Shown here: in pieces, positions 1-64,000 of the stretch
How positions within the stretch are numbered: the stretch's first letter is position 1
Layout: each line of letters begins with the position of its first letter
Origin: Roseococcus suduntuyensis
GTDB lineage: Bacteria > Pseudomonadota > Alphaproteobacteria > Acetobacterales > Acetobacteraceae
DNA: 64,000 nt
Reading direction: 5' to 3'
NCBI RefSeq assembly: GCF_014196305.1
Contig: NZ_JACIDJ010000001.1
Coordinates: 978,290-1,042,289 of the forward strand
Notes under the pieces: model-generated
Database searches by the model: none
The model's input: the letters and a program-made list of their open reading frames with translations, nothing else
What the model was told of the DNA's origin: nothing
Position numbers and translations under genes: made by a program

Positions 1-360
1 CTCGCGCGCCACCACGCGGCTGAAGGCGCCGGAGGGCACGTTGGGGCTGCCCTTGAACATCATGTGCTCAAGGTAGTGGGCGATGCCGGACTTGCCGGCC
101 GGGTCCTCGCCCGAGCCCGCGGCCACATAGAGGTAATGGGCTGCGACGGGCGCGCGGCGGTTTTCGGCCAGGACCACGCGCAGCCCGTTGTCGAGCGTCC
201 AGGTCACGGCGCCGAACAGAGGCTGGTCCGGCCCGCGGCGAGCGGTGCGGAGCGGGGTTGTGGCCGCCTGCGCCAGCCCCTCGCGCGGGGTGGCGAGGGC
301 GGGCAGGGCCAGGCTGGCGGCGGCGCCCTTCAGCGCGGTGCGGCGGGTCAATGCGATCAT
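1..360 (-). CDS. M16 family zinc metallopeptidase, N-terminal part
   Basis: Secreted insulinase/pitrilysin-type peptidase, cut by the left edge so that only about 120 N-terminal residues are visible. The N-terminus has a twin-arginine-like TRRTALKG segment followed by a hydrophobic stretch, which suggests export. The inverted zinc motif HYLEH lies at residues 95-99: His95 and His99 are the expected zinc ligands and Glu98 the catalytic base. The start at 360 gives the shortest signal peptide; an in-frame ATG nine bases upstream (369) is also possible and neither has a strong ribosome binding site. It lies downstream of ileS-lspA-DUF3035, a neighbourhood familiar in alphaproteobacteria, where one or two M16 genes follow lspA. 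Confidence 0.85.
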   Translation of the reverse strand, partial: MIALTRRTALKGAAASLALPALATPREGLAQAATTPLRTARRGPDQPLFGAVTWTLDNGLRVVLAENRRAPVAAHYLYVAAGSGEDPAGKSGIAHYLEHMMFKGSPNVPSGAFSRVVARE

Positions 361-424
361 ACGCCGCATGTGGGGAGGCGGGGGCGGCTTCGCCAGAATG
401 CCGCCAAGCTTCCCATGGCCTGGA

Positions 425-1003
425 TCACCAGAAGCGCAGGCGATCCAGGCTGAGGCTTTCCAGCACCCCGCGCCGCTCGGGCTGGATGATGGGCGTCTCG
501 CCCTCCGCCACGGGGCGGCCCAGGGCCGCGTTTTCGCGCAGGCGCTGGGCCTCGCGGTTCGGATCCACCGGCACGCCGGGGGGCGGCGGGTCGCGCCAGA
601 ACAGGGCGCGGTCCACCAGGGTCCGGTTCACGTTCTCGGTCCGGGTGGCTTCCTGGTCGAGGGTGGAGCGGATGTCCTGCGGCACGGGGGTGGCGGTCTG
701 GGCCAGCAGGGCGGCCTCGCCCGGGGTGGGGGCGGCGGGACGGCCGGGCACGCCGCCGGTCAGCAGCGCCTCGGCCTGTTCGCGCGCGGCGCGTTCCTGC
801 GGGCGGGTGCTGCCCGGGCGCGGCGGCGGCAACTGCCCCAGCGAGGGCGGCATGGACAGCGGCGCGCGCGTCATCACCTGGAATTCATCCGGCGCATCGC
901 GCGTCAGGCCCAGGGTGCGGGAGGTGTCCTGGCCGCAGCCGGCCAGCAGGCCCGCGACCAGCAGGGCGCCCAGCAGGGGGCGAAATTGAGGGGCAAGCTT
1001 CAT
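425..1003 (-). CDS. DUF3035 lipoprotein
   Basis: Small outer-membrane-type lipoprotein of 192 residues. It has a lipoprotein signal peptide with lipobox LAGC and lipidated Cys23, followed by a proline/arginine-rich region with no recognised catalytic motif. The start is set by an ATGA overlap with the stop of lspA. Proteins of the DUF3035 family commonly sit between lspA and M16 peptidase genes in alphaproteobacteria; the family assignment rests on this context plus the lipobox and length. Its function is unknown. Processing by the adjacent LspA is expected, since LspA cleaves lipoprotein signal peptides. Confidence 0.8.
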   Translation of the reverse strand: MKLAPQFRPLLGALLVAGLLAGCGQDTSRTLGLTRDAPDEFQVMTRAPLSMPPSLGQLPPPRPGSTRPQERAAREQAEALLTGGVPGRPAAPTPGEAALLAQTATPVPQDIRSTLDQEATRTENVNRTLVDRALFWRDPPPPGVPVDPNREAQRLRENAALGRPVAEGETPIIQPERRGVLESLSLDRLRFW

Positions 1004-1503
1004 GACGCTTCCTTGCGCTTGCTTTCCGGCCGGATCAAGGCGTCCCCCACCAGGGCGACGACCCCGCACACGATGGCCGCGTCCGCGACGTTAAACACAT
1101 ACCAGTGCCAGCCCCAGCCGTGAACGTCCACGAAGTCCACCACCGCGCCAAATCGCAGCCGGTCAATGACATTGCCGATGGCCCCGCCGATGACGGCGCC
1201 CAGCGCCAGGGCTACCAGCCGCGTCTCGGCGCGCGACAGCCAGCGCAGCAGGAACCCCGCCACGACCAGGGCGATGCCGGCCAGGATGACGTGGTTCCAG
1301 GCGCCCTCGCCCGAGAACAGCCCGAAGGTGACCCCCCGGTTCCAGACCATGGTGAGGTCAAGCCCCACCGGGCCCAGCGCCAGCAGCGGGATGTGCTGGC
1401 GCAGCGGCAGTTCCACGACCTCCAGGATCCACCACTTGCTGGCCTGGTCGGCCAGCAGCAGCAGGGCGGCGAAGACGAGGCCGGTTCGCAGCGGATGGGT
1501 CAC
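1000..1503 (-). CDS. lspA: Lipoprotein signal peptidase
   Basis: Inner-membrane aspartic peptidase (signal peptidase II) that removes signal peptides from prolipoproteins. The protein is 167 residues with four hydrophobic segments. The two conserved catalytic blocks are visible: GNVIDRLRFGAVVDF and FNVADAAIV, each supplying one of the active-site aspartates. Translation starts at a GTG that overlaps the ileS stop (GTGA at 1503-1500) and ends in an ATGA overlap with the DUF3035 lipoprotein gene. The ileS-lspA order is widespread in bacteria and supports the call. Confidence 0.96.
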   Translation of the reverse strand: MTHPLRTGLVFAALLLLADQASKWWILEVVELPLRQHIPLLALGPVGLDLTMVWNRGVTFGLFSGEGAWNHVILAGIALVVAGFLLRWLSRAETRLVALALGAVIGGAIGNVIDRLRFGAVVDFVDVHGWGWHWYVFNVADAAIVCGVVALVGDALIRPESKRKEAS

Positions 1504-4277
1504 GGCCCGACCACGGCCTCGCAGCGGCGGCACAGCGTGGGGTGGGCGGCGGATTGGCCCACCTCTTCCAGCACCTTCCAGCAGCGGTCGCATTTGTGGC
1601 CGGGGGCCAGCGCCACGTCGAGGCTGGTTTCCGCCCCCTCCGCCAGCGTGACCTTCGAGACGATCAGCGTTTCTGCCCAGGTCGCGGCGTCCAGCGTGGC
1701 GGCGGCATCCTCCGGCGCCAGCGTCAGGGTGACCGCGGCCTGGAGCGAAGAGCCGAAGGTGCCATCGCGCCGATGGTCCTCCAGGCTGCCCGTGACCAGC
1801 TTCCGCAGCCGGCGGATTTCCGCCCACTTCGCCGCCAGCGCGTCATCCCGCCAATTCTCCGGCAGTTCGGGGAAGAGCTGGAGATGCACGCTGCCCGCGC
1901 CCTCGCCGAAGCGGGCCGTCCAGGCTTCCTCCGCCGTGAAGACCAGCACGGGGGCCAGCCAGGCGCAGAGGCAGCGGTGCAGGCTGTCCAGCACCGTGCG
2001 CGCGCTGCGGCGGCGGAGACTGTCCTTGGCGTCGCAGTAGAGGCTGTCCTTGCGGATGTCGAAGTAGAAGGCGCTGAGGTCGGTGGCGCAGAAATTGTGG
2101 ATCTCGGGCAACACGCCGTTCCAGTCATGCGACCGCACGGCGCGGCGCACGCGGGCGTCGAGTTCCGTCAGGCGGTGCAGCACCCAGCGTTCGAGTTCCG
2201 GCATCTCGGCCACCGGCACGCGCTCATGCCCGTCGAAGCCGGCCAGGTTGCCCAGCAGCCAGCGCAGCGTGTTGCGGATGCGGCGATAAAGCTCCGCCTG
2301 CTGCTCCAGGATGTTCTTGCCGATGCGCAGGTCTTCGGCCGTGTCGGAGTTCATCACCCACATGCGCAGGATGTCGGCGCCATACTTGGCGATGACCTCC
2401 TGCGGGGCGGTGACGTTGCCGAGCGACTTGGACATCTTCCGCCCGCCTTCGTCGAGGACGAAGCCATGGGTCAGCACGGCCTTGAAGGGTGCGACCCCGC
2501 GCGTGCCGACGGATTCCAGCAGCGAGGACTGGAACCAGCCGCGATGCTGGTCGGAGCCCTCCAGGTAGAGATCGGCCGGGAAGGGCAGGTTCCGCGGCGG
2601 CAGGACGAAGGCGTGGGTGGAGCCGGACTCGAACCAGACATCCACGATGTCCATGACCTGCTCGTAGTCGTCCGGGTTGCGGGTATTCCCCAGGAAACGC
2701 GCCGCCGCATCGGGCTGGTACCAGGCATCCGCGCCCTCGCTGCGGAAGGCGTCCACGATGCGCGCCATCACGTCGGGGTCGCGCAGCACCTCGCTGGTGC
2801 GCTTCTCGACGAAGACGGCGATGGGCACGCCCCAGGCGCGCTGGCGGCTGATGCACCAGTCCGGCCGCGAGGCCACCATGCCGCCGATGCGGTTGCGGCC
2901 CACATCGGGGATGAAGGTGGTGGCGGCGATGGCGTCCAGCGACTTTTGCCGGATGGCATTGCTGTCATCCATGGCGATGAACCATTGCGGCGTGGCGCGG
3001 AAGATGACGGGCTTCTTGGAGCGCCAGCTGTGCGGGTAGCTGTGCGTCAGCTTCGACTTCGCCACCAGCGTGCCGGCCGTCTCGCAGGCGGCATAGACCG
3101 CCTCATGCGCGCGGAAGACGTGCAGGCCTTCGAAGCCCGGGGCATGGTGGGTGAAGGTGCCGTCGTCGTTCACGGTCTCGGGCACCGGCAGCCCATGGGC
3201 GCGGCCGAGGTTGAAGTCGTCCTCGCCATGGCCGGGGGCGATGTGGACGAAGCCGGTGCCGGCCTCGGTGGTGACGAAGTCGCCGGGGAGGAGGGGGACG
3301 TCGAAATCGTAACCCGCCCCGCGCAGGGGGTGGGCGGCGATGGCGCCTTCCAGCTCCGCGCCCTTCAGCACGCGATGGAGGCTGTGCGCGCCCAGCCCCG
3401 CATCCTCGGCAAACTTCGGCAGCAGCGGCAGCGCCACCAGCAGCGTCTCGCCGACGCGCAGATGGCTGCCCTCGGCCACGCCCTCCACATGCACCAGCGC
3501 GTAGTCGATCTCCGGCCCATAGGCCACGGCGCGGTTGCCCGGGATGGTCCAGGGGGTGGTGGTCCAGATCACGACGCTGGCCCCGGCCTCCGGCCCGGAG
3601 ACGATCGGAAACCGCGCCCACAGCGTCGGGCTCACATGGTCGTGGTATTCGATCTCCGCCTCGGCCAGCGCCGTCTTCTCGACCGGGCTCCACATCACCG
3701 GCCGCAGCCCGCGATACAGGCTGCCATTCATCAGGAAGCGGCCGATCTCCTCGACGATCACGCTCTCCGACGGGAAATCCATCGTGGCATACCGGTTCGC
3801 CCAGTCGCCCGCGACGCCAAGCCGGGCAAACTCCTCGCGCTGCACCTCCAGCCAATGCGCGGCATAGGCGCGGCATTCGGCGCGGAATTCCAGGACGGGC
3901 ACCTCGTCCTTGTTCTTCTTCTTCGCGCGATACTCCTCCTCGACCTTCCACTCGATGGGCAGGCCGTGGCAGTCCCAGCCGGGCACGTAGTCGGCATCAT
4001 AGCCCGACATCTGCGCCGCGCGGTTGATGACGTCCTTCAGGATCTTGTTCAGCGCGTGCCCGATGTGCAGCGGGCCGTTCGCATAGGGCGGGCCGTCATG
4101 CAGCACGAATTTCGGCCGCGCGGCCGCGCCGTCGCGCAGCTTCCGCCACAGATCCTGCTGCGCCCAGCGGGCCAGCATGGCGGGCTCGCGCTTCGGCAGG
4201 TCGCCCTTCATGGGGAAGGGGGTCTGCGGCAGGAAGACCGTCTGCCGGTAGTCGCGCGGGGGAGGGGCGTCGTTCAT
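1500..4277 (-). CDS. ileS: Isoleucine--tRNA ligase
   Basis: Cytoplasmic class I aminoacyl-tRNA synthetase that charges tRNA-Ile and edits misactivated valine. About 925 residues, the normal bacterial length. HIGH is at residues 71-74 in the context PLHIGHALNKI; the second signature is GRKMSKSLGNV near residue 610. The C-terminus carries a zinc finger with CDRCWK and CRRCE. The start at MNDAPPP is chosen because the purine-rich GGGGATGAG lies upstream; an ATG 12 bases earlier is also possible. A 141-base gap with a hairpin separates it from ribF, whereas lspA follows with an overlap. Confidence 0.97.
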   Translation of the reverse strand: MNDAPPPRDYRQTVFLPQTPFPMKGDLPKREPAMLARWAQQDLWRKLRDGAAARPKFVLHDGPPYANGPLHIGHALNKILKDVINRAAQMSGYDADYVPGWDCHGLPIEWKVEEEYRAKKKNKDEVPVLEFRAECRAYAAHWLEVQREEFARLGVAGDWANRYATMDFPSESVIVEEIGRFLMNGSLYRGLRPVMWSPVEKTALAEAEIEYHDHVSPTLWARFPIVSGPEAGASVVIWTTTPWTIPGNRAVAYGPEIDYALVHVEGVAEGSHLRVGETLLVALPLLPKFAEDAGLGAHSLHRVLKGAELEGAIAAHPLRGAGYDFDVPLLPGDFVTTEAGTGFVHIAPGHGEDDFNLGRAHGLPVPETVNDDGTFTHHAPGFEGLHVFRAHEAVYAACETAGTLVAKSKLTHSYPHSWRSKKPVIFRATPQWFIAMDDSNAIRQKSLDAIAATTFIPDVGRNRIGGMVASRPDWCISRQRAWGVPIAVFVEKRTSEVLRDPDVMARIVDAFRSEGADAWYQPDAAARFLGNTRNPDDYEQVMDIVDVWFESGSTHAFVLPPRNLPFPADLYLEGSDQHRGWFQSSLLESVGTRGVAPFKAVLTHGFVLDEGGRKMSKSLGNVTAPQEVIAKYGADILRMWVMNSDTAEDLRIGKNILEQQAELYRRIRNTLRWLLGNLAGFDGHERVPVAEMPELERWVLHRLTELDARVRRAVRSHDWNGVLPEIHNFCATDLSAFYFDIRKDSLYCDAKDSLRRRSARTVLDSLHRCLCAWLAPVLVFTAEEAWTARFGEGAGSVHLQLFPELPENWRDDALAAKWAEIRRLRKLVTGSLEDHRRDGTFGSSLQAAVTLTLAPEDAAATLDAATWAETLIVSKVTLAEGAETSLDVALAPGHKCDRCWKVLEEVGQSAAHPTLCRRCEAVVGP

Positions 4278-4329
4278 GGAATGTCTCATCCCCGCCGGGG
4301 CGGGGCGTCAGGGGTGGCGCGCGAAAGGG

Positions 4330-4360
4330 TCCCGGCCCTCAGCGGAGGACCGGGCCGGGA
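4330..4360. other. Inverted repeat in the ribF-ileS gap
   Basis: The arms TCCCGGCCC (4330-4338) and GGGCCGGGA (4352-4360) are perfectly complementary, 9 bp, with a 13-base loop. On the minus strand it lies downstream of ribF and upstream of ileS. The bases after it on that strand (CCCTTTCGC) are only a weak T-tract, so it could be an attenuator, a weak terminator or an mRNA-stabilising stem. The rest of the 4278-4418 gap shows nothing else I can support. Confidence 0.4.
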
Positions 4361-4418
4361 ATTCGGAAAGGCCGCGCCGGGTGCATGCGTGGGATATGCG
4401 TGCCCCCCGGCCCCCTGG

Positions 4419-5336
4419 TCAAGCCAGCAGGGCCCGGGCGGCCGCCGCATCGGCCGCGATCTGGGTGGTGAGTTCCTGGAAGCTCGCGAACTTCCGCTCG
4501 TCGCGGATGAAGGCGAGCAGCGCGACCTCCACTTCCTGCCCGTAGAGGTCGCCCTGGAAATCAAACAGATGCGCCTCCAGCCGCGAGACGGGGTCGCCCC
4601 CCAGGGTCGGCCGGCGGCCCAGGTTGGCCACGCCCGGCACCACCCGCCCATCGGCCAGGGTCGCGCGCACGGCATAGACGCCCCGCGCCGGTTCCAGGTG
4701 CCGCCCCAGTGGGATGTTGGCGGTGGGAAAGCCGATGGTCCGCCCCCGCGCATCGCCATGGGTCACGGGGCCACGAATGGCCCAGGGCCGGCCCAGCAGC
4801 ACCGCCGCGCGCTCCGGATAGCCATCCTGCAACTGTCGGCGGATGCGGGTGGAGCTGATGGGCCCCTCCGCATCGGCCAGATGCGGCACGATGGAGAGGC
4901 CGATGCCCCGCGCCTCGGCCGCCGCCTGCAGCACGCCGATATTGCCGCCGCGCCGGTGGCCGAAGGCGAAGTCGCCCCCGCAGGCCAGGTGCCTGGCGCC
5001 CAGGCCCTGGTGCAGCACGCCCTCCACGAATTCCTCGGCCGACATGGCGCTGAACGCCCCGTCGAAGGGCACGGCCACCACCGCGCGCACGCCGAGTGCG
5101 GCCAGCGCCGCCGCCTTGGCGGGCAGCAGTGTCAGGCGGAAGGGCGGGTCGTCGGGCCGGAAATGCTCGCGCGGGTGAGGCTCGAAGGTGAGTGCGACCA
5201 GGGGCAGGTCGGGCCGCGCCTGGTGGGCAGCCGCCAGCACGGCCGCATGGCCGCGGTGCACCCCGTCGAAATTGCCGAGCGCCACCGTCCCGCCGCGCGC
5301 CTCGGGCGGCAGGGCGCGCCAATCGCTGTGGATCAT
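4419..5336 (-). CDS. ribF: Bifunctional riboflavin kinase / FAD synthetase
   Basis: Makes FMN from riboflavin and then FAD from FMN, in the cytoplasm. The protein is 305 residues, typical for the family. The N-terminal nucleotidyl-transferase half has ALGNFDGVHRGH near residues 20-31. The C-terminal riboflavin kinase half has the TIGFPTANI motif. The start at MIHSDWR overlaps the stop of the upstream LOG-family gene (ATGA). RibF next to ileS and lspA is a common bacterial arrangement. A longer reading frame upstream exists but would run into the LOG gene. Confidence 0.96.
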   Translation of the reverse strand: MIHSDWRALPPEARGGTVALGNFDGVHRGHAAVLAAAHQARPDLPLVALTFEPHPREHFRPDDPPFRLTLLPAKAAALAALGVRAVVAVPFDGAFSAMSAEEFVEGVLHQGLGARHLACGGDFAFGHRRGGNIGVLQAAAEARGIGLSIVPHLADAEGPISSTRIRRQLQDGYPERAAVLLGRPWAIRGPVTHGDARGRTIGFPTANIPLGRHLEPARGVYAVRATLADGRVVPGVANLGRRPTLGGDPVSRLEAHLFDFQGDLYGQEVEVALLAFIRDERKFASFQELTTQIAADAAAARALLA

Positions 5337-5941
5337 GTCTCGGTCTTCGTCATCCAGCGGGTGATGGCGGGCGGGGTCCATTGGGCCAGGGCATCCAGCG
5401 CGGCCTCGGGCGAGCCGGCGCGGAGTGCGAGGCCGGCATGGCGCGCCTGTACGAAGCCGCCCTTCACCATGCGGTCCAGCAGGGCGAAGAAGGGCGTCCA
5501 GTAGCCATCCGTGTCGAGATAGACCAACCCCTTCCCATGGATGCCAAGCTGCGCCCAGGACTGGATTTCCACGCTTTCCTCCAGCGTGCCGATGCCGCCG
5601 GGCAGCACCACGAAGCCGTCGGAGAGCTCGTTCATCATCTGCTTGCGGACATGCATGGACGGCACCACGCGCAGTTCCGTGACACCGCCATGGCCCAGCT
5701 CGCGGTCCATCAGCGCCTCGGGGATCACGCCGATCACCTCGGCGCCGGCCTTGATGGCGGCGTCCGCCACGATGCCCATCAGCCCCACCTTGCCCCCGCC
5801 ATAGACGAGGCCCAGCCCCCGGGCGGCGATGGCGCGGCCGAGGGCCACGGCCAGTTCGGCATGGCGCGAGTCGGTCCCCGGCTGGGCGCCGCAGAAGACG
5901 CAGACGCGGCGGAATGCCGGGGTCGTCACGGCCTCATCCAC
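5333..5941 (-). CDS. LOG-family Rossmann protein (TIGR00730)
   Basis: Predicted cytoplasmic nucleotide 5'-monophosphate nucleosidase of the LOG/YvdD type, 202 residues. LOG proteins release free cytokinin-type bases from riboside monophosphates; in bacteria the true substrate is often unknown. The signature PGGIGTLEE is present, as are GGGKVGLMG and the HVRKQMM helix that normally carries the catalytic arginine. The gene starts with GTG at 5941, overlapping the end of the maoC-like gene by eight bases; another GTG at 5929 is an alternative. It overlaps ribF downstream, so it is probably co-transcribed with ribF and ileS. Confidence 0.87.
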   Translation of the reverse strand: MDEAVTTPAFRRVCVFCGAQPGTDSRHAELAVALGRAIAARGLGLVYGGGKVGLMGIVADAAIKAGAEVIGVIPEALMDRELGHGGVTELRVVPSMHVRKQMMNELSDGFVVLPGGIGTLEESVEIQSWAQLGIHGKGLVYLDTDGYWTPFFALLDRMVKGGFVQARHAGLALRAGSPEAALDALAQWTPPAITRWMTKTET

Positions 5942-6353
5942 GGGCGGGCACCATGACCGTGGCCTCGCCCTCGATCACCGGCTTGCCGCCGACGAGGCAG
6001 GTGGTGGAGAGGGTGGCGCGGCGCTTGGCCGGGTCCAGCGCCGTCACCTCCACCACCGCCGTCACCGTGTCGCCGATCTTCACGGGCGCGCGGAACTTCA
6101 GCGTCTGACCCATGTAGATGGTGCCCGGCCCCGGCAGCCTGGTGCCCAGCACGGCCGAGATCAGCCCGGCCGAGAGCATCCCATGCGCGATGCGCTGCTT
6201 GAACATGGTGCCGGCGGCGTGCTCGGCATCAATATGGACGGGGTTGGTATCGCCCGAGACGGCGGCGAACATCAGGATGTCCGCTTCGGTGATGGTCTTG
6301 GCGAAGCGCGCCGTCTGGCCGACGCTGAGTTCCTCGAAGGCGAAACCATCCAT
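5934..6353 (-). CDS. MaoC-like (R)-specific enoyl-CoA hydratase
   Basis: Hot-dog fold dehydratase of 139 residues, predicted to hydrate trans-2-enoyl-CoA to (R)-3-hydroxyacyl-CoA. The conserved hydratase-2 segment SGDTNPVHID gives the catalytic Asp/His pair, followed by IAHGMLSAGLIS. Length and motif match single-domain PhaJ/MaoC proteins. It is the first gene of the minus-strand run maoC-LOG-ribF-ileS-lspA. PhaJ-type proteins can feed polyhydroxyalkanoate synthesis, but no PHA gene is visible here, so the pathway is open. Confidence 0.88.
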   Translation of the reverse strand: MDGFAFEELSVGQTARFAKTITEADILMFAAVSGDTNPVHIDAEHAAGTMFKQRIAHGMLSAGLISAVLGTRLPGPGTIYMGQTLKFRAPVKIGDTVTAVVEVTALDPAKRRATLSTTCLVGGKPVIEGEATVMVPARG

Positions 6354-6375
6354 ATTGCCGCTGCCCCTTTCGGCC

Positions 6376-6430
6376 TTTGCCAGGCGGCCGATTCACGGCT
6401 TCGGTGAGCCCACCGCAGCCGATCGGACGC
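6376..6430 (+). repeat. Dispersed GATTCAC repeat, subtype B, single copy
   Basis: A 55-base element starting TTTGCCAGGCGGCCGATTCA and ending GATCGGACGC. It matches, base for base over most of its length, the reverse complement of the triple array at 56238-56392. It contains one GANTC site (GATTC at 6390-6394). It fills most of the 121-base gap between maoC and the tandem-repeat protein gene. Part of a family described under the findings. Confidence 0.8.
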
Positions 6431-6474
6431 CTGCGGCCAGGGTGTAGCCGCTCAGGCGGGGCGCGCAACAGGGT

Positions 6475-6897
6475 TCAGCGGCGCGTCTCGGTGCGCCCCA
6501 CCTGGCGGCCCTGTGCGTCGTAATGGCGCGTCACGCCGCCCCGCGTCTCGGAACGCCCGGTCTGCCGGCCCTGGGCGTCGTAGTGGCGCGTGGTGTCCCC
6601 GCGCGTTTCGCTGCGGCCCGCGGCGCGGCCCTGGGCGTCATAGAGGCGGGTGGTGTCGCCCCGCACCTCCGCCCGGCCCTGGGCGCGGCCCTGCGCGTCG
6701 TAGTCGCGCCGGGTGTCGCCGCGCAATTCGCTGCGGCCGATCGGGCGGCCCTGCGCGTCATATTGTCGCAGCGTGGCCCCTCGCTGCTCCTCGCGCCCCA
6801 GGCTGCGCCCCTGCGCGTCATATTCGCGCTTGGACTGCGCCGAGGCATCGAGGGCCGGCAGCGAGAGGAGGAGGGCGGTGAGGAAAGCGGGCCACAT
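6475..6897 (-). CDS. Exported protein with six 20-residue YDAQGR repeats
   Basis: Protein of 140 residues: a signal peptide (about residues 1-20, ending ASAQS), then five full 20-residue repeats and a partial sixth. The repeat pattern is YDAQGRxxGRxExRGdTxR, from residue 26 to the end. The repeats are rich in Arg and Gly and very uniform. YD/RHS and MORN-like repeats share the YDxxGR flavour, but those are associated with large toxins or membrane binding and I cannot assign a role. No membrane segment beyond the signal. It lies 29 bases downstream of the methyltransferase gene on the same strand. Confidence 0.75.
   Translation of the reverse strand: MWPAFLTALLLSLPALDASAQSKREYDAQGRSLGREEQRGATLRQYDAQGRPIGRSELRGDTRRDYDAQGRAQGRAEVRGDTTRLYDAQGRAAGRSETRGDTTRHYDAQGRQTGRSETRGGVTRHYDAQGRQVGRTETRR
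6478..6822 (-). repeat. 60-bp coding tandem repeat array
   Basis: Five full 60-bp units and a 45-bp partial unit inside the exported repeat protein gene. Each encodes 20 residues beginning YDAQGR. The units differ at several positions, so this is an established protein repeat and not a very recent slippage event. Confidence 0.85.
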
Positions 6898-6926
6898 GGG
6901 GCGAAGCCTTCCCTGCCCTCATGGCG

Positions 6927-7571
6927 TCAAGAAGGCAGCAATCGGGCGATGGTGACTTCGCGCAGCGTGCGATCCTCCAGTTCCAGGGAGGTCGGCACGG
7001 CGTGGCGGGAGAGGGGTTCCAGCCCCTCGCGCGGGAGATAGGCGCGGCCCGGATCGGCCAGCCAGACCTCGACGCCCGCCGCCGCCATGGCGCGCAGCCA
7101 GGGCAGGATATGGGCGGTCATCGGCGCCTCGTAGCAGACATCGCCGGCCAGGATGACGTCCCAACGGGGCGGATCACCCACCACGTCGCGGTCCAGCGCG
7201 GTCACGGACACGCCGTTCAGCACGGCGTTCAGGCGGATGGCGGCGACCGCCATGGGGTCAATCTCGGCGGCCTCGACCTGTGCCGCGCCGGCCTGGGCGG
7301 CGGCGATGGCGGCGATGCCGCAGCCCGCCGCGAAATCCAGCACCCGCCGCCCGCGCACCCGTTCGGGCGCGTCGAGGATGCTGCGCGCCAGGGCCTGCCC
7401 GCCCGGCCAGGCGAAGGCCCAGAAGGGGGGCTCGATGCCCGTTTGCGCCAGGAATTCCTCGCTGGCGTGCCAGATGGGGGTGATCTCGCTGGCCAGGTGC
7501 AGCCGGATTTCGGGCACCAGGGGGGCCACGCCGATGGTGGTCTGCGCCGTGATGAAGCCCTCGGCGTTCAA
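6927..7571 (-). CDS. Class I SAM methyltransferase, ETFB-lysine-methyltransferase-like
   Basis: Protein of 214 residues with a Rossmann SAM-binding fold: VLDFAAGCGIAAIAAA is motif I, AEIDPMAVAAIRLNA motif II, and WDVILAGDVCYE the motif IV region. This block order and the DVCYE end are typical of the METTL20-type family, known to methylate the beta subunit of electron transfer flavoprotein; that substrate is inference here. The gene starts with TTG at 7571, overlapping the ubiA stop (TTGA), which suggests translational coupling with ubiA. No ATG gives a better start. Confidence 0.8.
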   Translation of the reverse strand: MNAEGFITAQTTIGVAPLVPEIRLHLASEITPIWHASEEFLAQTGIEPPFWAFAWPGGQALARSILDAPERVRGRRVLDFAAGCGIAAIAAAQAGAAQVEAAEIDPMAVAAIRLNAVLNGVSVTALDRDVVGDPPRWDVILAGDVCYEAPMTAHILPWLRAMAAAGVEVWLADPGRAYLPREGLEPLSRHAVPTSLELEDRTLREVTIARLLPS

Positions 7572-8503
7572 ACCCGGCCGACCAGCATGGCCAGCGCCAC
7601 GGCGAAGCCCACCTCGCGGTTGAACTTGAACAGCGCGAGGCAGCGCGCGGGATCATGGATGTCCAGCGCGCGGATCTGCCAGGCCAGCATCCCCGCCGGG
7701 ACCAGCAGGGCCACGTAATACCACGCGGAAAGCCCCGCCACCGCCCCGGTCAGCGCCAGCAGCGCCACCGTCCCGGCATAGCAGGCGGCGAGGAAGGGGC
7801 GCGTGCGCTCGCCGAACTTCAGCGCGGTGGAGCCGATGCCCAGCATCGCGTCATCCTCGCGGTCCTGGTGCGCGTAGATGGTGTCGTAGCCGAGAATCCA
7901 GAGGATGGTGGCCGCGTAGAGCGGCAGCACCTCCCACCCCAGCCCGCCCGAGGCCGCCGCCGGCCCCATCACCGCGCCCCAGCCGAAGGTGAAGCCCAGT
8001 ACAAGCTGCGGGTAGTCCGTCACGCGCTTGGCCGCCGGGTAGAGCAGGATGGGCAGCAGCGACAGCACGCCCAGCCAGATGGCGGTGGCCGAGAGTTGCA
8101 GCAGCACCACCAGCCCGATGGTGCAGAGAAGTGCGAGGAAGGCCACCGCCTGCCGCGGCGTGACGGCGCCTGAAGCGAGCGGCCGGCCCCGCGTGCGCTC
8201 CACCTTCGCGTCAATGTCGCGGTCCCACAAATCGTTCACCACGCAGCCCGCCCCGCGCATCACGAAGGCGCCCAGCAGGAACAGGAAGGCCAGCCACAGG
8301 CCGAAGCCCCAGGAGGGCGCCAGCAGCGCGATCCCCCACAGCCCCGGCAGAAACAGCAGCCAGGTGCCGATGGGCCGGTCGGCGCGCATCAGCAGCGCAT
8401 AGGGCCGCCAGGACGCGGGTAGATGCGCGACCCAACCCTGGGTTCGGATGTCGGTGTAGCCTTGCACGGCGCCATGCAGCACGGCACATCGGGCCATGTC
8501 CAT
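7568..8503 (-). CDS. ubiA: 4-hydroxybenzoate octaprenyltransferase
   Basis: Integral membrane prenyltransferase that joins a polyprenyl chain to 4-hydroxybenzoate in ubiquinone synthesis. The two aspartate-rich motifs are visible: NDLWDRDIDAKVERTRGRPL near residue 90 and YAHQDREDD further on, with about eight or nine hydrophobic helices. The start is uncertain: ATG at 8503 or 8497, or GTG at 8482 or 8467, since homologues usually begin close to the TDIRTQGW segment. The two ATG choices overlap the start of rsmE on the opposite strand. Confidence 0.94.
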   Translation of the reverse strand: MDMARCAVLHGAVQGYTDIRTQGWVAHLPASWRPYALLMRADRPIGTWLLFLPGLWGIALLAPSWGFGLWLAFLFLLGAFVMRGAGCVVNDLWDRDIDAKVERTRGRPLASGAVTPRQAVAFLALLCTIGLVVLLQLSATAIWLGVLSLLPILLYPAAKRVTDYPQLVLGFTFGWGAVMGPAAASGGLGWEVLPLYAATILWILGYDTIYAHQDREDDAMLGIGSTALKFGERTRPFLAACYAGTVALLALTGAVAGLSAWYYVALLVPAGMLAWQIRALDIHDPARCLALFKFNREVGFAVALAMLVGRV

Positions 8504-9260
8504 CCCTCGGGTCCACATGGAACAGGCGCTGGCGGAGGGCGCGGAATGCGCCCTCACCCCCGCCCAGGCGCATCATCTGGGCGTGGTGCTGCGCCGCGCG
8601 CCGGGTGCCGCCCTGCGCGCCTTCAACGCCACCGATGGCGAGTTCGAGGCGGAACTCACCGCCCTGCGGAAGGAACGCGGCGCGGTGCGGATCGGCCCCC
8701 GGCGGCGCGAACCCGTGGTGGAGCCCGAATTGCGCGCCCTGATCGCCGGCCTCAAGCGCGACGCCATGGGCTGGGCCGTCGAGAAGGCCACGGAACTGGG
8801 TGCGACGCGCATCATCCCCGTGCTGACCCGCCGCTGCGTGGCCGAGGGCGGCAAGACCGAACGCCTGGCCACCATCGCCCGGGGTGCCGCCGAACAATGT
8901 GAGCGCCTGTCGGTTCCGGTCGTGGACCCCGCCCGCCCGCTCCATGCCGTGCTGGACGCCTGGGACGGCGCGCCCCTGCTGGTGGCCGCCGAACGCCGCG
9001 AGTCCCGCCCCCTGCTGGAATTTTTGCCAGGACTGTCAGCGCCTTGTGCCTTCCTGGTCGGCCCGGAGGGCGGCTTTGAACGGGCCGAACTTGACGATCT
9101 GGCCCGGCGGCCCTTTGTTTCACTGGCCTCGCTCGGGCCGCGCATCCTCCGCGCGGAGACGGCGCTGGTGGCGGGTCTGTCGGCGATGTCCCTCTCGCTC
9201 GACCACCCGCCTGACGCATCAGGAACACGAGCACCGCATGTCCAACCCCGGCCAGGCTGA
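8496..9260 (+). CDS. rsmE: 16S rRNA (uracil1498-N3)-methyltransferase
   Basis: Methylates U1498 of 16S rRNA. 254 residues. It begins MSIPRVHMEQ, as RsmE proteins usually do, has the N-terminal PUA-like part with QAHHLGVVLR, and the SPOUT-type knot region LVGPEGGFERAELDDLA and ASLGPRILRAETA that binds SAM. The C-terminal tail after LSLD reads 23 bases into gshA in another frame. It is the first gene of a plus-strand run rsmE-gshA-coaBC-dut-moeB-dsrE, and its start codon overlaps the ubiA ATG on the other strand. Confidence 0.95.
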   Translation: MSIPRVHMEQALAEGAECALTPAQAHHLGVVLRRAPGAALRAFNATDGEFEAELTALRKERGAVRIGPRRREPVVEPELRALIAGLKRDAMGWAVEKATELGATRIIPVLTRRCVAEGGKTERLATIARGAAEQCERLSVPVVDPARPLHAVLDAWDGAPLLVAAERRESRPLLEFLPGLSAPCAFLVGPEGGFERAELDDLARRPFVSLASLGPRILRAETALVAGLSAMSLSLDHPPDASGTRAPHVQPRPG

Positions 9261-10581
9261 CCCGACGCCGATCACCCACGCGCGTCAGTTGGCGGAGTGG
9301 TTCGCCGCCGGCTCCAAGCCGCGCGACGCCTGGCGCATCGGCACGGAGCACGAGAAGTTCGGCTTCCGCCGCCAGGGTGGCACGCCGCCCAGCTACGAGG
9401 ACCAGGGCATCCAGGCCATGCTGGAGGGCATCCAGGCCAAGGGCTGGGCGCCCATCACCGATGCCGGGAACGTCATCGGCCTGACGCGGGATGGCGAATC
9501 GGTCAGCCTGGAGCCGGGCGGGCAGTTCGAGCTGTCCGGTGCGCCGACGCAGACCCTGCACGAGACGCGCCTGGAACTGGCCGCGCATCTGCGCGACGTG
9601 CACGAGATCGCGGCGCCGCTGGGCCTCGGCTTCGCCGGCATGGGCTTCCACCCGGTGGCGACGCGCGAGGCGATGCCCTGGATGCCCAAGTCCCGCTACA
9701 AGATCATGCGCCGCTACATGCCGCTGAAAGGCGGCCTCGGCCTCGACATGATGCTGCGGACCTGCACCGTGCAGGTGAACCTCGACTTCGGCGACGAGGC
9801 CGACATGGTGGAGAAGCTGCGCGTCTCTCTGGCGCTACAGCCGCTGGCCACGGCGCTCTTCGCCTCCTCGCCGCTGCTGGAGGGCACGCCCTCCGGCTTC
9901 AAGTCGCTGCGCGGCCGCGTCTGGACCGACACCGACCCCGACCGCACCGGCATCCCCGCCTGCGTCTTCGAGGAGGGCTTCGGCTTCGAGCGTTTCGCGG
10001 AATATGTGCTGGACGTGCCCATGTATTTCGTGGCGCGCGACGGCATCCTGCACGACGTGGCGGGTGCGTCCTTCCGCGACTTCATGGCCGGCCGCGTGGA
10101 GGCCCTGCGCGGCATCCCCGCCACCATGGGCGACGTGGCCGACCACGTGACCACCGTCTTCACCGAGGTGCGCCTCAAGAAATTCCTGGAGATGCGCGGC
10201 GCCGATTCCGGCAGCGCCGCCATGGTGCTGGCCAAGCCCGCCTTCTGGGTGGGGCTGCTCTATGACGACGCCGCGCAGAAGGCCGCGCGCGCGCTGACCC
10301 GCAGCTGGACGCTGGACGAGATCATGGCCATGCGCGCCGAGGTGCCGCAGCAGGCCCTCCAGGCGCGCATCGCGGGACGCGAGTTGCGCGACGTGGCGCG
10401 CGAGGTGCTGGCCATCAGCGCCGACGGGTTGCGCGCGCGCGGCCTGGGCGAGGAGGCCTATCTCGCGCCCCTGTGGGAGATCGCGGAAAGCGGCATGACG
10501 CAGGCCGACCGCATCCTCCAGCTCTACCACGGCCCCTGGGCGGGTGATGCCGCCCAGGCCCTGCCTTTCTGCGAGATGTGA
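9238..10581 (+). CDS. gshA: Glutamate--cysteine ligase, plant/alphaproteobacterial type
   Basis: First, ATP-dependent step of glutathione synthesis, joining the gamma-carboxyl of glutamate to cysteine. 447 residues. The IGTEHEKFGF block near residue 36 and SLEPGGQFELSGAP near residue 87 are the diagnostic family motifs for glutamate and Mg-ATP binding. The start at MSNPGQADP lies within the last codons of rsmE, so the two are probably translationally coupled. The stop overlaps the GTG start of coaBC. Confidence 0.94.
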   Translation: MSNPGQADPTPITHARQLAEWFAAGSKPRDAWRIGTEHEKFGFRRQGGTPPSYEDQGIQAMLEGIQAKGWAPITDAGNVIGLTRDGESVSLEPGGQFELSGAPTQTLHETRLELAAHLRDVHEIAAPLGLGFAGMGFHPVATREAMPWMPKSRYKIMRRYMPLKGGLGLDMMLRTCTVQVNLDFGDEADMVEKLRVSLALQPLATALFASSPLLEGTPSGFKSLRGRVWTDTDPDRTGIPACVFEEGFGFERFAEYVLDVPMYFVARDGILHDVAGASFRDFMAGRVEALRGIPATMGDVADHVTTVFTEVRLKKFLEMRGADSGSAAMVLAKPAFWVGLLYDDAAQKAARALTRSWTLDEIMAMRAEVPQQALQARIAGRELRDVAREVLAISADGLRARGLGEEAYLAPLWEIAESGMTQADRILQLYHGPWAGDAAQALPFCEM

Positions 10582-11765
10582 CCATGCTGCACGGTCGCCG
10601 GATCCTGCTGGTCGTCTCGGGCAGCGTCGCGGGGTTCAAGGCGCTGATGCTGGCGCGGCTGCTGCGCGCCGAGGGCGCCACGGTGCGCGCGGTGCTGACG
10701 GCGGCGGGCGCGCGCTTCGTCACGAAGGAATCGCTGGCCGCCATCACGGGCGAGGCGGTGCAGGACGACCTCTGGGCCGCCGAGGCCGAGATCGGCCATA
10801 TCCGCCTGGCGCGCTGGGCGGAGCTGGTGGCGGTGGTGCCCGCTTCCGCGAACCGCCTGGCGCAGATGGCGCATGGCCTGGCCGATGACCTGGCGGGCTG
10901 CATCCTGCTCGCCACCCGCGCGCCGGTGCTGGTGGCGCCGGCCATGAACCCGGCCATGTGGGAACACCCGGCCACGCGTGCGAACATGGCGCTGCTGGCC
11001 GCGCGCGGCGTGCGCTTCGCCGGCCCCGTGGAGGGCGCCATGGCCGAGCCGGAGAGCGGCGCCGGACGCCTGATGGAACCCGATGCCATCGCCGCTGAAA
11101 TCCGCGCCGTGCTGGCGGGCGGGCCTTTGTCGGGGCGCCATGTGCTGGTGACCAGCGGGCCCACGCATGAGCCGATAGACCCCGTGCGCTACATCGCCAA
11201 CCGCAGCAGCGGCAGGCAGGGCCATGCCATCGCGGCCGCGCTTGCCCGGCTCGGTGCGCGCGTCACGCTGGTCAGCGGCCCCGTGCAGGTGCCGGACCCG
11301 GCGGGCGTGACGGTCCGCCGCGTGCAGACGGCGCGCGAGATGCTGGCCGCCTGCGAAGCGGCACTCCCCGCCGACGCCGTCATCTGCGCCGCCGCCGTGG
11401 CCGATTGGCGCGTGGCGGCGGAGGCCGGGCAGAAGATGAAGAAGGAACCGGGTGCCGCGGCGCCCACGCTCGCCATGGCGCTGAACCCGGACATTCTCGC
11501 CACCCTGTCGTGCCACGCGCAGCGCCCGCGCCTGGTGGTGGGTTTCGCCGCGGAGACGGAGAAGGTGGTGGCGCACGCGCGGGACAAGCTGGCGCGCAAG
11601 GGCTGCGACTGGATCGTGGCCAATGACGTGTCCGGCGATGTGATGGGGGGCGCGGAGAACGCCGTCCACCTCGTCACCGCATCCGGCGTGGAAGACTGGC
11701 CGCGCGCGCCGAAGGAGGAGGTGGCCGCCCGCCTCGCCGCGCGCGTGGCGGAGGCACTGGCATGA
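10578..11765 (+). CDS. coaBC: Bifunctional phosphopantothenoylcysteine decarboxylase / phosphopantothenate--cysteine ligase
   Basis: Two steps of coenzyme A synthesis: ligation of cysteine to 4'-phosphopantothenate (C-terminal CoaB) and FMN-dependent decarboxylation (N-terminal CoaC). 395 residues, full length. CoaC shows SGSVAGFKAL, the PASANRLAQMAHG loop and the PAMNPAMWEHP segment with the active-site region. CoaB shows VTSGPTHEPIDPVRYIANRSSG and the C-terminal NDV(S) segment with ligase residues. Start GTG at 10578 overlaps the gshA stop (GTGA); ATG at 10584 is an alternative. Confidence 0.95.
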   Translation: MTMLHGRRILLVVSGSVAGFKALMLARLLRAEGATVRAVLTAAGARFVTKESLAAITGEAVQDDLWAAEAEIGHIRLARWAELVAVVPASANRLAQMAHGLADDLAGCILLATRAPVLVAPAMNPAMWEHPATRANMALLAARGVRFAGPVEGAMAEPESGAGRLMEPDAIAAEIRAVLAGGPLSGRHVLVTSGPTHEPIDPVRYIANRSSGRQGHAIAAALARLGARVTLVSGPVQVPDPAGVTVRRVQTAREMLAACEAALPADAVICAAAVADWRVAAEAGQKMKKEPGAAAPTLAMALNPDILATLSCHAQRPRLVVGFAAETEKVVAHARDKLARKGCDWIVANDVSGDVMGGAENAVHLVTASGVEDWPRAPKEEVAARLAARVAEALA

Positions 11766-11865
11766 CGCGCCTGATCGTCGAGCGGAGCGAGACGTGAATC
11801 AGCCGCGCATCAACCCGCGCCTGATCGTCGAGCGGAGCGAGACGTGAATCAGCCGCGCATCAACG
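11766..11865 (-). repeat. Tandem 50-bp duplication with GATTCAC-family element at the dut start
   Basis: Two copies at exactly 50 bp, identical over 49 bases (11766-11814 and 11816-11864). Read on the minus strand each unit contains CTGATTCACG and GATCAGGCG ends, the same boundaries as the element at 35298, so I place it in the dispersed family (subtype D). Each copy carries the purine-rich GCGGAGCGAG and a GTG start; the second GTG is the start of dut. Each copy has one GANTC site. Confidence 0.8.
11794..11847 (+). other. Possible 17-codon upstream reading frame before dut
   Basis: The first copy of the duplicated initiation region gives GTG at 11794, with the same ribosome binding sequence as dut. 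Because 50 is not a multiple of three it is out of frame, runs for 17 codons and stops at a TGA (11845-11847) that overlaps the dut GTG. This would couple dut translation to the small frame. No homologue is known to me; it may be only a by-product of the duplication. Confidence 0.3.
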
Positions 11866-12290
11866 TCCTCGTGCAGCGCCTGCCGCACGGCGCCGATCTG
11901 CCGCTGCCCGCCTATGCCACCGAGGGCGCGGCGGGCATGGACCTGCTGGCCGCGCGCGACCTGACGCTGCCGCCCGGCGGGCGCGCCCTGGTGCCGACCG
12001 GCCTCGCCATCGCGCTGCCCGAGGGCTACGAGATGCAGGTGCGCCCGCGCTCCGGCCTGGCACTCAAGCATGGCGTGACCGTGCTGAACGCGCCCGGCAC
12101 GGTGGACGCGGATTATCGCGGCGAGGTCGGCGTCATCCTGATCAACACCGGTGATGCGCCCTTCGCCATCGCGCGGGGTGACCGCATCGCCCAGGCCGTC
12201 TTCGCGCCCGTGACGCGCGCCGGCTTCGAGGAGGTGGTGGTGCTGCCCGAGACGCGGCGCGGCACCGGCGGCTTCGGTTCCACGGGCTGA
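11844..12290 (+). CDS. dut: dUTP diphosphatase
   Basis: Trimeric dUTPase that hydrolyses dUTP to dUMP and keeps uracil out of DNA. 148 residues. Motifs in order: [14 protein letters not shown] (motif 1), [10 protein letters not shown] (2), [11 protein letters not shown] (3), [16 protein letters not shown] (the substrate-binding hairpin with the catalytic Asp), and the flexible C-terminal [10 protein letters not shown] (motif 5). Start GTG with GCGGAG five to ten bases upstream. That initiation region is the second copy of a 50-bp duplication, and the first six codons lie in the repeat. Confidence 0.96.
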
Positions 12291-12296
12291 GCCGCC

Positions 12297-13100
12297 ATGA
12301 ATCTCGATTTCACCGAGGACGAACTCCAGCGTTACTCCCGGCACATCCTGCTGCGCGAGGTGGGCGCCATCGGCCAGGCCAGGCTGCGTGCGGCGCGGGT
12401 GCTGATCGTGGGCGCGGGGGGGCTGGGGTCGCCGCTGGCCATGTATCTCGCCGCCGCCGGCGTGGGCACGTTGGGGCTGGTGGACCATGACGTGTTGGAA
12501 CTGTCCAACCTGCAACGGCAGATCGCGCACAGCACCGCGCGCATCGGCCAGCGCAAGGTGGACAGTGCGGCCGAGGCGCTGCGGGGCCTGAACCCCGAGG
12601 TGACGCTGGAACTCCATCCCCGCCGCATGGACGCCACCGCCGCGCGCGAACTGATCCCCCGCTACGACGTGATCTGCGACGGCACCGACAACTTCCCCAC
12701 CCGCTTCCTGCTGGGCGATGCCTGCCACCTGCTGGGCAAGCCGCTGGTGAGTGCAGCCGTGCTGCGCTTCGAGGGCCAGCTTTCGGTGTTCCGCGCGCAT
12801 GAGGGCGCGCCGCATCCCTGCCACCGTTGCCTGAACCCCGAGATGCCGCCACCCGGCCTTGTGCCCAGTTGCTCCGAGGCCGGCGTGCTGGGCGCCGTGG
12901 TGGGCGTGATGGGCACGCTGCAAGCCACCGAGGTGCTGAAGCTCATCATGGAGGTGGGCGAGGGCATGTCCGGCCGCCTACTGCTGTGGGACGCGCTGGA
13001 TGCGCGCTTCCGCACGGTGCGCCTGAGGCGCGACCCGGGCTGCGCGCTGTGCGGCGAGCACGCCACCATCCATGACCTCTCGGCGCATGAAGCGCCATGA
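12297..13100 (+). CDS. moeB: MoeB/ThiF-family adenylyltransferase
   Basis: E1-like enzyme that adenylates the C-terminal glycine of a sulfur-carrier protein (MoaD or ThiS type) for molybdopterin or thiamine synthesis. 267 residues. The nucleotide-binding VGAGGLGSP is at about residue 38, the RxxR-type NLQRQI near residue 68, and two zinc-ligand pairs, CHRC and CALC, flank the catalytic PSCSEAGVLG loop. There is no rhodanese domain, so it resembles MoeB rather than MoeZ or ThiF fusions. Which carrier it serves cannot be told from the window. It overlaps the DsrE-like gene downstream (ATGA). Confidence 0.88.
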   Translation: MNLDFTEDELQRYSRHILLREVGAIGQARLRAARVLIVGAGGLGSPLAMYLAAAGVGTLGLVDHDVLELSNLQRQIAHSTARIGQRKVDSAAEALRGLNPEVTLELHPRRMDATAARELIPRYDVICDGTDNFPTRFLLGDACHLLGKPLVSAAVLRFEGQLSVFRAHEGAPHPCHRCLNPEMPPPGLVPSCSEAGVLGAVVGVMGTLQATEVLKLIMEVGEGMSGRLLLWDALDARFRTVRLRRDPGCALCGEHATIHDLSAHEAP

Positions 13101-13486
13101 GCGCCCCCCCCATCCAACCCAGCATGGGCGTGCTGCTGATCTCGGGCGGGCATGAACGCGCGCATTACGCGCTGATGGTCGCCACCGCCGCCGCCGCCAT
13201 CGGCCGCGAGGTGACGCTCTTCGCCACCAATGCCGGATGCCGCGCCCTCCTGGCCGACAACCCCCTGTTGCTTGATGCGCGCGAAGCGATGTTGGCGGAA
13301 GCGGGCGTTGCCACGCTTGCCGAATTGCTGGAAGCGGCCGAGGCGCTGGGCCTGCGCCGCATCGTCTGCGAATCCGGCCTGCGCGCCGAAGGCCTGCAGG
13401 AGGCGCCACTCGCGCCCGGCGTGGAGCTCGCGGGAATCGTGACCTTTCTCGCCGCCGTGGGGCCAGGCCAGATCGTCACCTTGTAA
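13097..13486 (+). CDS. DsrE-family small protein
   Basis: 129-residue protein with the DsrE/TusD-like alpha/beta fold: GVLLISGGHERAHYALMVATAAAA at the N-terminus (residues 10-33) and IVCESGLRAEGL around residues 94-105. That region often holds the reactive cysteine (here Cys96) in sulfur-relay relatives. Overlap with moeB (ATGA) suggests a shared role around sulfur transfer, but this is inference; DsrE-like proteins of unknown job are common. No membrane segment or signal peptide. Confidence 0.75.
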   Translation: MSAPPIQPSMGVLLISGGHERAHYALMVATAAAAIGREVTLFATNAGCRALLADNPLLLDAREAMLAEAGVATLAELLEAAEALGLRRIVCESGLRAEGLQEAPLAPGVELAGIVTFLAAVGPGQIVTL

Positions 13487-13555
13487 TCCCAGGCTTGCGC
13501 CGCCACGGGCCGATGCGGCAGCCTTCCGGCAAGAAACCCACCGGGGGGTGAGAAC

Positions 13556-15770
<2,215 letters not shown>

Positions 15771-15771
<1 letters not shown>

Positions 15772-16610
15772 TGGCGGCCCCCATCCTGGAGGTGGACGCG
15801 CTCTCCATGCGCTTCGGCGGCCTCAAGGCGGTGGATGAGGTCAGCTTCACCGCGCATGCGGGCGACATCACCGCCGTCATCGGCCCCAATGGCGCGGGCA
15901 AGACCACGGTGTTCAACTGCATCACGGGCTTCTATCGCCCCACCTCCGGCCGGCTGCGCCTGCACCGCGACGGCCGCGCCACGGAATTGCAGAAGCTGCA
16001 GGGCCACGACATCGCGCGCGCGGGCATCGCGCGCACCTTCCAGAACATTCGCCTCTTTCCCGGCATGACGGCGCTGGAGAATCTGCTGGTGGCGCAGCAC
16101 CGGCCGCTGATGCGCGCCTCGGGCTTCGCCATCGGCGCCATCCTGGGCCTTTCGGGCTATCCGGCGGCGGAACGTGCGGCCATCGCGCGCGCGACACGCT
16201 GGCTGGAGGCCACGGGCCTGATCGAGCGTGCGGACGATCCCGCCGGCGCGCTGCCCTATGGCCAGCAGCGGCGGCTGGAGATCGCGCGGGCCATGTGCAC
16301 CTCGCCTTTGCTGCTCTGCCTGGACGAGCCCGCGGCGGGGCTGAACCCGCGCGAATCGGTGGACCTCGCACGGCTGCTGCGCGCCATCCGCGACGGGGAG
16401 GCCGCCGAGGGCGAGCCGCCCTGTTCCCTGCTGCTGATCGAGCATGACATGGGCGTCGTGATGGGCATCTCCGACCGCGTGGTGGTGCTGGACCACGGCA
16501 AGAAGATCGCCGATGGCACGCCCGCCGAGGTGCGCGCCGACCCGCGCGTCATCGCCGCCTATCTGGGCGAGGGCGACGAGGACGAAGTGCCCGCCGAGGC
16601 CGCGCCATGA
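15771..16610 (+). CDS. livG: Branched-chain amino acid ABC transporter ATPase
   Basis: ATP-binding subunit, 279 residues. Walker A GPNGAGKTT near residue 40, signature LPYGQQRRLEIARA, Walker B LLCLDEPAAGLNP, and IEHDMGVVM as the switch region. The YGQQRRLE form of the signature is normal for LivG. ATGA overlap with livF. Confidence 0.94.
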
Positions 16611-17317
16611 CCATGCTGCACCTGGACAATGTCACCGCCGGCTATGGCGCGGTGCAGGCGCTGAAGGGCGTTTCCATCGAGGTCCATCCCGGCGAGATCG
16701 TGACGCTGATCGGCGCCAATGGCGCGGGCAAGTCCACCCTGCTGATGACGCTGTGCGGCGACCCGCGCGCGCGTTCGGGCCGCATCAGCTTCGAGGGGCG
16801 CGACATCACGCAGATGCCCACCCACGAGATCATGCAGCTCGGCCTCGCCCAGGCGCCGGAGGGACGGCGCATCTTCCCGCGCATGACGGTGCGCGAGAAC
16901 CTGCTGATCGGCGCGCAGGTGGCGGGCCACGACCCCGCGCCGGAGCTGGAGCGCGTCTTCGCCATCTTCCCCCGCCTGCACGAACGCCAGGCGCAGCGCG
17001 GCGGCACGCTTTCGGGCGGGGAGCAGCAGATGCTCGCCATCGGCCGCGCGCTGATGTCGCGCCCGCGCCTGCTGCTGCTGGACGAGCCCTCGCTCGGCCT
17101 CGCCCCGCTGATCGTGCGGATGATCTTCGACACCATCCGCCGCCTGAACCAGGAGGAGGGCCTGACCGTGCTGCTGGTGGAGCAGAACGCGAACCAGGCG
17201 CTGCGCCTGGCCCATCGCGGCTACGTGCTCGTCACGGGGCAGATCACCATGGCGGGCACGGGCGCCGAATTGCTGGCGCGGCCCGAGGTGCGCGAGGCCT
17301 ATCTGGGCGGGCATTAG
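16607..17317 (+). CDS. livF: Branched-chain amino acid ABC transporter ATPase
   Basis: Second ATP-binding subunit, 236 residues. Walker A GANGAGKST near residue 37, signature LSGGEQQMLAIGRAL, Walker B LLLLDEPSLGLAP. The D-loop and the short C-terminus are typical of LivF. Two GATTCAC-family repeats start four bases after its stop and separate it from the binding-protein gene. Confidence 0.94.
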   Translation: MTMLHLDNVTAGYGAVQALKGVSIEVHPGEIVTLIGANGAGKSTLLMTLCGDPRARSGRISFEGRDITQMPTHEIMQLGLAQAPEGRRIFPRMTVRENLLIGAQVAGHDPAPELERVFAIFPRLHERQAQRGGTLSGGEQQMLAIGRALMSRPRLLLLDEPSLGLAPLIVRMIFDTIRRLNQEEGLTVLLVEQNANQALRLAHRGYVLVTGQITMAGTGAELLARPEVREAYLGGH

Positions 17318-17320
17318 GCT

Positions 17321-17429
17321 TTGCCGGGAGGGCGATTCACCGCTTCGGCGATTCCGCCTTCGCGGATCGCGCTACGTTGCCGGGAGGGCGATTCACCGCT
17401 CCGGCGATTCCGCCTGCGCGGATCGCGCT
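17321..17429 (+). repeat. Dispersed GATTCAC repeat, subtype A, two tandem copies
   Basis: Copies at 17321-17373 and 17377-17429, period 56 bp. They differ at three positions. Each begins TTGCCGGGAGGGCGATTCAC and ends CGGATCGCGCT; the second half can fold as GCGAT(T)CCGC with GCGGATCGC around a four-base loop. Each copy has two GANTC sites. They lie between livF and the livK-type gene in the presumed operon, so they may influence processing or downstream expression. Confidence 0.85.
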
Positions 17430-17513
17430 CCCGAAGCTTTCCTGTTCCCCCGCGCGCCGCGCTTCGACTAGCCTTTCACCACGGGCCAGCAAGGCCCCAT
17501 CCAGGAGGAACTC

Positions 17514-18629
17514 ATGTTCAACAGACGTGTCCTGCTCGGCGCCACGGGTGCGGCGGCGCTCTCGGCGCCCTCCCTCGTCCAGGCGCAGTCGGGCCCCATC
17601 CGCGTGGCCTCGGTGGGGCCCATGACGGGCCAGTATGCCGCCTTCGGCACGCAGCTTCGCGTGGGCGCCGAGGCCGCGGTGGCCGACCTCAACGCCGCCG
17701 GCGGCGTGCTGGGGCGCCAACTGGCGCTGGAAATCGGCGACGATGCCTGCGACCCGCGCCAGGCGGTGAGCGTGGCCAACCAGCTCGCCTCGCGCCGCGT
17801 GCGCTTCATCGCGGGGCATTTCTGCTCCGGCTCCTCCATCCCGGCGCGCGACGTCTATGCGGAGGAGGGCGTGCTGATGATGAGCCCGGCCTCCACCAAC
17901 CCGCGCTTCACCGAGGAGGGCAAGTGGAACACCTTCCGCGTCTGTGGCCGCGACGACCAGCAGGGCATGGTGGCGGGCACCCACATCGCGCGGCAGATGG
18001 GCAACCAGCGCGTCGCCATCCTGCACGACAACTCCGCCTATGGCCGCGGCCTCGCGGAGGAGACCAAGAAGGCGATGAACGCGGCCGGCAAGCAGGAGGA
18101 GATCTTCGCCGCCTACACGCCCGGTGAGCGCGACTACAACGCCATCGTCTCGCGCCTGCAGGCGGCGAACATCCAGGTGCTCTACATCGGCGGCTACCAC
18201 ACCGAGAGCGGCCTCATCCTGCGCCAGGCGCGCGAGCGCGGGCTGAACCTGACCCTCATCGGCGGCGATGCGCTCGTGACGAACGAGTTCTGGCAGATCG
18301 CGGGCCCGGCGGGCGAGGGCACGCTGATGACCTTCGCCTCCGACCCCCGCCGGCGCCCCACGGCGGCCGAGGTGGTGGCCCGTTTCCGCGCCCGCAACGT
18401 GGATCCGGAAGGCTACGTTCTCTACACCTACGCCGCGATGCAGATCTGGGCGGCGGCCATGGCGCGCACCAATGCCGATGACCCGCGCCGCATCGCCGCC
18501 ACGCTGAAGTCGGGCGGGCCGTGGCAATCGGTGCTGGGCCCGATCAGCTTCACCGACAAGGGCGACCCGACCGAGCCCGACTACGTCTTCTACCGCTGGA
18601 GCAACGGGGCCTACGCCGAAATCTCCTAA
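17514..18629 (+). CDS. livK: Branched-chain amino acid ABC transporter substrate-binding protein
   Basis: Periplasmic binding protein, 371 residues. N-terminal signal with NRRVLLGATG and cleavage after VQAQ (about residue 25). The fold-type I motif VGPMTGQYAAFG and DDACDPRQAVSVANQL are typical of the LivJ/LivK family. It follows livHMGF after a 196-base gap that holds two repeats, so the transporter could be differentially expressed. The ligand is not determined by the sequence I can see. It converges on the porin gene with a four-base overlap of ends. Confidence 0.9.
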   Translation: MFNRRVLLGATGAAALSAPSLVQAQSGPIRVASVGPMTGQYAAFGTQLRVGAEAAVADLNAAGGVLGRQLALEIGDDACDPRQAVSVANQLASRRVRFIAGHFCSGSSIPARDVYAEEGVLMMSPASTNPRFTEEGKWNTFRVCGRDDQQGMVAGTHIARQMGNQRVAILHDNSAYGRGLAEETKKAMNAAGKQEEIFAAYTPGERDYNAIVSRLQAANIQVLYIGGYHTESGLILRQARERGLNLTLIGGDALVTNEFWQIAGPAGEGTLMTFASDPRRRPTAAEVVARFRARNVDPEGYVLYTYAAMQIWAAAMARTNADDPRRIAATLKSGGPWQSVLGPISFTDKGDPTEPDYVFYRWSNGAYAEIS

Positions 18630-19939
18630 AATCCAGCGGTCAGCCGCAGCCCCAGCAGCACCGCGTCCGGCAGGGCGCGCGTGTTGCTGCGGCGGGTGTC
18701 CGGTTCGCCGGCGGCGGGGTTGAACATGGCCTGCACGAAGGGCCGCACCGCCAGCCGGTCCTCGATGACCGAGAGGTTGTAGTTCACCTCCAGCACCGTC
18801 TCGTGGCTCCGCACGGGGCGGTCCTCGCCGAAGGCGATCAGGTCGCGGTCCAGGCGGCGCGACCGTGCGCCGATCCGTGCGTGCGAGACGCCGACCGAAA
18901 GCGTATCCGCCTCGCGCCCGAAGGGCCCGCTCCAGGCCAGGCCCGCATCCAGTTGCAGGGAGACGGCGTTGCGATCCCCGGGCTGGGCGAAGCCGCGCGC
19001 GAAGACCGCGACATGCTGCCCCTCGCCGCGCCAGACCACCGCCTCGGCCACGGCATAGCCGCCGTAGTTGCCCGCGCGGCGGCGGGGCTGGCCGCTGCTG
19101 TCCGGGTCCGCCAGGGAGAGGCCGATCTCATCCCGTCGCACATCGTCGAAGCGCGCGGTGTGGTACCAGCCGCCCAGCTTCACCGCCCAGGGGCGCGGGG
19201 TGTGGGCCTCGGGCGCGCTGCCGCCCGTGACGGCCTCGGCCATGAGGAAGGCGCCGCCGCGGGTGCTGAAGTTCAGCCCATGGCGGTTGTGGCGCTGCGG
19301 GTCCGCATCCGCGAGATACCGCCCGCCCGGATCGCCCGAGAAGACGCCGATGCGGAACCCCGTCGCGTCCTCCGGGTCGCCCAGGGCGAGGCGCAGGCCG
19401 GGTGTCGCCAACGGATAGGCCGGCCCGCCCGAGGGCAGGGCGCCGGCCAGTGCCACCGGCCAGCCGAAGGTGCCGTTGACCAGGTGCTCGGCCGCGCTGG
19501 CGGTGGCGAATTCGCTGTCGGCCGCCAGTTGGCCGAAGCGGAAGGAGCCAAGGCCGAAGAGGTCGCGCTCCAGCCACAACTCGAACAGGCGGAAGGTGGT
19601 CAGCGCCTCGATGTTGCTGGCGGGTGCCAGGCTGCCCACCCGGTCCAGCGTGGGCTGGCGGCCCCAGATGCCCATGGCGCTGGCATGGCCGCGCCAGCCA
19701 TCCAGCCCCACCAGCACGCCGAAATCCGCCGTCAGCCCCAGCCGCACCTGGCCCACGGCCGAGACGCCGCGCCGCACCCCGCCGGTGGCAACGCCCACCG
19801 TGTCGAGGGTGCCCTGGACGCTGGCGCAGAGGCCAGGGGTGAGGGCCAGGCCCTCCTCGCAGCCATTGTCGCCATGGGCATGGGCGGTGGAGAAGGCCAG
19901 CAGCGGGGCCAGCAGCGCAGCGGGGAGGCAGCGAAACAT
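18626..19939 (-). CDS. OprB-family outer-membrane porin
   Basis: 437-residue beta-barrel protein. Signal peptide ends near residue 21 (STAHA|HGDNG), the body alternates polar and hydrophobic residues, and the last residue is Phe, as expected for BAM-dependent insertion (LRLTAGF). Segments such as FRLFELWLERDLFGLGSFRFGQ resemble carbohydrate-selective porins of the OprB type. A 15-bp Zur-like operator lies just upstream (19967-19981), so zinc limitation rather than sugar may control it. Mature N-terminus HGDNGC contains possible metal ligands. It stands alone, with a DMT transporter beyond. Confidence 0.82.
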   Translation of the reverse strand: MFRCLPAALLAPLLAFSTAHAHGDNGCEEGLALTPGLCASVQGTLDTVGVATGGVRRGVSAVGQVRLGLTADFGVLVGLDGWRGHASAMGIWGRQPTLDRVGSLAPASNIEALTTFRLFELWLERDLFGLGSFRFGQLAADSEFATASAAEHLVNGTFGWPVALAGALPSGGPAYPLATPGLRLALGDPEDATGFRIGVFSGDPGGRYLADADPQRHNRHGLNFSTRGGAFLMAEAVTGGSAPEAHTPRPWAVKLGGWYHTARFDDVRRDEIGLSLADPDSSGQPRRRAGNYGGYAVAEAVVWRGEGQHVAVFARGFAQPGDRNAVSLQLDAGLAWSGPFGREADTLSVGVSHARIGARSRRLDRDLIAFGEDRPVRSHETVLEVNYNLSVIEDRLAVRPFVQAMFNPAAGEPDTRRSNTRALPDAVLLGLRLTAGF

Positions 19940-19966
19940 TGAACGACCCTACATATGTTCAGGTAT

Positions 19967-19981
19967 TGTTATATTATAACA
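19967..19981 (-). promoter_or_regulatory. Zur-type operator upstream of the porin gene
   Basis: TGTTATATTATAACA is a perfect 15-bp palindrome with a single central base, matching the known Zur box of proteobacteria (GTTATANNATAAC core). It is centred 35 bases from the ATG of the porin gene and sits in the only clearly AT-rich stretch of the region. On the minus strand it contains TATAAT, a likely -10 element, so a bound repressor would cover the promoter. No other gene faces away from it. Confidence 0.7.
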
Positions 19982-20048
19982 TGAAGTGCTCCTGACGACC
20001 AGCGGGCATGGGTCCGGAGGGGCCCGGCGCCTGATGGGCGTTGGCCCC

Positions 20049-20909
20049 TCAGGCGGCCGCCCGCCGTGGCAGCGCGATCAGGATGCCGCCCGCCGCGATC
20101 ACCGCCGCCCCCACCAGCGTGAACAGGTCCGGCCAGTCGGCAAAGACCAGGATGCCCGCCAGCATCGCCCAGATGAGCTGGCTGTAGGAGAGCGGCGCCA
20201 GCAGGCTGGCCGGCGCCCGCGCATAGGCCAGCACCAGCAGCCCGTGGCTCAGCGCGCCCAGCAGCCCCACCATCACCAGCCCCACCCACTCGATCGGCGC
20301 GGGCGGCATGAAGACGAAGGGCTGCAGCAGGCTGGCGGCCAGGGCGGCGGCGATGGCCGTGTGCATGATGGTGGTGCGCGGGTCATCCAGCTTGGCCAGG
20401 CGCCGCGTCAGGATCTGGTAGAAGGCGAACATGGTGGCGGTGCACAGCGGCAGCAGATAGGCCCAGTGCAGCGCCTCGCCCGTCAGGAAGGGCGGCCGCA
20501 CCGCGATCATCACCCCCACGAAGCCGATGGCCACCCCCGCCCAGCGCCGCCAGCCCACCGGTTCGCGCAGCAACACCGCCGCGAGTGCGACCGTGATGAG
20601 CGGCGAGGCGAAGCCCACGGCCGTGGCATCCGCGATGGGGATATGCGCCAGCGCCTCGGTGAAGGTCAGCGTGCAGCCCAGCAGCAGCAGCGATCGCAGC
20701 ACCTGCAAGCCCGGCGCGCGGGAGCGCCAGGGCAGGCGGCCCATGACCAGCCGCAGCGTGATGGCGACCGCGAGCGCCGAGAAGGTGAAGCGGGCCCAGG
20801 CCAGCTGCACGGCGTGGAAGTCGGACAGCAGCTTGAACAGCGTGTCCATCACCACGAAGAGCATGAGTGCCGCGAGTTGCAGCGCCACGCCGTGAAGGGG
20901 CCGGTCCAT
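20049..20909 (-). CDS. DMT-superfamily transporter (EamA)
   Basis: 286-residue membrane protein with ten hydrophobic segments in two EamA halves (first about residues 5-135, second about 150-280). Motifs such as ATAVGFASPLITVALAAVLLREPVGW are typical of drug/metabolite exporters. The substrate is unknown. The next gene upstream on the strand is gcrA, beyond a 52-base gap that holds a strong hairpin, so the two are probably separate units. Confidence 0.85.
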   Translation of the reverse strand: MDRPLHGVALQLAALMLFVVMDTLFKLLSDFHAVQLAWARFTFSALAVAITLRLVMGRLPWRSRAPGLQVLRSLLLLGCTLTFTEALAHIPIADATAVGFASPLITVALAAVLLREPVGWRRWAGVAIGFVGVMIAVRPPFLTGEALHWAYLLPLCTATMFAFYQILTRRLAKLDDPRTTIMHTAIAAALAASLLQPFVFMPPAPIEWVGLVMVGLLGALSHGLLVLAYARAPASLLAPLSYSQLIWAMLAGILVFADWPDLFTLVGAAVIAAGGILIALPRRAAA

Positions 20910-20921
20910 CAGGGGCCTTTA

Positions 20922-20944
20922 TCCGGCGCGGCCTGCGCGCCGGA
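20922..20944 (-). terminator. Hairpin after gcrA
   Basis: Perfect 9-bp arms TCCGGCGCG and CGCGCCGGA with a five-base loop, 18 bases past the gcrA stop. On the minus strand it is followed by TAAAGG, not a T-run, so it is either a weak terminator or an mRNA-stabilising 3' stem. Confidence 0.4.
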
Positions 20945-20961
20945 CCATGAAGCCTGGCGTG

Positions 20962-21510
20962 TTACGCCGCGTCCTCGCGCCGGTCCTTCACGCGGACATA
21001 GGCGACGGCCGCGTGCTCGGCGCAATAGGGCTTCCCGTTCAGGGATTCCGCCGTGCAGAAGCGGAAGCCGGGCGTGCCGGGCTCGCCGATCGGCCAGCAG
21101 CAGCTGCGCGCGCTGGCACGGGCGAAGGGCCGCAGCACATTGGCGGGCTTGGGCGCGCCGAGGGCGGCGGGCATCTCGGCCACGCGCGGCTCGGGCCGGC
21201 GCGCCTCCGGGCGCGGGGGCATGGGGGTGGCGGCGGGCGCGGCCATCACGGCGGCCGGCACCGGCGCCACGGGCGGGGCGGCGGCCACCACGCGCAGCGG
21301 CGGCAGCGTGGGGCGGCGGCCGGCCGCGACGGGGCGCGCGGCGGCGGGGTCGCGCCGGATGGGGCTTGGCCGCGCGGGCAATTGCAGGCGGTGCGCCTTA
21401 CCCACAACGGAATTTTTCGAGACGCCCATGCGGCGCCCGATCTCCGCGGTGGAATGCCCTTCGGACCACAGCGCGCGAAGGCGCTCGATCGCTTCCGACG
21501 TCCAATCCAT
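20962..21510 (-). CDS. gcrA: GcrA cell-cycle regulator
   Basis: Alphaproteobacterial transcription factor that binds sigma-70 and CcrM-methylated GANTC promoters, coordinating replication and division genes. 182 residues. The N-terminal helix-turn-helix WTSEAIERLRALWSEGHSTA and SKNSVVGKAHRL is diagnostic. A proline/alanine-rich linker follows and the C-terminus has the conserved cysteine-containing block CCWPIGEPGTPGFRFC with PYCAEH. The start MDWTSE is fixed by family conservation; the longer upstream frame contains the regulatory region. Upstream DNA carries four GANTC sites and a DnaA-box-like sequence. Confidence 0.95.
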   Translation of the reverse strand: MDWTSEAIERLRALWSEGHSTAEIGRRMGVSKNSVVGKAHRLQLPARPSPIRRDPAAARPVAAGRRPTLPPLRVVAAAPPVAPVPAAVMAAPAATPMPPRPEARRPEPRVAEMPAALGAPKPANVLRPFARASARSCCWPIGEPGTPGFRFCTAESLNGKPYCAEHAAVAYVRVKDRREDAA

Positions 21511-21583
21511 CTGGATGCCCCTTGGCTGAATACCAGATGATGTAGCAAAGCGGACTATTGACCTACAAGCACTGGATTGTCCC

Positions 21584-21662
21584 GAGTCGGCAGAAACTTG
21601 TGGAAAAGCCTTGTCACTCCACTTTGGGTGGTGGCCGAATCCTGCGGGACTCATTGGGAATC
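21584..21662 (-). promoter_or_regulatory. gcrA upstream region: four GANTC sites and a DnaA-box-like motif
   Basis: GANTC sites at 21584-21588 (GAGTC), 21637-21641 (GAATC), 21648-21652 (GACTC) and 21658-21662 (GAATC); the last three are spaced 11 and 10 bp, about one helical turn. TGTGGAAAA at 21599-21607 is the complement of TTTTCCACA, one mismatch from the DnaA box. The whole 209-base gap is AT-rich compared with its surroundings. In Caulobacter DnaA and GcrA/CcrM are linked at this gene; I have not identified the exact promoter hexamers. Confidence 0.6.
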
Positions 21663-21719
21663 ATTAACGCATTGCCATTTTATGGCGATGTCGCTGGATT
21701 TTCACGAAATGCAAATCTT

Positions 21720-22628
21720 TCAGCGCGTGCCCAGCAGCACCAGCACCACGCCCGCCACCAGGATCAGCGCGCCCAGAACGTCCTTGCCCTTGAGCCTCTC
21801 GCCCAGGAAGAAGCGGCTGAACAGCAGGGTGAACAGGATTTCCACCTGACCCACCGCGCGCACCAGGGCCACCGGCGCCAGCGCGAAGCCCATGAACCAG
21901 CAGGACGACCCCGCGGCGGACAGCGCCCCCACCTTCGCGCTGTCCCGCCAGGTGCGGAATACGGCGGTGAGCTGCCCGGGCTCCCGCCACAGCAGCCAGC
22001 CGCCCTGCATCACGGTCTGCATGGCGTTGGTCAGCACCACGGCGAAGAGCGCCTTCAGCAGCACATCCTCGCCCGGCAATTCGGCATTGGCGGTGCGGAT
22101 GCAGATGGCCGTCAGCGCGAAGCAGAAGCCCGACGACATGCCGCGCAGCGCGGCCGGCTGGGTGGTGGCGCGCAGGATTTCGGCGGGGCTCAGCCCGCGG
22201 CCCGCCAGGGTCAGATACATCACCCCGCCCACGCTGATCGCGATGCCGGCCCAGGAGGTCAGCGACAGCACCTCGCCCAGCACCACCACCGCGATGATGG
22301 AGGCCTGCACCGCCTCGGTCTTGGAATAGGCCGTCCCCACCGCGAAGCCGCGCGGCCCGAAGGAGGAGATGAGCAGGTTGGTGCCGAAGATCTGCATCAA
22401 GCCGGCCATGGCGCAGAGCGCCAGGAACCACAGCGTCGGCGTGCCGAAGCTGCCGCCGAAGACCAGCCAATATGTGCCCAGGATCATCAGCCCGAAGGGC
22501 ACGCCATAGAGGTAGCGCACCACCGCCGCGCCATTGAGGGAGAGCTGCCCGCGCAACCGCTGCTGCAAGGCCGTGCGCCAGGTCTGGAACAGCGCGGCGC
22601 AGAGCGTGATCAGAACCCAAAGCGACAA
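21720..22628 (-). CDS. DMT-family transporter, ten-helix
   Basis: 302 residues, about ten membrane helices. Two EamA-like halves are recognisable, the second ending FLGERLKGKDVLGALILVAGVV. Conserved acidic and glycine positions (GEVLSLTSWAGIAISVGG) match this superfamily, but no substrate can be named. It is not closely similar to the other DMT gene at 20049. It lies downstream of the aminotransferase gene on the same strand, with 76 bases between. Confidence 0.82.
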   Translation of the reverse strand: MSLWVLITLCAALFQTWRTALQQRLRGQLSLNGAAVVRYLYGVPFGLMILGTYWLVFGGSFGTPTLWFLALCAMAGLMQIFGTNLLISSFGPRGFAVGTAYSKTEAVQASIIAVVVLGEVLSLTSWAGIAISVGGVMYLTLAGRGLSPAEILRATTQPAALRGMSSGFCFALTAICIRTANAELPGEDVLLKALFAVVLTNAMQTVMQGGWLLWREPGQLTAVFRTWRDSAKVGALSAAGSSCWFMGFALAPVALVRAVGQVEILFTLLFSRFFLGERLKGKDVLGALILVAGVVLVLLGTR

Positions 22629-22704
22629 GTGGCGGCCCCCGAAGTCCGGCCACGCTAGACCCGGCGCGGGGCGGCGTCAGCCCCCCGGGCGCGCGATGCC
22701 GGTG

Positions 22705-23904
22705 TCAGGAACGCGGCCCATCCCGCTCCAGCCAGCGGGAAAGCCGGACGGGCACCTCGGCCATCCCGGCCTCCACGCCGCAATAGCTGAAGCGCAGGAA
22801 GCGGCCCCCGCGCGCGCGGTCGAAATCCACGCCGGGCGTCGCGGCAATGCCCGCGCCCTCCAGCATGCGGGTGCAGAATTCGAGGCTGTCATTCGTCAGG
22901 TGGCCCACGTCGCACCACAGGTAGAAGGCGCCATCGGCGGCGGCGATGCGGTCCAGCCCCGCGCGGGGCAGCCCTTCCAGCAGCAAGGCGCGGCTGCGGG
23001 CATAGCCGGCCTTGATGGCCTCCAGCTCCTCGGTGCAGTCCATCGCGGCTTCGGCCGCCACCTGGGCGATGTGCGGCGGGCTGATGAACATGTTCTGGGC
23101 CACGCATTCGGCCGGCCGCACCAGGTCCTCGGGCAGCACCATCCAGCCGATGCGCCAGCCCGTCATGCACCAGTATTTCGAGAAGCTGTTCACCACGATG
23201 GCGCTGTCGCTGAAGGCGGCGGCGCTGGCCTCGGGCACCGTGTCCCAGGAGAGGCCGTGATAGATCTCGTCCGATACCAGCCGCACGCCGTTGGCGTGGC
23301 ACCAGCGCGCGATGGCGGCCAGTTCCTCGGGCGGCAGCATGGTGCCGGCGGGGTTGCAGGGGCTCGCGATGACCAGCCCGTCCGGGCGCGGGTCCATCGC
23401 CTCAAGCAGGGCGAGGGTGGGCTGGAAGCGCGTCTCGGGGCCGCATTCCAGCAGCACCGCCTCCATGCCCAGGCTTTCCAGGATGTTGGCGTAGGGCGGG
23501 TAGAAGGGGGTGGCCATGGCGATGCGGTCGCCACGGTCGAAGGCGGCCAGGAAGGCCAGCGGGAAGGCGCCCGAGGCGCCCACCGTCACCGCGATGCGCG
23601 ACATCGGCACCACCAGCCCGTAATGGTCGAGGTAGTGCCGCGCGATGCGCGCGCGCAGCGAGGGCAGGCCGAAGGCCTCCGTATAGCCCAGCGCGTGGCC
23701 CGAGCGCATGGCGCGGGTGGCGGCCTCGACGGCCCCTTGCGGCGCGCCATGGCCCGGCTGGCCGACCTCCATGCGGAGAATGCCCGGCGCGCCGGGCGGC
23801 AGGGCCGCGGCGCGCGCATTGGCCGCCGCGATCACGTCCATCACCAGGAAGGGCGGGGATTGCGCCCCGCGCCCGACCTTCAGCACCTCAGCGGTCCGTG
23901 GCAC
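22705..23904 (-). CDS. PLP-dependent class I/II aminotransferase
   Basis: 399-residue cytoplasmic aminotransferase. The PLP lysine lies in NSFSKYWCMTGWRIGW near residue 245; SPCNPAGTMLPPEEL and VSDEIYHGL are the substrate/cofactor motifs, and an arginine near the C-terminus (RFLRFSYCG) binds the substrate carboxylate. The start at MPRTAEVL overlaps the end of the GGT-like gene by 17 bases. Substrate is unclear; aspartate- or aromatic-type enzymes have similar motifs. Confidence 0.88.
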   Translation of the reverse strand: MPRTAEVLKVGRGAQSPPFLVMDVIAAANARAAALPPGAPGILRMEVGQPGHGAPQGAVEAATRAMRSGHALGYTEAFGLPSLRARIARHYLDHYGLVVPMSRIAVTVGASGAFPLAFLAAFDRGDRIAMATPFYPPYANILESLGMEAVLLECGPETRFQPTLALLEAMDPRPDGLVIASPCNPAGTMLPPEELAAIARWCHANGVRLVSDEIYHGLSWDTVPEASAAAFSDSAIVVNSFSKYWCMTGWRIGWMVLPEDLVRPAECVAQNMFISPPHIAQVAAEAAMDCTEELEAIKAGYARSRALLLEGLPRAGLDRIAAADGAFYLWCDVGHLTNDSLEFCTRMLEGAGIAATPGVDFDRARGGRFLRFSYCGVEAGMAEVPVRLSRWLERDGPRS

Positions 23905-25255
23905 CCAGCGCGACGCCGGCGCCGCGCGGGTCGGTCAGTGTGGTGCAGGCGCCTTGCAGCCCCGGCAGGTAGCGCGCGCAGGCGCCGAGCTGCACGCGCC
24001 CGGGCTCCGGCACCGCGGCGAGCGTGGCGTCGGGCGCCGCGCCTTGCAGCATGATGGCGTGGGTGGGCGCGGCCACGGCCAGCGGCGCCGCCCCCTGGCC
24101 CGAGCCCGCCGCCGCCATCCGGAAGGCGCGGATATTGGGCGACCAGCCGAGCGAGGCCGAGAGCAGCGGCGCGCGCCCCGGCTGCGGCGCGGCCGCCAGC
24201 AGGAAGCCCATGCCCGGCATGGTGCGCCCCGTGCCAAACAGGTTGTTCAGGGTGAAGGCGCAGCTCACGGCATTGCCGTTGCGGTCATAGACCATCAGCC
24301 CCGCGCTGGCCGGCAGCAGGGCCGGCTGCGGCGCGGGGGATTGTCCCGCCGCCAGCGCGCGGAAGGCCTGGGCCGCCGCCGCCTGGCCGCCATCGGCCTC
24401 GGCCGGCAGGAAGGCGATGCGGTCGCCGCCCCGGCCCTCGATCACCACAGGGTCCACCACGCGGGGCAGGGCGGGGCGGAGTTCCGCCACCGTGAAGGCG
24501 CCGCCGCCCGCCGCGCCGGAAAGTTCCTCCAGCCGCCGCGCCAGGTTGCCCTGGTGCAGGTCGCCCACGCCGGCCGTGCGCAACTGCGCCAGCGTGGCCG
24601 AGAGGGCCGGGTTCCGGAAGCTGCCGCCCACCGGGACCACGTCGCCGGCCGGCGTGCCATAGACGGCGCGCGCCTCGGCATCGGCGAAGAGGGGGCCGCG
24701 CACCGCCGTCAGGTCCTGGTGCAGGGCGCGCGACATGGGCGTGCCGAAACGGGCCAGTTGCTCGGCGGGGGAGATCAGCTCCTCGAAGGGCCGGCCGCCG
24801 CTGATGCGCGTGTGCAGGGCGAAAAGGCCGCGCGCCAGCATGGGCACCGCCGCCGGGCGGTCGCCGCCCGCCCCGGTGCGGGCGTCTGGCAGGAAGAGCA
24901 GCGCCTCGGTCGTGTTGCGCCGCGCGTCAAACACGAGGCAGGCGCCGCCTCCGCCCAGCCCCACGCGCGAGGGCAGGGTGTGCGCCATGGCGAAGCCCGC
25001 CGCCACCGCCGCATCCGCCGCGTTGCCGCCGGCCGAGAGCACGTTGCGCGCCACCGCCGCCGCCTGGGGTTCCTCGGCCGCGACCCCGCCCAGGAAGCCC
25101 TGCACGAAGCCGGGCGTGCCGGCGGGGATGCTGGGCTCGGCGCCCACCAGGTTGCGGGCGGTGCCGCAGCCCGCAAGCGCCAGCAGGGCGGCGCCCAGGA
25201 CCAGGGGGCGAAGCGCCCGCGGGGCGGTGTGCGGAAATGTGGCCGTGCTGGTCAT
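23888..25255 (-). CDS. Gamma-glutamyltransferase-like lipoprotein
   Basis: 455-residue lipoprotein: lipobox LALAGC (about residues 25-30), then a GGT-type fold, with NAADAAVAAGFAMAHTLPSRVGLGGGG as the N-terminal core motif. In active GGT the mature small subunit begins with the nucleophile Thr in a TTHxS segment. Here the equivalent position before VYDRNGNAVS reads PASAGLM: no TTH is present and Ser is the only hydroxyl candidate. The GSxGG-type region is also changed (GSGQGAAP). It may be an inactive or altered-specificity relative. Divergent from the DsbA-like gene. Confidence 0.72.
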   Translation of the reverse strand: MTSTATFPHTAPRALRPLVLGAALLALAGCGTARNLVGAEPSIPAGTPGFVQGFLGGVAAEEPQAAAVARNVLSAGGNAADAAVAAGFAMAHTLPSRVGLGGGGACLVFDARRNTTEALLFLPDARTGAGGDRPAAVPMLARGLFALHTRISGGRPFEELISPAEQLARFGTPMSRALHQDLTAVRGPLFADAEARAVYGTPAGDVVPVGGSFRNPALSATLAQLRTAGVGDLHQGNLARRLEELSGAAGGGAFTVAELRPALPRVVDPVVIEGRGGDRIAFLPAEADGGQAAAAQAFRALAAGQSPAPQPALLPASAGLMVYDRNGNAVSCAFTLNNLFGTGRTMPGMGFLLAAAPQPGRAPLLSASLGWSPNIRAFRMAAAGSGQGAAPLAVAAPTHAIMLQGAAPDATLAAVPEPGRVQLGACARYLPGLQGACTTLTDPRGAGVALGATDR

Positions 25256-25365
25256 GCTGGCGTCGTGCGTCCCCTGCGTCGGCGGCGCCCGGGAGGGGCC
25301 GCGCCTGCGGTATTCATGATGCTCCGGGCATAGACGCCTTCCGCCCCAGCGGCAACCGCGCCCCT

Positions 25366-25406
25366 TTGGCCCCCCCTTGGCGCCCCCCCTTGGCGCCCCC
25401 CCTTGG
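25366..25406. repeat. Short C-rich tandem repeat in a divergent promoter region
   Basis: TTGG recurs at 25366, 25377, 25390 and 25403, with CGCCCCCCC between; the last units have an exact 13-bp period. It lies in the 201-base gap between the GGT-like gene (minus) and the DsbA-like gene (plus), with runs of six or seven cytosines. Nothing else in the gap is assignable except the AAGGAG ribosome binding site at 25443. Confidence 0.55.
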
Positions 25407-25456
25407 CCCATGGCCCGCCCCGAGGGAACATGCGCCCGCACCAAGGAGCTTGCCCC

Positions 25457-26185
25457 ATGAACCGACGCCGCCTGATCGCGCTGGCCGGCGCCGCGCTGCT
25501 GCCCGGCACCGCCCTGGCCCAGGGCCTCAACGAGGCGCAGCGGGCGGAGGTGCTGGACATCCTCCGCCGCGCCCTGCGCGAGGACCCCAGCATTCTCCGC
25601 GACGCCTTCGAAAGCCTGGAGCGCGCGGAGGAGGAAGCCCGCGCCGCGGCCCGCGCGCAGGCCATCGCGCAGAACGCCCAGGCCCTGTTCCAGGACCCCG
25701 CGGCACCCATCAAGGGCAACCCCCAGGGCCGCGTGGTGCTGGCCGAGTTCTTCGACGTGCGCTGCGGCTTCTGCAAGCAGCTGCACCCCGTCATGGACCA
25801 GCTGGTGCGGCGCGAGAGCGATGTGCGCGTGGTGCTGGTGGACCTGCCCATCCTGGGCCCGGCCTCGGTGCTGGGCGCGCGCGCGCTGCTCGCCGCGCAG
25901 CGCCAGGGCCGCTACGTGCCCCTCTATGACGCGCTGCTGCGCCTGCGCGAGGAGATCACCGAACCCGTGATCCGCCGCGAGGCCGAGCGCGCGGGTCTCG
26001 ACTGGGCCCGGCTGCGGCGCGAGATGGACGAGGCCACGACCACCCAGCGCATCGAGCGGAATTTGGGCCTCGCCCGCGCGCTGGACATCCAGGGCACGCC
26101 CGCCATCCTGGGCGGCACCACCCTGCTGCCCGGCGCGGTGGACCTCGCCACCCTGCAACGCCTGACCGCGCAGCTGCGCGGCTGA
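25457..26185 (+). CDS. DsbA-family thiol oxidoreductase
   Basis: 242-residue exported protein. Signal peptide with MNRRRLIALAGAALLPG, cleavage near ALAQ (residue 20). After a charged coiled-coil-like segment (residues 30-75) comes the thioredoxin-fold domain with CGFC in VRCGFCKQLHP, then cis-proline GTPAILGG near residue 215. It resembles BdbD/Com1-type DsbA proteins. The start is chosen for the AAGGAG at 25443-25448; a longer reading frame has no such site. It probably acts in the periplasm in disulfide exchange. Confidence 0.88.
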   Translation: MNRRRLIALAGAALLPGTALAQGLNEAQRAEVLDILRRALREDPSILRDAFESLERAEEEARAAARAQAIAQNAQALFQDPAAPIKGNPQGRVVLAEFFDVRCGFCKQLHPVMDQLVRRESDVRVVLVDLPILGPASVLGARALLAAQRQGRYVPLYDALLRLREEITEPVIRREAERAGLDWARLRREMDEATTTQRIERNLGLARALDIQGTPAILGGTTLLPGAVDLATLQRLTAQLRG

Positions 26186-26254
26186 CCCACCCCCGGTAGA
26201 CTGACCGCCACGCTTGGGTAATCTGCGCCCCATGGGTCTGGACCTTCCCCCGCG

Positions 26255-27244
26255 ATGAGCCCGCCGCAGCCCACGCCGCTGGCCGCGCTGCTGGACGAGG
26301 CCGGCGCGCCGCCGCGCAGCCTGGTGCTGCGCGCGCCCGATATCGGGCCCTGGCGCGCCGGAAACGGCATCCCCGGCGTCTGGAGCTTCGCGGCCGAGGC
26401 GCCGGGCCCGCATGTCTGCGTGATGGCGCTGACCCATGGCAACGAGATCGCCGGCGGCATCGTGCTGGACCGGCTGCTGCGCGCCGCCACACGCCCAGCC
26501 GCCGGGCGGCTGACGCTGGTCTTCGCCAATCTCGACGCCTTCTCCCGCTTCGACCCGGACGACCCCACGGCCTCGCGCTTCCTGGAGGAGGACATGAACC
26601 GCCTCTGGGACATCGAGGTGCTGGAAGGCCCCCGCCGCAGCGCGGAGCTGCGCCGCGCCCGCGCCCTGCGCCCCGTGCTGGACACGGCCGATGTGGTGCT
26701 GGACCTGCATTCCATGCTCTGGCCGTCGGACCCGCTGTTCCTCGTCAGCGGGCGTTCGCCGGCGGTGGAACTGGCCACGCGCGTCGGCGTGCCGCCGCTG
26801 GTGGTGGCCGATATGGGCCATGTGGCGGGCAGCCGCGTCATTGACTACGGCCCCTTCGGCCAGCCCGGCAGCGGGCGGCGCGGCCTGCTGCTGGAAGGCG
26901 GCTGGCATTGGGAGAAGGCCACGGTGGCGCGCATGGAGCGCGTGACGCGCCGCCTGCTGCACGAGACGGGCGTGCTGCCCGGCGCGCCCCTGGCGCCCGA
27001 CGCCCCGCCGCCGCGCCAGGCGCAGGTGACGCACACCGTCACCGCCCGCACGACGGAATTCACCTTCACCCGCCCCTGGCGCGGCGGCGAGGCGGTGCCG
27101 CGCGCCGGCACGCTGATCGCGATGGATGGGGGCGCGGAGGTCCGCACCCCCCATGACGACTGTCTGCTGGTCCTGCCCTCGCTGCTGCCGCAGCCGGGGC
27201 AGACGGCGGTGCGGCTGGCGCGCCTCGTTCCGCCCCCCGGTTGA
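26255..27244 (+). CDS. Succinylglutamate desuccinylase/aspartoacylase-family protein
   Basis: 329 residues, cytoplasmic. Zinc-ligand motif HGNE (in ALTHGNEIAGG, near residue 61) and the second ligand in VLDLHSMLW near residue 150 identify the M14-like deacylase family; MNRLW lies between them. No signal peptide. The C-terminal 90 residues form the usual beta-rich extension. Substrate is not clear; relatives remove acyl groups from amino acids or act as ectoine-type hydrolases. Confidence 0.82.
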   Translation: MSPPQPTPLAALLDEAGAPPRSLVLRAPDIGPWRAGNGIPGVWSFAAEAPGPHVCVMALTHGNEIAGGIVLDRLLRAATRPAAGRLTLVFANLDAFSRFDPDDPTASRFLEEDMNRLWDIEVLEGPRRSAELRRARALRPVLDTADVVLDLHSMLWPSDPLFLVSGRSPAVELATRVGVPPLVVADMGHVAGSRVIDYGPFGQPGSGRRGLLLEGGWHWEKATVARMERVTRRLLHETGVLPGAPLAPDAPPPRQAQVTHTVTARTTEFTFTRPWRGGEAVPRAGTLIAMDGGAEVRTPHDDCLLVLPSLLPQPGQTAVRLARLVPPPG

Positions 27245-27295
27245 CGCCCTTCCCATCAGGCGGCGGAATGCCGGCAGATCAGTGAGGAAACCTCC

Positions 27296-28159
27296 ATGAA
27301 GCTGCTGCGCCACGGCCCCAAGGGCCAGGAAAAGCCCGGGATGCTCGACGCCCAGGGCGTGATCCGCGACCTCTCTTCCGTGCTGAACGACATCAATGGC
27401 GACACGCTGGCGCCGGGCGTGCTGGCCAAGCTCGCTGCCATCAACCCCGCCGAACTGCCCGCGGTGCCGGCCGGCACGCGGCTGGGTTCGCCCGTCACGG
27501 GCATGACGAACCTGATCTGCATCGGGCTGAACTACGCCGACCACGCGGCCGAGACGGGTGCGGAGCCGCCCAAGGAGCCCATCGTCTTCCTGAAGTCGCT
27601 GGGCGCGCTGAACGGGCCCTTCGACGACATCATCATCCCGCCGCACAGCCGCAAGACCGATTGGGAATGCGAGCTGTGCGTGATCATCGGCACCACCGCG
27701 CGCTATGTCTCCGAGGCGGACGCGATGAACCACGTGGCCGGCTATGCCGTCGGCAACGACGTGAGCGAGCGCGAATGGCAGGCCGAGCGGGGCCCGACCT
27801 GGGACAAGGGCAAGGGTTTCGAGACCTTCGGCCCGCTGGGCCCCTGGCTCGTCACCAAGGACGAGGTGCCGGACCCGCAGGCCCTGCGGATGTGGACGGA
27901 CGTGGACGGCAAGCGCGAGCAGGATGGCAGCACCGCCACCATGATCTTCAACGTGCGGCAACTGATCAGCTACGTCAGCCAGTGCATCACGCTCCATCCG
28001 GGCGATGTCATCTTCACCGGCACGCCGCCGGGCGTGGGCCTGGGCAAGAAGCCGACCCCCTGGTTCCTCAAGGCGGGGCAGGAGCTGCGCGTGGGCATCG
28101 AGGGGCTGGGCGAGCAGCGCAGCCGCACCGTGGCCTACCAAGGCGCCTATGCCAGCTGA
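27296..28159 (+). CDS. Fumarylacetoacetate hydrolase-family protein
   Basis: 287 residues. The FAH fold signature is present: CIGLNYADHAAETG near residue 78, then the metal-binding DWECELCVIIG (Glu ligands) near residue 121, GYAVGNDVSERE, KGFETFGPLGPW, and the C-terminal GDVIFTGTPPGVG. Family members hydrolyse acylpyruvates, fumarylpyruvate or related beta-diketones, or tautomerise them; annotation as ureidoglycolate lyase is often given to close relatives but is not supported by the sequence alone. It overlaps the next small gene by 11 bases. Confidence 0.88.
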   Translation: MKLLRHGPKGQEKPGMLDAQGVIRDLSSVLNDINGDTLAPGVLAKLAAINPAELPAVPAGTRLGSPVTGMTNLICIGLNYADHAAETGAEPPKEPIVFLKSLGALNGPFDDIIIPPHSRKTDWECELCVIIGTTARYVSEADAMNHVAGYAVGNDVSEREWQAERGPTWDKGKGFETFGPLGPWLVTKDEVPDPQALRMWTDVDGKREQDGSTATMIFNVRQLISYVSQCITLHPGDVIFTGTPPGVGLGKKPTPWFLKAGQELRVGIEGLGEQRSRTVAYQGAYAS

Positions 28160-28472
28160 GACCCCCACGGTCATCCTCCAGATGGACTTCGCCTCGCCCC
28201 CGCCCTGGGGCGAGGCACGGCGCGAGGCCCTGCGGGCGCTGGCCCATTCCATCGCGGCCGACACGCCCGGCCTCGCCTGGAAGATCTGGACCGAGGATGA
28301 GGCGGCCGGACGCGCCGGGGGCCTCTACGCCTTCACCACCCGCGACGCCGCGCAGGCCTACCAGGCCATGCACACGGCGCGCGTGACGGCGCGCGGCGCC
28401 ACCGACATCCAGGCGCGCATCTGGGACATCAACATGGAACTTTCCGCCATCACCCAAGGCGTCCGCGCGTGA
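28149..28472 (+). CDS. YdhR-like putative monooxygenase
   Basis: 107-residue ferredoxin-like alpha/beta-barrel protein. VILQMDFASPPPW, WKIWTEDEAAGRAGGLYAFTT and ARIWDINMELSAIT resemble the YdhR family of putative mono-oxygenases. The start MPAETPT overlaps the FAH gene by 11 bases and the stop overlaps the GTG start of the SDR gene (GTGA). Function unknown; tight coupling suggests a shared catabolic role with its neighbours. Confidence 0.72.
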   Translation: MPAETPTVILQMDFASPPPWGEARREALRALAHSIAADTPGLAWKIWTEDEAAGRAGGLYAFTTRDAAQAYQAMHTARVTARGATDIQARIWDINMELSAITQGVRA

Positions 28473-29212
28473 GGCGCGTGCTGGTCACCGGCGCATCCTC
28501 CGGCATCGGGGCGGCCGTGGCGCGCGCGCTGGCCGCGCCGGGCGTCTCCGTCCTGCTGCACGCCCGCCACAACCGGGAGGGGCTGGAGGCGGTGGCCGCG
28601 CAGGTGCGCGAGAAGGGGGGCGAGGCGCATCTGCTGCTGGCGGACCTCGCCGAGCCCGAGGCCCCCGCGCGGCTGGTCGAGGACACGGCGCGGCTGCTGG
28701 GTGGGCTGGACGTGCTGGTTTCCAACGCCGGCTTCGCCGACCGCACCCCCGTGGCCAAGCTGACCGATGAGGGCTTCGGCCGCAGCCTGGACGCCGTGCT
28801 CTGGGCCTTCCTGCGCCTGGCACGCGCGGCCCGGCCGCATCTGGAGGCGGGGGAGGCGCCGCGGCTGATCGCCATCTCCTCCTTCGTCGCGCACATGTTC
28901 CGCAACGACGCCGCGACCTTCCCGGCCACCGCCGCCGCCAAGGGCGGCGTGGAGGCGCTGGTGCGGGCGCTGGCCATCGAATGGGCGCCGCGCGTCACGG
29001 TGAACGCCATCGCCCCCGGCTACACCCGCAAGGACCCCGGCGCCCATGCCGCGATGACGCCCGAGCAATGGCAGGCCACCATCGCGCGCATCCCCATGGC
29101 GCGGCTGGGCACGCCCGAGGACGTGGCGCATGCGGTGGCCTGGCTGGCCAGCCCGGGGGCAGGCTATGTCACGGGGCAACTCGTGCATGTGAATGGTGGG
29201 ATCGCGCTTTAA
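28469..29212 (+). CDS. Short-chain dehydrogenase/reductase with substituted catalytic tyrosine
   Basis: 247 residues, FabG-like SDR. The NAD(P)-binding TGASSGIG is at residues 7-14, SNAG near residue 90, the catalytic serine region IAISSFVAHMF, and PGYTRKDPG. The usual YxxxK is replaced by TAAAK in the segment FPATAAAKGG, leaving lysine but no tyrosine. Start GTG (28469) overlaps the YdhR-like stop. Activity with Thr in place of Tyr is unproven. Confidence 0.85.
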   Translation: MRRVLVTGASSGIGAAVARALAAPGVSVLLHARHNREGLEAVAAQVREKGGEAHLLLADLAEPEAPARLVEDTARLLGGLDVLVSNAGFADRTPVAKLTDEGFGRSLDAVLWAFLRLARAARPHLEAGEAPRLIAISSFVAHMFRNDAATFPATAAAKGGVEALVRALAIEWAPRVTVNAIAPGYTRKDPGAHAAMTPEQWQATIARIPMARLGTPEDVAHAVAWLASPGAGYVTGQLVHVNGGIAL

Positions 29213-29294
29213 AAACCAAGCGCCCCACTCTCCATTGCGGCAATTTAAGCCCGTTCCCATCCCCTGGATGGCTCAAGACAAGCAATACTCACCC

Positions 29295-29423
29295 TGTCGT
29301 TCCGCGGTTCGAAAGAACTGCTGGCAATGACAACGGTGGAGGCTATTTCCCGGCAAGCCGAAGCCATACTGGCCTTTGCGCCACGGGCCGGCCGAATTCA
29401 TTTCGGTCGGCCCGCTTCTTTTT
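29295..29423 (+). ncRNA. Candidate structured small RNA (promoter not identified)
   Basis: This gap (29213-29438) is AT-richer than its surroundings. TGTCGTTCCGCGGTTC (29295-29310) pairs with GAACTGCTGGCAATGACA (29315-29332) through a GAAA tetraloop with two single-base bulges, about 16 pairs. GCCATACTGGC forms a small stem near 29365. The segment ends with a strong intrinsic terminator. No reading frame of interest is present. It could be a free-standing sRNA or the 3' end of the SDR transcript; the 5' end is unknown. Confidence 0.4.
29385..29423 (+). terminator. Rho-independent terminator
   Basis: GGGCCGGCCGAA (29385-29396) pairs with TTCGGTCGGCCC (29402-29413) with one G-T pair, and is followed by GCTTCTTTTT. 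It lies 172 bases past the SDR stop on the plus strand. The T-run on the plus strand only makes it directional. Confidence 0.75.
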
Positions 29424-29438
29424 GCGGTGCAAGAAAAT

Positions 29439-29996
29439 CTAGCCGCCCATCTGCCGGATTTCCAACCGCCGCACCCGTTCCAGCATCTCGGCCCGCAGCG
29501 TCTCCAGCAGGTCATTGACGTAACCCACGGACAGCGCGGGCGAGAGCGCGGGGGCCGCCGGCAATTCGCCCGAAAGCCGGGCCTCGATGGCGGCCAGCCG
29601 CGCCTCCATCTCCCGCCGCAGCGCCGCCACCTCCTGGCGCAGCGCCATCACCTCCTCCAGCGTGGCCGGGTCATGGGCGGTGGCGGGGGCGGCGGCGTCG
29701 CGGCGCGCCAATTCCTGGCGGAACCACTCGGTGCGCAGCCGCATCTGCGTCGCCAGCGCCTCGTGCGGCGGCACGGCGACGAGGCTGGGGTCGAGCCTGG
29801 TGCCGCGGCGGCGCCCCTCCTCGCTGGCCACCATGGTCGCCAGCGCCTCGGCCCGGTGCTCGGGCCGGCCGCTGATGAATTCCAGGTAGTGGGCGAAGCC
29901 CTGCTCGTCCGGCCAGCGGCCCAGGATGCCGAGGTAGAGGTTCACCACCACATCCTCGTCGGAGCCATGCAGCAGGTCGGCGGCGCGCAGTGTCAT
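29439..29996 (-). CDS. DUF4214-like protein with C-terminal coiled coil
   Basis: 185 residues. The N-terminal VVNLYLGILGRWPDEQGFAHYLEFISG (about residues 17-43, quoted here only in part as YLGILGRWPDEQGF) matches the DUF4214 pattern seen in extracellular and glycosyltransferase-linked proteins. Residues 110-185 are charged heptad-like sequence (VMALRQEVAALRREMEARL) suggesting a coiled coil. ATGA overlap with the upstream glycosyltransferase gene points to one operon and a role in polysaccharide assembly. No signal peptide. Confidence 0.72.
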   Translation of the reverse strand: MTLRAADLLHGSDEDVVVNLYLGILGRWPDEQGFAHYLEFISGRPEHRAEALATMVASEEGRRRGTRLDPSLVAVPPHEALATQMRLRTEWFRQELARRDAAAPATAHDPATLEEVMALRQEVAALRREMEARLAAIEARLSGELPAAPALSPALSVGYVNDLLETLRAEMLERVRRLEIRQMGG

Positions 29997-31339
29997 GCGG
30001 GGGGCTCCGGCCAGGCCACGCCCAGCCTTGCGTGCAGCGCGGCCAGCCGCGCCGTGTGGCGCTCGGGGGTGAAGAGGGCGGCGCGGGCGGGGCCCTCGGC
30101 CTCCAGCCGGCACCGCAGGTCGTCATCGGTGTCGAGCGCGATCATCGCCTCGGTCAGGGCGCGCAGGTCCACGGGGTTCACCTTCAGCGCGGCATCGCCC
30201 ACCACCTCCGGCATGCAGGAGGCGTTGGAGGTCAGCACCGCCGTCCCCGCCTGCATGGCCTCGATGGCGGGCAGGCCGAAGCCCTCATAGAGGGTGGGGA
30301 AGCACAGGCTGCGCGCGTGGCGCAGCAGCACGTCCACATCGGTGCGCGGCAGGTAGCCCAGGTGGCGGATGCGCCCGTCGCGGGAGCGGGTGCCGCCCGC
30401 CTCCGTCAGCAGGCGGAGTTCGGGCTCCGCATTGCCGCTCTTGCCGCCCACGATGATCATGGGCCGCGTGATGCCCGACGCCATGTAGGCGTCCAGCGCG
30501 CGGGCCAGGTTCTTGCGCGGGTCCACCGCCGAGAGGCAGAGGTGGTAGCCCCGGTCCTCCAGCCCGAAGACCGAGGCCAGCCGTTCTCGTGACATGCGCG
30601 GGTCTAGGCCGTGCGTGGGCGGATAGACGGGCTGGTAGATGTTGCTGATCCGCTCCTCCGGGATGCCCAGCAGCGAGATCAGGTCCCGCCGCGAATGCTC
30701 GGAGACGGTCAGGATATGGTCCGCCGTCGCGGCCACGGCGCGGGCGGTGCGGACCCAGGCGCCCTTGTGGTCCAGCGTGGCCCAGGGCAGGCGCAGCGGG
30801 ATGGCGTCATGGATGGTGTAGATGTTGCGCGCGCCCTGAAGGCGCACGCCGTGCATGTGCGTCCAGTGCATCAGCGCCGGCGGCGGCGCGCCCTGCACCG
30901 AGACGCGCAGCAGCCGGCTTCGCACCCGCATGTTCACCACCGCGCGGCCGAAGATGTCGTGCGCGTTCCACAGCGCGTCGCAGGGCGGAACATTGGCGGT
31001 GGAGAAGGTCTGGTGCAGCCCGGTCGAGGTCAGCCCGCGCTCCACCGCCCCCGCGGCGGGCACGGGAATGGCCCGCTGCGGACCCCAGATGCCCGCCAGG
31101 CGGCGGGCCAGCCGGTAGTCCAGCTGGGTGCGGCTGTCGAAGAAGGCGATCTCGCGCGCCATGGGCGCGCCGCCCGCCCCAATCGGTCTGCCATAGAGCA
31201 GCCCCAGTCCGAGCCCGGTTTCGCCCAAAGTGGCGGCCAAACCTCGTGAATAGGTCGCGATGCCCGTGCCGCCCACGAGCGAGAGGCCGAAGCCATCCAT
31301 CCAGACGCGGGGCGATCCCCGGGGCGCGTCGTTCGGCAT
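29993..31339 (-). CDS. GT4-family glycosyltransferase
   Basis: 448 residues. C-terminal GT-B half has FPTLYEGFGLPAIEAMQAG with the EX7E-type motif and SNASCMPEVVGDAA. Middle part SAVDPRKNLARALDAY is the nucleotide-sugar region. The N-terminal GGTGIATYSRGLAA is the acceptor-side glycine loop. The start MPNDAPRG is chosen because the longer frame is low-complexity. Head-to-head with manC, separated by 85 bases; the nucleotide sugar made by ManC (GDP-mannose) is a plausible donor, which is inference. Confidence 0.87.
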   Translation of the reverse strand: MPNDAPRGSPRVWMDGFGLSLVGGTGIATYSRGLAATLGETGLGLGLLYGRPIGAGGAPMAREIAFFDSRTQLDYRLARRLAGIWGPQRAIPVPAAGAVERGLTSTGLHQTFSTANVPPCDALWNAHDIFGRAVVNMRVRSRLLRVSVQGAPPPALMHWTHMHGVRLQGARNIYTIHDAIPLRLPWATLDHKGAWVRTARAVAATADHILTVSEHSRRDLISLLGIPEERISNIYQPVYPPTHGLDPRMSRERLASVFGLEDRGYHLCLSAVDPRKNLARALDAYMASGITRPMIIVGGKSGNAEPELRLLTEAGGTRSRDGRIRHLGYLPRTDVDVLLRHARSLCFPTLYEGFGLPAIEAMQAGTAVLTSNASCMPEVVGDAALKVNPVDLRALTEAMIALDTDDDLRCRLEAEGPARAALFTPERHTARLAALHARLGVAWPEPPA

Positions 31340-31424
31340 GGGCGCAACTTGCCTCCGTCCCCCGATCGGGACAAGGTCAGCCCCGCCGCCGCGCCGCGCC
31401 CAGACCACAGGAAGTCACATTCGC

Positions 31425-32852
31425 ATGAGCCTGAACGACATCGTGCCCGTCCTGCTCTCCGGTGGCACGGGAACGCGCCTGTGGCCCCTCTCGCGCGAGG
31501 GGTTTCCGAAGCAGTTCTGGCCGCTGGTCTCCTCCCGCAGCATGATCCAGGAGACGGCGCTGCGCGCGGTGGGCGAGGGGTTCGCGCCCGCCGTGGTGGT
31601 GGCGAACGAGGCGCATCGCTTCCTGATCGCGGAGCAGCTGCGCGAGGCCGGCATCGTCGCCCCCCGCATCCTGCTGGAGCCGGAGGGCCGCAACTCCGCG
31701 CCCGCCATCGCCGCCGCGGCCGCGCTGGTGGCCGAGGCCTCGCCGGGTGCGGTGCTCTGGATCATGGCGGCCGATGCCGCGATCAAGGACGTGGCGGCCC
31801 TGCACGCGGCCCTCGCCCAGGCCGCCCATGCGGCGCGCGAGACGGGGCGTATCGTCACCTTCGGCATGCGGCCCACCGCGCCTGAGACGAGCTTCGGCTA
31901 CATCGAGATGGGCGCGCCGCTGGGCGATGCGCCGGGCGTGCACGCCGTGGCCCGCTTCACCGAGAAGCCCGACGCCGCCACCGCCGCCGCCCTGCTGGCC
32001 GATGGCAAGCATGTCTGGAACAGCGGCATGTTCGTGGCCACCGCCGCCACGCTGGTGACGGAGCTGGAGCGCCACGCGCCCGAGGTCATCGCCGCCGCCC
32101 GTGCCGCCCTGGCCGCCGCCACGCGCGACCTGGACTTCATCCGCCTCGGCGCCGAGGCCTTCCGCGCGGCGCCCTCCATCTCGATCGACTACGCGGTGAT
32201 GGAGCGCACGGGCCACGCCGCCGTCATCCCCGCCGAACTCGGCTGGTCGGATGTGGGGAGCTGGGACGCGCTCTGGACCATCGCGGAGAAGGACGGGGCG
32301 GGCAATGCGCTGCAAGGCCCCGTCACCGCCGTGGATTCCCGCAACTGCCTGGTCCGCAGCGAGGGCATCCGCACCGCCGTGCTGGGGCTGGAGGATGTGG
32401 TGGTGGTCGTCACCGAGGACGCCGTGCTGGCCATGCCGCGCCACCGCGCGCAGGACGTGAAGAAGGTGGTGGAGACGCTGCGGGCCGAGGGCGTGGCCGA
32501 GGCGGGCGCGCACCGCCGGGTCTATCGCCCCTGGGGCCAGTATTCCGGCCTCATCATGGGCGACCGGTTCCAGGTGAAGGAGATCGTGGTGCGGCCGGGC
32601 GGCAAGCTGTCCCTGCAGAAGCACCATCACCGCGCCGAGCACTGGGTGGTGGTGAAGGGCACCGCGCGGGTGGCCCGCGACGCCGAGAGCCTGCTGCTGA
32701 GCGAGAACCAGTCGGTCTACCTGCCGCTCGGCTGCATCCATCGCCTGGAGAACCCGGGCATGATCCCGCTGCACCTGATCGAGGTCCAGGTCGGCTCCTA
32801 TCTCGGCGAGGACGACATCGTCCGGATCGAGGACACCTACGGGCGAAGCTGA
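31425..32852 (+). CDS. manC: Mannose-1-phosphate guanylyltransferase / mannose-6-phosphate isomerase
   Basis: 475 residues. The N-terminal nucleotidyltransferase has LSGGTGTRLWPLSREGFPKQ at residues 11-30 and FTEKPD near residue 185. The C-terminal type II PMI cupin has YRPWGQYSG, PGGKLSLQKHHHRAEHW (zinc ligands) and HRLENPG. It makes GDP-mannose for exopolysaccharide. The AGGAAG ribosome binding site precedes ATG 31425. Second gene of the unit is a glycosyltransferase four bases downstream. Confidence 0.94.
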   Translation: MSLNDIVPVLLSGGTGTRLWPLSREGFPKQFWPLVSSRSMIQETALRAVGEGFAPAVVVANEAHRFLIAEQLREAGIVAPRILLEPEGRNSAPAIAAAAALVAEASPGAVLWIMAADAAIKDVAALHAALAQAAHAARETGRIVTFGMRPTAPETSFGYIEMGAPLGDAPGVHAVARFTEKPDAATAAALLADGKHVWNSGMFVATAATLVTELERHAPEVIAAARAALAAATRDLDFIRLGAEAFRAAPSISIDYAVMERTGHAAVIPAELGWSDVGSWDALWTIAEKDGAGNALQGPVTAVDSRNCLVRSEGIRTAVLGLEDVVVVVTEDAVLAMPRHRAQDVKKVVETLRAEGVAEAGAHRRVYRPWGQYSGLIMGDRFQVKEIVVRPGGKLSLQKHHHRAEHWVVVKGTARVARDAESLLLSENQSVYLPLGCIHRLENPGMIPLHLIEVQVGSYLGEDDIVRIEDTYGRS

Positions 32853-32855
32853 GGC

Positions 32856-34616
32856 ATGGCGCGCCTCCTCGCCGACCTGACGGACCTGCTGCACTACTTC
32901 CGGATCAACCGGCTGCCGCTCGGCGTGCCGCGGGTCCAGATGGCGCTGACCGAGGCGGCTTTGGCGGCGCCCGAACCCCTGCTGGAGCCCATGGCCTTCG
33001 ACCCGGCCAGCGGCCGCTTCCGCGCGTTGCCGGGCCAGGAGCTGCTGGCCCTGCTGGCCACCGCCCGCCGGGGCGCCGACATCGAGGCGCCCGACTGGGT
33101 GGCCGCCCGCGCCACTCTGGCCACGGCGCTCGAGGCGGCCCCCGAGATCGGCTTCGCCGCCGGCGACCGCGTCTTCACCCCCGGCCTGCCCTTCCTGGTG
33201 CCCGGCCAGATGCATCGCCTGCGGGAGCTGCGGCAGGCGCATGGCGTGGCGCTCTGCGCCCTGTTCCATGACGCCATCCCGCTGGTGGTGCCCGAGCATT
33301 GCACGCCCGAGCTCACCTCGGGCTTCGCGGACAATTTGCTCTCCATCTGCCTGCAGACCGACCGCGTGGTGGCCACCAGCGCCTGCGCGGCGCGGGATTT
33401 CCGCGAATGGCAGCGCCGCCTGCTGCCGGAGCTGGACATCCCGGTGGTGGCCATGCCGCTCGACGCACCGCTGCCGCCGGTGGGCGGCGAAGGCGAGGAG
33501 GCCCCCCCGCGGCCCGAGGCGCTGGCGGATGGGCGGCCCTATGTGCTCTGCGTCTCCACCCTGGAGAGCCGCAAGAACCATGTGCTGCTGCTGCACGCCT
33601 GGCTGACCCTGCTGCGCCGCCATGGCGAGCATGCGCTGCCGCGCCTGGTGCTGGTGGGGCGCCAGGGCTTCGGCGCCGATGCCGCGCTGCGCCTGCTGGA
33701 GCACGCGCCCGAGCTGCGCCGCAACGTCGTCTGGCTGCGCGACGTGTCGGACGCGCAGCTGGCGCGGCTCTACAAGGACTGCCTCTTCACCATCTTCAAC
33801 AGCTTCTACGAAGGCTGGGGCCTGCCGGTGACCGAGGCGCTGTCGCACGGCAAGCTGGTGATCGCCCCCGACCATTCCAGCCTGCGCGAGGCCGGCGGCA
33901 CCGCCGCCCTCTACTTCACCCCTCAGAGCGAGCCGGAACTGGCGGAACTCGCCTGGGGCCTCATCCGCGACCCCGCCCGCCGCGCGGCGCTGGAGGCGGC
34001 GCTGCCCGGGCGCGTGCGGCTGCGCGGCTGGCGCGAGGTGGTGGAAGGGCTGGCGCGGGAATTGGCGGCGCCGCTGGTGGCCCTGCCGGGACCCTTCGCC
34101 CGCGCGGGCGCCATCACCGGGCGGCGCATCGGCTTCGAGATCCAGCCCGCCATGCCGCCGGCCGCCATGCGCGCCGCCCATGTGGGCAACGCCCTGATCC
34201 TGGAGGGGGATGGCTGGAGCATTCCCGAGGCCTATGGCGTGTGGCTGACCAAGGGGCGGGCGCGGCTGCGCCTGCCCGCGCTGGAGCGCAGCGGCATGCG
34301 CCTCTTCCTTGAGGTCAGCGGCCCGCCCGTCGCCGCGGAGACAGGGCTGCGCCTGCACCTGCCCGATGGCACCACCGGGCCGTGGCTCAGCCTGCGGCTG
34401 GCCGCGCAGGAGCGCCGGCACCTGGAAATGACCCTGCCCGCCGGCCCGGCGGGGGTTGTCGTGGTGGAGTTCGACACCTCGGGCGCGCGGCCCATTCCGG
34501 ATGACGACCGCCTGTTCTCCCTTATGCTGCACGGGCTGATGCTGATCGCCGACCACGACCTGCAGCGCACCTATGAATACCTGGGTGATCGCCTGCACCT
34601 GTCGCGCCTGGGCTGA
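32856..34616 (+). CDS. GT4-family glycosyltransferase with C-terminal extension
   Basis: 586 residues. The GT-B domain spans about 1-400: LFHDAIPLVVPEH, STLESRKNHVLLLHAW, and SFYEGWGLPVTEALSHGK with the EX7E-type motif. About 180 residues follow that are beta-rich with no known transferase motif (FEIQPAMPPAAMRAAHVGN to the end) and could bind a polysaccharide or partner. Four bases after manC. Function in exopolysaccharide or glycan assembly is inferred from neighbours. Confidence 0.8.
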   Translation: MARLLADLTDLLHYFRINRLPLGVPRVQMALTEAALAAPEPLLEPMAFDPASGRFRALPGQELLALLATARRGADIEAPDWVAARATLATALEAAPEIGFAAGDRVFTPGLPFLVPGQMHRLRELRQAHGVALCALFHDAIPLVVPEHCTPELTSGFADNLLSICLQTDRVVATSACAARDFREWQRRLLPELDIPVVAMPLDAPLPPVGGEGEEAPPRPEALADGRPYVLCVSTLESRKNHVLLLHAWLTLLRRHGEHALPRLVLVGRQGFGADAALRLLEHAPELRRNVVWLRDVSDAQLARLYKDCLFTIFNSFYEGWGLPVTEALSHGKLVIAPDHSSLREAGGTAALYFTPQSEPELAELAWGLIRDPARRAALEAALPGRVRLRGWREVVEGLARELAAPLVALPGPFARAGAITGRRIGFEIQPAMPPAAMRAAHVGNALILEGDGWSIPEAYGVWLTKGRARLRLPALERSGMRLFLEVSGPPVAAETGLRLHLPDGTTGPWLSLRLAAQERRHLEMTLPAGPAGVVVVEFDTSGARPIPDDDRLFSLMLHGLMLIADHDLQRTYEYLGDRLHLSRLG

Positions 34617-34678
34617 CGCCCCACTGCCTGCGCTGACGCCCTATCGCCTGGGCGGCCAATATCATAATTTTCGAGATA

Positions 34679-35269
34679 ATGAGGCTGGTCTGGGTGATTT
34701 CAGGCATCCTGGTCGGCGCCGTCTTCATCGGCGCCTCCGGGACGGGACAGGCGCAGCCGCAACGCGGCCGCGCCGCGGAAGCGCTTTTGCCCCTGCCGCC
34801 GCCGCCCACGCCCGCCGCGCCCCCGATGCGGGCCGCGCCGCCCCCCCAACCCGCACCGGCCGCGCCGCCGCCCCCCGTCGCCACTGCCCAGCGCGGTGCG
34901 CAGACGCCGGTGGTCTGGGCCACCATCTATGCCGCGGCACCTCCGTCGCGCGCCTATGGCATCAGCCCGGCCACGCGCGACCGGCTCATCGCCCACCAGC
35001 GCGCCGAGGCGCAATGCCGCGCCGGGCCGGGCGGCAACACCTGCCGCCGCCTGGTCGAGATCCAGCAGGGCTGCGCCGTGCTGGTGCAGGGCGCGCGCGA
35101 CGACCGGTTGCTGCCCTTCACCACGCCCGACCCCAACCAGCCGGTGATGCTGGCCGTGGCGGGCGCGGGCTTCACCGTGGAGGACGCGACGCGCGACGGC
35201 ATGGACCAGTGCCAGCGCCGCCAGCGCGGCGCCATCTGCCGCGTCATCGCCTCGATCTGCGCGCGGTGA
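34679..35269 (+). CDS. Exported DUF4189-like protein
   Basis: 196 residues: signal peptide (VWVISGILVGAVFIGASG, about residues 4-22), a proline/alanine-rich linker (residues 36-75), then a compact domain of about 110 residues with four to six cysteines (RAEAQCRAG, NTCRRL, QGCAVL, DQCQRR, AICRVI, SICAR). The cysteine pattern and WATIYAAAPPSRAYG opening resemble DUF4189 domains in exported alphaproteobacterial proteins. Disulfide-stabilised, periplasmic or surface location is likely. Function unknown. Confidence 0.7.
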   Translation: MRLVWVISGILVGAVFIGASGTGQAQPQRGRAAEALLPLPPPPTPAAPPMRAAPPPQPAPAAPPPPVATAQRGAQTPVVWATIYAAAPPSRAYGISPATRDRLIAHQRAEAQCRAGPGGNTCRRLVEIQQGCAVLVQGARDDRLLPFTTPDPNQPVMLAVAGAGFTVEDATRDGMDQCQRRQRGAICRVIASICAR

Positions 35270-35297
35270 GCGTCTGAATCAGCCGCTCGGCGTGTCC

Positions 35298-35346
35298 GGG
35301 CGACTGATTCACCGCTCCGGCGATATCGCCTTCGCGGATCAGGCGC
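35298..35346 (+). repeat. Dispersed GATTCAC repeat, single copy with CTGAT/ATCAG ends
   Basis: CTGATTCACCGCTCCGGCGA leads to GCCTTCGCGGATCAGGCGCC. The ends CTGAT and ATCAG pair, closing the hairpin. A partial related stretch (TGAATCAGCCGCTCGG) precedes it at 35274-35290. The stop codon of the LysR gene (minus, 35341-35339) is formed by the TCA of its GGATCAGG end. Confidence 0.75.
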
Positions 35347-36214
35347 CCTCATCCTCCCGCGCCGTCGCCACCAGCCACTCCGCGAAGAGGGAGAGCGGCG
35401 CGGACACCCGACCCGGCGGCAGCACCAGCCAATAGCCGTCGCCCGCCGGCAGCGCCGCGGGCGCCAGCGGGACGAGGCGCCGGGCCCGCACCTCCTCCCG
35501 CACGAAGCCGGGCGGGCAGATCACGGTGCCCAACCCCTCCAGCGCGGCCTGGATGGCGAGGGTGGTGCTCTCATAGAGCAGGGGCGGCGTCGCCTCGGGC
35601 AGCCCGGCGCCTTGCCGCCAACGCGCCCAGTCGCCCGGCCGCACGCGGCTGCCCAGCATCCGCCCCGGGATGGGCGCCTCGGGCGTGCGCCGCGCCGCCA
35701 GCGCGGGGGCGGCGAAGGGCGCGATGGTGACGGGTTGCAGCGCCCGCGCCGTGGGCGAGGGGGGCGCGCCCAGCGGGCCGGTGCGGACGGCCGCATCCAC
35801 GCCCTCCCGCGCGAAATCCACGGGGGCGATGGAGGTGCTGACCTCCACATCCAGCCCCGGGTGGCGGCGCTTGAACTCCGACAGGCGCGGGATCAGCCAG
35901 CGCAGCGCCCAGGTGGTGTAGGCGCGGATGCGCAAGGGCGCCGTCTCCGCCCGCATCTCCCGCGCCGCCGCCTCGATGCGGGCGAAGCCCTCGCGCAGGC
36001 CGGTGGCGAGGCGCGCTCCCGCCTCGGTCAGGCGCAGCGCGTTGGGGCTTCGGTGCACCAGGGCGCAGCCCAGCGCCGCCTCCAGCTCGCGCAGGCGGCG
36101 GCTGATGGCGGGCTGCGTCACCCCCAGCGCGGCGGCAGCGCGCGTCACGCTGCCCGTCTCGGCGATCAGGTGGAAGGCCCGCAGGCTGTCCAGCGGGGGC
36201 AGGGCGCTCGGCAT
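35339..36214 (-). CDS. LysR-family transcriptional regulator, GcvA-like
   Basis: 291 residues. N-terminal winged helix LRAFHLIAETGSVTRAAAAL and LGVTQPAISRRLRELEAALG (residues 9-50), then the substrate-binding domain from about residue 90 with a GcvA/AmpR-like RIRAYTTWALRWLIPRL start. Divergent from the Bug-type gene at 36335, the usual arrangement for LysR activators, so it probably controls the Bug/enoyl-CoA hydratase/acyl-CoA ligase unit. Its stop codon lies in a dispersed repeat. Confidence 0.9.
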   Translation of the reverse strand: MPSALPPLDSLRAFHLIAETGSVTRAAAALGVTQPAISRRLRELEAALGCALVHRSPNALRLTEAGARLATGLREGFARIEAAAREMRAETAPLRIRAYTTWALRWLIPRLSEFKRRHPGLDVEVSTSIAPVDFAREGVDAAVRTGPLGAPPSPTARALQPVTIAPFAAPALAARRTPEAPIPGRMLGSRVRPGDWARWRQGAGLPEATPPLLYESTTLAIQAALEGLGTVICPPGFVREEVRARRLVPLAPAALPAGDGYWLVLPPGRVSAPLSLFAEWLVATAREDEGA

Positions 36215-36334
36215 GGCGCAGCATAACACAGGGTTGGGGCAGGGTGCGAAACTCTGCGGCTTCCCGCGCCGCGCCCGATGGTGCTTTGAATGGCAGGTGC
36301 CGGCCACGACCGGTGCGATGGAGGAACACCGAGA

Positions 36335-37315
36335 ATGAACCGACGCACCGCCCTGCGGCTCGCCCCCGCGCTGGGCCTTGGCCTGCCCGCCCTGGCCAGC
36401 GCGCAGCCCGCCTTCCCCGACCGCGCGCTCCGCCTGGTCATTCCCTTCACCCCCGGTGGCAGCAACGACATCGTGGGCCGCCTCATCGCCGAGGGCATGT
36501 CGGCGCGGCTGGGCAAGCCCATCGTGGTGGAGAACCGTGGCGGCGCGGGCGGGCTGATCGGCAATGACCTGGTGGCCAAGGCGCCGGCCGATGGCCACAC
36601 CCTGCTGCTGGCCGGCAGCGGCAGCTTCCTCATCTCCTCGCTGGTGCAGCCGCGCCTGCCCTATGACCCGGTGCGGGACTTCGCGCCGGTGGGCTATATC
36701 GGCGCCGCGCCCAACGTCATCACCGTCCATCCCTCGGTCGAGGCGCGCAACCTGGCCGACCTGCAGCGCGTGGCCCGCGCTGCGCGCACGCCGCTGCGCT
36801 TCGGCACGCCGGGCGTGGGCACCACCGGCCATGCGCTGGGCGCCATGATCGGCGTGGTGCTGGGGGTGGAGCTGGACGCCATCCATTACCGCGGCACCGG
36901 CCCCTCCATGGCGGACGCCATCGCGGGGCGCATCGACATCCTGACCAATGCCTCGGCGCCGCTGCTGCCGCCCATCGCGGCGGGGCAGTTGCGGCCGCTG
37001 GCCATCGCGGGCCGCACGCGCAGCGCCGCCCTGCCGGACCTGTCCACCAGCGTGGAGCAGGGCTTTCCGGACCTCGATTCCGCCACCTGGTATGCCATCC
37101 TGACCACGGCCGGCACGCCGCCCGACCGCATCGCCACGCTGCACGCCGCGCTGAATGCCGTGCTGGCCGAGCCCGAGGTCCGCCGCCGCCTGGTGGAGAG
37201 CGGCGTGGACGAGATCGCCCCCAGCGCCCAGCCCGCCGACCTGACGCGCTTCCTGGCGCAAGACCGCACGCGCTGGACGCAGGTGGTGGAGCGCGCGCGC
37301 CTGCGCGTCGAATAA
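36335..37315 (+). CDS. Tripartite tricarboxylate transporter (Bug-type) binding protein
   Basis: 326 residues, exported through a signal peptide (MNRRTALRLAPALGLG, cleavage after ASAQP). The Bug fold motifs PFTPGGSNDIVGRL and ENRGGAGGLIGNDLVAKA are present, and GTPGVGTTGHALGAM lines the binding site. TctA/TctB membrane partners are not in the window; Bug proteins without adjacent partners are common in this group. First of an apparent unit with the enoyl-CoA hydratase, 12 bases before it. Confidence 0.88.
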   Translation: MNRRTALRLAPALGLGLPALASAQPAFPDRALRLVIPFTPGGSNDIVGRLIAEGMSARLGKPIVVENRGGAGGLIGNDLVAKAPADGHTLLLAGSGSFLISSLVQPRLPYDPVRDFAPVGYIGAAPNVITVHPSVEARNLADLQRVARAARTPLRFGTPGVGTTGHALGAMIGVVLGVELDAIHYRGTGPSMADAIAGRIDILTNASAPLLPPIAAGQLRPLAIAGRTRSAALPDLSTSVEQGFPDLDSATWYAILTTAGTPPDRIATLHAALNAVLAEPEVRRRLVESGVDEIAPSAQPADLTRFLAQDRTRWTQVVERARLRVE

Positions 37316-37327
37316 GGAACACCGAGC

Positions 37328-38116
37328 ATGACCGAAGACAGCGCCATCCTTCTCACCACCACCGAGGGCGTGGCCACGCTGCGCCTCAACCGTCCCGCGC
37401 GCCGCAACGCCATTGATGACGCGACGCGCGCCCTGATGATCGAGGCGCTGGAGGCGGCGGCGGTGGACCCTGCCGTGCGCGCCCTGGTCGTCACCGGCAC
37501 GGGCAGCGCCTTCTGCGCGGGCGGCGATGTGCGCGGCATGCAGCAGCGCCTGTCGGCCCCGCCCGAGGAGGTGGCCTTCAACGGCTGGCGCCGCCAGGGC
37601 CGCACCCACCGCGCCGTCGCTTTGCTGCACAACTTTCCCAAGCCCACCATCGCGGCGGTGAACGGCGCGGCGGCAGGGCTGGGCTGCGACGTGGCCCTGT
37701 GCTGCGACTTCATCATGGCCGCCGAGAGCGCCCATTTCACCATGAGCTTCATCGCCCGCGGGCTGATCCCCGATGGCGGCGGCATGTATTTCCTGCCCCG
37801 CCGGGTGGGCCTGGCCCGCGCGAAGGAGCTGGTGTTCAGCGGCCGCCGTGTCGGCGCGGCCGAGGCGCTCTCCATGGGCATGATCGAGCGCGTGGTGCCC
37901 GATGACGCGCTGATGGCGGGCGCGGAAGCCTGGGCGCGCGAACTCTCCGGCGGGTCGCTGGCCGCGCTGGCCCTGGCGAAGTCGGTCATGGACCGCTCGC
38001 TGGAGATGAGCTTCGAGGATGTGCTGGCCGAAGGCTCCAAGGCCCAGGCCATGTGCTACACGACCGGCGAGCACCGCGCCTCGGTGGCGGAATTCCTCGC
38101 GAAGTCCAAGCGATGA
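37328..38116 (+). CDS. Enoyl-CoA hydratase/isomerase family protein
   Basis: 262 residues, crotonase fold. Oxyanion-hole segments GTGSAFCAGGDVRGM (near residue 60) and NGAAAGLGCDVALCCD (near residue 115), then FIARGLIPDGGGMYFLPR where one catalytic acid is expected. Lies between the Bug gene and the acyl-CoA ligase gene (ATGA overlap), consistent with a CoA-ester catabolic unit; reaction not resolved. Confidence 0.88.
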   Translation: MTEDSAILLTTTEGVATLRLNRPARRNAIDDATRALMIEALEAAAVDPAVRALVVTGTGSAFCAGGDVRGMQQRLSAPPEEVAFNGWRRQGRTHRAVALLHNFPKPTIAAVNGAAAGLGCDVALCCDFIMAAESAHFTMSFIARGLIPDGGGMYFLPRRVGLARAKELVFSGRRVGAAEALSMGMIERVVPDDALMAGAEAWARELSGGSLAALALAKSVMDRSLEMSFEDVLAEGSKAQAMCYTTGEHRASVAEFLAKSKR

Positions 38117-40182
38117 GTGCACTTGCCCGGCTGCTGCGGCCGCGCAGCGTGGCCGTCATCGGCGCCTCGGCCGATGCGTCCAAGATGACCGGCCGGCCCG
38201 TGGGCTACCTGCAGCGCCACGGCTTCCCGGGCGACATCTGGCCCGTGAACCCGCGCGCCGAGACCATCGCGGGCCTGCCCTGCTTCCCCGATGTGGCCTC
38301 CCTGCCCGGCGCGCCGGACGCCGCCATCGTGCTGCTCGGCCCCGAGCGCGCCGAGGCGGCGGTGCGCGACCTCGCCGCGCGGGGCTGCGGCGCCGCCATC
38401 GTGCTGGCCAGCGGCTATGGCGAGGCCAATGCGGAGGGCGCGGCGCGGCAGGAGGCGCTGAAGCGCGCGGCCGGCCCTATGCGGCTGCTGGGGCCCAACA
38501 CCATCGGGCTGGTGAACCTGACCGATGGCATCATGCTCTCGGCCACCGGGGCGCTGGAGGTGGGCGACCTGCCGGCGGGCGCCATTTCCGTCGCGTCGCA
38601 GTCGGGCGGCATCTTGGGCGCGCTGCTCTCCCGCGCGGCGGATCGCGGCATCGGCTTCGCCAAGCTCGTTTCCACCGGCAATGAGGCGGACCTGGACAGC
38701 AGCGACCTCATCGCGGAGCTGGTCGAGGACGAGGCCACGCGCGTCATCGCGGTCTACATGGAGGGGCTGCGCCGGCCGGAGGCCTTCCGCGCCGCCGCCC
38801 GCCGCGCCGCCGAACTCGGCAAGCCCATCGTGGTCTACAAGGTGGGGCGTTCGGAATCCGGGGCGCGGGCGGCGACCTCGCACACCGGGGCGCTGGCGGG
38901 AGCTGATCGCGTCTATGACGCGTTGTTCCGCCAATCGGGCGTGATCCGCGCGGAGAGCTTCAACGACCTGCTGGATATTCCGGCCGCCCTTGCCCATGGG
39001 CGGCGGGCGGCGGGGAACCGCGTGGCCATCCTGACCTCCACGGGCGGGGCGGGCACGCTGCTGGCCGACAATTGCGGGCTGGCGGGCATCGAGGTGCCGC
39101 CGCCCGATGCCGAGACCACCCAGCGCCTGGCCACCCTGCTGGACGAGGACCAAGCCACCATCGGCCGCAACCCGGTGGATGTGACGCTCGCCGGGCTGCG
39201 CCCCGATCTGTTCCGCGGCGCCATCACGGCGCTGCTGGACAGCCCGCTCTATGACGCGGTGGCGGTGGTGATCGGCTCCTCCGCGCTGGCGGCGCCGGAC
39301 ATCGTGGCGGGCGCCATCGTCGCGTGCCAGGCGACGAGCGCGAAGCCCATCCTGGCCTATGTCAGCCCGCACGCGCCGCACCTGGTGCGGCTGCTGAACG
39401 GCAAGGGCATCGCGGCCTTCGCCACGCCGGAGAGCTGCCCCACCGTGCTGCGGGCGCTGCGCGCGCCGGTGCTGCCGGCGGTGGCGGAGGGCGTGGTGGT
39501 GGATGCCTCGGCCCTGGCCGGGCTGCCCGCCGGCAATTTGAACGAGGCCGAGAGCAAGGCGCTGTTCGCCCGTTTCGGCCTGCCCGTGACGCGTGAGGCG
39601 GTGGCGCCCGACGCCGCCGCCGCGCAAGCCGCCGCGGAGGCGATGGGCGGCGAGGTGGTGCTGAAGATCCTCTCCCGCGCCATCGCCCACAAGAGCGAGC
39701 TGGGCGGGGTGAAGCTGGGCCTGACGCCCGCTGAAATTCCCGCCGCCTGCGCCGAGATGCTGGCGCGGGTCGCGGCCGCCGGCGCCCCCGCGCCCGAGGG
39801 TTTTTTGGTGCAGGAACGCCTGCGCGGTGGGGTCGAGATGATCCTGGGCTTCCACCGCGACCCGCAGCTGGGCCCCGTGCTGCTGCTGGGCGCGGGCGGC
39901 GTGGCGGCGGAGCTGTGGGAGGACACGGCGCTGCGCCTGCTGCCCCTGACCCGCGCCGATGCCCAGGCGATGCTGGAGGAACTGAAATCCGCACGCCTGC
40001 TGCGCGGCTTCCGGGGCGCCCCCCCCGCCGATGTTCCGGCCCTGCTCGACGCCATCATGGGTTTCGCCGCCATGGTGGGCGCGGCCGGCGAAAGGCTGGT
40101 GGAGGCGGAGATCAACCCGCTCTTCGTCCTGCCGGAGGGGCAGGGGGTCAGGGCGGTGGATGGGTTGGTCGTTTTGCGGTGA
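38113..40182 (+). CDS. Acetate--CoA ligase (ADP-forming)-type acyl-CoA synthetase, fused subunits
   Basis: 689 residues. N-terminal CoA-binding domain (RPRSVAVIGASAD, residues 9-21), succinyl-CoA-ligase-like domains with ASQSGGILGALL, and TSHTGALAGADR containing the phosphohistidine His near residue 260. C-terminal ATP-grasp domain begins about residue 480 (FARFGLPVTREAV, VLKILSRAIAHKSELGGVKLG). Makes or uses acyl-CoA with ADP/ATP exchange. The substrate acid is unknown. Coupled to enoyl-CoA hydratase upstream. Confidence 0.88.
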   Translation: MSALARLLRPRSVAVIGASADASKMTGRPVGYLQRHGFPGDIWPVNPRAETIAGLPCFPDVASLPGAPDAAIVLLGPERAEAAVRDLAARGCGAAIVLASGYGEANAEGAARQEALKRAAGPMRLLGPNTIGLVNLTDGIMLSATGALEVGDLPAGAISVASQSGGILGALLSRAADRGIGFAKLVSTGNEADLDSSDLIAELVEDEATRVIAVYMEGLRRPEAFRAAARRAAELGKPIVVYKVGRSESGARAATSHTGALAGADRVYDALFRQSGVIRAESFNDLLDIPAALAHGRRAAGNRVAILTSTGGAGTLLADNCGLAGIEVPPPDAETTQRLATLLDEDQATIGRNPVDVTLAGLRPDLFRGAITALLDSPLYDAVAVVIGSSALAAPDIVAGAIVACQATSAKPILAYVSPHAPHLVRLLNGKGIAAFATPESCPTVLRALRAPVLPAVAEGVVVDASALAGLPAGNLNEAESKALFARFGLPVTREAVAPDAAAAQAAAEAMGGEVVLKILSRAIAHKSELGGVKLGLTPAEIPAACAEMLARVAAAGAPAPEGFLVQERLRGGVEMILGFHRDPQLGPVLLLGAGGVAAELWEDTALRLLPLTRADAQAMLEELKSARLLRGFRGAPPADVPALLDAIMGFAAMVGAAGERLVEAEINPLFVLPEGQGVRAVDGLVVLR

Positions 40183-40185
40183 CGC

Positions 40186-40887
40186 TCAGGCTTTCCGCCA
40201 GGTCAGCACCAGCACGTCCCGGCTGGAGGGCAGGGCGGGGTCGGCGGGTTCCACCGGCGTCACGCCGTGCATCACCCGCCGGTCATCCATCACGGCCAGG
40301 TCCAGCAGCCCGTCCAGGGTGAAGCGCGCCAGTTCGGCACCCTCCGGGTCCGTCACGCGGGTTTCGCCGCCGCGCAGGTTGCGGCGGGCCAGCATGGCGA
40401 TCAGCACGACGTCCACGCCGTCATGGTGCACGCCCTCGGGCGTGGGCAGGCCGGGGGTGCCGGCGGCGGCCTCGATGCGGAACTGGTGCATTTCCACGAA
40501 CCAGGGCGTGTCGGGGTGCAGGTTGTCCGCCACCTCGCGGCCCAGGGCCAGCAGGCCCTGGCAGGCGGGGTGGGCGATGGTGGCGTCCTCCACCGGGGCG
40601 AACCACCGGTCCACGCCGCCATTCAGCGTGTTGTGGACCACCGCCTGGAAATGCGGCCGGTGCAGGCCGCGCACATGGTCGGGCCGGCCGGGCAGGGCCA
40701 GGAAATTGGCGAGGCGGCGGCGGCGGTAGCGCCCGCCATCGGCCATGAAGGCGTCGGTTTCCAGCCGCTGCCAGCTCGCCGCGAAATCGGCCAGCAGGGG
40801 GGCGGGCAGACGCAGGCGGGCGAGGCTCTCCTCCGGCCGCAGCCGCGCGAAGCCGTGGGTGCGGACCTCGTCCAGCAGGGCCGTCAT
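40186..40887 (-). CDS. 2OG-Fe dioxygenase-family protein
   Basis: 233 residues, cytoplasmic. Iron ligands are read in EGVHHDGVDVVLIAML (HxD type) and the distal His in DDRRVMHGVTPV; conserved arginine follows. Closest in pattern to the PF10014-type 2OG-Fe oxygenases that hydroxylate free amino acids, but the substrate is not shown. The stop faces the acyl-CoA ligase gene (convergent) and the start overlaps the LutA-like gene stop (ATGA), so the two minus-strand genes are coupled. Confidence 0.8.
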   Translation of the reverse strand: MTALLDEVRTHGFARLRPEESLARLRLPAPLLADFAASWQRLETDAFMADGGRYRRRRLANFLALPGRPDHVRGLHRPHFQAVVHNTLNGGVDRWFAPVEDATIAHPACQGLLALGREVADNLHPDTPWFVEMHQFRIEAAAGTPGLPTPEGVHHDGVDVVLIAMLARRNLRGGETRVTDPEGAELARFTLDGLLDLAVMDDRRVMHGVTPVEPADPALPSSRDVLVLTWRKA

Positions 40888-41648
40888 GACGCGTCTCCGA
40901 TGGGCGGCGCCTCATGCGTCATGTCGGCCAGCACCTCGGCCACGTGGCGCACGCGCACGGGGCTGCCCTCGCGCTTCAGGCGCCCGGCCATGTTCAGCAG
41001 GCAGCCCATGTCGCCCGCCAGCAGGGTGTCGGCGCCGGTGGCCGCGATGTCGGCGGTCTTGTCGCTGACCATGCGCGTCGAGATCTCGGGGTATTTCACG
41101 CAGAAGGTGCCGCCGAAGCCGCAGCAGATCTCGGGCTCGCGCATCTCGGTCAGCGTCAGGCCCGCCACGCTGCCCAGCAGGGCGCGGGGCTGCGCCTTCA
41201 CCCCCAGCTCCCGCAGGCCCGAGCAGCTGTCGTGATAGGTGGCGCGGCCGTCATAGCGCGCCGCCACCCCCGTCACGCCCAGCACATCGGTCAGGAAGGA
41301 CACCAGCTCATGCGTCTTGGCCGCCAGACGCTCGGCGCGGGCGCGGCCCTCGGGGTCGCCGGCGGCAAACAGGCCCGGGTAGTGGTGCGAGATCATGGCC
41401 GCGCAAGAGCCGGACGGCGCCACGGTGAAGTCATAGGGCAGGAAGGCGTCGATCACCTGGCGGGCGATGTCCTGCGTCGTGCGCCGGTCTCCGGAATTGA
41501 AGGCGGGCTGGCCGCAGCAGGTCTGGAGCGCGGGCACCTCCACCTGGCAGCCGGCCTCCTCCAGCAGCTTGATCGCGCTGAAGCCGACCGCGGGGCGGTG
41601 CAGGTCCACCAGGCAGGTAACGAAGAGGGCGACGCGGGGCTTGGCCAT
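40884..41648 (-). CDS. LutA/YkgE-like iron-sulfur (CCG-domain) protein
   Basis: 254 residues with two CCG domains: ALQTCCGQPAFNSG and EICCGFGGTFCVKYPE, the cysteine-rich signatures of LutA and glycolate-oxidase iron-sulfur subunits. VTCLVDLHRP is the N-terminal start. In LutABC lactate utilisation LutA works with LutB and LutC; neither is adjacent here, the partner being a 2OG oxygenase instead. Function as an electron-transfer subunit is inference. Confidence 0.85.
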   Translation of the reverse strand: MAKPRVALFVTCLVDLHRPAVGFSAIKLLEEAGCQVEVPALQTCCGQPAFNSGDRRTTQDIARQVIDAFLPYDFTVAPSGSCAAMISHHYPGLFAAGDPEGRARAERLAAKTHELVSFLTDVLGVTGVAARYDGRATYHDSCSGLRELGVKAQPRALLGSVAGLTLTEMREPEICCGFGGTFCVKYPEISTRMVSDKTADIAATGADTLLAGDMGCLLNMAGRLKREGSPVRVRHVAEVLADMTHEAPPIGDAS

Positions 41649-41719
41649 GGTGGCAAATTAGGGGTGAACCGCCCGGTCGGGAATGGAGGGCATGCGCGAT
41701 TTCCGCGCATGCCAGCCCC

Positions 41720-42004
41720 TCAGATGAACTCGCCCCGGAGAAAGCCCAGCGCGGGCAGCGGCCGCCACTTCCGCGGCAGGTCCGAACGCCGGATGGGCGT
41801 TACGGAATAATGCGGCACCGGCCGCTGGGAGCGGCGGAGGAAATCCTCATAGGCCCGCACCTGCTGCGCCCGCCAGGCGCGGTCTTCCAGGGCGGCGGCG
41901 CGGGAGCGGTAGATCTCGGCGACGCGATGCGCGCGGCCCACCGTGGCCACCACGGCCCACCAGCTGTCCTCATCGCCGCGCGGCACCGCCGCCAGATCGC
42001 GCAT
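41720..42004 (-). CDS. Hypothetical protein
   Basis: 94 residues from ATG 42004, or 106 from a TTG at 42040. Tryptophan- and arginine-rich (DEDSWWAVVATVGRAHRVAE, KWRPLP), no signal peptide or membrane segment. I do not recognise the family. It lies 71 bases upstream of the LutA-like gene on the same strand and 45 bases beyond the amtB terminator. Confidence 0.55.
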   Translation of the reverse strand: MRDLAAVPRGDEDSWWAVVATVGRAHRVAEIYRSRAAALEDRAWRAQQVRAYEDFLRRSQRPVPHYSVTPIRRSDLPRKWRPLPALGFLRGEFI

Positions 42005-42051
42005 GGAACAATAGAAGGGAAGGCGGCCGCGCCGGGTCAAGCGGAAGCTTG

Positions 42052-42090
42052 AAAAAGAAAGGGCGCGCCGGAGTTTCCCCCGGCGCGCCC
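42052..42090 (-). terminator. Rho-independent terminator of glnK-amtB
   Basis: GGGCGCGCCGG (42061-42071) pairs with CCGGCGCGCCC (42080-42090), 11 bp perfect, and on the minus strand is followed by TTTCTTTTT (42060-42052). It lies 121 bases past the amtB stop, beyond two dispersed repeats. Confidence 0.88.
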
Positions 42091-42101
42091 CTGATCACTG
42101 G

Positions 42102-42202
42102 CTGGAGTGCGATCCGCGAAGGCGGCATCGCCGAAGCGGTGAATCGCCCTCCCGGCAATCTGGAGTGCGATCCGCGAAGCGGTGAATCGCCCTCCCGGCA
42201 AT
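42102..42202 (-). repeat. Dispersed GATTCAC repeat, subtype A, two copies
   Basis: Copy 42102-42159 (58 bases) and copy 42160-42202 (43 bases). On the minus strand each starts ATTGCCGGGAGGGCGATTCA. The second lacks exactly 15 bases (one internal hairpin arm) between two CGAA words. They are transcribed as part of the glnK-amtB 3' region before the terminator. Confidence 0.85.
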
Positions 42203-42211
42203 GCCCAGGCG

Positions 42212-43543
42212 TCAGCCCAGGCGTTCGCCGTGCTGCGTGACGTCGAGGCCCTCGCGCTCTTCTTCCTCGGTGACGCGCAGGCCCACGATCACGTCCACGA
42301 TCTTGAAGAGGATGAAGGAAGCCACCGCGGTGAAGACGAAGGTCGCGGCCACGGCGTAGAACTGCTTCACCAGCTGCTCCATCGAGCCGCTGATGCCGGC
42401 CGGGTCCGCCGTGGTGGCCGACAGCGCGCCATACGCCAGCACGCCGGTCAGCAGCGCGCCCACGATGCCGCAGACGCCGTGAACGCCGAAGGCGTCCAGG
42501 CTGTCATCGTAGCCCAGCGCCTTCTTGAGCGCGGTCGCACCCCAGAAGCCGAACAGGCCGCCCACCACGCCGATGATCAGCGCGCCGTCCGGCAGCACGA
42601 AGCCGGCCGCCGGGGTGATGGCGACGAGGCCCGCCACGGCGCCCGAGATGGCGCCCAGCACCGACGGCTTGCCCTTGAACATCCACTCGGCCAGCAGCCA
42701 GGAGAGGGTGGCGGCGGCGGCGGCGAGGTGCGTCACCAGCATGGCCATGCCCGCACGGCCGCCGGCACCGACGGCCGAGCCCGCGTTGAAGCCGAACCAG
42801 CCCACCCACAGCAGCGAGGCGCCCACGACGGCGAGGCCCAGGTTGTGCGGCGACATGTTGTCCGTGCCGTAGCCCAGCCGCTTGCCGATCACGATGGCGC
42901 CCACCAGGCCGGCCACGCCCGCGTTGATGTGAACGACCGTGCCGCCCGCGAAGTCGAGCGCGCCGAGGGCGAAGATCCAGCCGTTCGGGTGCCACACCCA
43001 ATGCGCCACCGGCGCATAGACCAGCAGCGTCCAGAGCGAGATGAACACCAGCAGGGCGGAGAACTTGATGCGGTCCGCCAGCGCGCCCGTGATGAGGGCG
43101 GCCGTGATCACCGCGAAGGTGCCCTGGAAGGTGATGAAGACGCTTTCGGGGATGGTGGTGGCCACCGCGCTGTCACCGCTGCCCAGGGTGAAGGGCGCGC
43201 TCCAGTTGGTGCCCACGCCCGCCAGCATGAAGCGCGACAGGTCGCCGATATAGGCGCCGCCCTCGCCGAAGGCGATGCTGTAGCCGGCCACGACCCACAG
43301 GACGGAGACCAGCGCGCACACCACGAAGGACTGCGCCAGCGTGGACAGCACGTTCTTCTTGCGGACCATGCCCGCATAGAACAGCGCGACGCCGGGGATG
43401 GTCATCATCAGCACGATGGCCGTCGAGATGAGCATCCAGGCGGTGTCGCCCGTGTCCACCGTCGCCTCCTGCGCGAAGGCGGGCGCGCCAGACAGCGCCA
43501 GCAGCGGTGCGGCCATGAGCGCGCCGCGCAACCAGGACTTCAT
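42212..43543 (-). CDS. amtB: Ammonium transporter
   Basis: 443 residues. Signal-like N-terminus (MKSWLRGALMAAPLLALSG, cut near AFAQEA), then eleven membrane helices. The Amt signature DFAGGTVVHINAGVAGLVGA with the pore-lining histidine and GVHGVCGIVGALLTG with the second histidine are present. Trimeric gas/ammonium channel regulated by GlnK binding. Start set by homologues at MKSW, 32 bases after the glnK stop. Confidence 0.95.
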   Translation of the reverse strand: MKSWLRGALMAAPLLALSGAPAFAQEATVDTGDTAWMLISTAIVLMMTIPGVALFYAGMVRKKNVLSTLAQSFVVCALVSVLWVVAGYSIAFGEGGAYIGDLSRFMLAGVGTNWSAPFTLGSGDSAVATTIPESVFITFQGTFAVITAALITGALADRIKFSALLVFISLWTLLVYAPVAHWVWHPNGWIFALGALDFAGGTVVHINAGVAGLVGAIVIGKRLGYGTDNMSPHNLGLAVVGASLLWVGWFGFNAGSAVGAGGRAGMAMLVTHLAAAAATLSWLLAEWMFKGKPSVLGAISGAVAGLVAITPAAGFVLPDGALIIGVVGGLFGFWGATALKKALGYDDSLDAFGVHGVCGIVGALLTGVLAYGALSATTADPAGISGSMEQLVKQFYAVAATFVFTAVASFILFKIVDVIVGLRVTEEEEREGLDVTQHGERLG

Positions 43544-43575
43544 GTTCGGAATTCTCCCAAGGTTGGGCGCGCGCA

Positions 43576-43962
<387 letters not shown>

Positions 43963-43971
43963 CTACGGGTA

Positions 43972-43987
43972 TCCAAATCCCGTGCCA
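43972..43987 (-). promoter_or_regulatory. Sigma-54-like promoter upstream of glnK
   Basis: On the minus strand TGGCACGGGATTTGGA has GG at -24 and TTG(G) at -12 with the right spacing: TGGCACG, four bases, TTG. Only the final C of the -12 GC is replaced by G. The expected start site is about 45 bases before the glnK ATG. Nitrogen-limitation control via NtrC is the known pattern for glnK-amtB; I do not see a clear NtrC site. Confidence 0.6.
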
Positions 43988-44115
43988 TTCGGTTCGGGCA
44001 CGATTCATCGGGGGGTTGCGCGGGGGTTGCCTGTTTTGCGTGCAGAGTGACCCCATGCCACGGCGTCGGAACGCCCGACTCTTGCGCGTTCACGGAATCA
44101 ACTAAGCTGTCGCTC

Positions 44116-45348
44116 ATGAACCAGACGCTCGAAACCGAAGTCGCCATCCTGGGCGCCGGCCCCGTGGGGGCCACGCTGGCCGCCGCCCTCTCCGCCCGCG
44201 GCGTGCCCTGCGCCATCCTGGACGCCGCGCCCCTGCCGCCCATGGAACTGCAGGGTTTCGACGGGCGGGCCTATGCCATCGCGCTGGCCTCGCGCCGGGT
44301 GCTGGAGGCTGCGGGCATCTGGGACCGCCTGCCCACCACCCCCTGTCCCATCCAGGGCATCAAGGTGGCCGATGGGCGCATCGGCGAACGCCCCTCCTCG
44401 CTGGACCTCGACTTCGAGGCGGCCGAGGTCGCCGAAGACCCCTTCGGCTGGATGGTGGAGGCGCGCGCGCTCAGGGTCGCGCTCAACGCCCGCCTGCCCG
44501 AGCTGCCGGGCGTGCAGGTCTTCGCGCCCATGACGGCCGAGGTGGCGCGCGACGCGGACGGCGCCACCCTCACCCTGCGCGACGGGCGGCGCCTGCGCGC
44601 GCGGCTGGTGGTGGGGGCGGAGGGGCGCAATTCGCCGCTGCGCGCCTCGGCCGGCATCGGAAGCGCGCGGCACGACTACGGGCAGATCGGCATGGTGGGC
44701 GCCTTCGCCCATGAAAAGCCGCACAATAACCGCGCGCTGGAGCTGTTCCTCCCGGCCGGCCCCTTCGCGCAACTGCCGCTGAACGACCAGCACGAGTTCG
44801 GCACCAGCCACCTGCCGCACGCCTCGGCCTTCGTGCTGGCGGAAAGCCGCGGTGTCGCGCAGCGCCTGCTGGCCATGGACGATGCCCGCTTCAAGCGCGA
44901 ACTCCAGCGCCGCCTGGGCGACTGGCTGGGCGAGATCGAACCCATCGGCCGCCGCTGGTCCTATCCGCTGACCGCCATGCACGCGCTGCGCTACACGGCC
45001 GAACGCATGGCGCTGGCCGGCGATTCCGCCCATGGCATGCACCCCATCGCGGGGCAGGGGCTGAACATCGGCTTCCGCGACGTGGAATCCCTGGCCCGCC
45101 TGGTGGGCGACGCCCATGCCGCCGGCGAGGATGTGGGCAGCCCGGCCCTGCTCCGCCGCTACCAGGCCGAGCGCCGGCCCGATGCGCTGATGATGATCGG
45201 CGCGACCCACGCGCTGGAGAAGCTGTTCGGCAACGACATCGGCGTGGTGCGGCTGGCGCGGCGGCTGGGCATCGCGGCCGTGGACCGCATCCCCGCGCTG
45301 AAGCGCGCCTTCGCGCGGCAGGCCATGGGGTTGCCCCTGCGCGCATGA
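44116..45348 (+). CDS. UbiH/UbiF/COQ6-family ubiquinone hydroxylase
   Basis: 410-residue FAD-dependent monooxygenase of ubiquinone synthesis, membrane-associated. N-terminal FAD motif ILGAGPVGATLAAALSARG, GRAYAIALASRRVLEAAG, and the second FAD block LAGDSAHGMHPIAGQGLNIG near residue 300. Start at MNQTLETEV fits homologues; a longer frame from 44047 is poor. It is divergent from glnK. Which ring position it hydroxylates cannot be told; UbiH is the best guess by overall pattern. Confidence 0.88.
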   Translation: MNQTLETEVAILGAGPVGATLAAALSARGVPCAILDAAPLPPMELQGFDGRAYAIALASRRVLEAAGIWDRLPTTPCPIQGIKVADGRIGERPSSLDLDFEAAEVAEDPFGWMVEARALRVALNARLPELPGVQVFAPMTAEVARDADGATLTLRDGRRLRARLVVGAEGRNSPLRASAGIGSARHDYGQIGMVGAFAHEKPHNNRALELFLPAGPFAQLPLNDQHEFGTSHLPHASAFVLAESRGVAQRLLAMDDARFKRELQRRLGDWLGEIEPIGRRWSYPLTAMHALRYTAERMALAGDSAHGMHPIAGQGLNIGFRDVESLARLVGDAHAAGEDVGSPALLRRYQAERRPDALMMIGATHALEKLFGNDIGVVRLARRLGIAAVDRIPALKRAFARQAMGLPLRA

Positions 45349-45505
45349 AGCTGTCACGGAGGTGACGTAAAAGTTTCATTCACACGGGCTATGATGGCTG
45401 TTCGCGTCGCGAATTGGCGGTTTGGCGCGGCATTCCCAGCTTCCTGGACAAGGGGACCACAGGGTCCCGCGGCCTCCGGGCCGTCATTTCGACAGGAGTT
45501 TGGTC

Positions 45506-45847
45506 ATGACCGTGAATATCCGCACCCTCGCCGCCGGCGCCGCCCTGCTGCTGGCCCCCGCCTTCGCCGCGCCCGCCCTGGCGGCGGACAGCGTGGTGGT
45601 GTCGCCCCAGTTCGGCACCCCCGCCTATTCTTCGGACAACCGCAACGTGGTGGGTGGCGGCGAGGCCCGTCTGGTCGGCTCGGGCGAAAGCCAGCGGGTG
45701 GTCCATATCGGCCCCACCCAGGCGCAGGAGCCGGTCTTCGCGCATATGGTCGGCACGGGCGAGGATGCGCGCATCATCTACAGCGCCACGCCCGACCGCG
45801 CCCAGGCGCTGAGCGAGGCGGGCTACCTGCCCGGCACGCGCGGCTGA
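45506..45847 (+). CDS. Small exported protein, paralogue 1
   Basis: 113 residues: signal peptide (TLAAGAALLLAPAFAAPALA, cut near residue 27), then a compact Gly-rich region with VVGGGEARLVGSGE, HMVGTGEDARIIYSATPD and an AQALSEAG tail. No known domain. Very similar in order to the gene at 46163: FGTPxY, GGGEARLVGxGE, VGxGEDARIIYSAxPDRAxALSEA. ACAGGAG ribosome binding site at 45491-45497. Followed by a hairpin terminator of the same sequence type as the paralogue. Confidence 0.75.
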   Translation: MTVNIRTLAAGAALLLAPAFAAPALAADSVVVSPQFGTPAYSSDNRNVVGGGEARLVGSGESQRVVHIGPTQAQEPVFAHMVGTGEDARIIYSATPDRAQALSEAGYLPGTRG

Positions 45848-45870
45848 TCCAGGCAAGGCGCTGAAACAGG

Positions 45871-45900
45871 GGGCGGCGGGGCGAAGGCCTCGCCGCCCTT
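45871..45900 (+). terminator. Hairpin terminator after paralogue 1
   Basis: GGGCGGCG (45871-45878) with CGCCGCCC (45891-45898) and a 12-base loop, then TTCGTGTT. Weak T-run. Nearly identical in sequence to the terminator at 46539. Confidence 0.6.
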
Positions 45901-45976
45901 CGTGTTGAGCCTTCCAGGCGCCGACAGGTGGCACCTGCGCGCGGACGATGCCCGCAGCCTGCGCGGCATCGGCCCG

Positions 45977-46036
45977 GCATGCCCTCGGGCATGCCCTTGA
46001 CCGCATGGCGCCATGAGCATGTGGACGTCCATGCTC
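45977..46036. repeat. Cluster of three inverted repeats in a 315-base gap
   Basis: GCATGCCC/GGGCATGC (45977-45994, 8-bp arms, loop TC), CATGGCGCCATG (46004-46015, perfect 12-bp palindrome) and GAGCATG/CATGCTC (46015-46036, 7-bp arms). All carry CATG. The gap between the paralogous genes (45848-46162) also holds the first terminator and an AT-richer stretch from 46040 where the promoter of the second gene probably lies; no gene is visible. Confidence 0.5.
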
Positions 46037-46162
46037 CATTGGCGATGGTGATGATGATCCTTCACGGTCGTGACTTGAAAGATACCGACCGGTCACTCAC
46101 ATTGGGCGGCAACGGGATCGTCGATCCCATCGGCCCAAGGGCCACCCCGACAGGAGACCACC

Positions 46163-46516
46163 ATGACCATCAACTTCCGCACCATCGCCGCCGGCGCCGC
46201 CCTTCTGCTGGCGCCCGCCTTCGCCCAGGCGCAGGAGAGCGTCGCCTACCCCCGCGACTTCGGCACGCCCACCTATCAGGCGCCGCAGGGCTCCAACGTG
46301 CTGGGCGCCAACGTGCTGGGCGGTGGCGAGGCTCGGCTGGTCGGCAACGGTGAGGACGCCCGCGTCGAATACACCGGCCCCGTCCGCAGCCAGGCGCCGA
46401 TCTACTCGCACATCGTGGGCTCGGGCGAGGACGCGCGCATCATCTACAGCGCCTCCCCGGACCGCGCGACGGCATTGAGCGAGGCCGAGCGCGCGACGCG
46501 CGGCCAGCGCGGCTGA
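46163..46516 (+). CDS. Small exported protein, paralogue 2
   Basis: 117 residues: signal peptide with TIAAGAALLLAPAFAQAQ (about residues 7-24), then a conserved core shared with the gene at 45506 (FGTPTY, VLGGGEARLVGNGEDARVEY, HIVGSGEDARIIYSASPD, ATALSEAE). ACAGGAG site before the ATG. The two genes differ mostly in the middle and in the C-terminal tail. Function unknown; periplasmic or surface location expected. Confidence 0.75.
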   Translation: MTINFRTIAAGAALLLAPAFAQAQESVAYPRDFGTPTYQAPQGSNVLGANVLGGGEARLVGNGEDARVEYTGPVRSQAPIYSHIVGSGEDARIIYSASPDRATALSEAERATRGQRG

Positions 46517-46538
46517 CGCGCCGGGCAACCGGCTCAAG

Positions 46539-46572
46539 GGGGCGGCGGGGCGAAGGCCTCGCCGCCCCTTTT
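46539..46572 (+). terminator. Rho-independent terminator after paralogue 2
   Basis: GGGGCGGCG (46539-46547) pairs with CGCCGCCCC (46560-46568), 9 bp perfect, followed by TTTT. It lies between convergent genes, four bases before the stop codon of the binding-protein gene. Confidence 0.75.
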
Positions 46573-46576
46573 GCGT

Positions 46577-48154
46577 TCAGCTCTTGCTGACGCCCCAGAA
46601 GAACGGCACCGGCGCATTGACGATGCCCTGCACGTTCCGGCGGAAGGCGGTGGGCTGGATGATGGTGCCCAGCGGCACGAAGGGCACGCTCTCGAAGGCC
46701 CGCGCCTGGAGCGCCATGGCGATGCGCTGGCCCTCCGCCGGGTCGGTGGCCGCGATGAATTGCGTGCGCAGGCTTTCGATCTCGGGGTCCGTCGGCCAGC
46801 CGGCCCAGGCGGGGGCGCCATGGGCGCGCAGCGGCAGATGCAGCGCCGGACCCGCGACATCCAGCCCCACCCAGGAGGTGTGGAAGATGCTCCACCCGCC
46901 CCGGTCCGGCGGGTTGCGGTTGGCGCGGCGGGCCAGCAGGGCGGACCAGTCGGTCGCCACCAGCTCCACATTCATGCCCATGCGGCGCAGCAGGTCGGCC
47001 GTCACCTGCGACATCTGGCTGTTGGCCGGGTTGTCCATGGCGGCCAGGATCACCACCGGCTCGTTGTTGTAGCCGGCCTCGCGCAGCGCCGCGCGGCCGC
47101 GTTCGAGGTTGCCCGGCATCACCCCCGTGCCCTGGTCCGTGCCGATGGGCGTGCCGCAGGCATACATGCTGCGGCACAGCGCCGAATATCGCGGGTTGCC
47201 CACCACCGCGTCGAGATAGGCCTGCTGGTCCGTCGCCATCAGCACGGCGCGGCGGATGGCCGGGTTGTCGAAGGGCGGGTGCAGCTGGTTGAAGCGGATC
47301 ATCATCAGCGAACCCATCGGGTCCGTGATCTCGATGCGGACGTTGCGGTTGCGCGAGATGACCGGCAGCAGGTCGAAGCTGGGCTGCTCATACCAGTCCA
47401 CCTCGCCCGTCTGCAGCGCATTGGCGGAGGTGGAGGCGTCGGGGATGATGCGCCACTCCACCCGGTCCACCAGCACGCGCTTGCCGCCGGCCGCCCCGGA
47501 GGAGGGCTCGGCGCGCGGCACATAGCCCGCGAATTTCTCGAAGGCGGCCAGGCTGCCCGGCACCCACTCGTTGCGCAGGAAGCGGAAGGGGCCGGAGCCC
47601 ACCGTCTCGTTGTTGGGCACCTGCGGGTCGGAGTTGCCCACGCGCTCCGGCACCACGAACAGCGCCTGGGTGGAGAGCTTGCCCAGACTGTCCAGCATCA
47701 GCGGGAAGGGCTGCTTGAGGCGCATCTCGAAGTCGCGGTCCGAGGTGGCGCGCATCTCGTCCATCACGGTCATGAGCGTCTGGCCCATGGTGTCGCGGGC
47801 GCCCCAGCGCTTGATGGAGGCGATGGCATCCACCCCGCGGACGGGTTCGTTGTCGTGGAAGCGCAGTCCCTCGCGCAGGCGGAAGCGCCAGGTCCGGCCA
47901 TCGGCCGAGGTCTCGTGGCTTTCCACCATCTGCGGCTGCACCTTGAAGTCGGTGTCCACCGCGAAGAGCGTGTCATAGACCATGAAGCCGTAGTTGCGGA
48001 CGATGTAGCCCGAGGTCGCCACCGGATCCACCGCGCCCAGATTGGCGTGCGGGATGAAGCGCAGCGCGCGGGCGGCGGCGCCCTGGGACAGCGCGGGGGT
48101 GGACAAGGCGGCAAGCCCGGTGCTGGCGAGGAAGGCGCGGCGGGAGGTGGCCAT
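46577..48154 (-). CDS. ABC transporter substrate-binding protein, family 5
   Basis: 525 residues. Tat-like signal MATSRRAFLASTGLAAL, cleavage near residue 24. The SBP family 5 (peptide/nickel/opine) pattern is seen in YDTLFAVDTDFKVQPQMVES, WRFRLREGLRFHDNEPV and FNQLHPPFDNPAIRRAVLMA. No permease or ATPase is adjacent, so it is an orphan binding protein. Ligand unknown. Confidence 0.87.
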   Translation of the reverse strand: MATSRRAFLASTGLAALSTPALSQGAAARALRFIPHANLGAVDPVATSGYIVRNYGFMVYDTLFAVDTDFKVQPQMVESHETSADGRTWRFRLREGLRFHDNEPVRGVDAIASIKRWGARDTMGQTLMTVMDEMRATSDRDFEMRLKQPFPLMLDSLGKLSTQALFVVPERVGNSDPQVPNNETVGSGPFRFLRNEWVPGSLAAFEKFAGYVPRAEPSSGAAGGKRVLVDRVEWRIIPDASTSANALQTGEVDWYEQPSFDLLPVISRNRNVRIEITDPMGSLMMIRFNQLHPPFDNPAIRRAVLMATDQQAYLDAVVGNPRYSALCRSMYACGTPIGTDQGTGVMPGNLERGRAALREAGYNNEPVVILAAMDNPANSQMSQVTADLLRRMGMNVELVATDWSALLARRANRNPPDRGGWSIFHTSWVGLDVAGPALHLPLRAHGAPAWAGWPTDPEIESLRTQFIAATDPAEGQRIAMALQARAFESVPFVPLGTIIQPTAFRRNVQGIVNAPVPFFWGVSKS

Positions 48155-48285
48155 GGTCGGTCTCCGGTCTAGGTGCCCGGGGAGGGGACCACGCAGGAAA
48201 CCGTCATCGCAAGGCGAAACTGACTCTTTTTGAGGCGAATCCCCAATGCGGGGTCATGTCTGCCCGATGTGCGGGCAAGGCTGCC

Positions 48286-48645
48286 TTAGCGCCCCGGCGG
48301 GTCCCGGCTCAGCCCCTTCTCCGCCAACGCCACCTCATAAGCCGCCCAGCGCGTGCCTTCCTCCTCGCCCAGCTTCCGCAGCCAGGCCCAGGAGTAGATG
48401 CCGCTGTCGTGCAAATCGTCGAAATGCAGCCGCACGGCGTAATGCCCCACCGGCTCGATCTTCATGATGCCCACATGGCGCCGCCCGGCGATGAGGCGCT
48501 TCTGCTCGGGCGAATGGCCCTGCACCTCGGCCGAGGGGCTCTCCACGCGCAGGTATTCCGCGCTCAGCGCGAAGCGCGCGCCATCGTCGAAGGCGATGTG
48601 CAGCACACGGTCCGCCGCGCGGTAGCGCAGCTCCGTTACCGTCAT
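48286..48645 (-). CDS. DUF971-domain protein
   Basis: 119 residues. VTELRYRAADRVLHIAFDDG, LSAEYLRVESPSAEVQGH and HFDDLHDSGIYSWAWL match the DUF971 domain, which is also found at the N-terminus of gamma-butyrobetaine hydroxylases. Its stand-alone role is unknown; related proteins have been linked to iron-sulfur handling. Overlaps the Trm112-like stop by one base (TGATG). Confidence 0.85.
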   Translation of the reverse strand: MTVTELRYRAADRVLHIAFDDGARFALSAEYLRVESPSAEVQGHSPEQKRLIAGRRHVGIMKIEPVGHYAVRLHFDDLHDSGIYSWAWLRKLGEEEGTRWAAYEVALAEKGLSRDPPGR

Positions 48646-48842
48646 CAGGGCAGCTTGCGCGCCTGGTCGGGCAGCATGATGGGAATGCCGTCGCGCACCG
48701 GATAGGCCAAGCCCGCGGCGTCGCTGATCAGCTCGCCCCGGTCGCGGTCATAGCGCAGCGGTTTCTTCGTGACCGGGCAGACCAGGATTTCCAGGAGCTG
48801 CGGGTCCACGGCGCCGCCGGCGGGAGGGGGGGTCTGGTTCAT
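48645..48842 (-). CDS. Trm112-like zinc-ribbon protein (UPF0434/YcaR)
   Basis: 65 residues. [18 protein letters not shown] near the N-terminus is the family opening; [25 protein letters not shown] the conserved end. Only one Cys remains of the usual four in some relatives. Trm112 proteins help methyltransferases in eukaryotes; in bacteria the role is unclear. Flanked by DUF971 and LON-domain genes in a minus-strand run. Confidence 0.88.
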
Positions 48843-48851
48843 GGGAAAGTT

Positions 48852-49514
48852 CTAGCTGGGCCGCGCATCGGGCGGAAGGTCGCCGCCATCATGGGCGTCC
48901 ATCCGCAGCAGGGTGACGAGGGTGGAGACGCGCTCGGTCAGGGTCGGAGCCTCCAGCAGCGCCTGCTTTTCCGGGATGGCGAAGGGGCAGACCATGGCGA
49001 GCGTGGTCACCAGCGTGGGCCCCGACATCTCCTCAATGGCGGACCAGTTGGCCTCGATGCCCTTGGCCGCGAAATAGGGGCGCAGCGCGTCCAGGATCTC
49101 CGCATGGGGCACCGGGTCCACGGGCGGGTCGAGGTCGGCCAGATAGGCGTCGTAATCCGCCCGCACGCGGCGATAGCCGCGCCGCATCTCGATTTCCTCG
49201 GCCACGCGGAAGCGCAGCACGCCGGTCAGCGTCACCAGCAGCCGCCCATCCTCCGTCTCCGAGAAGGAGGAGACGCGGCCGAGGCAGCCCACCCCATAGG
49301 GGACGCTGCCGCGCTCGCCGCGCGGCTTGGACGGGTCGCCCTGGATCATGCCGAACAGCCGGCCATGCGCCAGGCTGTCCAGCGTCATGGCGAGATACCG
49401 CGGCTCGAAGATGTTGAGCGGCAGCCGCCCGCCCGGCAGCAGCAGCGCGCCGGACAGCGGGAAGATCGCGATCTCGGCGGGAAGCTGCTCCGGCGCGGGC
49501 TGGAAAGGGTCCAT
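48852..49514 (-). CDS. LON substrate-binding-domain protein
   Basis: 220 residues: an N-terminal Lon-protease-type substrate-binding domain without a protease domain. IAIFPLSGALLLPGGRLPLNIFEPRY, GVGCLGRVSSFSETEDGRLLV and FRVAEEIEMRRGYRRVRADY are typical segments. Stand-alone LON-domain proteins are common in alphaproteobacteria beside CnoX/thioredoxin-type genes. Two bases separate its start from the thioredoxin/TPR gene's stop. Confidence 0.88.
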   Translation of the reverse strand: MDPFQPAPEQLPAEIAIFPLSGALLLPGGRLPLNIFEPRYLAMTLDSLAHGRLFGMIQGDPSKPRGERGSVPYGVGCLGRVSSFSETEDGRLLVTLTGVLRFRVAEEIEMRRGYRRVRADYDAYLADLDPPVDPVPHAEILDALRPYFAAKGIEANWSAIEEMSGPTLVTTLAMVCPFAIPEKQALLEAPTLTERVSTLVTLLRMDAHDGGDLPPDARPS

Positions 49515-49516
49515 GC

Positions 49517-50446
49517 TCAGCGGAACAGGATGGTCGAGAGGCCGCGCCGGGCCTTCATGGTGGCGGGGTCGTCGAAGCCCCAGGCCTCGAAGAACTTGAG
49601 AAGCTGCTTGCGCGCGGCCTCCTCGTTCCAGGCGCGGTCGCGGCGGATGGCCTCCAGCAGCGCGTCGGCCGCCTCCTGCCGCTTGTTCATGCCGGCCAGC
49701 GCCACGGCGAGCTCGATGCGCGCCTCATGGTCATCGGGGTCGGCGGCGATGCGCTGCTCATACTGGCCGAGCATGCCCGCGGCCGCGCGGCCCTGGGCCG
49801 CCAGTTCCATGGCGGCGCGCACGGACGAGATCTCGGGGTGGGCCTTCAGCTTGTCGGAGAGGCTGTCGAGCATCTGCTGGGCCTGCTCCTCCTCCTCCAG
49901 CGCGATGAGGCAGCGGGCGAGGCCGGCCAGGGCCTCGGCATTCTCGGGTTCCTGCTGGGCGAGGCCCGCGAAGAGTTCGAGCGCGCCCTGGGCGTCGCCG
50001 GCTTCCAGCAGGGCCTTGGCTTCCGCCAGAATCTCGGTGGCGGGCATCTGCCCGCCGGCGAGCTTGAGCAGGTTCTCGATGAACTTCTTCACCTCGCCCT
50101 CGGGCAGGGCGCCCTGGAAGAGGTCCGCGATCTGCCCCTTGTAGAAGGCGGCGACCGTCGGCACCGATTGCAGCGGCAGGCCGAGCTGGGCGAGCTGCTG
50201 GACGAGGGCCGTGTTCTTGTCGATGTCGATCTTGACCAGCTTCACCCGCCCGCCGGCCGCGCGCACCACCTTCTCCAGCGTCGGCGTCAGCGTCTTGCAG
50301 GGCCCGCACCAGGTCGCCCAGAAATCCACCAGGACCGGCACCTCGCGCGAGGCGTTGATGACGTCCTGCATGAAGGTCTTCTGGTCGCCATCCGACACGG
50401 GGTCGGGGCGCTGGGACGGGTTCTGGGGGTCGAGGATCACTTCCAT
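49517..50446 (-). CDS. Thioredoxin/TPR co-chaperone-like protein (CnoX/YbbN type)
   Basis: 309 residues: an N-terminal thioredoxin domain with active WCGPC (residues 44-48 region), cis-proline LQSVPTVAAFYKG, then TPR-like helices from about residue 135 (AKALLEAGDAQGALELF, AEALAGLARCLIALEEEEQ). CnoX proteins protect and pass substrates to GroEL. The CGPC site suggests the reducing activity is kept, unlike E. coli YbbN. The start MEVILDPQ is preceded by AGGAAATT-like purines on the minus strand. Confidence 0.88.
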   Translation of the reverse strand: MEVILDPQNPSQRPDPVSDGDQKTFMQDVINASREVPVLVDFWATWCGPCKTLTPTLEKVVRAAGGRVKLVKIDIDKNTALVQQLAQLGLPLQSVPTVAAFYKGQIADLFQGALPEGEVKKFIENLLKLAGGQMPATEILAEAKALLEAGDAQGALELFAGLAQQEPENAEALAGLARCLIALEEEEQAQQMLDSLSDKLKAHPEISSVRAAMELAAQGRAAAGMLGQYEQRIAADPDDHEARIELAVALAGMNKRQEAADALLEAIRRDRAWNEEAARKQLLKFFEAWGFDDPATMKARRGLSTILFR

Positions 50447-50593
50447 GGGAATTTCCTGGGGCCGCCTGTAGATGTTCCGGCGCAGGGATAAGGCAAGAGC
50501 GGCATCTTGTCTTGTCCGGTTGTCCCGTATGGGGCGCGCGACAACCCGTCCGGACCATTGCGGCGGCGGCCCAGCCATGGCTAGCATCCCTTC

Positions 50594-50893
50594 ATGGACA
50601 GCCCCGACCCCGATCGCCCCGCGACCCACGACCTCGGCGGAAACCCGCGCTTCCGCTGCACCCCCGTCGAGCCGGATGACGACGCGCCGCCCAGCGCCTT
50701 CGACAAGCGGGTGGACGCCGTGCGTTCGGTCCTGCGGGAGAAGGGGTTGTTCACCGTGGACGAGATGCGCTTCAACATCGAGGCGCTGCATGAAACCGAA
50801 TATTTCGGCCTGACCTATTACGAGAAATGGCTGCGCTCGGTAACGGCCGTGATGGTCCGCAAGGGTGTCATCACCTGGGAGGACATCAAGTGA
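50594..50893 (+). CDS. Nitrile hydratase-like beta subunit, N-terminal half
   Basis: 99 residues equivalent to the N-terminal helical part of nitrile hydratase beta: HDLGGNPRFRC near residue 12, then FTVDEMRFNIEALHETEYFG and LTYYEKWLRSVTAVMV, the conserved helix pair. The stop overlaps the next GTG (GTGA). It could instead be a P14K-type activator, which resembles this half, but the HDLGG start favours a true subunit. First gene of a coupled four-gene unit. Confidence 0.78.
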   Translation: MDSPDPDRPATHDLGGNPRFRCTPVEPDDDAPPSAFDKRVDAVRSVLREKGLFTVDEMRFNIEALHETEYFGLTYYEKWLRSVTAVMVRKGVITWEDIK

Positions 50894-51201
50894 GCCACGG
50901 TGTGCAGGACGTGGCCGAGGCCCGCTTCGCCCCCGGCGCGCGGGTGCGGGTGAAGCCCGGCCGGCCCGAGCGCATCGCCCCCATGCACCTGCGCACGCCG
51001 CACTATGTGCGCGGGCGCGAGGGCGTGGTGACGCGCGCGCTGGGCCGCTTCCCCAACCCCGAGGACCTGGCCTTCGGCCGCCCGGGCACGCCGCGCATCC
51101 TCTACCATGTCGAGTTCGCGCAACCGCCCGTCTGGGGCGAGGGCGAGGCCGGCGACACCGTGCTGATCGAGATCTTCGAACATTGGCTGGAGGAAGCCTG
51201 A
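50890..51201 (+). CDS. Nitrile hydratase-like beta subunit, C-terminal half
   Basis: 103 residues from GTG 50890. FAPGARVRVKPGRPERIAPM, THYVRG-type HYVRGREGVVTRALGRFPNPE and ILYHVEFAQPPVWGE are the SH3-like C-terminal domain of nitrile hydratase beta. Together with the gene upstream it makes up a split beta, as in thiocyanate hydrolase and toyocamycin nitrile hydratase. One base separates its stop from the next ATG region (51203). Confidence 0.82.
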   Translation: MSHGVQDVAEARFAPGARVRVKPGRPERIAPMHLRTPHYVRGREGVVTRALGRFPNPEDLAFGRPGTPRILYHVEFAQPPVWGEGEAGDTVLIEIFEHWLEEA

Positions 51202-51202
51202 C

Positions 51203-51805
51203 ATGGCCGGAACCCCGCTGCCCGAGAGCGTCGAACTCCTGGACAAGCTCGTCGCCGCGCTGAAGCGCCGGGGCGTGCTGGTGGAGGAGGACATCGTCCG
51301 CTGCCAGACCCAGGCCGAGCGCGCCCAGCCCGAAACGGGCGCCCGCATGGTGGCCCGCGCCTGGCTGGACCCCGAATTCCGCGCGCTGATGCTGCGCGAC
51401 GGCACCGCCGCCGCCGAGGCCTTCGGCGTGGGCATGAAGGGCGCCCCCCCGCTGGGCGTGCTGGAAGATACGGACAGGCTGCATCACCTTGTCGTGTGCA
51501 CGCTGTGCTCCTGCTATCCGCGCGCGGTCATCGGCTACCCGCCGCACTGGTACAAATCCGCCGCCTATCGCGCGCGGGCGGTGCGTGAGCCGCGTGCCGT
51601 GCTGGCCGAATTCGGCACGGTGCTGCCGGCGGGCGTGCAGGTGCGCGTGGTGGACAGCACGGCCGACTACCGCTGGATGGTGCTGCCCACCCGCCCCGCC
51701 GGGACCGAAGGCTGGAGCGAGGAGCAGCTCGCCGCCATCGTCACGCGCGATTGCCTGGTGGGTGTCACCCTCCCGCAGGCGGAGAAGCGTCAAATCGCGG
51801 CGTGA
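51203..51805 (+). CDS. Nitrile hydratase-like alpha subunit, cobalt-type
   Basis: 200 residues. The metal-binding VCTLCSCYP lies near residue 98; Thr in CTLC marks the cobalt-type, not the iron-type site. The segment after it, RAVIGYPPHWYKSAAYRARAVREPRAVL, has Arg-Ala where ordinary enzymes often have Trp-Pro (quoted as YPRAVIGYPPHWYKS). It probably hydrates a nitrile or related C-N bond to an amide. No activator gene is visible. Stop overlaps the MFS gene (GTGA). Confidence 0.85.
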   Translation: MAGTPLPESVELLDKLVAALKRRGVLVEEDIVRCQTQAERAQPETGARMVARAWLDPEFRALMLRDGTAAAEAFGVGMKGAPPLGVLEDTDRLHHLVVCTLCSCYPRAVIGYPPHWYKSAAYRARAVREPRAVLAEFGTVLPAGVQVRVVDSTADYRWMVLPTRPAGTEGWSEEQLAAIVTRDCLVGVTLPQAEKRQIAA

Positions 51806-53133
51806 GTGGCTCCGACGCCGATGGCCTGCCCCCCGGACGGCGGGGGCTGGCCTCGGCCTGTATCGCCGCCGGCATCACCGTCACCGTGCTGGACGCGGCG
51901 ATGCTCAACATCGCCCTGCCTTCCGCCGCGGCCGATCTCGGCCTGACGCCGGCCGAGGCGGTCTGGATCGTCAACGCCTACCAGATCACCGTGGTGGGCA
52001 CCCTCATCCCCATGGCGGCGCTGGGGGAAATCTTCGGTTTCCGCCGGGTCTGGGCCTGGGGGCTGCTGGTGTTCTCGCTGGCGGCCATGGTGTGTTCGGT
52101 CGCGCCCAGCTTCGAGGCGCTGCTGGCCGCGCGCATGGTCCAGGGCCTGGGCAGTGCGGCGGTGATGAGCCTGACGGCGGGGCTGGTGCGCCACACCTAT
52201 CCGGCGGCGCAACTCGGCCGCGCCATCGGGGTGAATTCCATGACGGTGGGGTTGGCCTCGGCGGCGGGGCCAAGCCTGGGCGCGGCCGTGCTGGCCGTGG
52301 CGCCCTGGCCCGCCGTCTTCATCGCGCATGTGCCGCTGGGCGTGGCCGCGCTGATCCTCGGCCTGAAATTCGTGCCCCGCGTGCCGGGGCGCCGGCGGCC
52401 CTTCGACATCACGGCGGCGGGGCTGAACGTGGCCGCCTTCGGCCTGGTGTTCCTGGGGATGGATTTGCTGCTACACGCGCCCTGGGTGGCGGTGCCGGCG
52501 CTGCTGGGAGGCATGCTCTGCGCCGCGGCGCTGGTGCGGCTGGAAATGGCGCGGCCCGTGCCGCTGCTGCCGCTCGACCTGCTGCGGATCCGGGTGGTGC
52601 GCTTCGCCGTCTCGGCCTCGGTGCTGATGTTCGCGGCGCATATGCTGCTGGTCATCAGCCTGCCCTTCCACCTTTCGGCGGCGGGGTTCAGCCCGGTGCA
52701 GATCGGGCTGATCATCACGCCCTATCCGCTGGCGGTGGGGTTGCTCGGCCCCATCGCGGGGCGCTGGGCGGACCAGGCCAATTCGCCGCTGACCTGCGTG
52801 CTGGGCGGCGTGTTTCTCGCGACGGCGCTGGTCATCCTGGCGGTGGTGCCGCCGACCATGGTCTGGGCCGTGTGCGGGGCGCTGCTGCTGGCCGGGATTG
52901 GCTTCGCCGGGTTCCAGTCACCCAACAACCGCGCCATGCTCTCGGCGGCACCCCGCGCGCGGGCAGGCAGCGCGGGCGGCATGCAGGCCACGGCGCGGGT
53001 GCTGGGGCAGAGCACCGGCGCCGTCACCGCCGCCGCCTGCTTCACCCTGGCGGGGCCGTGGCTGGGCTTCCTGTGCGGGGTGGGATTCGCGCTGGCGTCC
53101 AGCACTTTGAGCCTGGTGCGGGGGAGGGGTTAG
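51802..53133 (+). CDS. MFS transporter, DHA2-like
   Basis: 443 residues, about 12-14 membrane helices. VTVLDAAMLNIALPSAAADLG near residue 30, GRAIGVNSMTVGLASAAGPSLGA motif C region, and RPFDITAAGLNVAAFGLVFLGM resemble DHA2 exporters. GTG start overlaps the nitrile hydratase alpha stop, so the transporter is probably translated with the enzyme and may move its substrate or product. No substrate can be named. Confidence 0.83.
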   Translation: MSGSDADGLPPGRRGLASACIAAGITVTVLDAAMLNIALPSAAADLGLTPAEAVWIVNAYQITVVGTLIPMAALGEIFGFRRVWAWGLLVFSLAAMVCSVAPSFEALLAARMVQGLGSAAVMSLTAGLVRHTYPAAQLGRAIGVNSMTVGLASAAGPSLGAAVLAVAPWPAVFIAHVPLGVAALILGLKFVPRVPGRRRPFDITAAGLNVAAFGLVFLGMDLLLHAPWVAVPALLGGMLCAAALVRLEMARPVPLLPLDLLRIRVVRFAVSASVLMFAAHMLLVISLPFHLSAAGFSPVQIGLIITPYPLAVGLLGPIAGRWADQANSPLTCVLGGVFLATALVILAVVPPTMVWAVCGALLLAGIGFAGFQSPNNRAMLSAAPRARAGSAGGMQATARVLGQSTGAVTAAACFTLAGPWLGFLCGVGFALASSTLSLVRGRG

Positions 53134-53142
53134 CGGCTGGCG

Positions 53143-53721
53143 CTACAGGAACCGCAGCGCCACGAACCCGCCCACCAACAGCACCACGAACAGCGTGAAC
53201 ATCAGCCCCAGCCGCTTCTCGATGAATTGCTGGATGGGTGGGCCGAACTTCCACAGCAGCGCCGCCACCAGGAAGAAGCGCAGCCCCCTTGCGGCGATGC
53301 TCGCCACGATGAACACCGGCAGCGACAGCGCCGTGGCGCCCGAGAGGATGGTGATGACCTTGTAGGGGAAGGGCGTCACCCCGGCGATAAGCACCGCCCA
53401 GGCGCCCCATTCGTTGTAATGGCTGGAGAATTCCTCGAAATAGGCCGCCTTGCCGTAGAACTCCAGCACCGGCCGGCCCAGCGTCTCGAACATGCCGTAG
53501 CCGATGAAATACCCCGCCACGCCCCCCAGCACCGACGTCACCATGGCCACCCCCGCGATGACGAAGGCGCGCGAGGGCCGGGCGATGATCATGGGAATCA
53601 TCAGCACGTCGGGCGGGATGGGGAAGACGGAGCTTTCCAGGAAGGACACCACCGCCAGCGCCCAGAGCGCATGCGGCGTGCGCGCGAGCGAGAGTGTCCA
53701 GTCATAGAGGCTGCGAATCAT
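53143..53721 (-). CDS. YqaA/DedA-like membrane protein
   Basis: 192 residues with four or five hydrophobic segments. The DedA/SNARE-associated pattern FLESSVFPIPPDVLMIPM and GYFIGYGMFETLG, plus AGVTPFPYKVITILSGATALSL, match the YqaA subgroup. Probably a lipid-carrier or membrane-homeostasis protein. It converges with the MFS gene, ten bases apart. Confidence 0.85.
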   Translation of the reverse strand: MIRSLYDWTLSLARTPHALWALAVVSFLESSVFPIPPDVLMIPMIIARPSRAFVIAGVAMVTSVLGGVAGYFIGYGMFETLGRPVLEFYGKAAYFEEFSSHYNEWGAWAVLIAGVTPFPYKVITILSGATALSLPVFIVASIAARGLRFFLVAALLWKFGPPIQQFIEKRLGLMFTLFVVLLVGGFVALRFL

Positions 53722-53841
53722 TCCAGGAGGCGTCCTCGGCCAGGGCCCGGCGCGAGGCCGGGGGTGGTTGCCCGGGGCGGGAACCCGCAGACGCCCCGGC
53801 CCTTAACACCGAAGGCGGGTGGGGCGCCATGCCGGGCGGCG

Positions 53842-53871
53842 CTGACAAATGCCCTTTGCCCGGCCTATCCT
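53842..53871 (+). promoter_or_regulatory. Putative sigma-70 promoter before gabD
   Basis: CTGACA (53842-53847), 18-base spacer, TATCCT (53866-53871): five of six and four of six consensus matches. The start codon is 26 bases downstream of the -10. The preceding 53722-53841 is GC-rich with no assignable feature. Confidence 0.45.
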
Positions 53872-53896
53872 GCCCGCAACACCGGAGGACAATGCC

Positions 53897-55369
53897 ATGC
53901 TCGACGCCACCGCGAAGCTGCCGCTGAAGGACCCCTCGCTGTTCCGCGAGGCCAACCTCATCAACGGCGAATGGGTCCAGGCCGACAGCGGCAAGACCGT
54001 CGCTGTCCGCAACCCCGCTACGGGCGAGGTCATCGGCCATGTCCCCGCCATGGGCGTGGCCGAGACGCGCCGCGCCATCGAGGCCGCGCACGCCGCCTTC
54101 GGCGCCTGGCGCAAGCTGCTGGCCAAGGAACGCGCCGCCATCCTGCGCCGCCTGCATGACCTGATGCACGCGAACGCCGATGACCTGGCCGCCATCATGA
54201 CGGCCGAGCAGGGCAAGCCGCTGGCCGAGGCCAAGGGCGAGGTGGCCTATTCCGCGAGCTTCCTCGAATGGTTCGCGGAGGAAGCCAAGCGCGTCTATGG
54301 CGACACCATTCCGCCCAACGCGCCGGGCCGCCGCGTCATCGTGATGAAGGAGCCGATCGGCGTCTTCGCCGCCATCACGCCCTGGAATTTCCCGAGTGCG
54401 ATGATCACCCGCAAGGCCGGCCCCGGCTGGGCCGCGGGCTGCACGGGCGTGATCCGGCCCGCGAGCCAGACGCCCTTCTCGGCGCTGGCGCTGGGCGTGC
54501 TGGCCGAGCGCGCGGGGATGCCGCCCGGCGTGTGCAACGTCATCACCGGGCCCGCCGCCGCGACGGGCGGGGAGCTGACCTCCAACCCGCTCGTGCGCAA
54601 GTTCAGCTTCACGGGCTCCACGGAAGTGGGGCGGCAGTTGCTCGCGCAATGCGCCACCACGGTGAAGAAGACCAGCATGGAGCTGGGCGGCAACGCGCCC
54701 TTCCTGGTGTTCGAGGACGCGGACCTCGATGCGGCGGTGCTGGGCGTCATGGCGTCCAAGTATCGCAACACCGGGCAGACCTGCGTCTGCGCCAACCGCA
54801 TCCTGGTGCAGTCGGGCGTCTATGACGAATTCGCGGCCAAGCTGAAGGAGGCGGTGGAGGGATTGAAGGTCGGCAACGGGATGGAGCCGGGCGTGACGCA
54901 GGGCCCGCTGATCAACGCCGATGCGGTTGCCAAGGTGGAGGAACACATCGCCGACGCCACGTCGAAGGGGGCCAAGGTGCTGACCGGCGGCAAGCGCCAC
55001 GGAAATGGCGGCAATTTCTTCGAGCCGACCATCCTGACCGGCGTGCCGGCGGGTGCCCTGTGCTTCCGCGAGGAGACCTTCGGTCCCGTCGCCCCGCTCT
55101 TCCGCTTCGAAACGGAGGAGGAGGGCATCGCTCTCGCGAACGACAGCGAATTCGGCCTGGCCGCCTATTTCTACGCGCGCGACGTGGGCCGCATCTTCCG
55201 CGTGGCCGAGGCGCTGGAGAGCGGCATCATCGGCATCAACGAGGGCATCATCTCGACCGAGATCGCGCCCTTTGGCGGCGTGAAGCAGTCCGGCCTGGGC
55301 CGCGAGGGCAGCAAATACGGCATCGAGGACTATCTCGAGATCAAGTATCTTGCCCTGGGCGGCGTCTGA
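53897..55369 (+). CDS. gabD: Succinate-semialdehyde dehydrogenase-family aldehyde dehydrogenase
   Basis: 490 residues. ITPWNFPSAMITRKAGP, SFTGSTEVGRQL, the catalytic glutamate in SMELGGNAPFLVFEDAD and catalytic cysteine in NTGQTCVCANRILV are all present. The overall pattern is GabD-like (succinate semialdehyde or glutarate semialdehyde). One oddity: the conserved cofactor-binding Lys of the KPAS motif reads Arg (GVIRPASQTPFSA), and the preceding Ala-Leu is Gly-Trp. It lies directly before the intradiol dioxygenase gene (five bases). Confidence 0.9.
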   Translation: MLDATAKLPLKDPSLFREANLINGEWVQADSGKTVAVRNPATGEVIGHVPAMGVAETRRAIEAAHAAFGAWRKLLAKERAAILRRLHDLMHANADDLAAIMTAEQGKPLAEAKGEVAYSASFLEWFAEEAKRVYGDTIPPNAPGRRVIVMKEPIGVFAAITPWNFPSAMITRKAGPGWAAGCTGVIRPASQTPFSALALGVLAERAGMPPGVCNVITGPAAATGGELTSNPLVRKFSFTGSTEVGRQLLAQCATTVKKTSMELGGNAPFLVFEDADLDAAVLGVMASKYRNTGQTCVCANRILVQSGVYDEFAAKLKEAVEGLKVGNGMEPGVTQGPLINADAVAKVEEHIADATSKGAKVLTGGKRHGNGGNFFEPTILTGVPAGALCFREETFGPVAPLFRFETEEEGIALANDSEFGLAAYFYARDVGRIFRVAEALESGIIGINEGIISTEIAPFGGVKQSGLGREGSKYGIEDYLEIKYLALGGV

Positions 55370-55374
55370 CCGCC

Positions 55375-56238
55375 ATGCGCGACTTCGACGAGGCCAGCAT
55401 CACCGAGGCGGTGCTGGCCCGTTTCGAGACCACGCCCGACCCACGCCTGCGCCAGGTGATGCAGGCGCTGGTGCGCCATCTGCACGGCTTCGTGCGCGAG
55501 GTGGAGCCGAGCTTCGAAGAATGGCAGGCGGCAATTTCCTTCCTCACGCAGACTGGCCAGAAATGCGACAACACGCGGCAGGAATTCATCCTGCTGTCGG
55601 ACACGCTGGGCGTGTCCATGCTGGTGGACGCCATCAACCACCGCCTGCCGGAGGGGGCCACGCCCACCACCGTGCTCGGCCCCTTCCATGTGGCGGGTGT
55701 CGCGGAAAAGCCGCTCGGCAGCGTGCTGGCGCAGGGCGTGGGCGGCGAGCGGCTGCACGTCTCGGGCCAGGTGACGAGCGCGGATGGCACGCCGCTGGCG
55801 GGCGCGCTTCTGGACATCTGGCATTCGGACGCGGAGGGCTTCTACGACGTGCAGCGCGCGGAAGGCCCGGTGCCCGAATTGCGCGCCGTCTTCCGCACCG
55901 ACGCCGAGGGCGGCTTCCACTTCTGGACCATCACCCCCACCGCCTATCCCGTGCCGACCGATGGCCCGGTGGGCGCCATGCTGGAGGCCACGGGCCGCCA
56001 CCCCATGCGCCCGGCCCATGTCCACTTCATGATCAGCGCGCCCGGCCACGAGACGCTGGTGACGCATGTCTTCGCCGAGGGCGATGAATACCTCGACAGC
56101 GACGCGGTCTTCGGCGTGAAGGACGCGCTGGTGGTGCCCTTCGCGCCGCAGCCGCGGGGCGTGGCGCCGGACGGCACGGTGCTGGACGCGCCCTGGCGGG
56201 TGCTGCGCTATGACTTCGCGCTGAAGAAGCTGGGGTAG
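55375..56238 (+). CDS. Intradiol ring-cleavage dioxygenase, hydroxyquinol/catechol type
   Basis: 287 residues. The N-terminal helical domain EWQAAISFLTQTGQKCDNTRQ and LSDTLGVSMLVDAINHR is typical of hydroxyquinol and catechol 1,2-dioxygenases. The iron ligands are in GFYDVQ (Tyr), TPTAYPVP (Tyr), and RPAHVHFMI (two His). It opens an aromatic diol to a muconate or maleylacetate product. Its stop overlaps the first repeat of the array at 56238. Confidence 0.9.
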   Translation: MRDFDEASITEAVLARFETTPDPRLRQVMQALVRHLHGFVREVEPSFEEWQAAISFLTQTGQKCDNTRQEFILLSDTLGVSMLVDAINHRLPEGATPTTVLGPFHVAGVAEKPLGSVLAQGVGGERLHVSGQVTSADGTPLAGALLDIWHSDAEGFYDVQRAEGPVPELRAVFRTDAEGGFHFWTITPTAYPVPTDGPVGAMLEATGRHPMRPAHVHFMISAPGHETLVTHVFAEGDEYLDSDAVFGVKDALVVPFAPQPRGVAPDGTVLDAPWRVLRYDFALKKLG

Positions 56239-56392
56239 CGTCCGATCGCCTTCGGTGGAACACCGGAGGCGTGAATCGGCCGCGTGGCAAAGCGTCCGAT
56301 CGCCTTCGGTGGAACACCGGAGGCGCGAATCGGCCGCGTGGCAAAGCGTCCGATCGCCTTCGGTGGAACACCGGAGGCGTGAATCGGCCGCT
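56238..56392 (-). repeat. Dispersed GATTCAC repeat, subtype B, three tandem copies
   Basis: Exact 54-bp period: copies at 56238-56291, 56292-56345 and 56346-56392 (the last is shorter). Each reads GCGTCCGATCGCC, a hairpin-forming centre (CGGTGGAACACCGG) and GTGAATCGGCCG on the plus strand. The middle copy has one base change, GCGAATC for GTGAATC. It lies between convergent genes. Confidence 0.88.
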
Positions 56393-56398
56393 CGGGCT

Positions 56399-57733
56399 TC
56401 AGCCCACCAACGCCGTCGCGATGGCCGGCACGAAGGCGATCAGCACCAGGGCGGCGCCCATCACCAGCACATAGGGCAGGGCGCCGGCGAAGATCGTCTC
56501 CACCCCCACCCGCGGGTCGCCGAGCGTGGCTTTCACCGTGAAGACCGAGATCCCGAAGGGCGGCGTCAGCAGCCCCATCTCGACGGCGATGATGACCATG
56601 ATGCCGAAATGGATCAGGTCGAACCCCATGGCCTGCGCGATGGGCGCGCCGATCGGCACCATGATCAGCAGGATGGAGGTGCTGTCCAGGATCATCCCCA
56701 TCAGCAGCACGATCACCACGAAGGCGGCGAGGAAGCCGTAGGGGCCGAGGCCCATGGTCTCCACCATCTCGCCGATGGCCTGGGGCACGCCCGCCATGGA
56801 GAGCATGCGCGAATAGAGGCTCGCCGCCACCAGCAGGAACAGGATGGAGGCGGAGACCAGCCCCGTCTCGCGCAGCACCTGCCAGAAGCGCGCCCAGCCC
56901 AGCTGCCGCCGCGCGAGTGCGATCACCAACGCGCCGGCCGCCCCCACCGCGCCGGCCTCGGTCGGCGTGAAGAAGCCGGTGTAGAGCCCGCCCAGGATCA
57001 GCACCACCAGCGAGAGGATGGGCACGGCCTTGGCCACCATCTCGCCCACCGGCATGTCGCGTTCCGGCATGTCACGTTCCGGCGGGGCGGGCGCGGGGGC
57101 GGCGGCGGTCATGATCTGGTGCGGGAAGAAGGCCGCGCGCACCCAGATCAGCGCGACGAAGCCCAGCGCGATGAGGAGGCCGGGCAGGATGCCGGCGATG
57201 AACATGCGCCCGATGGAAACCTCGGCCAGCACGCCATAGACGATCATGAGCAACGAGGGCGGGATCAGCATGCCCAGGATGGAGCTGCCCGCCACCGTGC
57301 CCGTGGCGAAGCGCAAGGAATAGCCATGCCGCACCATCTCCGGCACCGCGACCTTGGTGAAGACGGCGGCGGAAGCGATGGAGACGCCCGTCACCGCCGC
57401 GAAGATGGCGTTCGCCCCCACGGTCGCCATGCCCAGCCCGCCGCGCACGCGCCGCAACAGGGCCTGCGCCACCTCGAAGGTGTCGCGCCCCACATTGGAG
57501 ACGCTGACCAGCAGACCCATCAGCACGAAGAGCGGGATGGTGGCAAACAGGTAGTCCTGGATGCCTGAATAGGTGGACATGGCCGTGAAGCGGAAGGCCA
57601 GGTCCGGATTGTCGCGGATGAGCCAGACGCCCACCGCCCCCGTGCCGATGAGCGTGATGCCGATGGGCAGGCCCAGCATGATGAGGCCCACCATGACGCC
57701 GATCAGCGTGAAGCCCAGCGTGATGTCTTCCAT
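56399..57733 (-). CDS. dctM: TRAP transporter large permease
   Basis: 444 residues, about 12 membrane helices. DctM motifs include PPSLLMIVYGVLAEVSIGRMF, and GMILDSTSILLIMVPIGAP. It forms the Na-coupled channel of a TRAP importer. Stop lies close to the repeat array. Part of dctP-dctQ-dctM and downstream of the molybdenum hydroxylase genes. Confidence 0.93.
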   Translation of the reverse strand: MEDITLGFTLIGVMVGLIMLGLPIGITLIGTGAVGVWLIRDNPDLAFRFTAMSTYSGIQDYLFATIPLFVLMGLLVSVSNVGRDTFEVAQALLRRVRGGLGMATVGANAIFAAVTGVSIASAAVFTKVAVPEMVRHGYSLRFATGTVAGSSILGMLIPPSLLMIVYGVLAEVSIGRMFIAGILPGLLIALGFVALIWVRAAFFPHQIMTAAAPAPAPPERDMPERDMPVGEMVAKAVPILSLVVLILGGLYTGFFTPTEAGAVGAAGALVIALARRQLGWARFWQVLRETGLVSASILFLLVAASLYSRMLSMAGVPQAIGEMVETMGLGPYGFLAAFVVIVLLMGMILDSTSILLIMVPIGAPIAQAMGFDLIHFGIMVIIAVEMGLLTPPFGISVFTVKATLGDPRVGVETIFAGALPYVLVMGAALVLIAFVPAIATALVG

Positions 57734-57736
57734 CGC

Positions 57737-58276
57737 TCAGCGTCCCCGGATGGCATTTGGCAGCAGGGCCAGGTGCGCGATGGCGCCCGCCGCACCCCCC
57801 AGCACGATCAGCGCGCGGAAGGGCCAGGTGGGCACAGTGAAGAGGCCCTGCACGCCGAAGAATTCCCGCAAGGCCAGCGAATTCCACACACCGGGCCAGG
57901 CCGCCCAGGCGATGAACGCCATCACGGCCGCACCGACCAGCAGGAACACGACCTCCATGGCGCGGCCCAGCGCGGGCGCCGTGCGGACGATGCGGTCAAT
58001 GAGGAAGTCGGCCCGCGTCATGCGGCGCTGGTAGATGGTGGCGCCGATCTGCAGGAAGACGATGCCCACCACGGAATGCGCCGCGATCTCGGCGACGCCC
58101 GTGATGGGCGCGTTCAGGAAGGAACGCCCGATCACATCCGCGCAGATCAGCAGCATCAGCCCGAAGGTCCAGATGGTGCCGATGGCGGCCAGCGCATCGA
58201 GCGCGAGCCGCACCGGGTCGAAGCCCCGCGGTCCGGGCGCGGCGTCCAGCGCCGCCATGTTCGTCTCATCGGCCAT
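57737..58276 (-). CDS. dctQ: TRAP transporter small permease
   Basis: 179 residues, four hydrophobic segments. SFLNAPITGVAEIAAHSVVGIVFLQ is the DctQ signature region. Three bases separate its stop from the dctM ATG. It is the membrane adaptor between the binding protein and DctM. Confidence 0.92.
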   Translation of the reverse strand: MADETNMAALDAAPGPRGFDPVRLALDALAAIGTIWTFGLMLLICADVIGRSFLNAPITGVAEIAAHSVVGIVFLQIGATIYQRRMTRADFLIDRIVRTAPALGRAMEVVFLLVGAAVMAFIAWAAWPGVWNSLALREFFGVQGLFTVPTWPFRALIVLGGAAGAIAHLALLPNAIRGR

Positions 58277-58297
58277 GGCGGCGCTTTCCTTCCGGCT

Positions 58298-59368
58298 TCA
58301 GGCGGTCACTTCGCGGTCCCAGTCGCGGCCGGGCGTCTGGCCCGCGCCACGGATGGCGGCGAAATAGGCGTTCAGCACGTCGCGCGAGGCGGGGCCGGAA
58401 CTGCGCGCCCAGGTCTGCGCGATGTTGGGCAGCCCGCTGATCCAGCGCTGGCGCTCGGCGGGGGCGAGCGTGGTGATGATGGCACCCTTCTGCACCATCT
58501 CGGCCTCGGCGGCCGCGATGCGCGAGGACACGTCCTGGATATGCGCGACGGTGCTGGCCTTGCCCGCCGCCGTCATCGCGCGCCGCACCGGCTCGGGGAA
58601 GCGGCCGAAGCGCTGGCGGTTGGCCGCGATGCCGCCCACATACATCGCGCCCACATCGCATTTGCAGATGTGCCGCGCGACCTCATAGACGCGCGTGGGC
58701 AGGATACCCACGAAGAAGGAGAGCGCCCCTTCGGACACACCCGTCTGGATGTCCGTGTAGTAGGTGGTCAGCGCGCCATCCACCGGCGTCGCCCCTGTGC
58801 CGGAGAGCCAGTTCGCGCTGGTGCCGGGCGCCGAGATCTTGCGGTTCCGCAGATCGTCCAGCGTCCGCACCGGGAAGGTGGACCAGATGTGGTAGGTGTC
58901 CGTGATGAAGGACGACAGCGGCACCATGTTCAGCGAGGACCAGTTCTCGCGGATGGCCGGCACGTTCTCGTTCATCGCCTCGAAGGCATTGGCCACCACG
59001 GCGTGGTCGCCGGTGGCGAAGGGCGTGAAGTAGGTGACGTTCTGGAGGGGCATGGTGCTGCCCTCCCACAGCGTGCCGACATAGCCGATGTCGGTGATGT
59101 TGTCGCGCACCGCCTCCATCGTGTCCTGGAAGCGATAGAGCGTGCCGCCATAGGCCTCGCGCCAGTTGATGCGGTGGGTGTTGCCGTTGTCGCGCAGGAA
59201 TTTTTCCGTCTCCGGCTGGAAGACGTTCTTCATCATGGACACCCAGAAGTTGGCTACCGGGTGGGATGAGGCGATGGTGACGTTGAGCGCCGTCTGCGCC
59301 TGCGAATGCACGGCGAACAGCGGCAATGCGGCGGCGCCTGCCGCCAGGCTGCGGCGATGGATGGACAT
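58298..59368 (-). CDS. dctP: TRAP transporter substrate-binding protein, DctP family
   Basis: 356 residues. Signal peptide with MSIHRRSLAAGAAAL (cut near residue 25), then the DctP fold: TIASSHPVANFWVSMMKN, YVGTLWEGSTMPLQNV, RNRKISAPGTSANWLSGTG. The start is set by GGGAGG before ATG 59368. The ligand is not obvious; organic acids bound through a conserved arginine are usual. Immediately downstream of coxL-like, so the substrate is probably that of the hydroxylase. Confidence 0.9.
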   Translation of the reverse strand: MSIHRRSLAAGAAALPLFAVHSQAQTALNVTIASSHPVANFWVSMMKNVFQPETEKFLRDNGNTHRINWREAYGGTLYRFQDTMEAVRDNITDIGYVGTLWEGSTMPLQNVTYFTPFATGDHAVVANAFEAMNENVPAIRENWSSLNMVPLSSFITDTYHIWSTFPVRTLDDLRNRKISAPGTSANWLSGTGATPVDGALTTYYTDIQTGVSEGALSFFVGILPTRVYEVARHICKCDVGAMYVGGIAANRQRFGRFPEPVRRAMTAAGKASTVAHIQDVSSRIAAAEAEMVQKGAIITTLAPAERQRWISGLPNIAQTWARSSGPASRDVLNAYFAAIRGAGQTPGRDWDREVTA

Positions 59369-59391
59369 GTTGTTTCCTCCCGTTCCCGGCA

Positions 59392-61788
59392 TCAGATGCG
59401 GCCCAGCGCGGCCAGGATGCGCGCGGGGGTGAAGGGTTGTTCCAGCACGCGCGCACCCAGCGGCGCCAGCGCGTCATTGATGGCGTTCATCAAGGCACCC
59501 GGCGCGCCCGCCGTGCCGGCCTCGCCCGCGCCCTTGGCGCCAAGCAGGCTTTCCTTCGTGGGCGTCTCGACATGGCCCACATGGATGTCCGGCATCTCGG
59601 CCGACATGGGCACCAGGTAGTCGGCCATGGTGGTGGTGAGCAAATTGCCGCGCTCGTCATAGACGCAGTGTTCGTAGAGCGCGCCGCCCAGCCCCTGCAC
59701 CACGCCGCCGCGCACCTGCTCATCCACCAGCAGCGGGTTCACGACGCGGCCGCAATCCTCCACCACCCAATGCTCCAGCAGCTTCACCATGCCGGTGTCG
59801 GTGTCCACCTCGGCCCAGCAGGCCTGGATGCCGTTGGTGAAGGCGAAGGGGTATTCCTTGGTGATGAAGTGGCGCGTCTGCACCAGCTCGCGCGGCAGGT
59901 CACGCGGCAGGGTGTCGCCGCGGAAATAGACGATGCGGCCGAGTTCGTGCAGCGACATGCGCTGGGCGCCGCTCGCGCGGTCGGTGATGTGGCCCATCAC
60001 GATGTCGAGACTCTCGGGTGCCGCCTGGAGCATGGCGCCCGCCACCTCCAGGATCTGCGCCTTCAAGGCCAGCGCCGATTGCAGCGCCGCCTCGCCGCCG
60101 ATGCCCGCCCCGCGGCAGGCCCAGGTGCCGCCGCCATAGGGCGTGTTCAGCGTGTCGCCGGTGATGATCTTCACGCGCTCCACCGGCACGCCCACGCCGT
60201 GGGCCACGATCTGCGCCAGGATGGCTTCGGTGCCCTGGCCCTGTTCCGTGACGCCCGAGGACGCCACCACGGAACCATCCGGGTCCATCCGCACCGTGCA
60301 GCCATCCTGTGCCGAGATGCGCGCGCCGCCGATGCCATACATGAAGGGCGAGGGGTTGGTCAGTTCGATGAAGGCCGCGAAGCCCAGGCCCCGGTGCACG
60401 CCTATCGCGCGCTGTTCCGCCTGGTCCGCGCGGATGCGCGCCACCGGCACCATCTCCAGCAGCTTGTCGAGGCTCGCATGGTGCGACAGCCCCTCGAAGC
60501 GCATGCCGGGCGGCGAGGTGAAGGGATAGGCGTCGTCGCGGATCATGTTGCGCCGGCGCAGGTCCAGCGCGTCCATGCCGAGCTCGCGTGCCGCCATCTC
60601 GACCAGCCCCTCGGTCACGGCGGTGGCAATGGGGTGGCCGACGGCGCGATACTGGCAGGTGGGCGCCTTGTTCTGCAGCACCACGCGCGTCGTGCAGCGG
60701 TAATGCGCGAAGTCATAGGGCCCGCCCACCAGGTTCACCACCTGGTTGCCCTCCATAGCCGAGGTGCGCGGATAGACGGAATACGGCCCGATGCCCGTCA
60801 AATCATCCACGTCGAAGCCGATGATGGTGCCGTCCGCATTCACCGCCATGCGCGCCTTGATGCGATGGTCCCGCGCATGGATGTCGGAGGCGAAGCTCTC
60901 GAAGCGGTCGGCGATGAACTTCACCGGGCGCCCAAGCACGCGCGCCATGGCGGCGACGGCCACCTCGTCCGGATAGACATGCACCTTGATGCCGAAGCTG
61001 CCGCCCACATCCTTGCAGATGACGCGGACCTGGCTCTCCTCCAGCCGCAGGTGCTTCGCGAATACGTTCTGCATCATGTGCGGCGCCTGGGTGGCTTGGT
61101 GCACCGTCAGCATGCCGTCCGCGCGGTTGTAGTCCGCGATGATGGAGCGGGGTTCCAGCGTCACGCCCGTGTGGCGACCCGTGACGAAGGTGGCCTCCAC
61201 CACCTTGTGCGCGGCGGCGAAGGCCGCGTCCACATCGCCCTTGGTGGCGGTGCGGGTGAAGACCAGGTTGTCACCCAGCTCGGGGTGGATCACCACGGTG
61301 CCGGCGTCCAGCGCCGTCTCCATGTCGGTCTGGGCGGGCAGGGGGTCCCAGTCCACCTCGATGGCGGCCACGCCATCCTCGGCGGCGGCGCGGGTGTCGG
61401 CCAGCACGGCGACCACCGCCTCGCCCTGCCAGGTGGCGCGGTCCAGCGGCAGCGGGTGCTGCGGCGCGGACTTCATGCCCTTCAGGTGGTCCAGCACCGC
61501 CACCCAGGGGTCACAGACCTTCGCCAGGTCGGCGCCGGTGAAGACGCGCACCACGCCCGGCACCGCCAGCGCCGCCTCGATGCGGATGGCGAGAATTCGC
61601 GCATGCGCGTGCGGGCTGCGCAGGAAGGCCGCGTGCAGCATGCGCGGCAGCACCACGTCATCCGTGTAGGTCGCGCGGCCCTGAACCAGCTTGGGCAGGC
61701 TTGGCCGCGGCACCGAACGGCCGATGTAGGAGTTGGGCAGATCCTCGCGCGAGAGGCCGATGCTGGCCGGCGTGGGAATCTCGTTCAT
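59392..61788 (-). CDS. Molybdenum hydroxylase large subunit (xanthine dehydrogenase family)
   Basis: 798 residues. Mo-cofactor motifs include DVGGSFGIKV, GVTEQGQGTEAI, GTWACRGAGIGG and the C-terminal LLGAKGAGEAGTAGAP carrying the catalytic glutamate. Where CO dehydrogenase form I has AYRCSFR and form II AYRGAGR, this protein reads QYRAVGHP, so CO dehydrogenase is not supported. It hydroxylates an unknown, probably aromatic or heterocyclic, substrate. ATGA overlap with the iron-sulfur subunit. Confidence 0.88.
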   Translation of the reverse strand: MNEIPTPASIGLSREDLPNSYIGRSVPRPSLPKLVQGRATYTDDVVLPRMLHAAFLRSPHAHARILAIRIEAALAVPGVVRVFTGADLAKVCDPWVAVLDHLKGMKSAPQHPLPLDRATWQGEAVVAVLADTRAAAEDGVAAIEVDWDPLPAQTDMETALDAGTVVIHPELGDNLVFTRTATKGDVDAAFAAAHKVVEATFVTGRHTGVTLEPRSIIADYNRADGMLTVHQATQAPHMMQNVFAKHLRLEESQVRVICKDVGGSFGIKVHVYPDEVAVAAMARVLGRPVKFIADRFESFASDIHARDHRIKARMAVNADGTIIGFDVDDLTGIGPYSVYPRTSAMEGNQVVNLVGGPYDFAHYRCTTRVVLQNKAPTCQYRAVGHPIATAVTEGLVEMAARELGMDALDLRRRNMIRDDAYPFTSPPGMRFEGLSHHASLDKLLEMVPVARIRADQAEQRAIGVHRGLGFAAFIELTNPSPFMYGIGGARISAQDGCTVRMDPDGSVVASSGVTEQGQGTEAILAQIVAHGVGVPVERVKIITGDTLNTPYGGGTWACRGAGIGGEAALQSALALKAQILEVAGAMLQAAPESLDIVMGHITDRASGAQRMSLHELGRIVYFRGDTLPRDLPRELVQTRHFITKEYPFAFTNGIQACWAEVDTDTGMVKLLEHWVVEDCGRVVNPLLVDEQVRGGVVQGLGGALYEHCVYDERGNLLTTTMADYLVPMSAEMPDIHVGHVETPTKESLLGAKGAGEAGTAGAPGALMNAINDALAPLGARVLEQPFTPARILAALGRI

Positions 61789-62300
61789 CGGCGGGCCTCC
61801 CGCGTGCGATCACCTCGGCCGGCATCGGCCGAGGTGTGAATCGCCCGCTCCGAGAGCGTTGCGGCTACCGCCTCCACGATGGCCTGGTAGCCGGTGCAGC
61901 GGCAGTAGTTGCCGGCGAGATGCTCGCGGATCGCGGCGCGGTCGGCATCGGCGTGGTGGGCCAGGATGTCGGCCGCCGCCATCACCATTCCCGGCGTGCA
62001 GAAGCCGCATTGCGCGGCGTTTCTCGCCACGAACTGGTCCTGCAAATCGGCCACCTCGCCGCTGTCGGTCAGGCCCTCGATGGTGGTGACCTCGGCGCCG
62101 TCCAGGCTGGCGGCCAGCACCAGGCAGCCGCGCACGATCTCGCCATCCACGCGCACCGTGCAGGCGCCGCAGACCCCATGCTCGCACCCGGCGTGCGAGC
62201 CGGTGAGGCCGAGGTCCAGCCGCAGGAAGTCGATCAGGTGGCGGCGGGGTTCGACATGGCGCGTCACGCGCTCGCCATTGACGGTCAGGGTGATCATCAT
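61785..62300 (-). CDS. Molybdenum hydroxylase small [2Fe-2S] subunit
   Basis: 171 residues. N-terminal plant-type ferredoxin cluster CEHGVCGACTV with C following at GCLVLAAS, and the second cluster QCGFCTPGM and NYCRCTGYQ. After VAATLSE the C-terminus RAIHTSADAGRGDRTREARR is encoded largely by a dispersed repeat (61804-61850) and has no counterpart in typical CoxS proteins. ATGA overlap with the FAD subunit. Confidence 0.92.
   Translation of the reverse strand: MMITLTVNGERVTRHVEPRRHLIDFLRLDLGLTGSHAGCEHGVCGACTVRVDGEIVRGCLVLAASLDGAEVTTIEGLTDSGEVADLQDQFVARNAAQCGFCTPGMVMAAADILAHHADADRAAIREHLAGNYCRCTGYQAIVEAVAATLSERAIHTSADAGRGDRTREARR
61804..61850 (-). repeat. Dispersed GATTCAC repeat, subtype C, inside coding sequence
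   Basis: On the minus strand GAGCGGGCGATTCAC is followed by an 11-bp perfect hairpin, CACCTCGGCCG with CGGCCGAGGTG around GCAT, then GATCGCAC. It lies within the last 22 codons of the iron-sulfur subunit gene, supplying about 15 residues. Confidence 0.75.
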
Positions 62301-63163
62301 GCGGCCTGCTCCGTGGCGGGCGTGAGGGATTGCAGCGCGCGGCCCAGCAGCACGCGGCAGAGGTGGCGCTTCATGGCGGGCGGGCCGTGCAGGTCGGCCG
62401 GCGGGTCGAGGTCCGCGTCCAGCGCGGCCTGCGCGGCGGCGATGGCGGCGGCATCCAGCGCGCGGCCTTCCAGCGCGGCATTGGCGCGCGTGGCCAGCAC
62501 CGGGCCGTCGCCCACGCCGAAGAAGGTGAGGCGCGGGGCGGTCACGCGGCCATCCGCGCCGAGGTCCAGCACCGCCGCCAGCCCGGCCATGGCATAGTCG
62601 CCGCTGCGCCGCGCCACTTCCAAAATCACCGCGCGCTGCGACGGCCCGGCCAGGGGAAATTCCACGGCGGCGATGATCTCGCCCGGTTCCAGCGCCGTGG
62701 TCAGCAGCCCGGTGAAGAAGTCGGTCGCCTTCACGCGCCGCTCACCCCCCTCGCGCGCCAGCACCAGCGTGGCGTCCAGGGCCACGGCGCAGGCCGGCAG
62801 CTCGGCGGCCGGGTCGGCATAGGCCAGGCTGCCGCCGATGGTGCCGCGGTTGCGGATGGCGGGGTGGGCGATGTGCGGCACGGCCTGCGTCAGCAGCGGC
62901 GCGTGGCGCGCCACCAACGCATCCCGCCCCAGCTCCGCATGGCGGGTCAGCGCGCCCACGCGCAGCACGCCGCCCGTGACGGAGATGCCGCGCAGTTCGG
63001 GAATGCGGGTGATGTCCACCAGCGTGCCGGGCTCGGACAGGCGGAAGGCGAGGGTGGCCAGCAGCGTCTGCCCGCCCGCCAGGATTTGCGCCCCATCCCC
63101 CAGCGCGCGCCACAGCTCATCCAGGCTCGACGCGCGCAGATATCCCAGTGCGGGCCACTTCAT
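62297..63163 (-). CDS. Molybdenum hydroxylase FAD-binding subunit
   Basis: 288 residues, CoxM-type. LAGGQTLLATLAFRLSEP near residue 30 is the FAD pyrophosphate loop, AHPAIRNRGTIGGSLAYADPAAELP the second FAD loop, and RSGDYAMAGLAAVL the C-terminal domain. Start at MKWPALGYL has GGGAG upstream (revcomp of CTCCC); the longer frame includes the operator region. First gene of the minus-strand operon FAD-FeS-Mo-dctP-dctQ-dctM. Confidence 0.92.
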   Translation of the reverse strand: MKWPALGYLRASSLDELWRALGDGAQILAGGQTLLATLAFRLSEPGTLVDITRIPELRGISVTGGVLRVGALTRHAELGRDALVARHAPLLTQAVPHIAHPAIRNRGTIGGSLAYADPAAELPACAVALDATLVLAREGGERRVKATDFFTGLLTTALEPGEIIAAVEFPLAGPSQRAVILEVARRSGDYAMAGLAAVLDLGADGRVTAPRLTFFGVGDGPVLATRANAALEGRALDAAAIAAAQAALDADLDPPADLHGPPAMKRHLCRVLLGRALQSLTPATEQAA

Positions 63164-63207
63164 GAACGCTGCTCCCTGCGCGAGACTTGCCGCCACGCGC
63201 CACTTGT

Positions 63208-63221
63208 TGATCAATTGATCA
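63208..63221. promoter_or_regulatory. Perfect 14-bp palindrome, probable TetR operator
   Basis: TGATCAATTGATCA is its own reverse complement and lies in the 98-base gap between the FAD subunit gene (minus) and the TetR gene (plus). Such sites are typical of TetR-family repressors next to divergent target genes. I expect autoregulation plus control of the hydroxylase/TRAP operon. Confidence 0.65.
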
Positions 63222-63261
63222 GCGGCGGGCAGCATGTTGTCAAGCGAGAGGAAGCAGAGGT

Positions 63262-63873
63262 TTGGACGGACCCCCGCCGCCATCGCCACGCCGCCGGCTG
63301 GAGCCCGAGGCGCGGCGCGAACAGATCCTGGACGCCGCCGTGGCCCATTTCGCCGAGGTGGGGCTGGGCGGCACCACGCGTGACCTCGCGCGACGCGCGG
63401 GCGTGACCCAGGCGCTGGTCTACCAGTATTTCGGCAGCAAGGCGGAGCTGACCGAGGCCGTCTTCGCCCGTGTCTACCTGGGCCGGCTGGAACCCGGCTG
63501 GCCCGACGCCATCCGCGACCGCGCCACCCCTATCGAGGCCCGCCTCTGCGCCTTCTATGCCGAATACACCCGCGCCATCTTCACCTATGAGTGGATGCGC
63601 ATCTTCATGTGGGCGGGGCTGACCGGCGAGGTGCTGAACCGCCGCTACCTCGACCATGTGGGCGAACGCCTGCTGGCGCCGCTGCGCGAGGAGATCGCGG
63701 CGAGCCCTGGCCTCATGGCCCCCTCCATGGAGGACATGTGGAACCTCCATGGTGGCATCGTCTATATCGGCATCCGCCGCTTCATCTACCATCTGCCCAC
63801 GCCGGAGGACCCCGCGCCGGCCATCGCCTCCGCGGTGCGGCGCTTCCTGGCGGGGCTTGCCGCGCCCGCTTGA
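63262..63873 (+). CDS. TetR-family transcriptional regulator
   Basis: 203 residues. N-terminal HTH: RREQILDAAVAHFAEVGLGG then TTRDLARRAGVTQALVYQYFGSKAEL (residues about 19-65). C-terminal ligand domain not assignable. TTG start at 63262 with GCAGAGG upstream; no suitable ATG is present. Divergent from the molybdenum hydroxylase operon, with the palindrome between. Confidence 0.88.
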   Translation: MDGPPPPSPRRRLEPEARREQILDAAVAHFAEVGLGGTTRDLARRAGVTQALVYQYFGSKAELTEAVFARVYLGRLEPGWPDAIRDRATPIEARLCAFYAEYTRAIFTYEWMRIFMWAGLTGEVLNRRYLDHVGERLLAPLREEIAASPGLMAPSMEDMWNLHGGIVYIGIRRFIYHLPTPEDPAPAIASAVRRFLAGLAAPA

Positions 63874-63932
63874 ATCCGGGCCGCGCGCCGCGCATATCGC
63901 CGCCGCCCAAGACCTTTGTTGAGGACCAGATC

Positions 63933-64000
63933 ATGACCGAATCCGTCGAACGGCACAGCTTCGGCGCCGAGGTGGGCCGGCTGCTGGACCTGGTGGTCCA
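63933..64000 (+). CDS. htpG: Molecular chaperone HtpG, N-terminal fragment
   Basis: Only the first 22 codons are in the window: MTESVERHSFGAEVGRLLDL and VV. The FGAEVGRLLDLVV stretch matches the start of Hsp90-family HtpG. Cut by the right edge, so identity is provisional. Confidence 0.75.
   Translation, partial: MTESVERHSFGAEVGRLLDLVV

Follow-up and report, generated by a model that had tools for sequence, protein, structure and literature searches.

Bulged-hairpin repeats at gene ends in Roseococcus suduntuyensis: an apparently mobile, REP/CIR-like family

The stretch of Roseococcus suduntuyensis DNA that was analysed (64,000 nucleotides, called the window below) carries 12 copies of a short hairpin repeat at seven loci, as originally predicted, plus one remnant. 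A covariance model built on 11 window copies (R1) recovers all 12 at E values of 2.6e-10 or lower. The copies are listed here with their R1 scores and, where compared, the state of the site in the sister genomes G003 and G004.

6378..6433, + strand: hairpin copy, 72.5 bits; site empty in G003 and G004
11764..11812, - strand: tandem copy 1, period 50, between coaBC and dut, 55.6 bits
11814..11862, - strand: coaBC-dut tandem copy 2, 56 bits; the listed dut ORF has its GTG start inside this copy
11844-12290, + strand: dut ORF as listed; product dUTPase, PF00692
17322..17377, + strand: tandem copy 1, period 56, 71 bits; two copies at the site in G004, one in G003
17378..17433, + strand: tandem copy 2, period 56, 75.8 bits
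35267..35292, - strand: remnant (half-copy), 19.7 bits, E 0.008
35294..35349, + strand: hairpin copy, 67.5 bits; four copies at the site in G003, one in G004
42102..42157, - strand: hairpin copy, 74.4 bits; site empty in G003 and G004
42160..42200, - strand: tandem copy, period 58, apical part lost, 47.7 bits (alignment)
56235..56289, - strand: triple array copy 1, 73.6 bits; no copy in G003 or G004
56290..56343, - strand: triple array copy 2, GCGAATC variant, 64.4 bits
56344..56397, - strand: triple array copy 3, 64.9 bits
61799..61854, - strand: hairpin copy, 65.5 bits; copy present in G004, none in G003

The word GATTCAC, proposed as the shared end of the repeats, is enriched in the window (11 occurrences against 4.26 expected, a count reached in none of 100 shuffles). 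All 11 occurrences lie inside the predicted copies, and the twelfth copy, at 56292, carries GCGAATC. Each of the 12 copies includes GATC and at least one GANTC site, and the tandem periods of 50, 56, 58, and 54 bp were confirmed. Near-identity of copies within a locus, as had been stated, does not always hold; a 59-bp pair outside the window unites two subtypes.

The interiors, described earlier as folding into short hairpins, follow a single design in all copies. Beyond the end words, the common feature is one hairpin with covarying stems and a TCA bulge. The core is a bulged hairpin of ~46 nt with stems of 3+5+4+4 pairs; what distinguishes its strands is a set of three unpaired bases, which read TCA and follow GAT on one strand (TGA on the other). 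Written for the strand complementary to the model, a typical unit consists of (C)TA, GCG-Y-NNGAT ... TGA-ATCNN-Y-CGC, and a TCAAA tail. The bulge is a mark of strand and orientation. It reads TCA in 83 of the 90 copies matched by R1, and outside the genus a joint change can affect the base that follows TCA together with the G of GATC (GATTCAG...CATC, L262-L264). The R2 model and a pattern scan were seeded with GATTCAC, so that conservation of this word in their matches is partly circular; the sets of R1 matches (90 copies) and of best R2 matches (45 copies) are less circular, though still chosen by model score.

Stem pairing is supported by covariation. In the window set of 11 copies, 99.4% of cells are paired, with two-sided changes at seven pairs and one-sided changes at none. 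Among 143 distinct copies, 97.8% of cells are paired and two-sided cells number 333, compared to 107 in shuffles. Mispairs amount to 12 G-T and 17 A-C among 1386 cells in the 90 copies, and to 5 G-T and 12 A-C in the second set of 45 copies; there is thus no clear preference for an RNA strand.

The family is dispersed, with at least 155 copies in the genome. A sampled 660 kb contains 90 of them, and 76 of the 92 occurrences of GATTCAC in this sample fall in repeats. The outcomes that had been named as refuting the family thus did not occur. The repeats are present in 97 of 200 genomes of the same GTDB family and weakly in 6 other genomes of 240 from a class-wide draw, where counts from the multi-genome searches are to be read as "at least" (23-28, 138, or 150 candidates were scored). 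The family to which Roseococcus belongs is Acetobacteraceae in GTDB and Roseomonadaceae in NCBI. Among the titles returned by literature searches, none deals with such repeats in Roseococcus or Roseomonas. A figure of 1,369 REPs in Lichenicola cladoniae is mentioned for RepRanger, and these may or may not be the same repeats.

Copies lie mostly at gene ends. Intergenic positions are occupied by 36 of 61 clusters, and partly intergenic ones by 6, in a region that is 88% coding; the gene context comes from a crude custom gene finder that overcalls, and the 19 "genic" clusters are probably in part an artefact. Of the 42 non-genic clusters, 17 lie between convergent genes and 4 between divergent ones; for comparison, 126 of 558 gene pairs converge. 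Many copies come right after a TAG stop, which was found in 16 of 25 adjoining co-oriented genes compared to 150 of 559. In the window, the TAG stop (56236-56238) of the ORF at 55060-56238 is completed by the first G of copy 56235..56289. The left junction reads TA at 24 of 62 clusters (39%, against 1% in the control), CAA is present in the tail at 25 of 62 (against 8%), and the base preceding the first G of the hairpin is C in 46% and G in 20%. By eye, TA flanks an insertion on both sides in only a few cases. Close neighbours are on the same strand, head-to-tail, in 28 of 29 cases. Simple tandem duplication of a copy plus its flank fits the coaBC-dut pair, but is not general, because other arrays share a GGCAAA-like linker.

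Copy differences between close species suggest that the family is apparently mobile. For 47 of 61 clusters both flanks were found in the sister genome G004; 26 of these sites have no copy there, and at 22 of the 47 the flanks lie no more than 30 bp apart with the copy lacking. In the reverse comparison, 11 of 33 G004 clusters have no copy in the R. suduntuyensis genome, seven of them with 30 bp or less between the flanks. At the 21 sites common to both, R. suduntuyensis has more copies at eight and fewer at two. Polarity was checked with many outgroups at one site, coaBC-dut, where the insertion is missing in all 20 relatives that have both flanks. Some "empty" sites may be losses, since the insertion at 195152 has a ~20 bp direct repeat at its flanks, with the GATTCAC word retained in the relative, and that at 473212 is flanked by a 9 bp repeat. 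The predicted picture of a dispersed, REP/BIME-like, apparently mobile family with subtypes at gene edges is supported, and we consider it probable that the repeats are short non-autonomous mobile DNA elements of the REP/MITE kind.

Some copies belong to longer elements of ~90-100 bp, in which the bulged hairpin is followed by a linker and a hairpin that lacks the bulge, and whose ends frequently read TA; the window copies are single-arm. The second arm is visible by eye at about 15 of the 18 sites of the longer form. TA lies immediately 5' at 11 of these 18 sites, the 3' end being read by eye only, and GGAATCACC is found at the loop in 13.

The earlier statement that no named family has this structure should be qualified: the variant has no established name, but the two-arm form resembles the Caulobacter CcrM-associated intergenic repeats (CIR; Chen and Shapiro 2003) as described in PMC2229807 and PMC10969869. 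According to these descriptions, CIRs are ~110 bp alphaproteobacterial intergenic repeats with a pair of hairpin arms and a linker between them, GANTC in a terminal loop, terminal TA, and a movement mechanism left unexplained, and GANTC at the terminal loop of one arm also occurs in our longer form. Unlike in CIRs, one arm here carries a conserved TCA bulge, itself the site of a GATTC, and single arms or head-to-tail arrays make up most of the copies. CIR types are not known to exceed some tens of copies each, compared to at least 155 in the Roseococcus genome. Overall, we view the repeats as an unnamed variant of REP/CIR-like non-autonomous element with no known enzyme.

How such elements would spread is a matter for a tentative proposal. 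A DNA enzyme acting in trans may recognise the folded, bulged strand; the two-arm form would be the complete unit and many single copies its one-arm derivatives. Insertions would persist where a stop codon is completed by the end of the element itself, and arrays may expand through duplication in place or when a new copy inserts next to an existing one. In its widest form the proposal is possible, though we would not bet on it: an enzyme other than a RAYT/Y1 transposase would copy an alphaproteobacterial superfamily of strand-marked TCA-bulge hairpins in the form of folded single-stranded DNA, which would amount to a novel mechanism for the movement of REP-like DNA; in filling gene ends, the superfamily would also have come to hold about a quarter of the sampled GANTC sites.

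Alternatively, the repeats could be MITEs of a TA-targeting DDE transposase, presumably IS630/Tc1-like, with the two-arm unit as the element, the shared arm sequences as terminal inverted repeats, and TA as target duplication. The TA next to longer-form sites fits this, as does L270, where both arms carry TAGAGCGTGATGACCG, and PMC2229807 regards an IS630 transposase as the likely mover of RUP elements. We nevertheless find this reading unlikely, because one-arm copies are the majority, the conservation of the bulge is left unexplained, and no transposase-bearing element with matching ends was found in 2.43 Mb, part of the genomes, scanned for inverted TAGNGC ends 700-2600 bp apart. The scan gave five rows: one G004 repeat pair around a 339-aa ORF with no Pfam match, two at L171 enclosing a weak carbonic-anhydrase match, and two at a RAYT locus bearing its own repeats.

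An improbable reading, following the CIR idea, is that the repeats are CcrM/GcrA-linked regulatory sites retained for methylatable GANTC. The suggestion that they form methylation-dense spots stands as far as density and enzyme are concerned: 119 of the 517 GANTC sites in the 660 kb lie in repeats, against 3.8 expected by length, a CcrM gene is present (L286, matching 6pbd at E 9e-149), and a RAMA match occurs in 19 of 21 genus genomes. The repeats place potential CcrM sites. However, all their GANTC sites are GATTC/GAATC, whereas 84 of 398 outside are GACTC/GAGTC, and among 45 copies from 30 loci GATTC is present in 43 and another GANTC in none. Since N is always T in the repeats, methylation-driven conservation is rejected as the main cause. 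The third bulge base, outside GANTC, is kept nearly as well, and clusters between divergent genes are few. The bulge motif alone accounts for the GANTC sites in repeats. Avoidance of GANTC was not seen, a control word being equally rare.

Somewhat less probable still is an RNA element at gene ends that would terminate transcription or stabilise the 3' side of the mRNA: the hairpins come after stop codons and are in excess between convergent genes, but G-U pairs are few, the two strands are nearly alike, the window has no Rfam match at the gathering score, and sister species have no copy at many sites.

Least probable, and largely refuted, is that these are classic REPs mobilised by a RAYT (Y1 tyrosine transposase), either still present or lost not long ago; a RAYT had been raised in the original prediction. 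The repeats do resemble RAYT substrates, with a bulged single-stranded hairpin at gene ends, an unbulged REP/iREP-like arm, and NTAG before many copies. Because RAYT-like proteins of this family reach low PF01797 scores (about 20-36 bits), the test was redone with a RAYT profile (A9), which matches in 38 of 200 family genomes, but in none of the 21 genus genomes. Within the genus PF01797 matches in G016 only, a genome among the poorest in repeats, and the genome-wide survey, which covered Y1 enzymes, detected neither RAYTs nor other Y1 transposases in the remaining 20 of the 21. RAYT is not associated with the repeats in the family (20 of 97 repeat-positive versus 18 of 103 repeat-negative genomes; Fisher p 0.59), and 74 of the 97 repeat-positive genomes show neither kind of Y1 match. 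None of 21 fetched Y1-type loci contains a repeat, and the RAYT gene L236 is flanked by inverted repeats of its own, TAGGGCGGAT....

The mobilising enzyme thus probably differs from that of classic REP-type repeats. The enzyme question is now testable, given that the family is large and apparently mobile, that close relatives have empty sites, that the recognition feature is sharp, and that no RAYT was detected in these genomes. The repeats also reshape gene ends: they complete stop codons, and the dut start codon as listed lies in a copy.

As described in PMC3733652 and PMC8266576, REP, BIME, and REPIN sequences are likewise short, strand-asymmetric hairpins (bulged in E. coli) at gene ends, in high copy number and with a partner hairpin. 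Here the bulge consists of 3 nt inserted in one of the strands and, unlike in GTAG REPs, there is no invariant 5' GTAG and the genus has no detected RAYT. PMC3733652 leaves open what moves palindromic repeats with no dedicated transposase, among them the mostly alphaproteobacterial CGTC-tagged REPs, reported missing from Acetobacteraceae. These have an 8-9 bp stem starting with AT, a 4-5 nt loop, and a CCA tail, and occur mainly as HH dimers. Many Roseococcus copies likewise start the hairpin with GCGTC, but differ in their bulged stems, tail, and head-to-tail neighbours.

The original prediction of 12 hairpin copies at seven loci of the window was borne out. A covariance model built from these copies (R1) additionally found a half-copy at 35267-35292 and, in a whole-genome search for further copies, at least 155 copies in the R. 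suduntuyensis genome, from the best 150 of 10031 candidates scored. With the same model, a continuous 660 kb stretch of contig 1 yielded 107 matches, or 90 copies once overlapping matches were discarded, in 61 clusters (62 if divided by strand); extrapolated by proportion, this would give ~560 copies in 4.14 Mb.

Folding of seven representatives revealed a common architecture: an outer stem of 3-4 bp, one mismatch, and five pairs closing with GAT; then TCA, unpaired and on one strand only, followed by at least four pairs. Beyond these pairs, an internal loop or a mismatch leads into the apical stem, which is closed by a loop of 3-4 nt. The outer stem fails to form in some representatives, and the centroid fold of the copy at 17321 deviates from this architecture. 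In 11 window copies, pairing was seen in 99.4% of cells, with two-sided changes at 7 of 16 pairs and one-sided-only changes at none; when the partner was shifted by 1-3 columns as a control, only 26-47% paired. In 143 distinct copies, a set partly seeded by the GATTCAC pattern, two-sided changes occurred in 333 cells vs. 107 in shuffles. Of the 90 copies from the 660 kb, 83 have TCA as the bulge and 86 retain an intact GATTC, which is also present in 43 of 45 copies from 30 loci; the base 3' of TCA and its partner are able to switch jointly (loci L262-L264). Mispairs were rare and lacked clear strand specificity (G-T 12 and A-C 17 in the 90 copies; G-T 5 and A-C 12 in the 45), as is expected if selection acts on folding of DNA rather than RNA. 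A-C, which is G-U on the opposite strand, slightly exceeds G-T; this speaks against selection on the DNA fold, but the excess is small.

Copies were present in all 20 congeners searched, at 1 to at least 139 per genome. A broader model, R2, detected them in 97 of the 200 GTDB-family genomes searched, representing 55 of 102 genera, and gave 1-4 weak matches apiece in six other genomes among 240 from the class. In 28 genomes picked as positive (26 of the family and two outside), counts ranged from 2 to at least ~150. Two loci outside the family, L283 and L282 (assigned by bit score to genomes G278 and G294), carry bulged hairpins of the same design, the two in L283 facing each other as an inverted pair, which suggests a wider superfamily.

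Presence/absence differences from two sister genomes, G003 and G004, suggest that the repeats are mobile. Both flanks of 47 of the 61 clusters were found in G004 (no flank pair for 14); 21 of these sites were occupied and 26 had no R1 copy, 22 of the latter with 30 bp or less separating the matched flanks. In the reverse comparison, 33 G004 clusters corresponded to 21 occupied and 11 empty sites (seven with 30 bp or less between flanks), with one lacking a pair; for six G003 clusters, three sites were empty, two occupied, and one without a pair. At the 21 sites shared with G004, copy number was higher in R. suduntuyensis at eight and lower at two. Within the window, copies at 6376, 11766, 42102, and 56238 are absent from both sister genomes and that at 61804 from G003 only, while the remaining two loci are shared, with different copy numbers in G003. 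The tandem pair between coaBC and dut (11766-11862) was absent from all 20 relatives having both flanks (18 congeners and two of other genera; 21 genomes searched). Some empty sites may instead be losses, since the copy at 195152 has a direct repeat of ~20 bp on its two sides, with a GATTCAC word retained in the relative, and the copy at 473212 lies within a repeat of 9 bp on either side. Beyond the window, at 971786-971963 of contig 1, short tandem repeats of another kind (GCGCGTCAGCGCAAGAGG-like) are longer in R. suduntuyensis than in either sister genome.

Read on the opposite strand from the model, 24 of 62 clusters have TA immediately 5' of the hairpin (control, 1.0%), and 25 have CAA within the first 12 bases 3' of it (control, 8.4%). 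Among 25 genes ending co-oriented within 60 bp upstream, 16 stop with TAG, vs. 150 of all 559 called genes (p 1e-4); 12 stops end precisely one base inside the hairpin, and all 12 are TAG. On the opposite side the count was 7 of 25, without TAG bias. At several empty sites inspected by eye, a native TGA or TAA stands where the occupied site reads TAG. By a crude gene finder, 36 of 61 clusters are intergenic, six partly so, and 19 genic; the 42 non-genic clusters lie between 17 convergent, 21 tandem, and four divergent gene pairs, vs. 126, 306, and 126 among gene pairs. Arrays make up 23 of 62 clusters, repeating every 50-59 bp, or at roughly double that spacing if a middle copy escaped detection, and 28 of 29 neighbours 300 bp or less apart share orientation. 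One array outside the window, near 792281 on contig 1, is broken by a masked N stretch. Judging from the relatives, the coaBC-dut insertion seems to separate dut from the native ATG, a start codon in overlap with the stop of coaBC; dut is listed as starting at GTG 11844, inside the element, with GGAG just 5'.

A longer relative was matched at 18 sites in R. suduntuyensis, G004, and G003. By eye, ~15 of these consist of a bulged hairpin, a TCAACAAAGG-like linker, and an unbulged hairpin, spanning ~90-100 bp with TA frequent at the ends. The same arm order occurs in several other genera; at locus L270, TAGAGCGTGATGACCG starts both arms, and at L171 the arms alternate. We infer that the two-arm unit is the complete element and that many single hairpins are its derivatives.

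The proposed mobilisation by a REP-associated tyrosine transposase (RAYT) did not hold: a RAYT profile had no match in the genus (0 of 21 genomes), and no association with the repeats was found in the family. The profile was built because PF01797 scores the family's RAYT-like proteins (L234-L246) at only ~20-36 bits, which makes absence calls based on PF01797 unreliable for this group; PF01797 itself matched one of 21 genus genomes, a repeat-poor one. In the family, the RAYT profile matched 38 of 200 genomes, 20 of 97 repeat-positive vs. 18 of 103 repeat-negative (p 0.59); the union with PF01797 gave 23 of 97 vs. 23 of 103. No repeat was found inside 21 Y1 loci of 2.9-6.5 kb each, and no transposase between matching ends in 2.43 Mb; the genome-wide enzyme survey covered the RAYT/Y1 families. 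At L236 (2162-3566; G226 contig 31, same family), a RAYT gene lies between inverted TAGGGCGGATNNAATCCGCC repeats, which are a separate REP-like family.

The repeats look like those of REP/RAYT systems, but are without the enzyme and the tag. CGTC REPs likewise lack an enzyme, but the stem, tail, and dimers described for them differ, and they are reported missing from Acetobacteraceae (PMC3733652). The two-arm form resembles CIR, as summarised in PMC2229807, in carrying GANTC at a loop and, judged by eye, in its arms, its linker, and, partly, its TA ends. Based on these comparisons, that with CIR being by description, we class the repeats with the REP/CIR-like elements, as an unnamed variant that is a member of none of these families.

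The repeats were also suggested as possible methylation-dense spots through GANTC, the target of CcrM, which this genome encodes; they hold 119 of the 517 GANTC sites in 0.74% of the bases of the 660 kb. GANTC is rare, at 0.28 of dinucleotide expectation; avoidance is not shown, since CTNAG, a control word matched in composition, is just as infrequent at 0.28 (six others, 0.40-1.12). In the repeats, GANTC is without exception GATTC/GAATC, so the bulge motif is enough to explain its conservation; methylation at the repeats may nonetheless have consequences.
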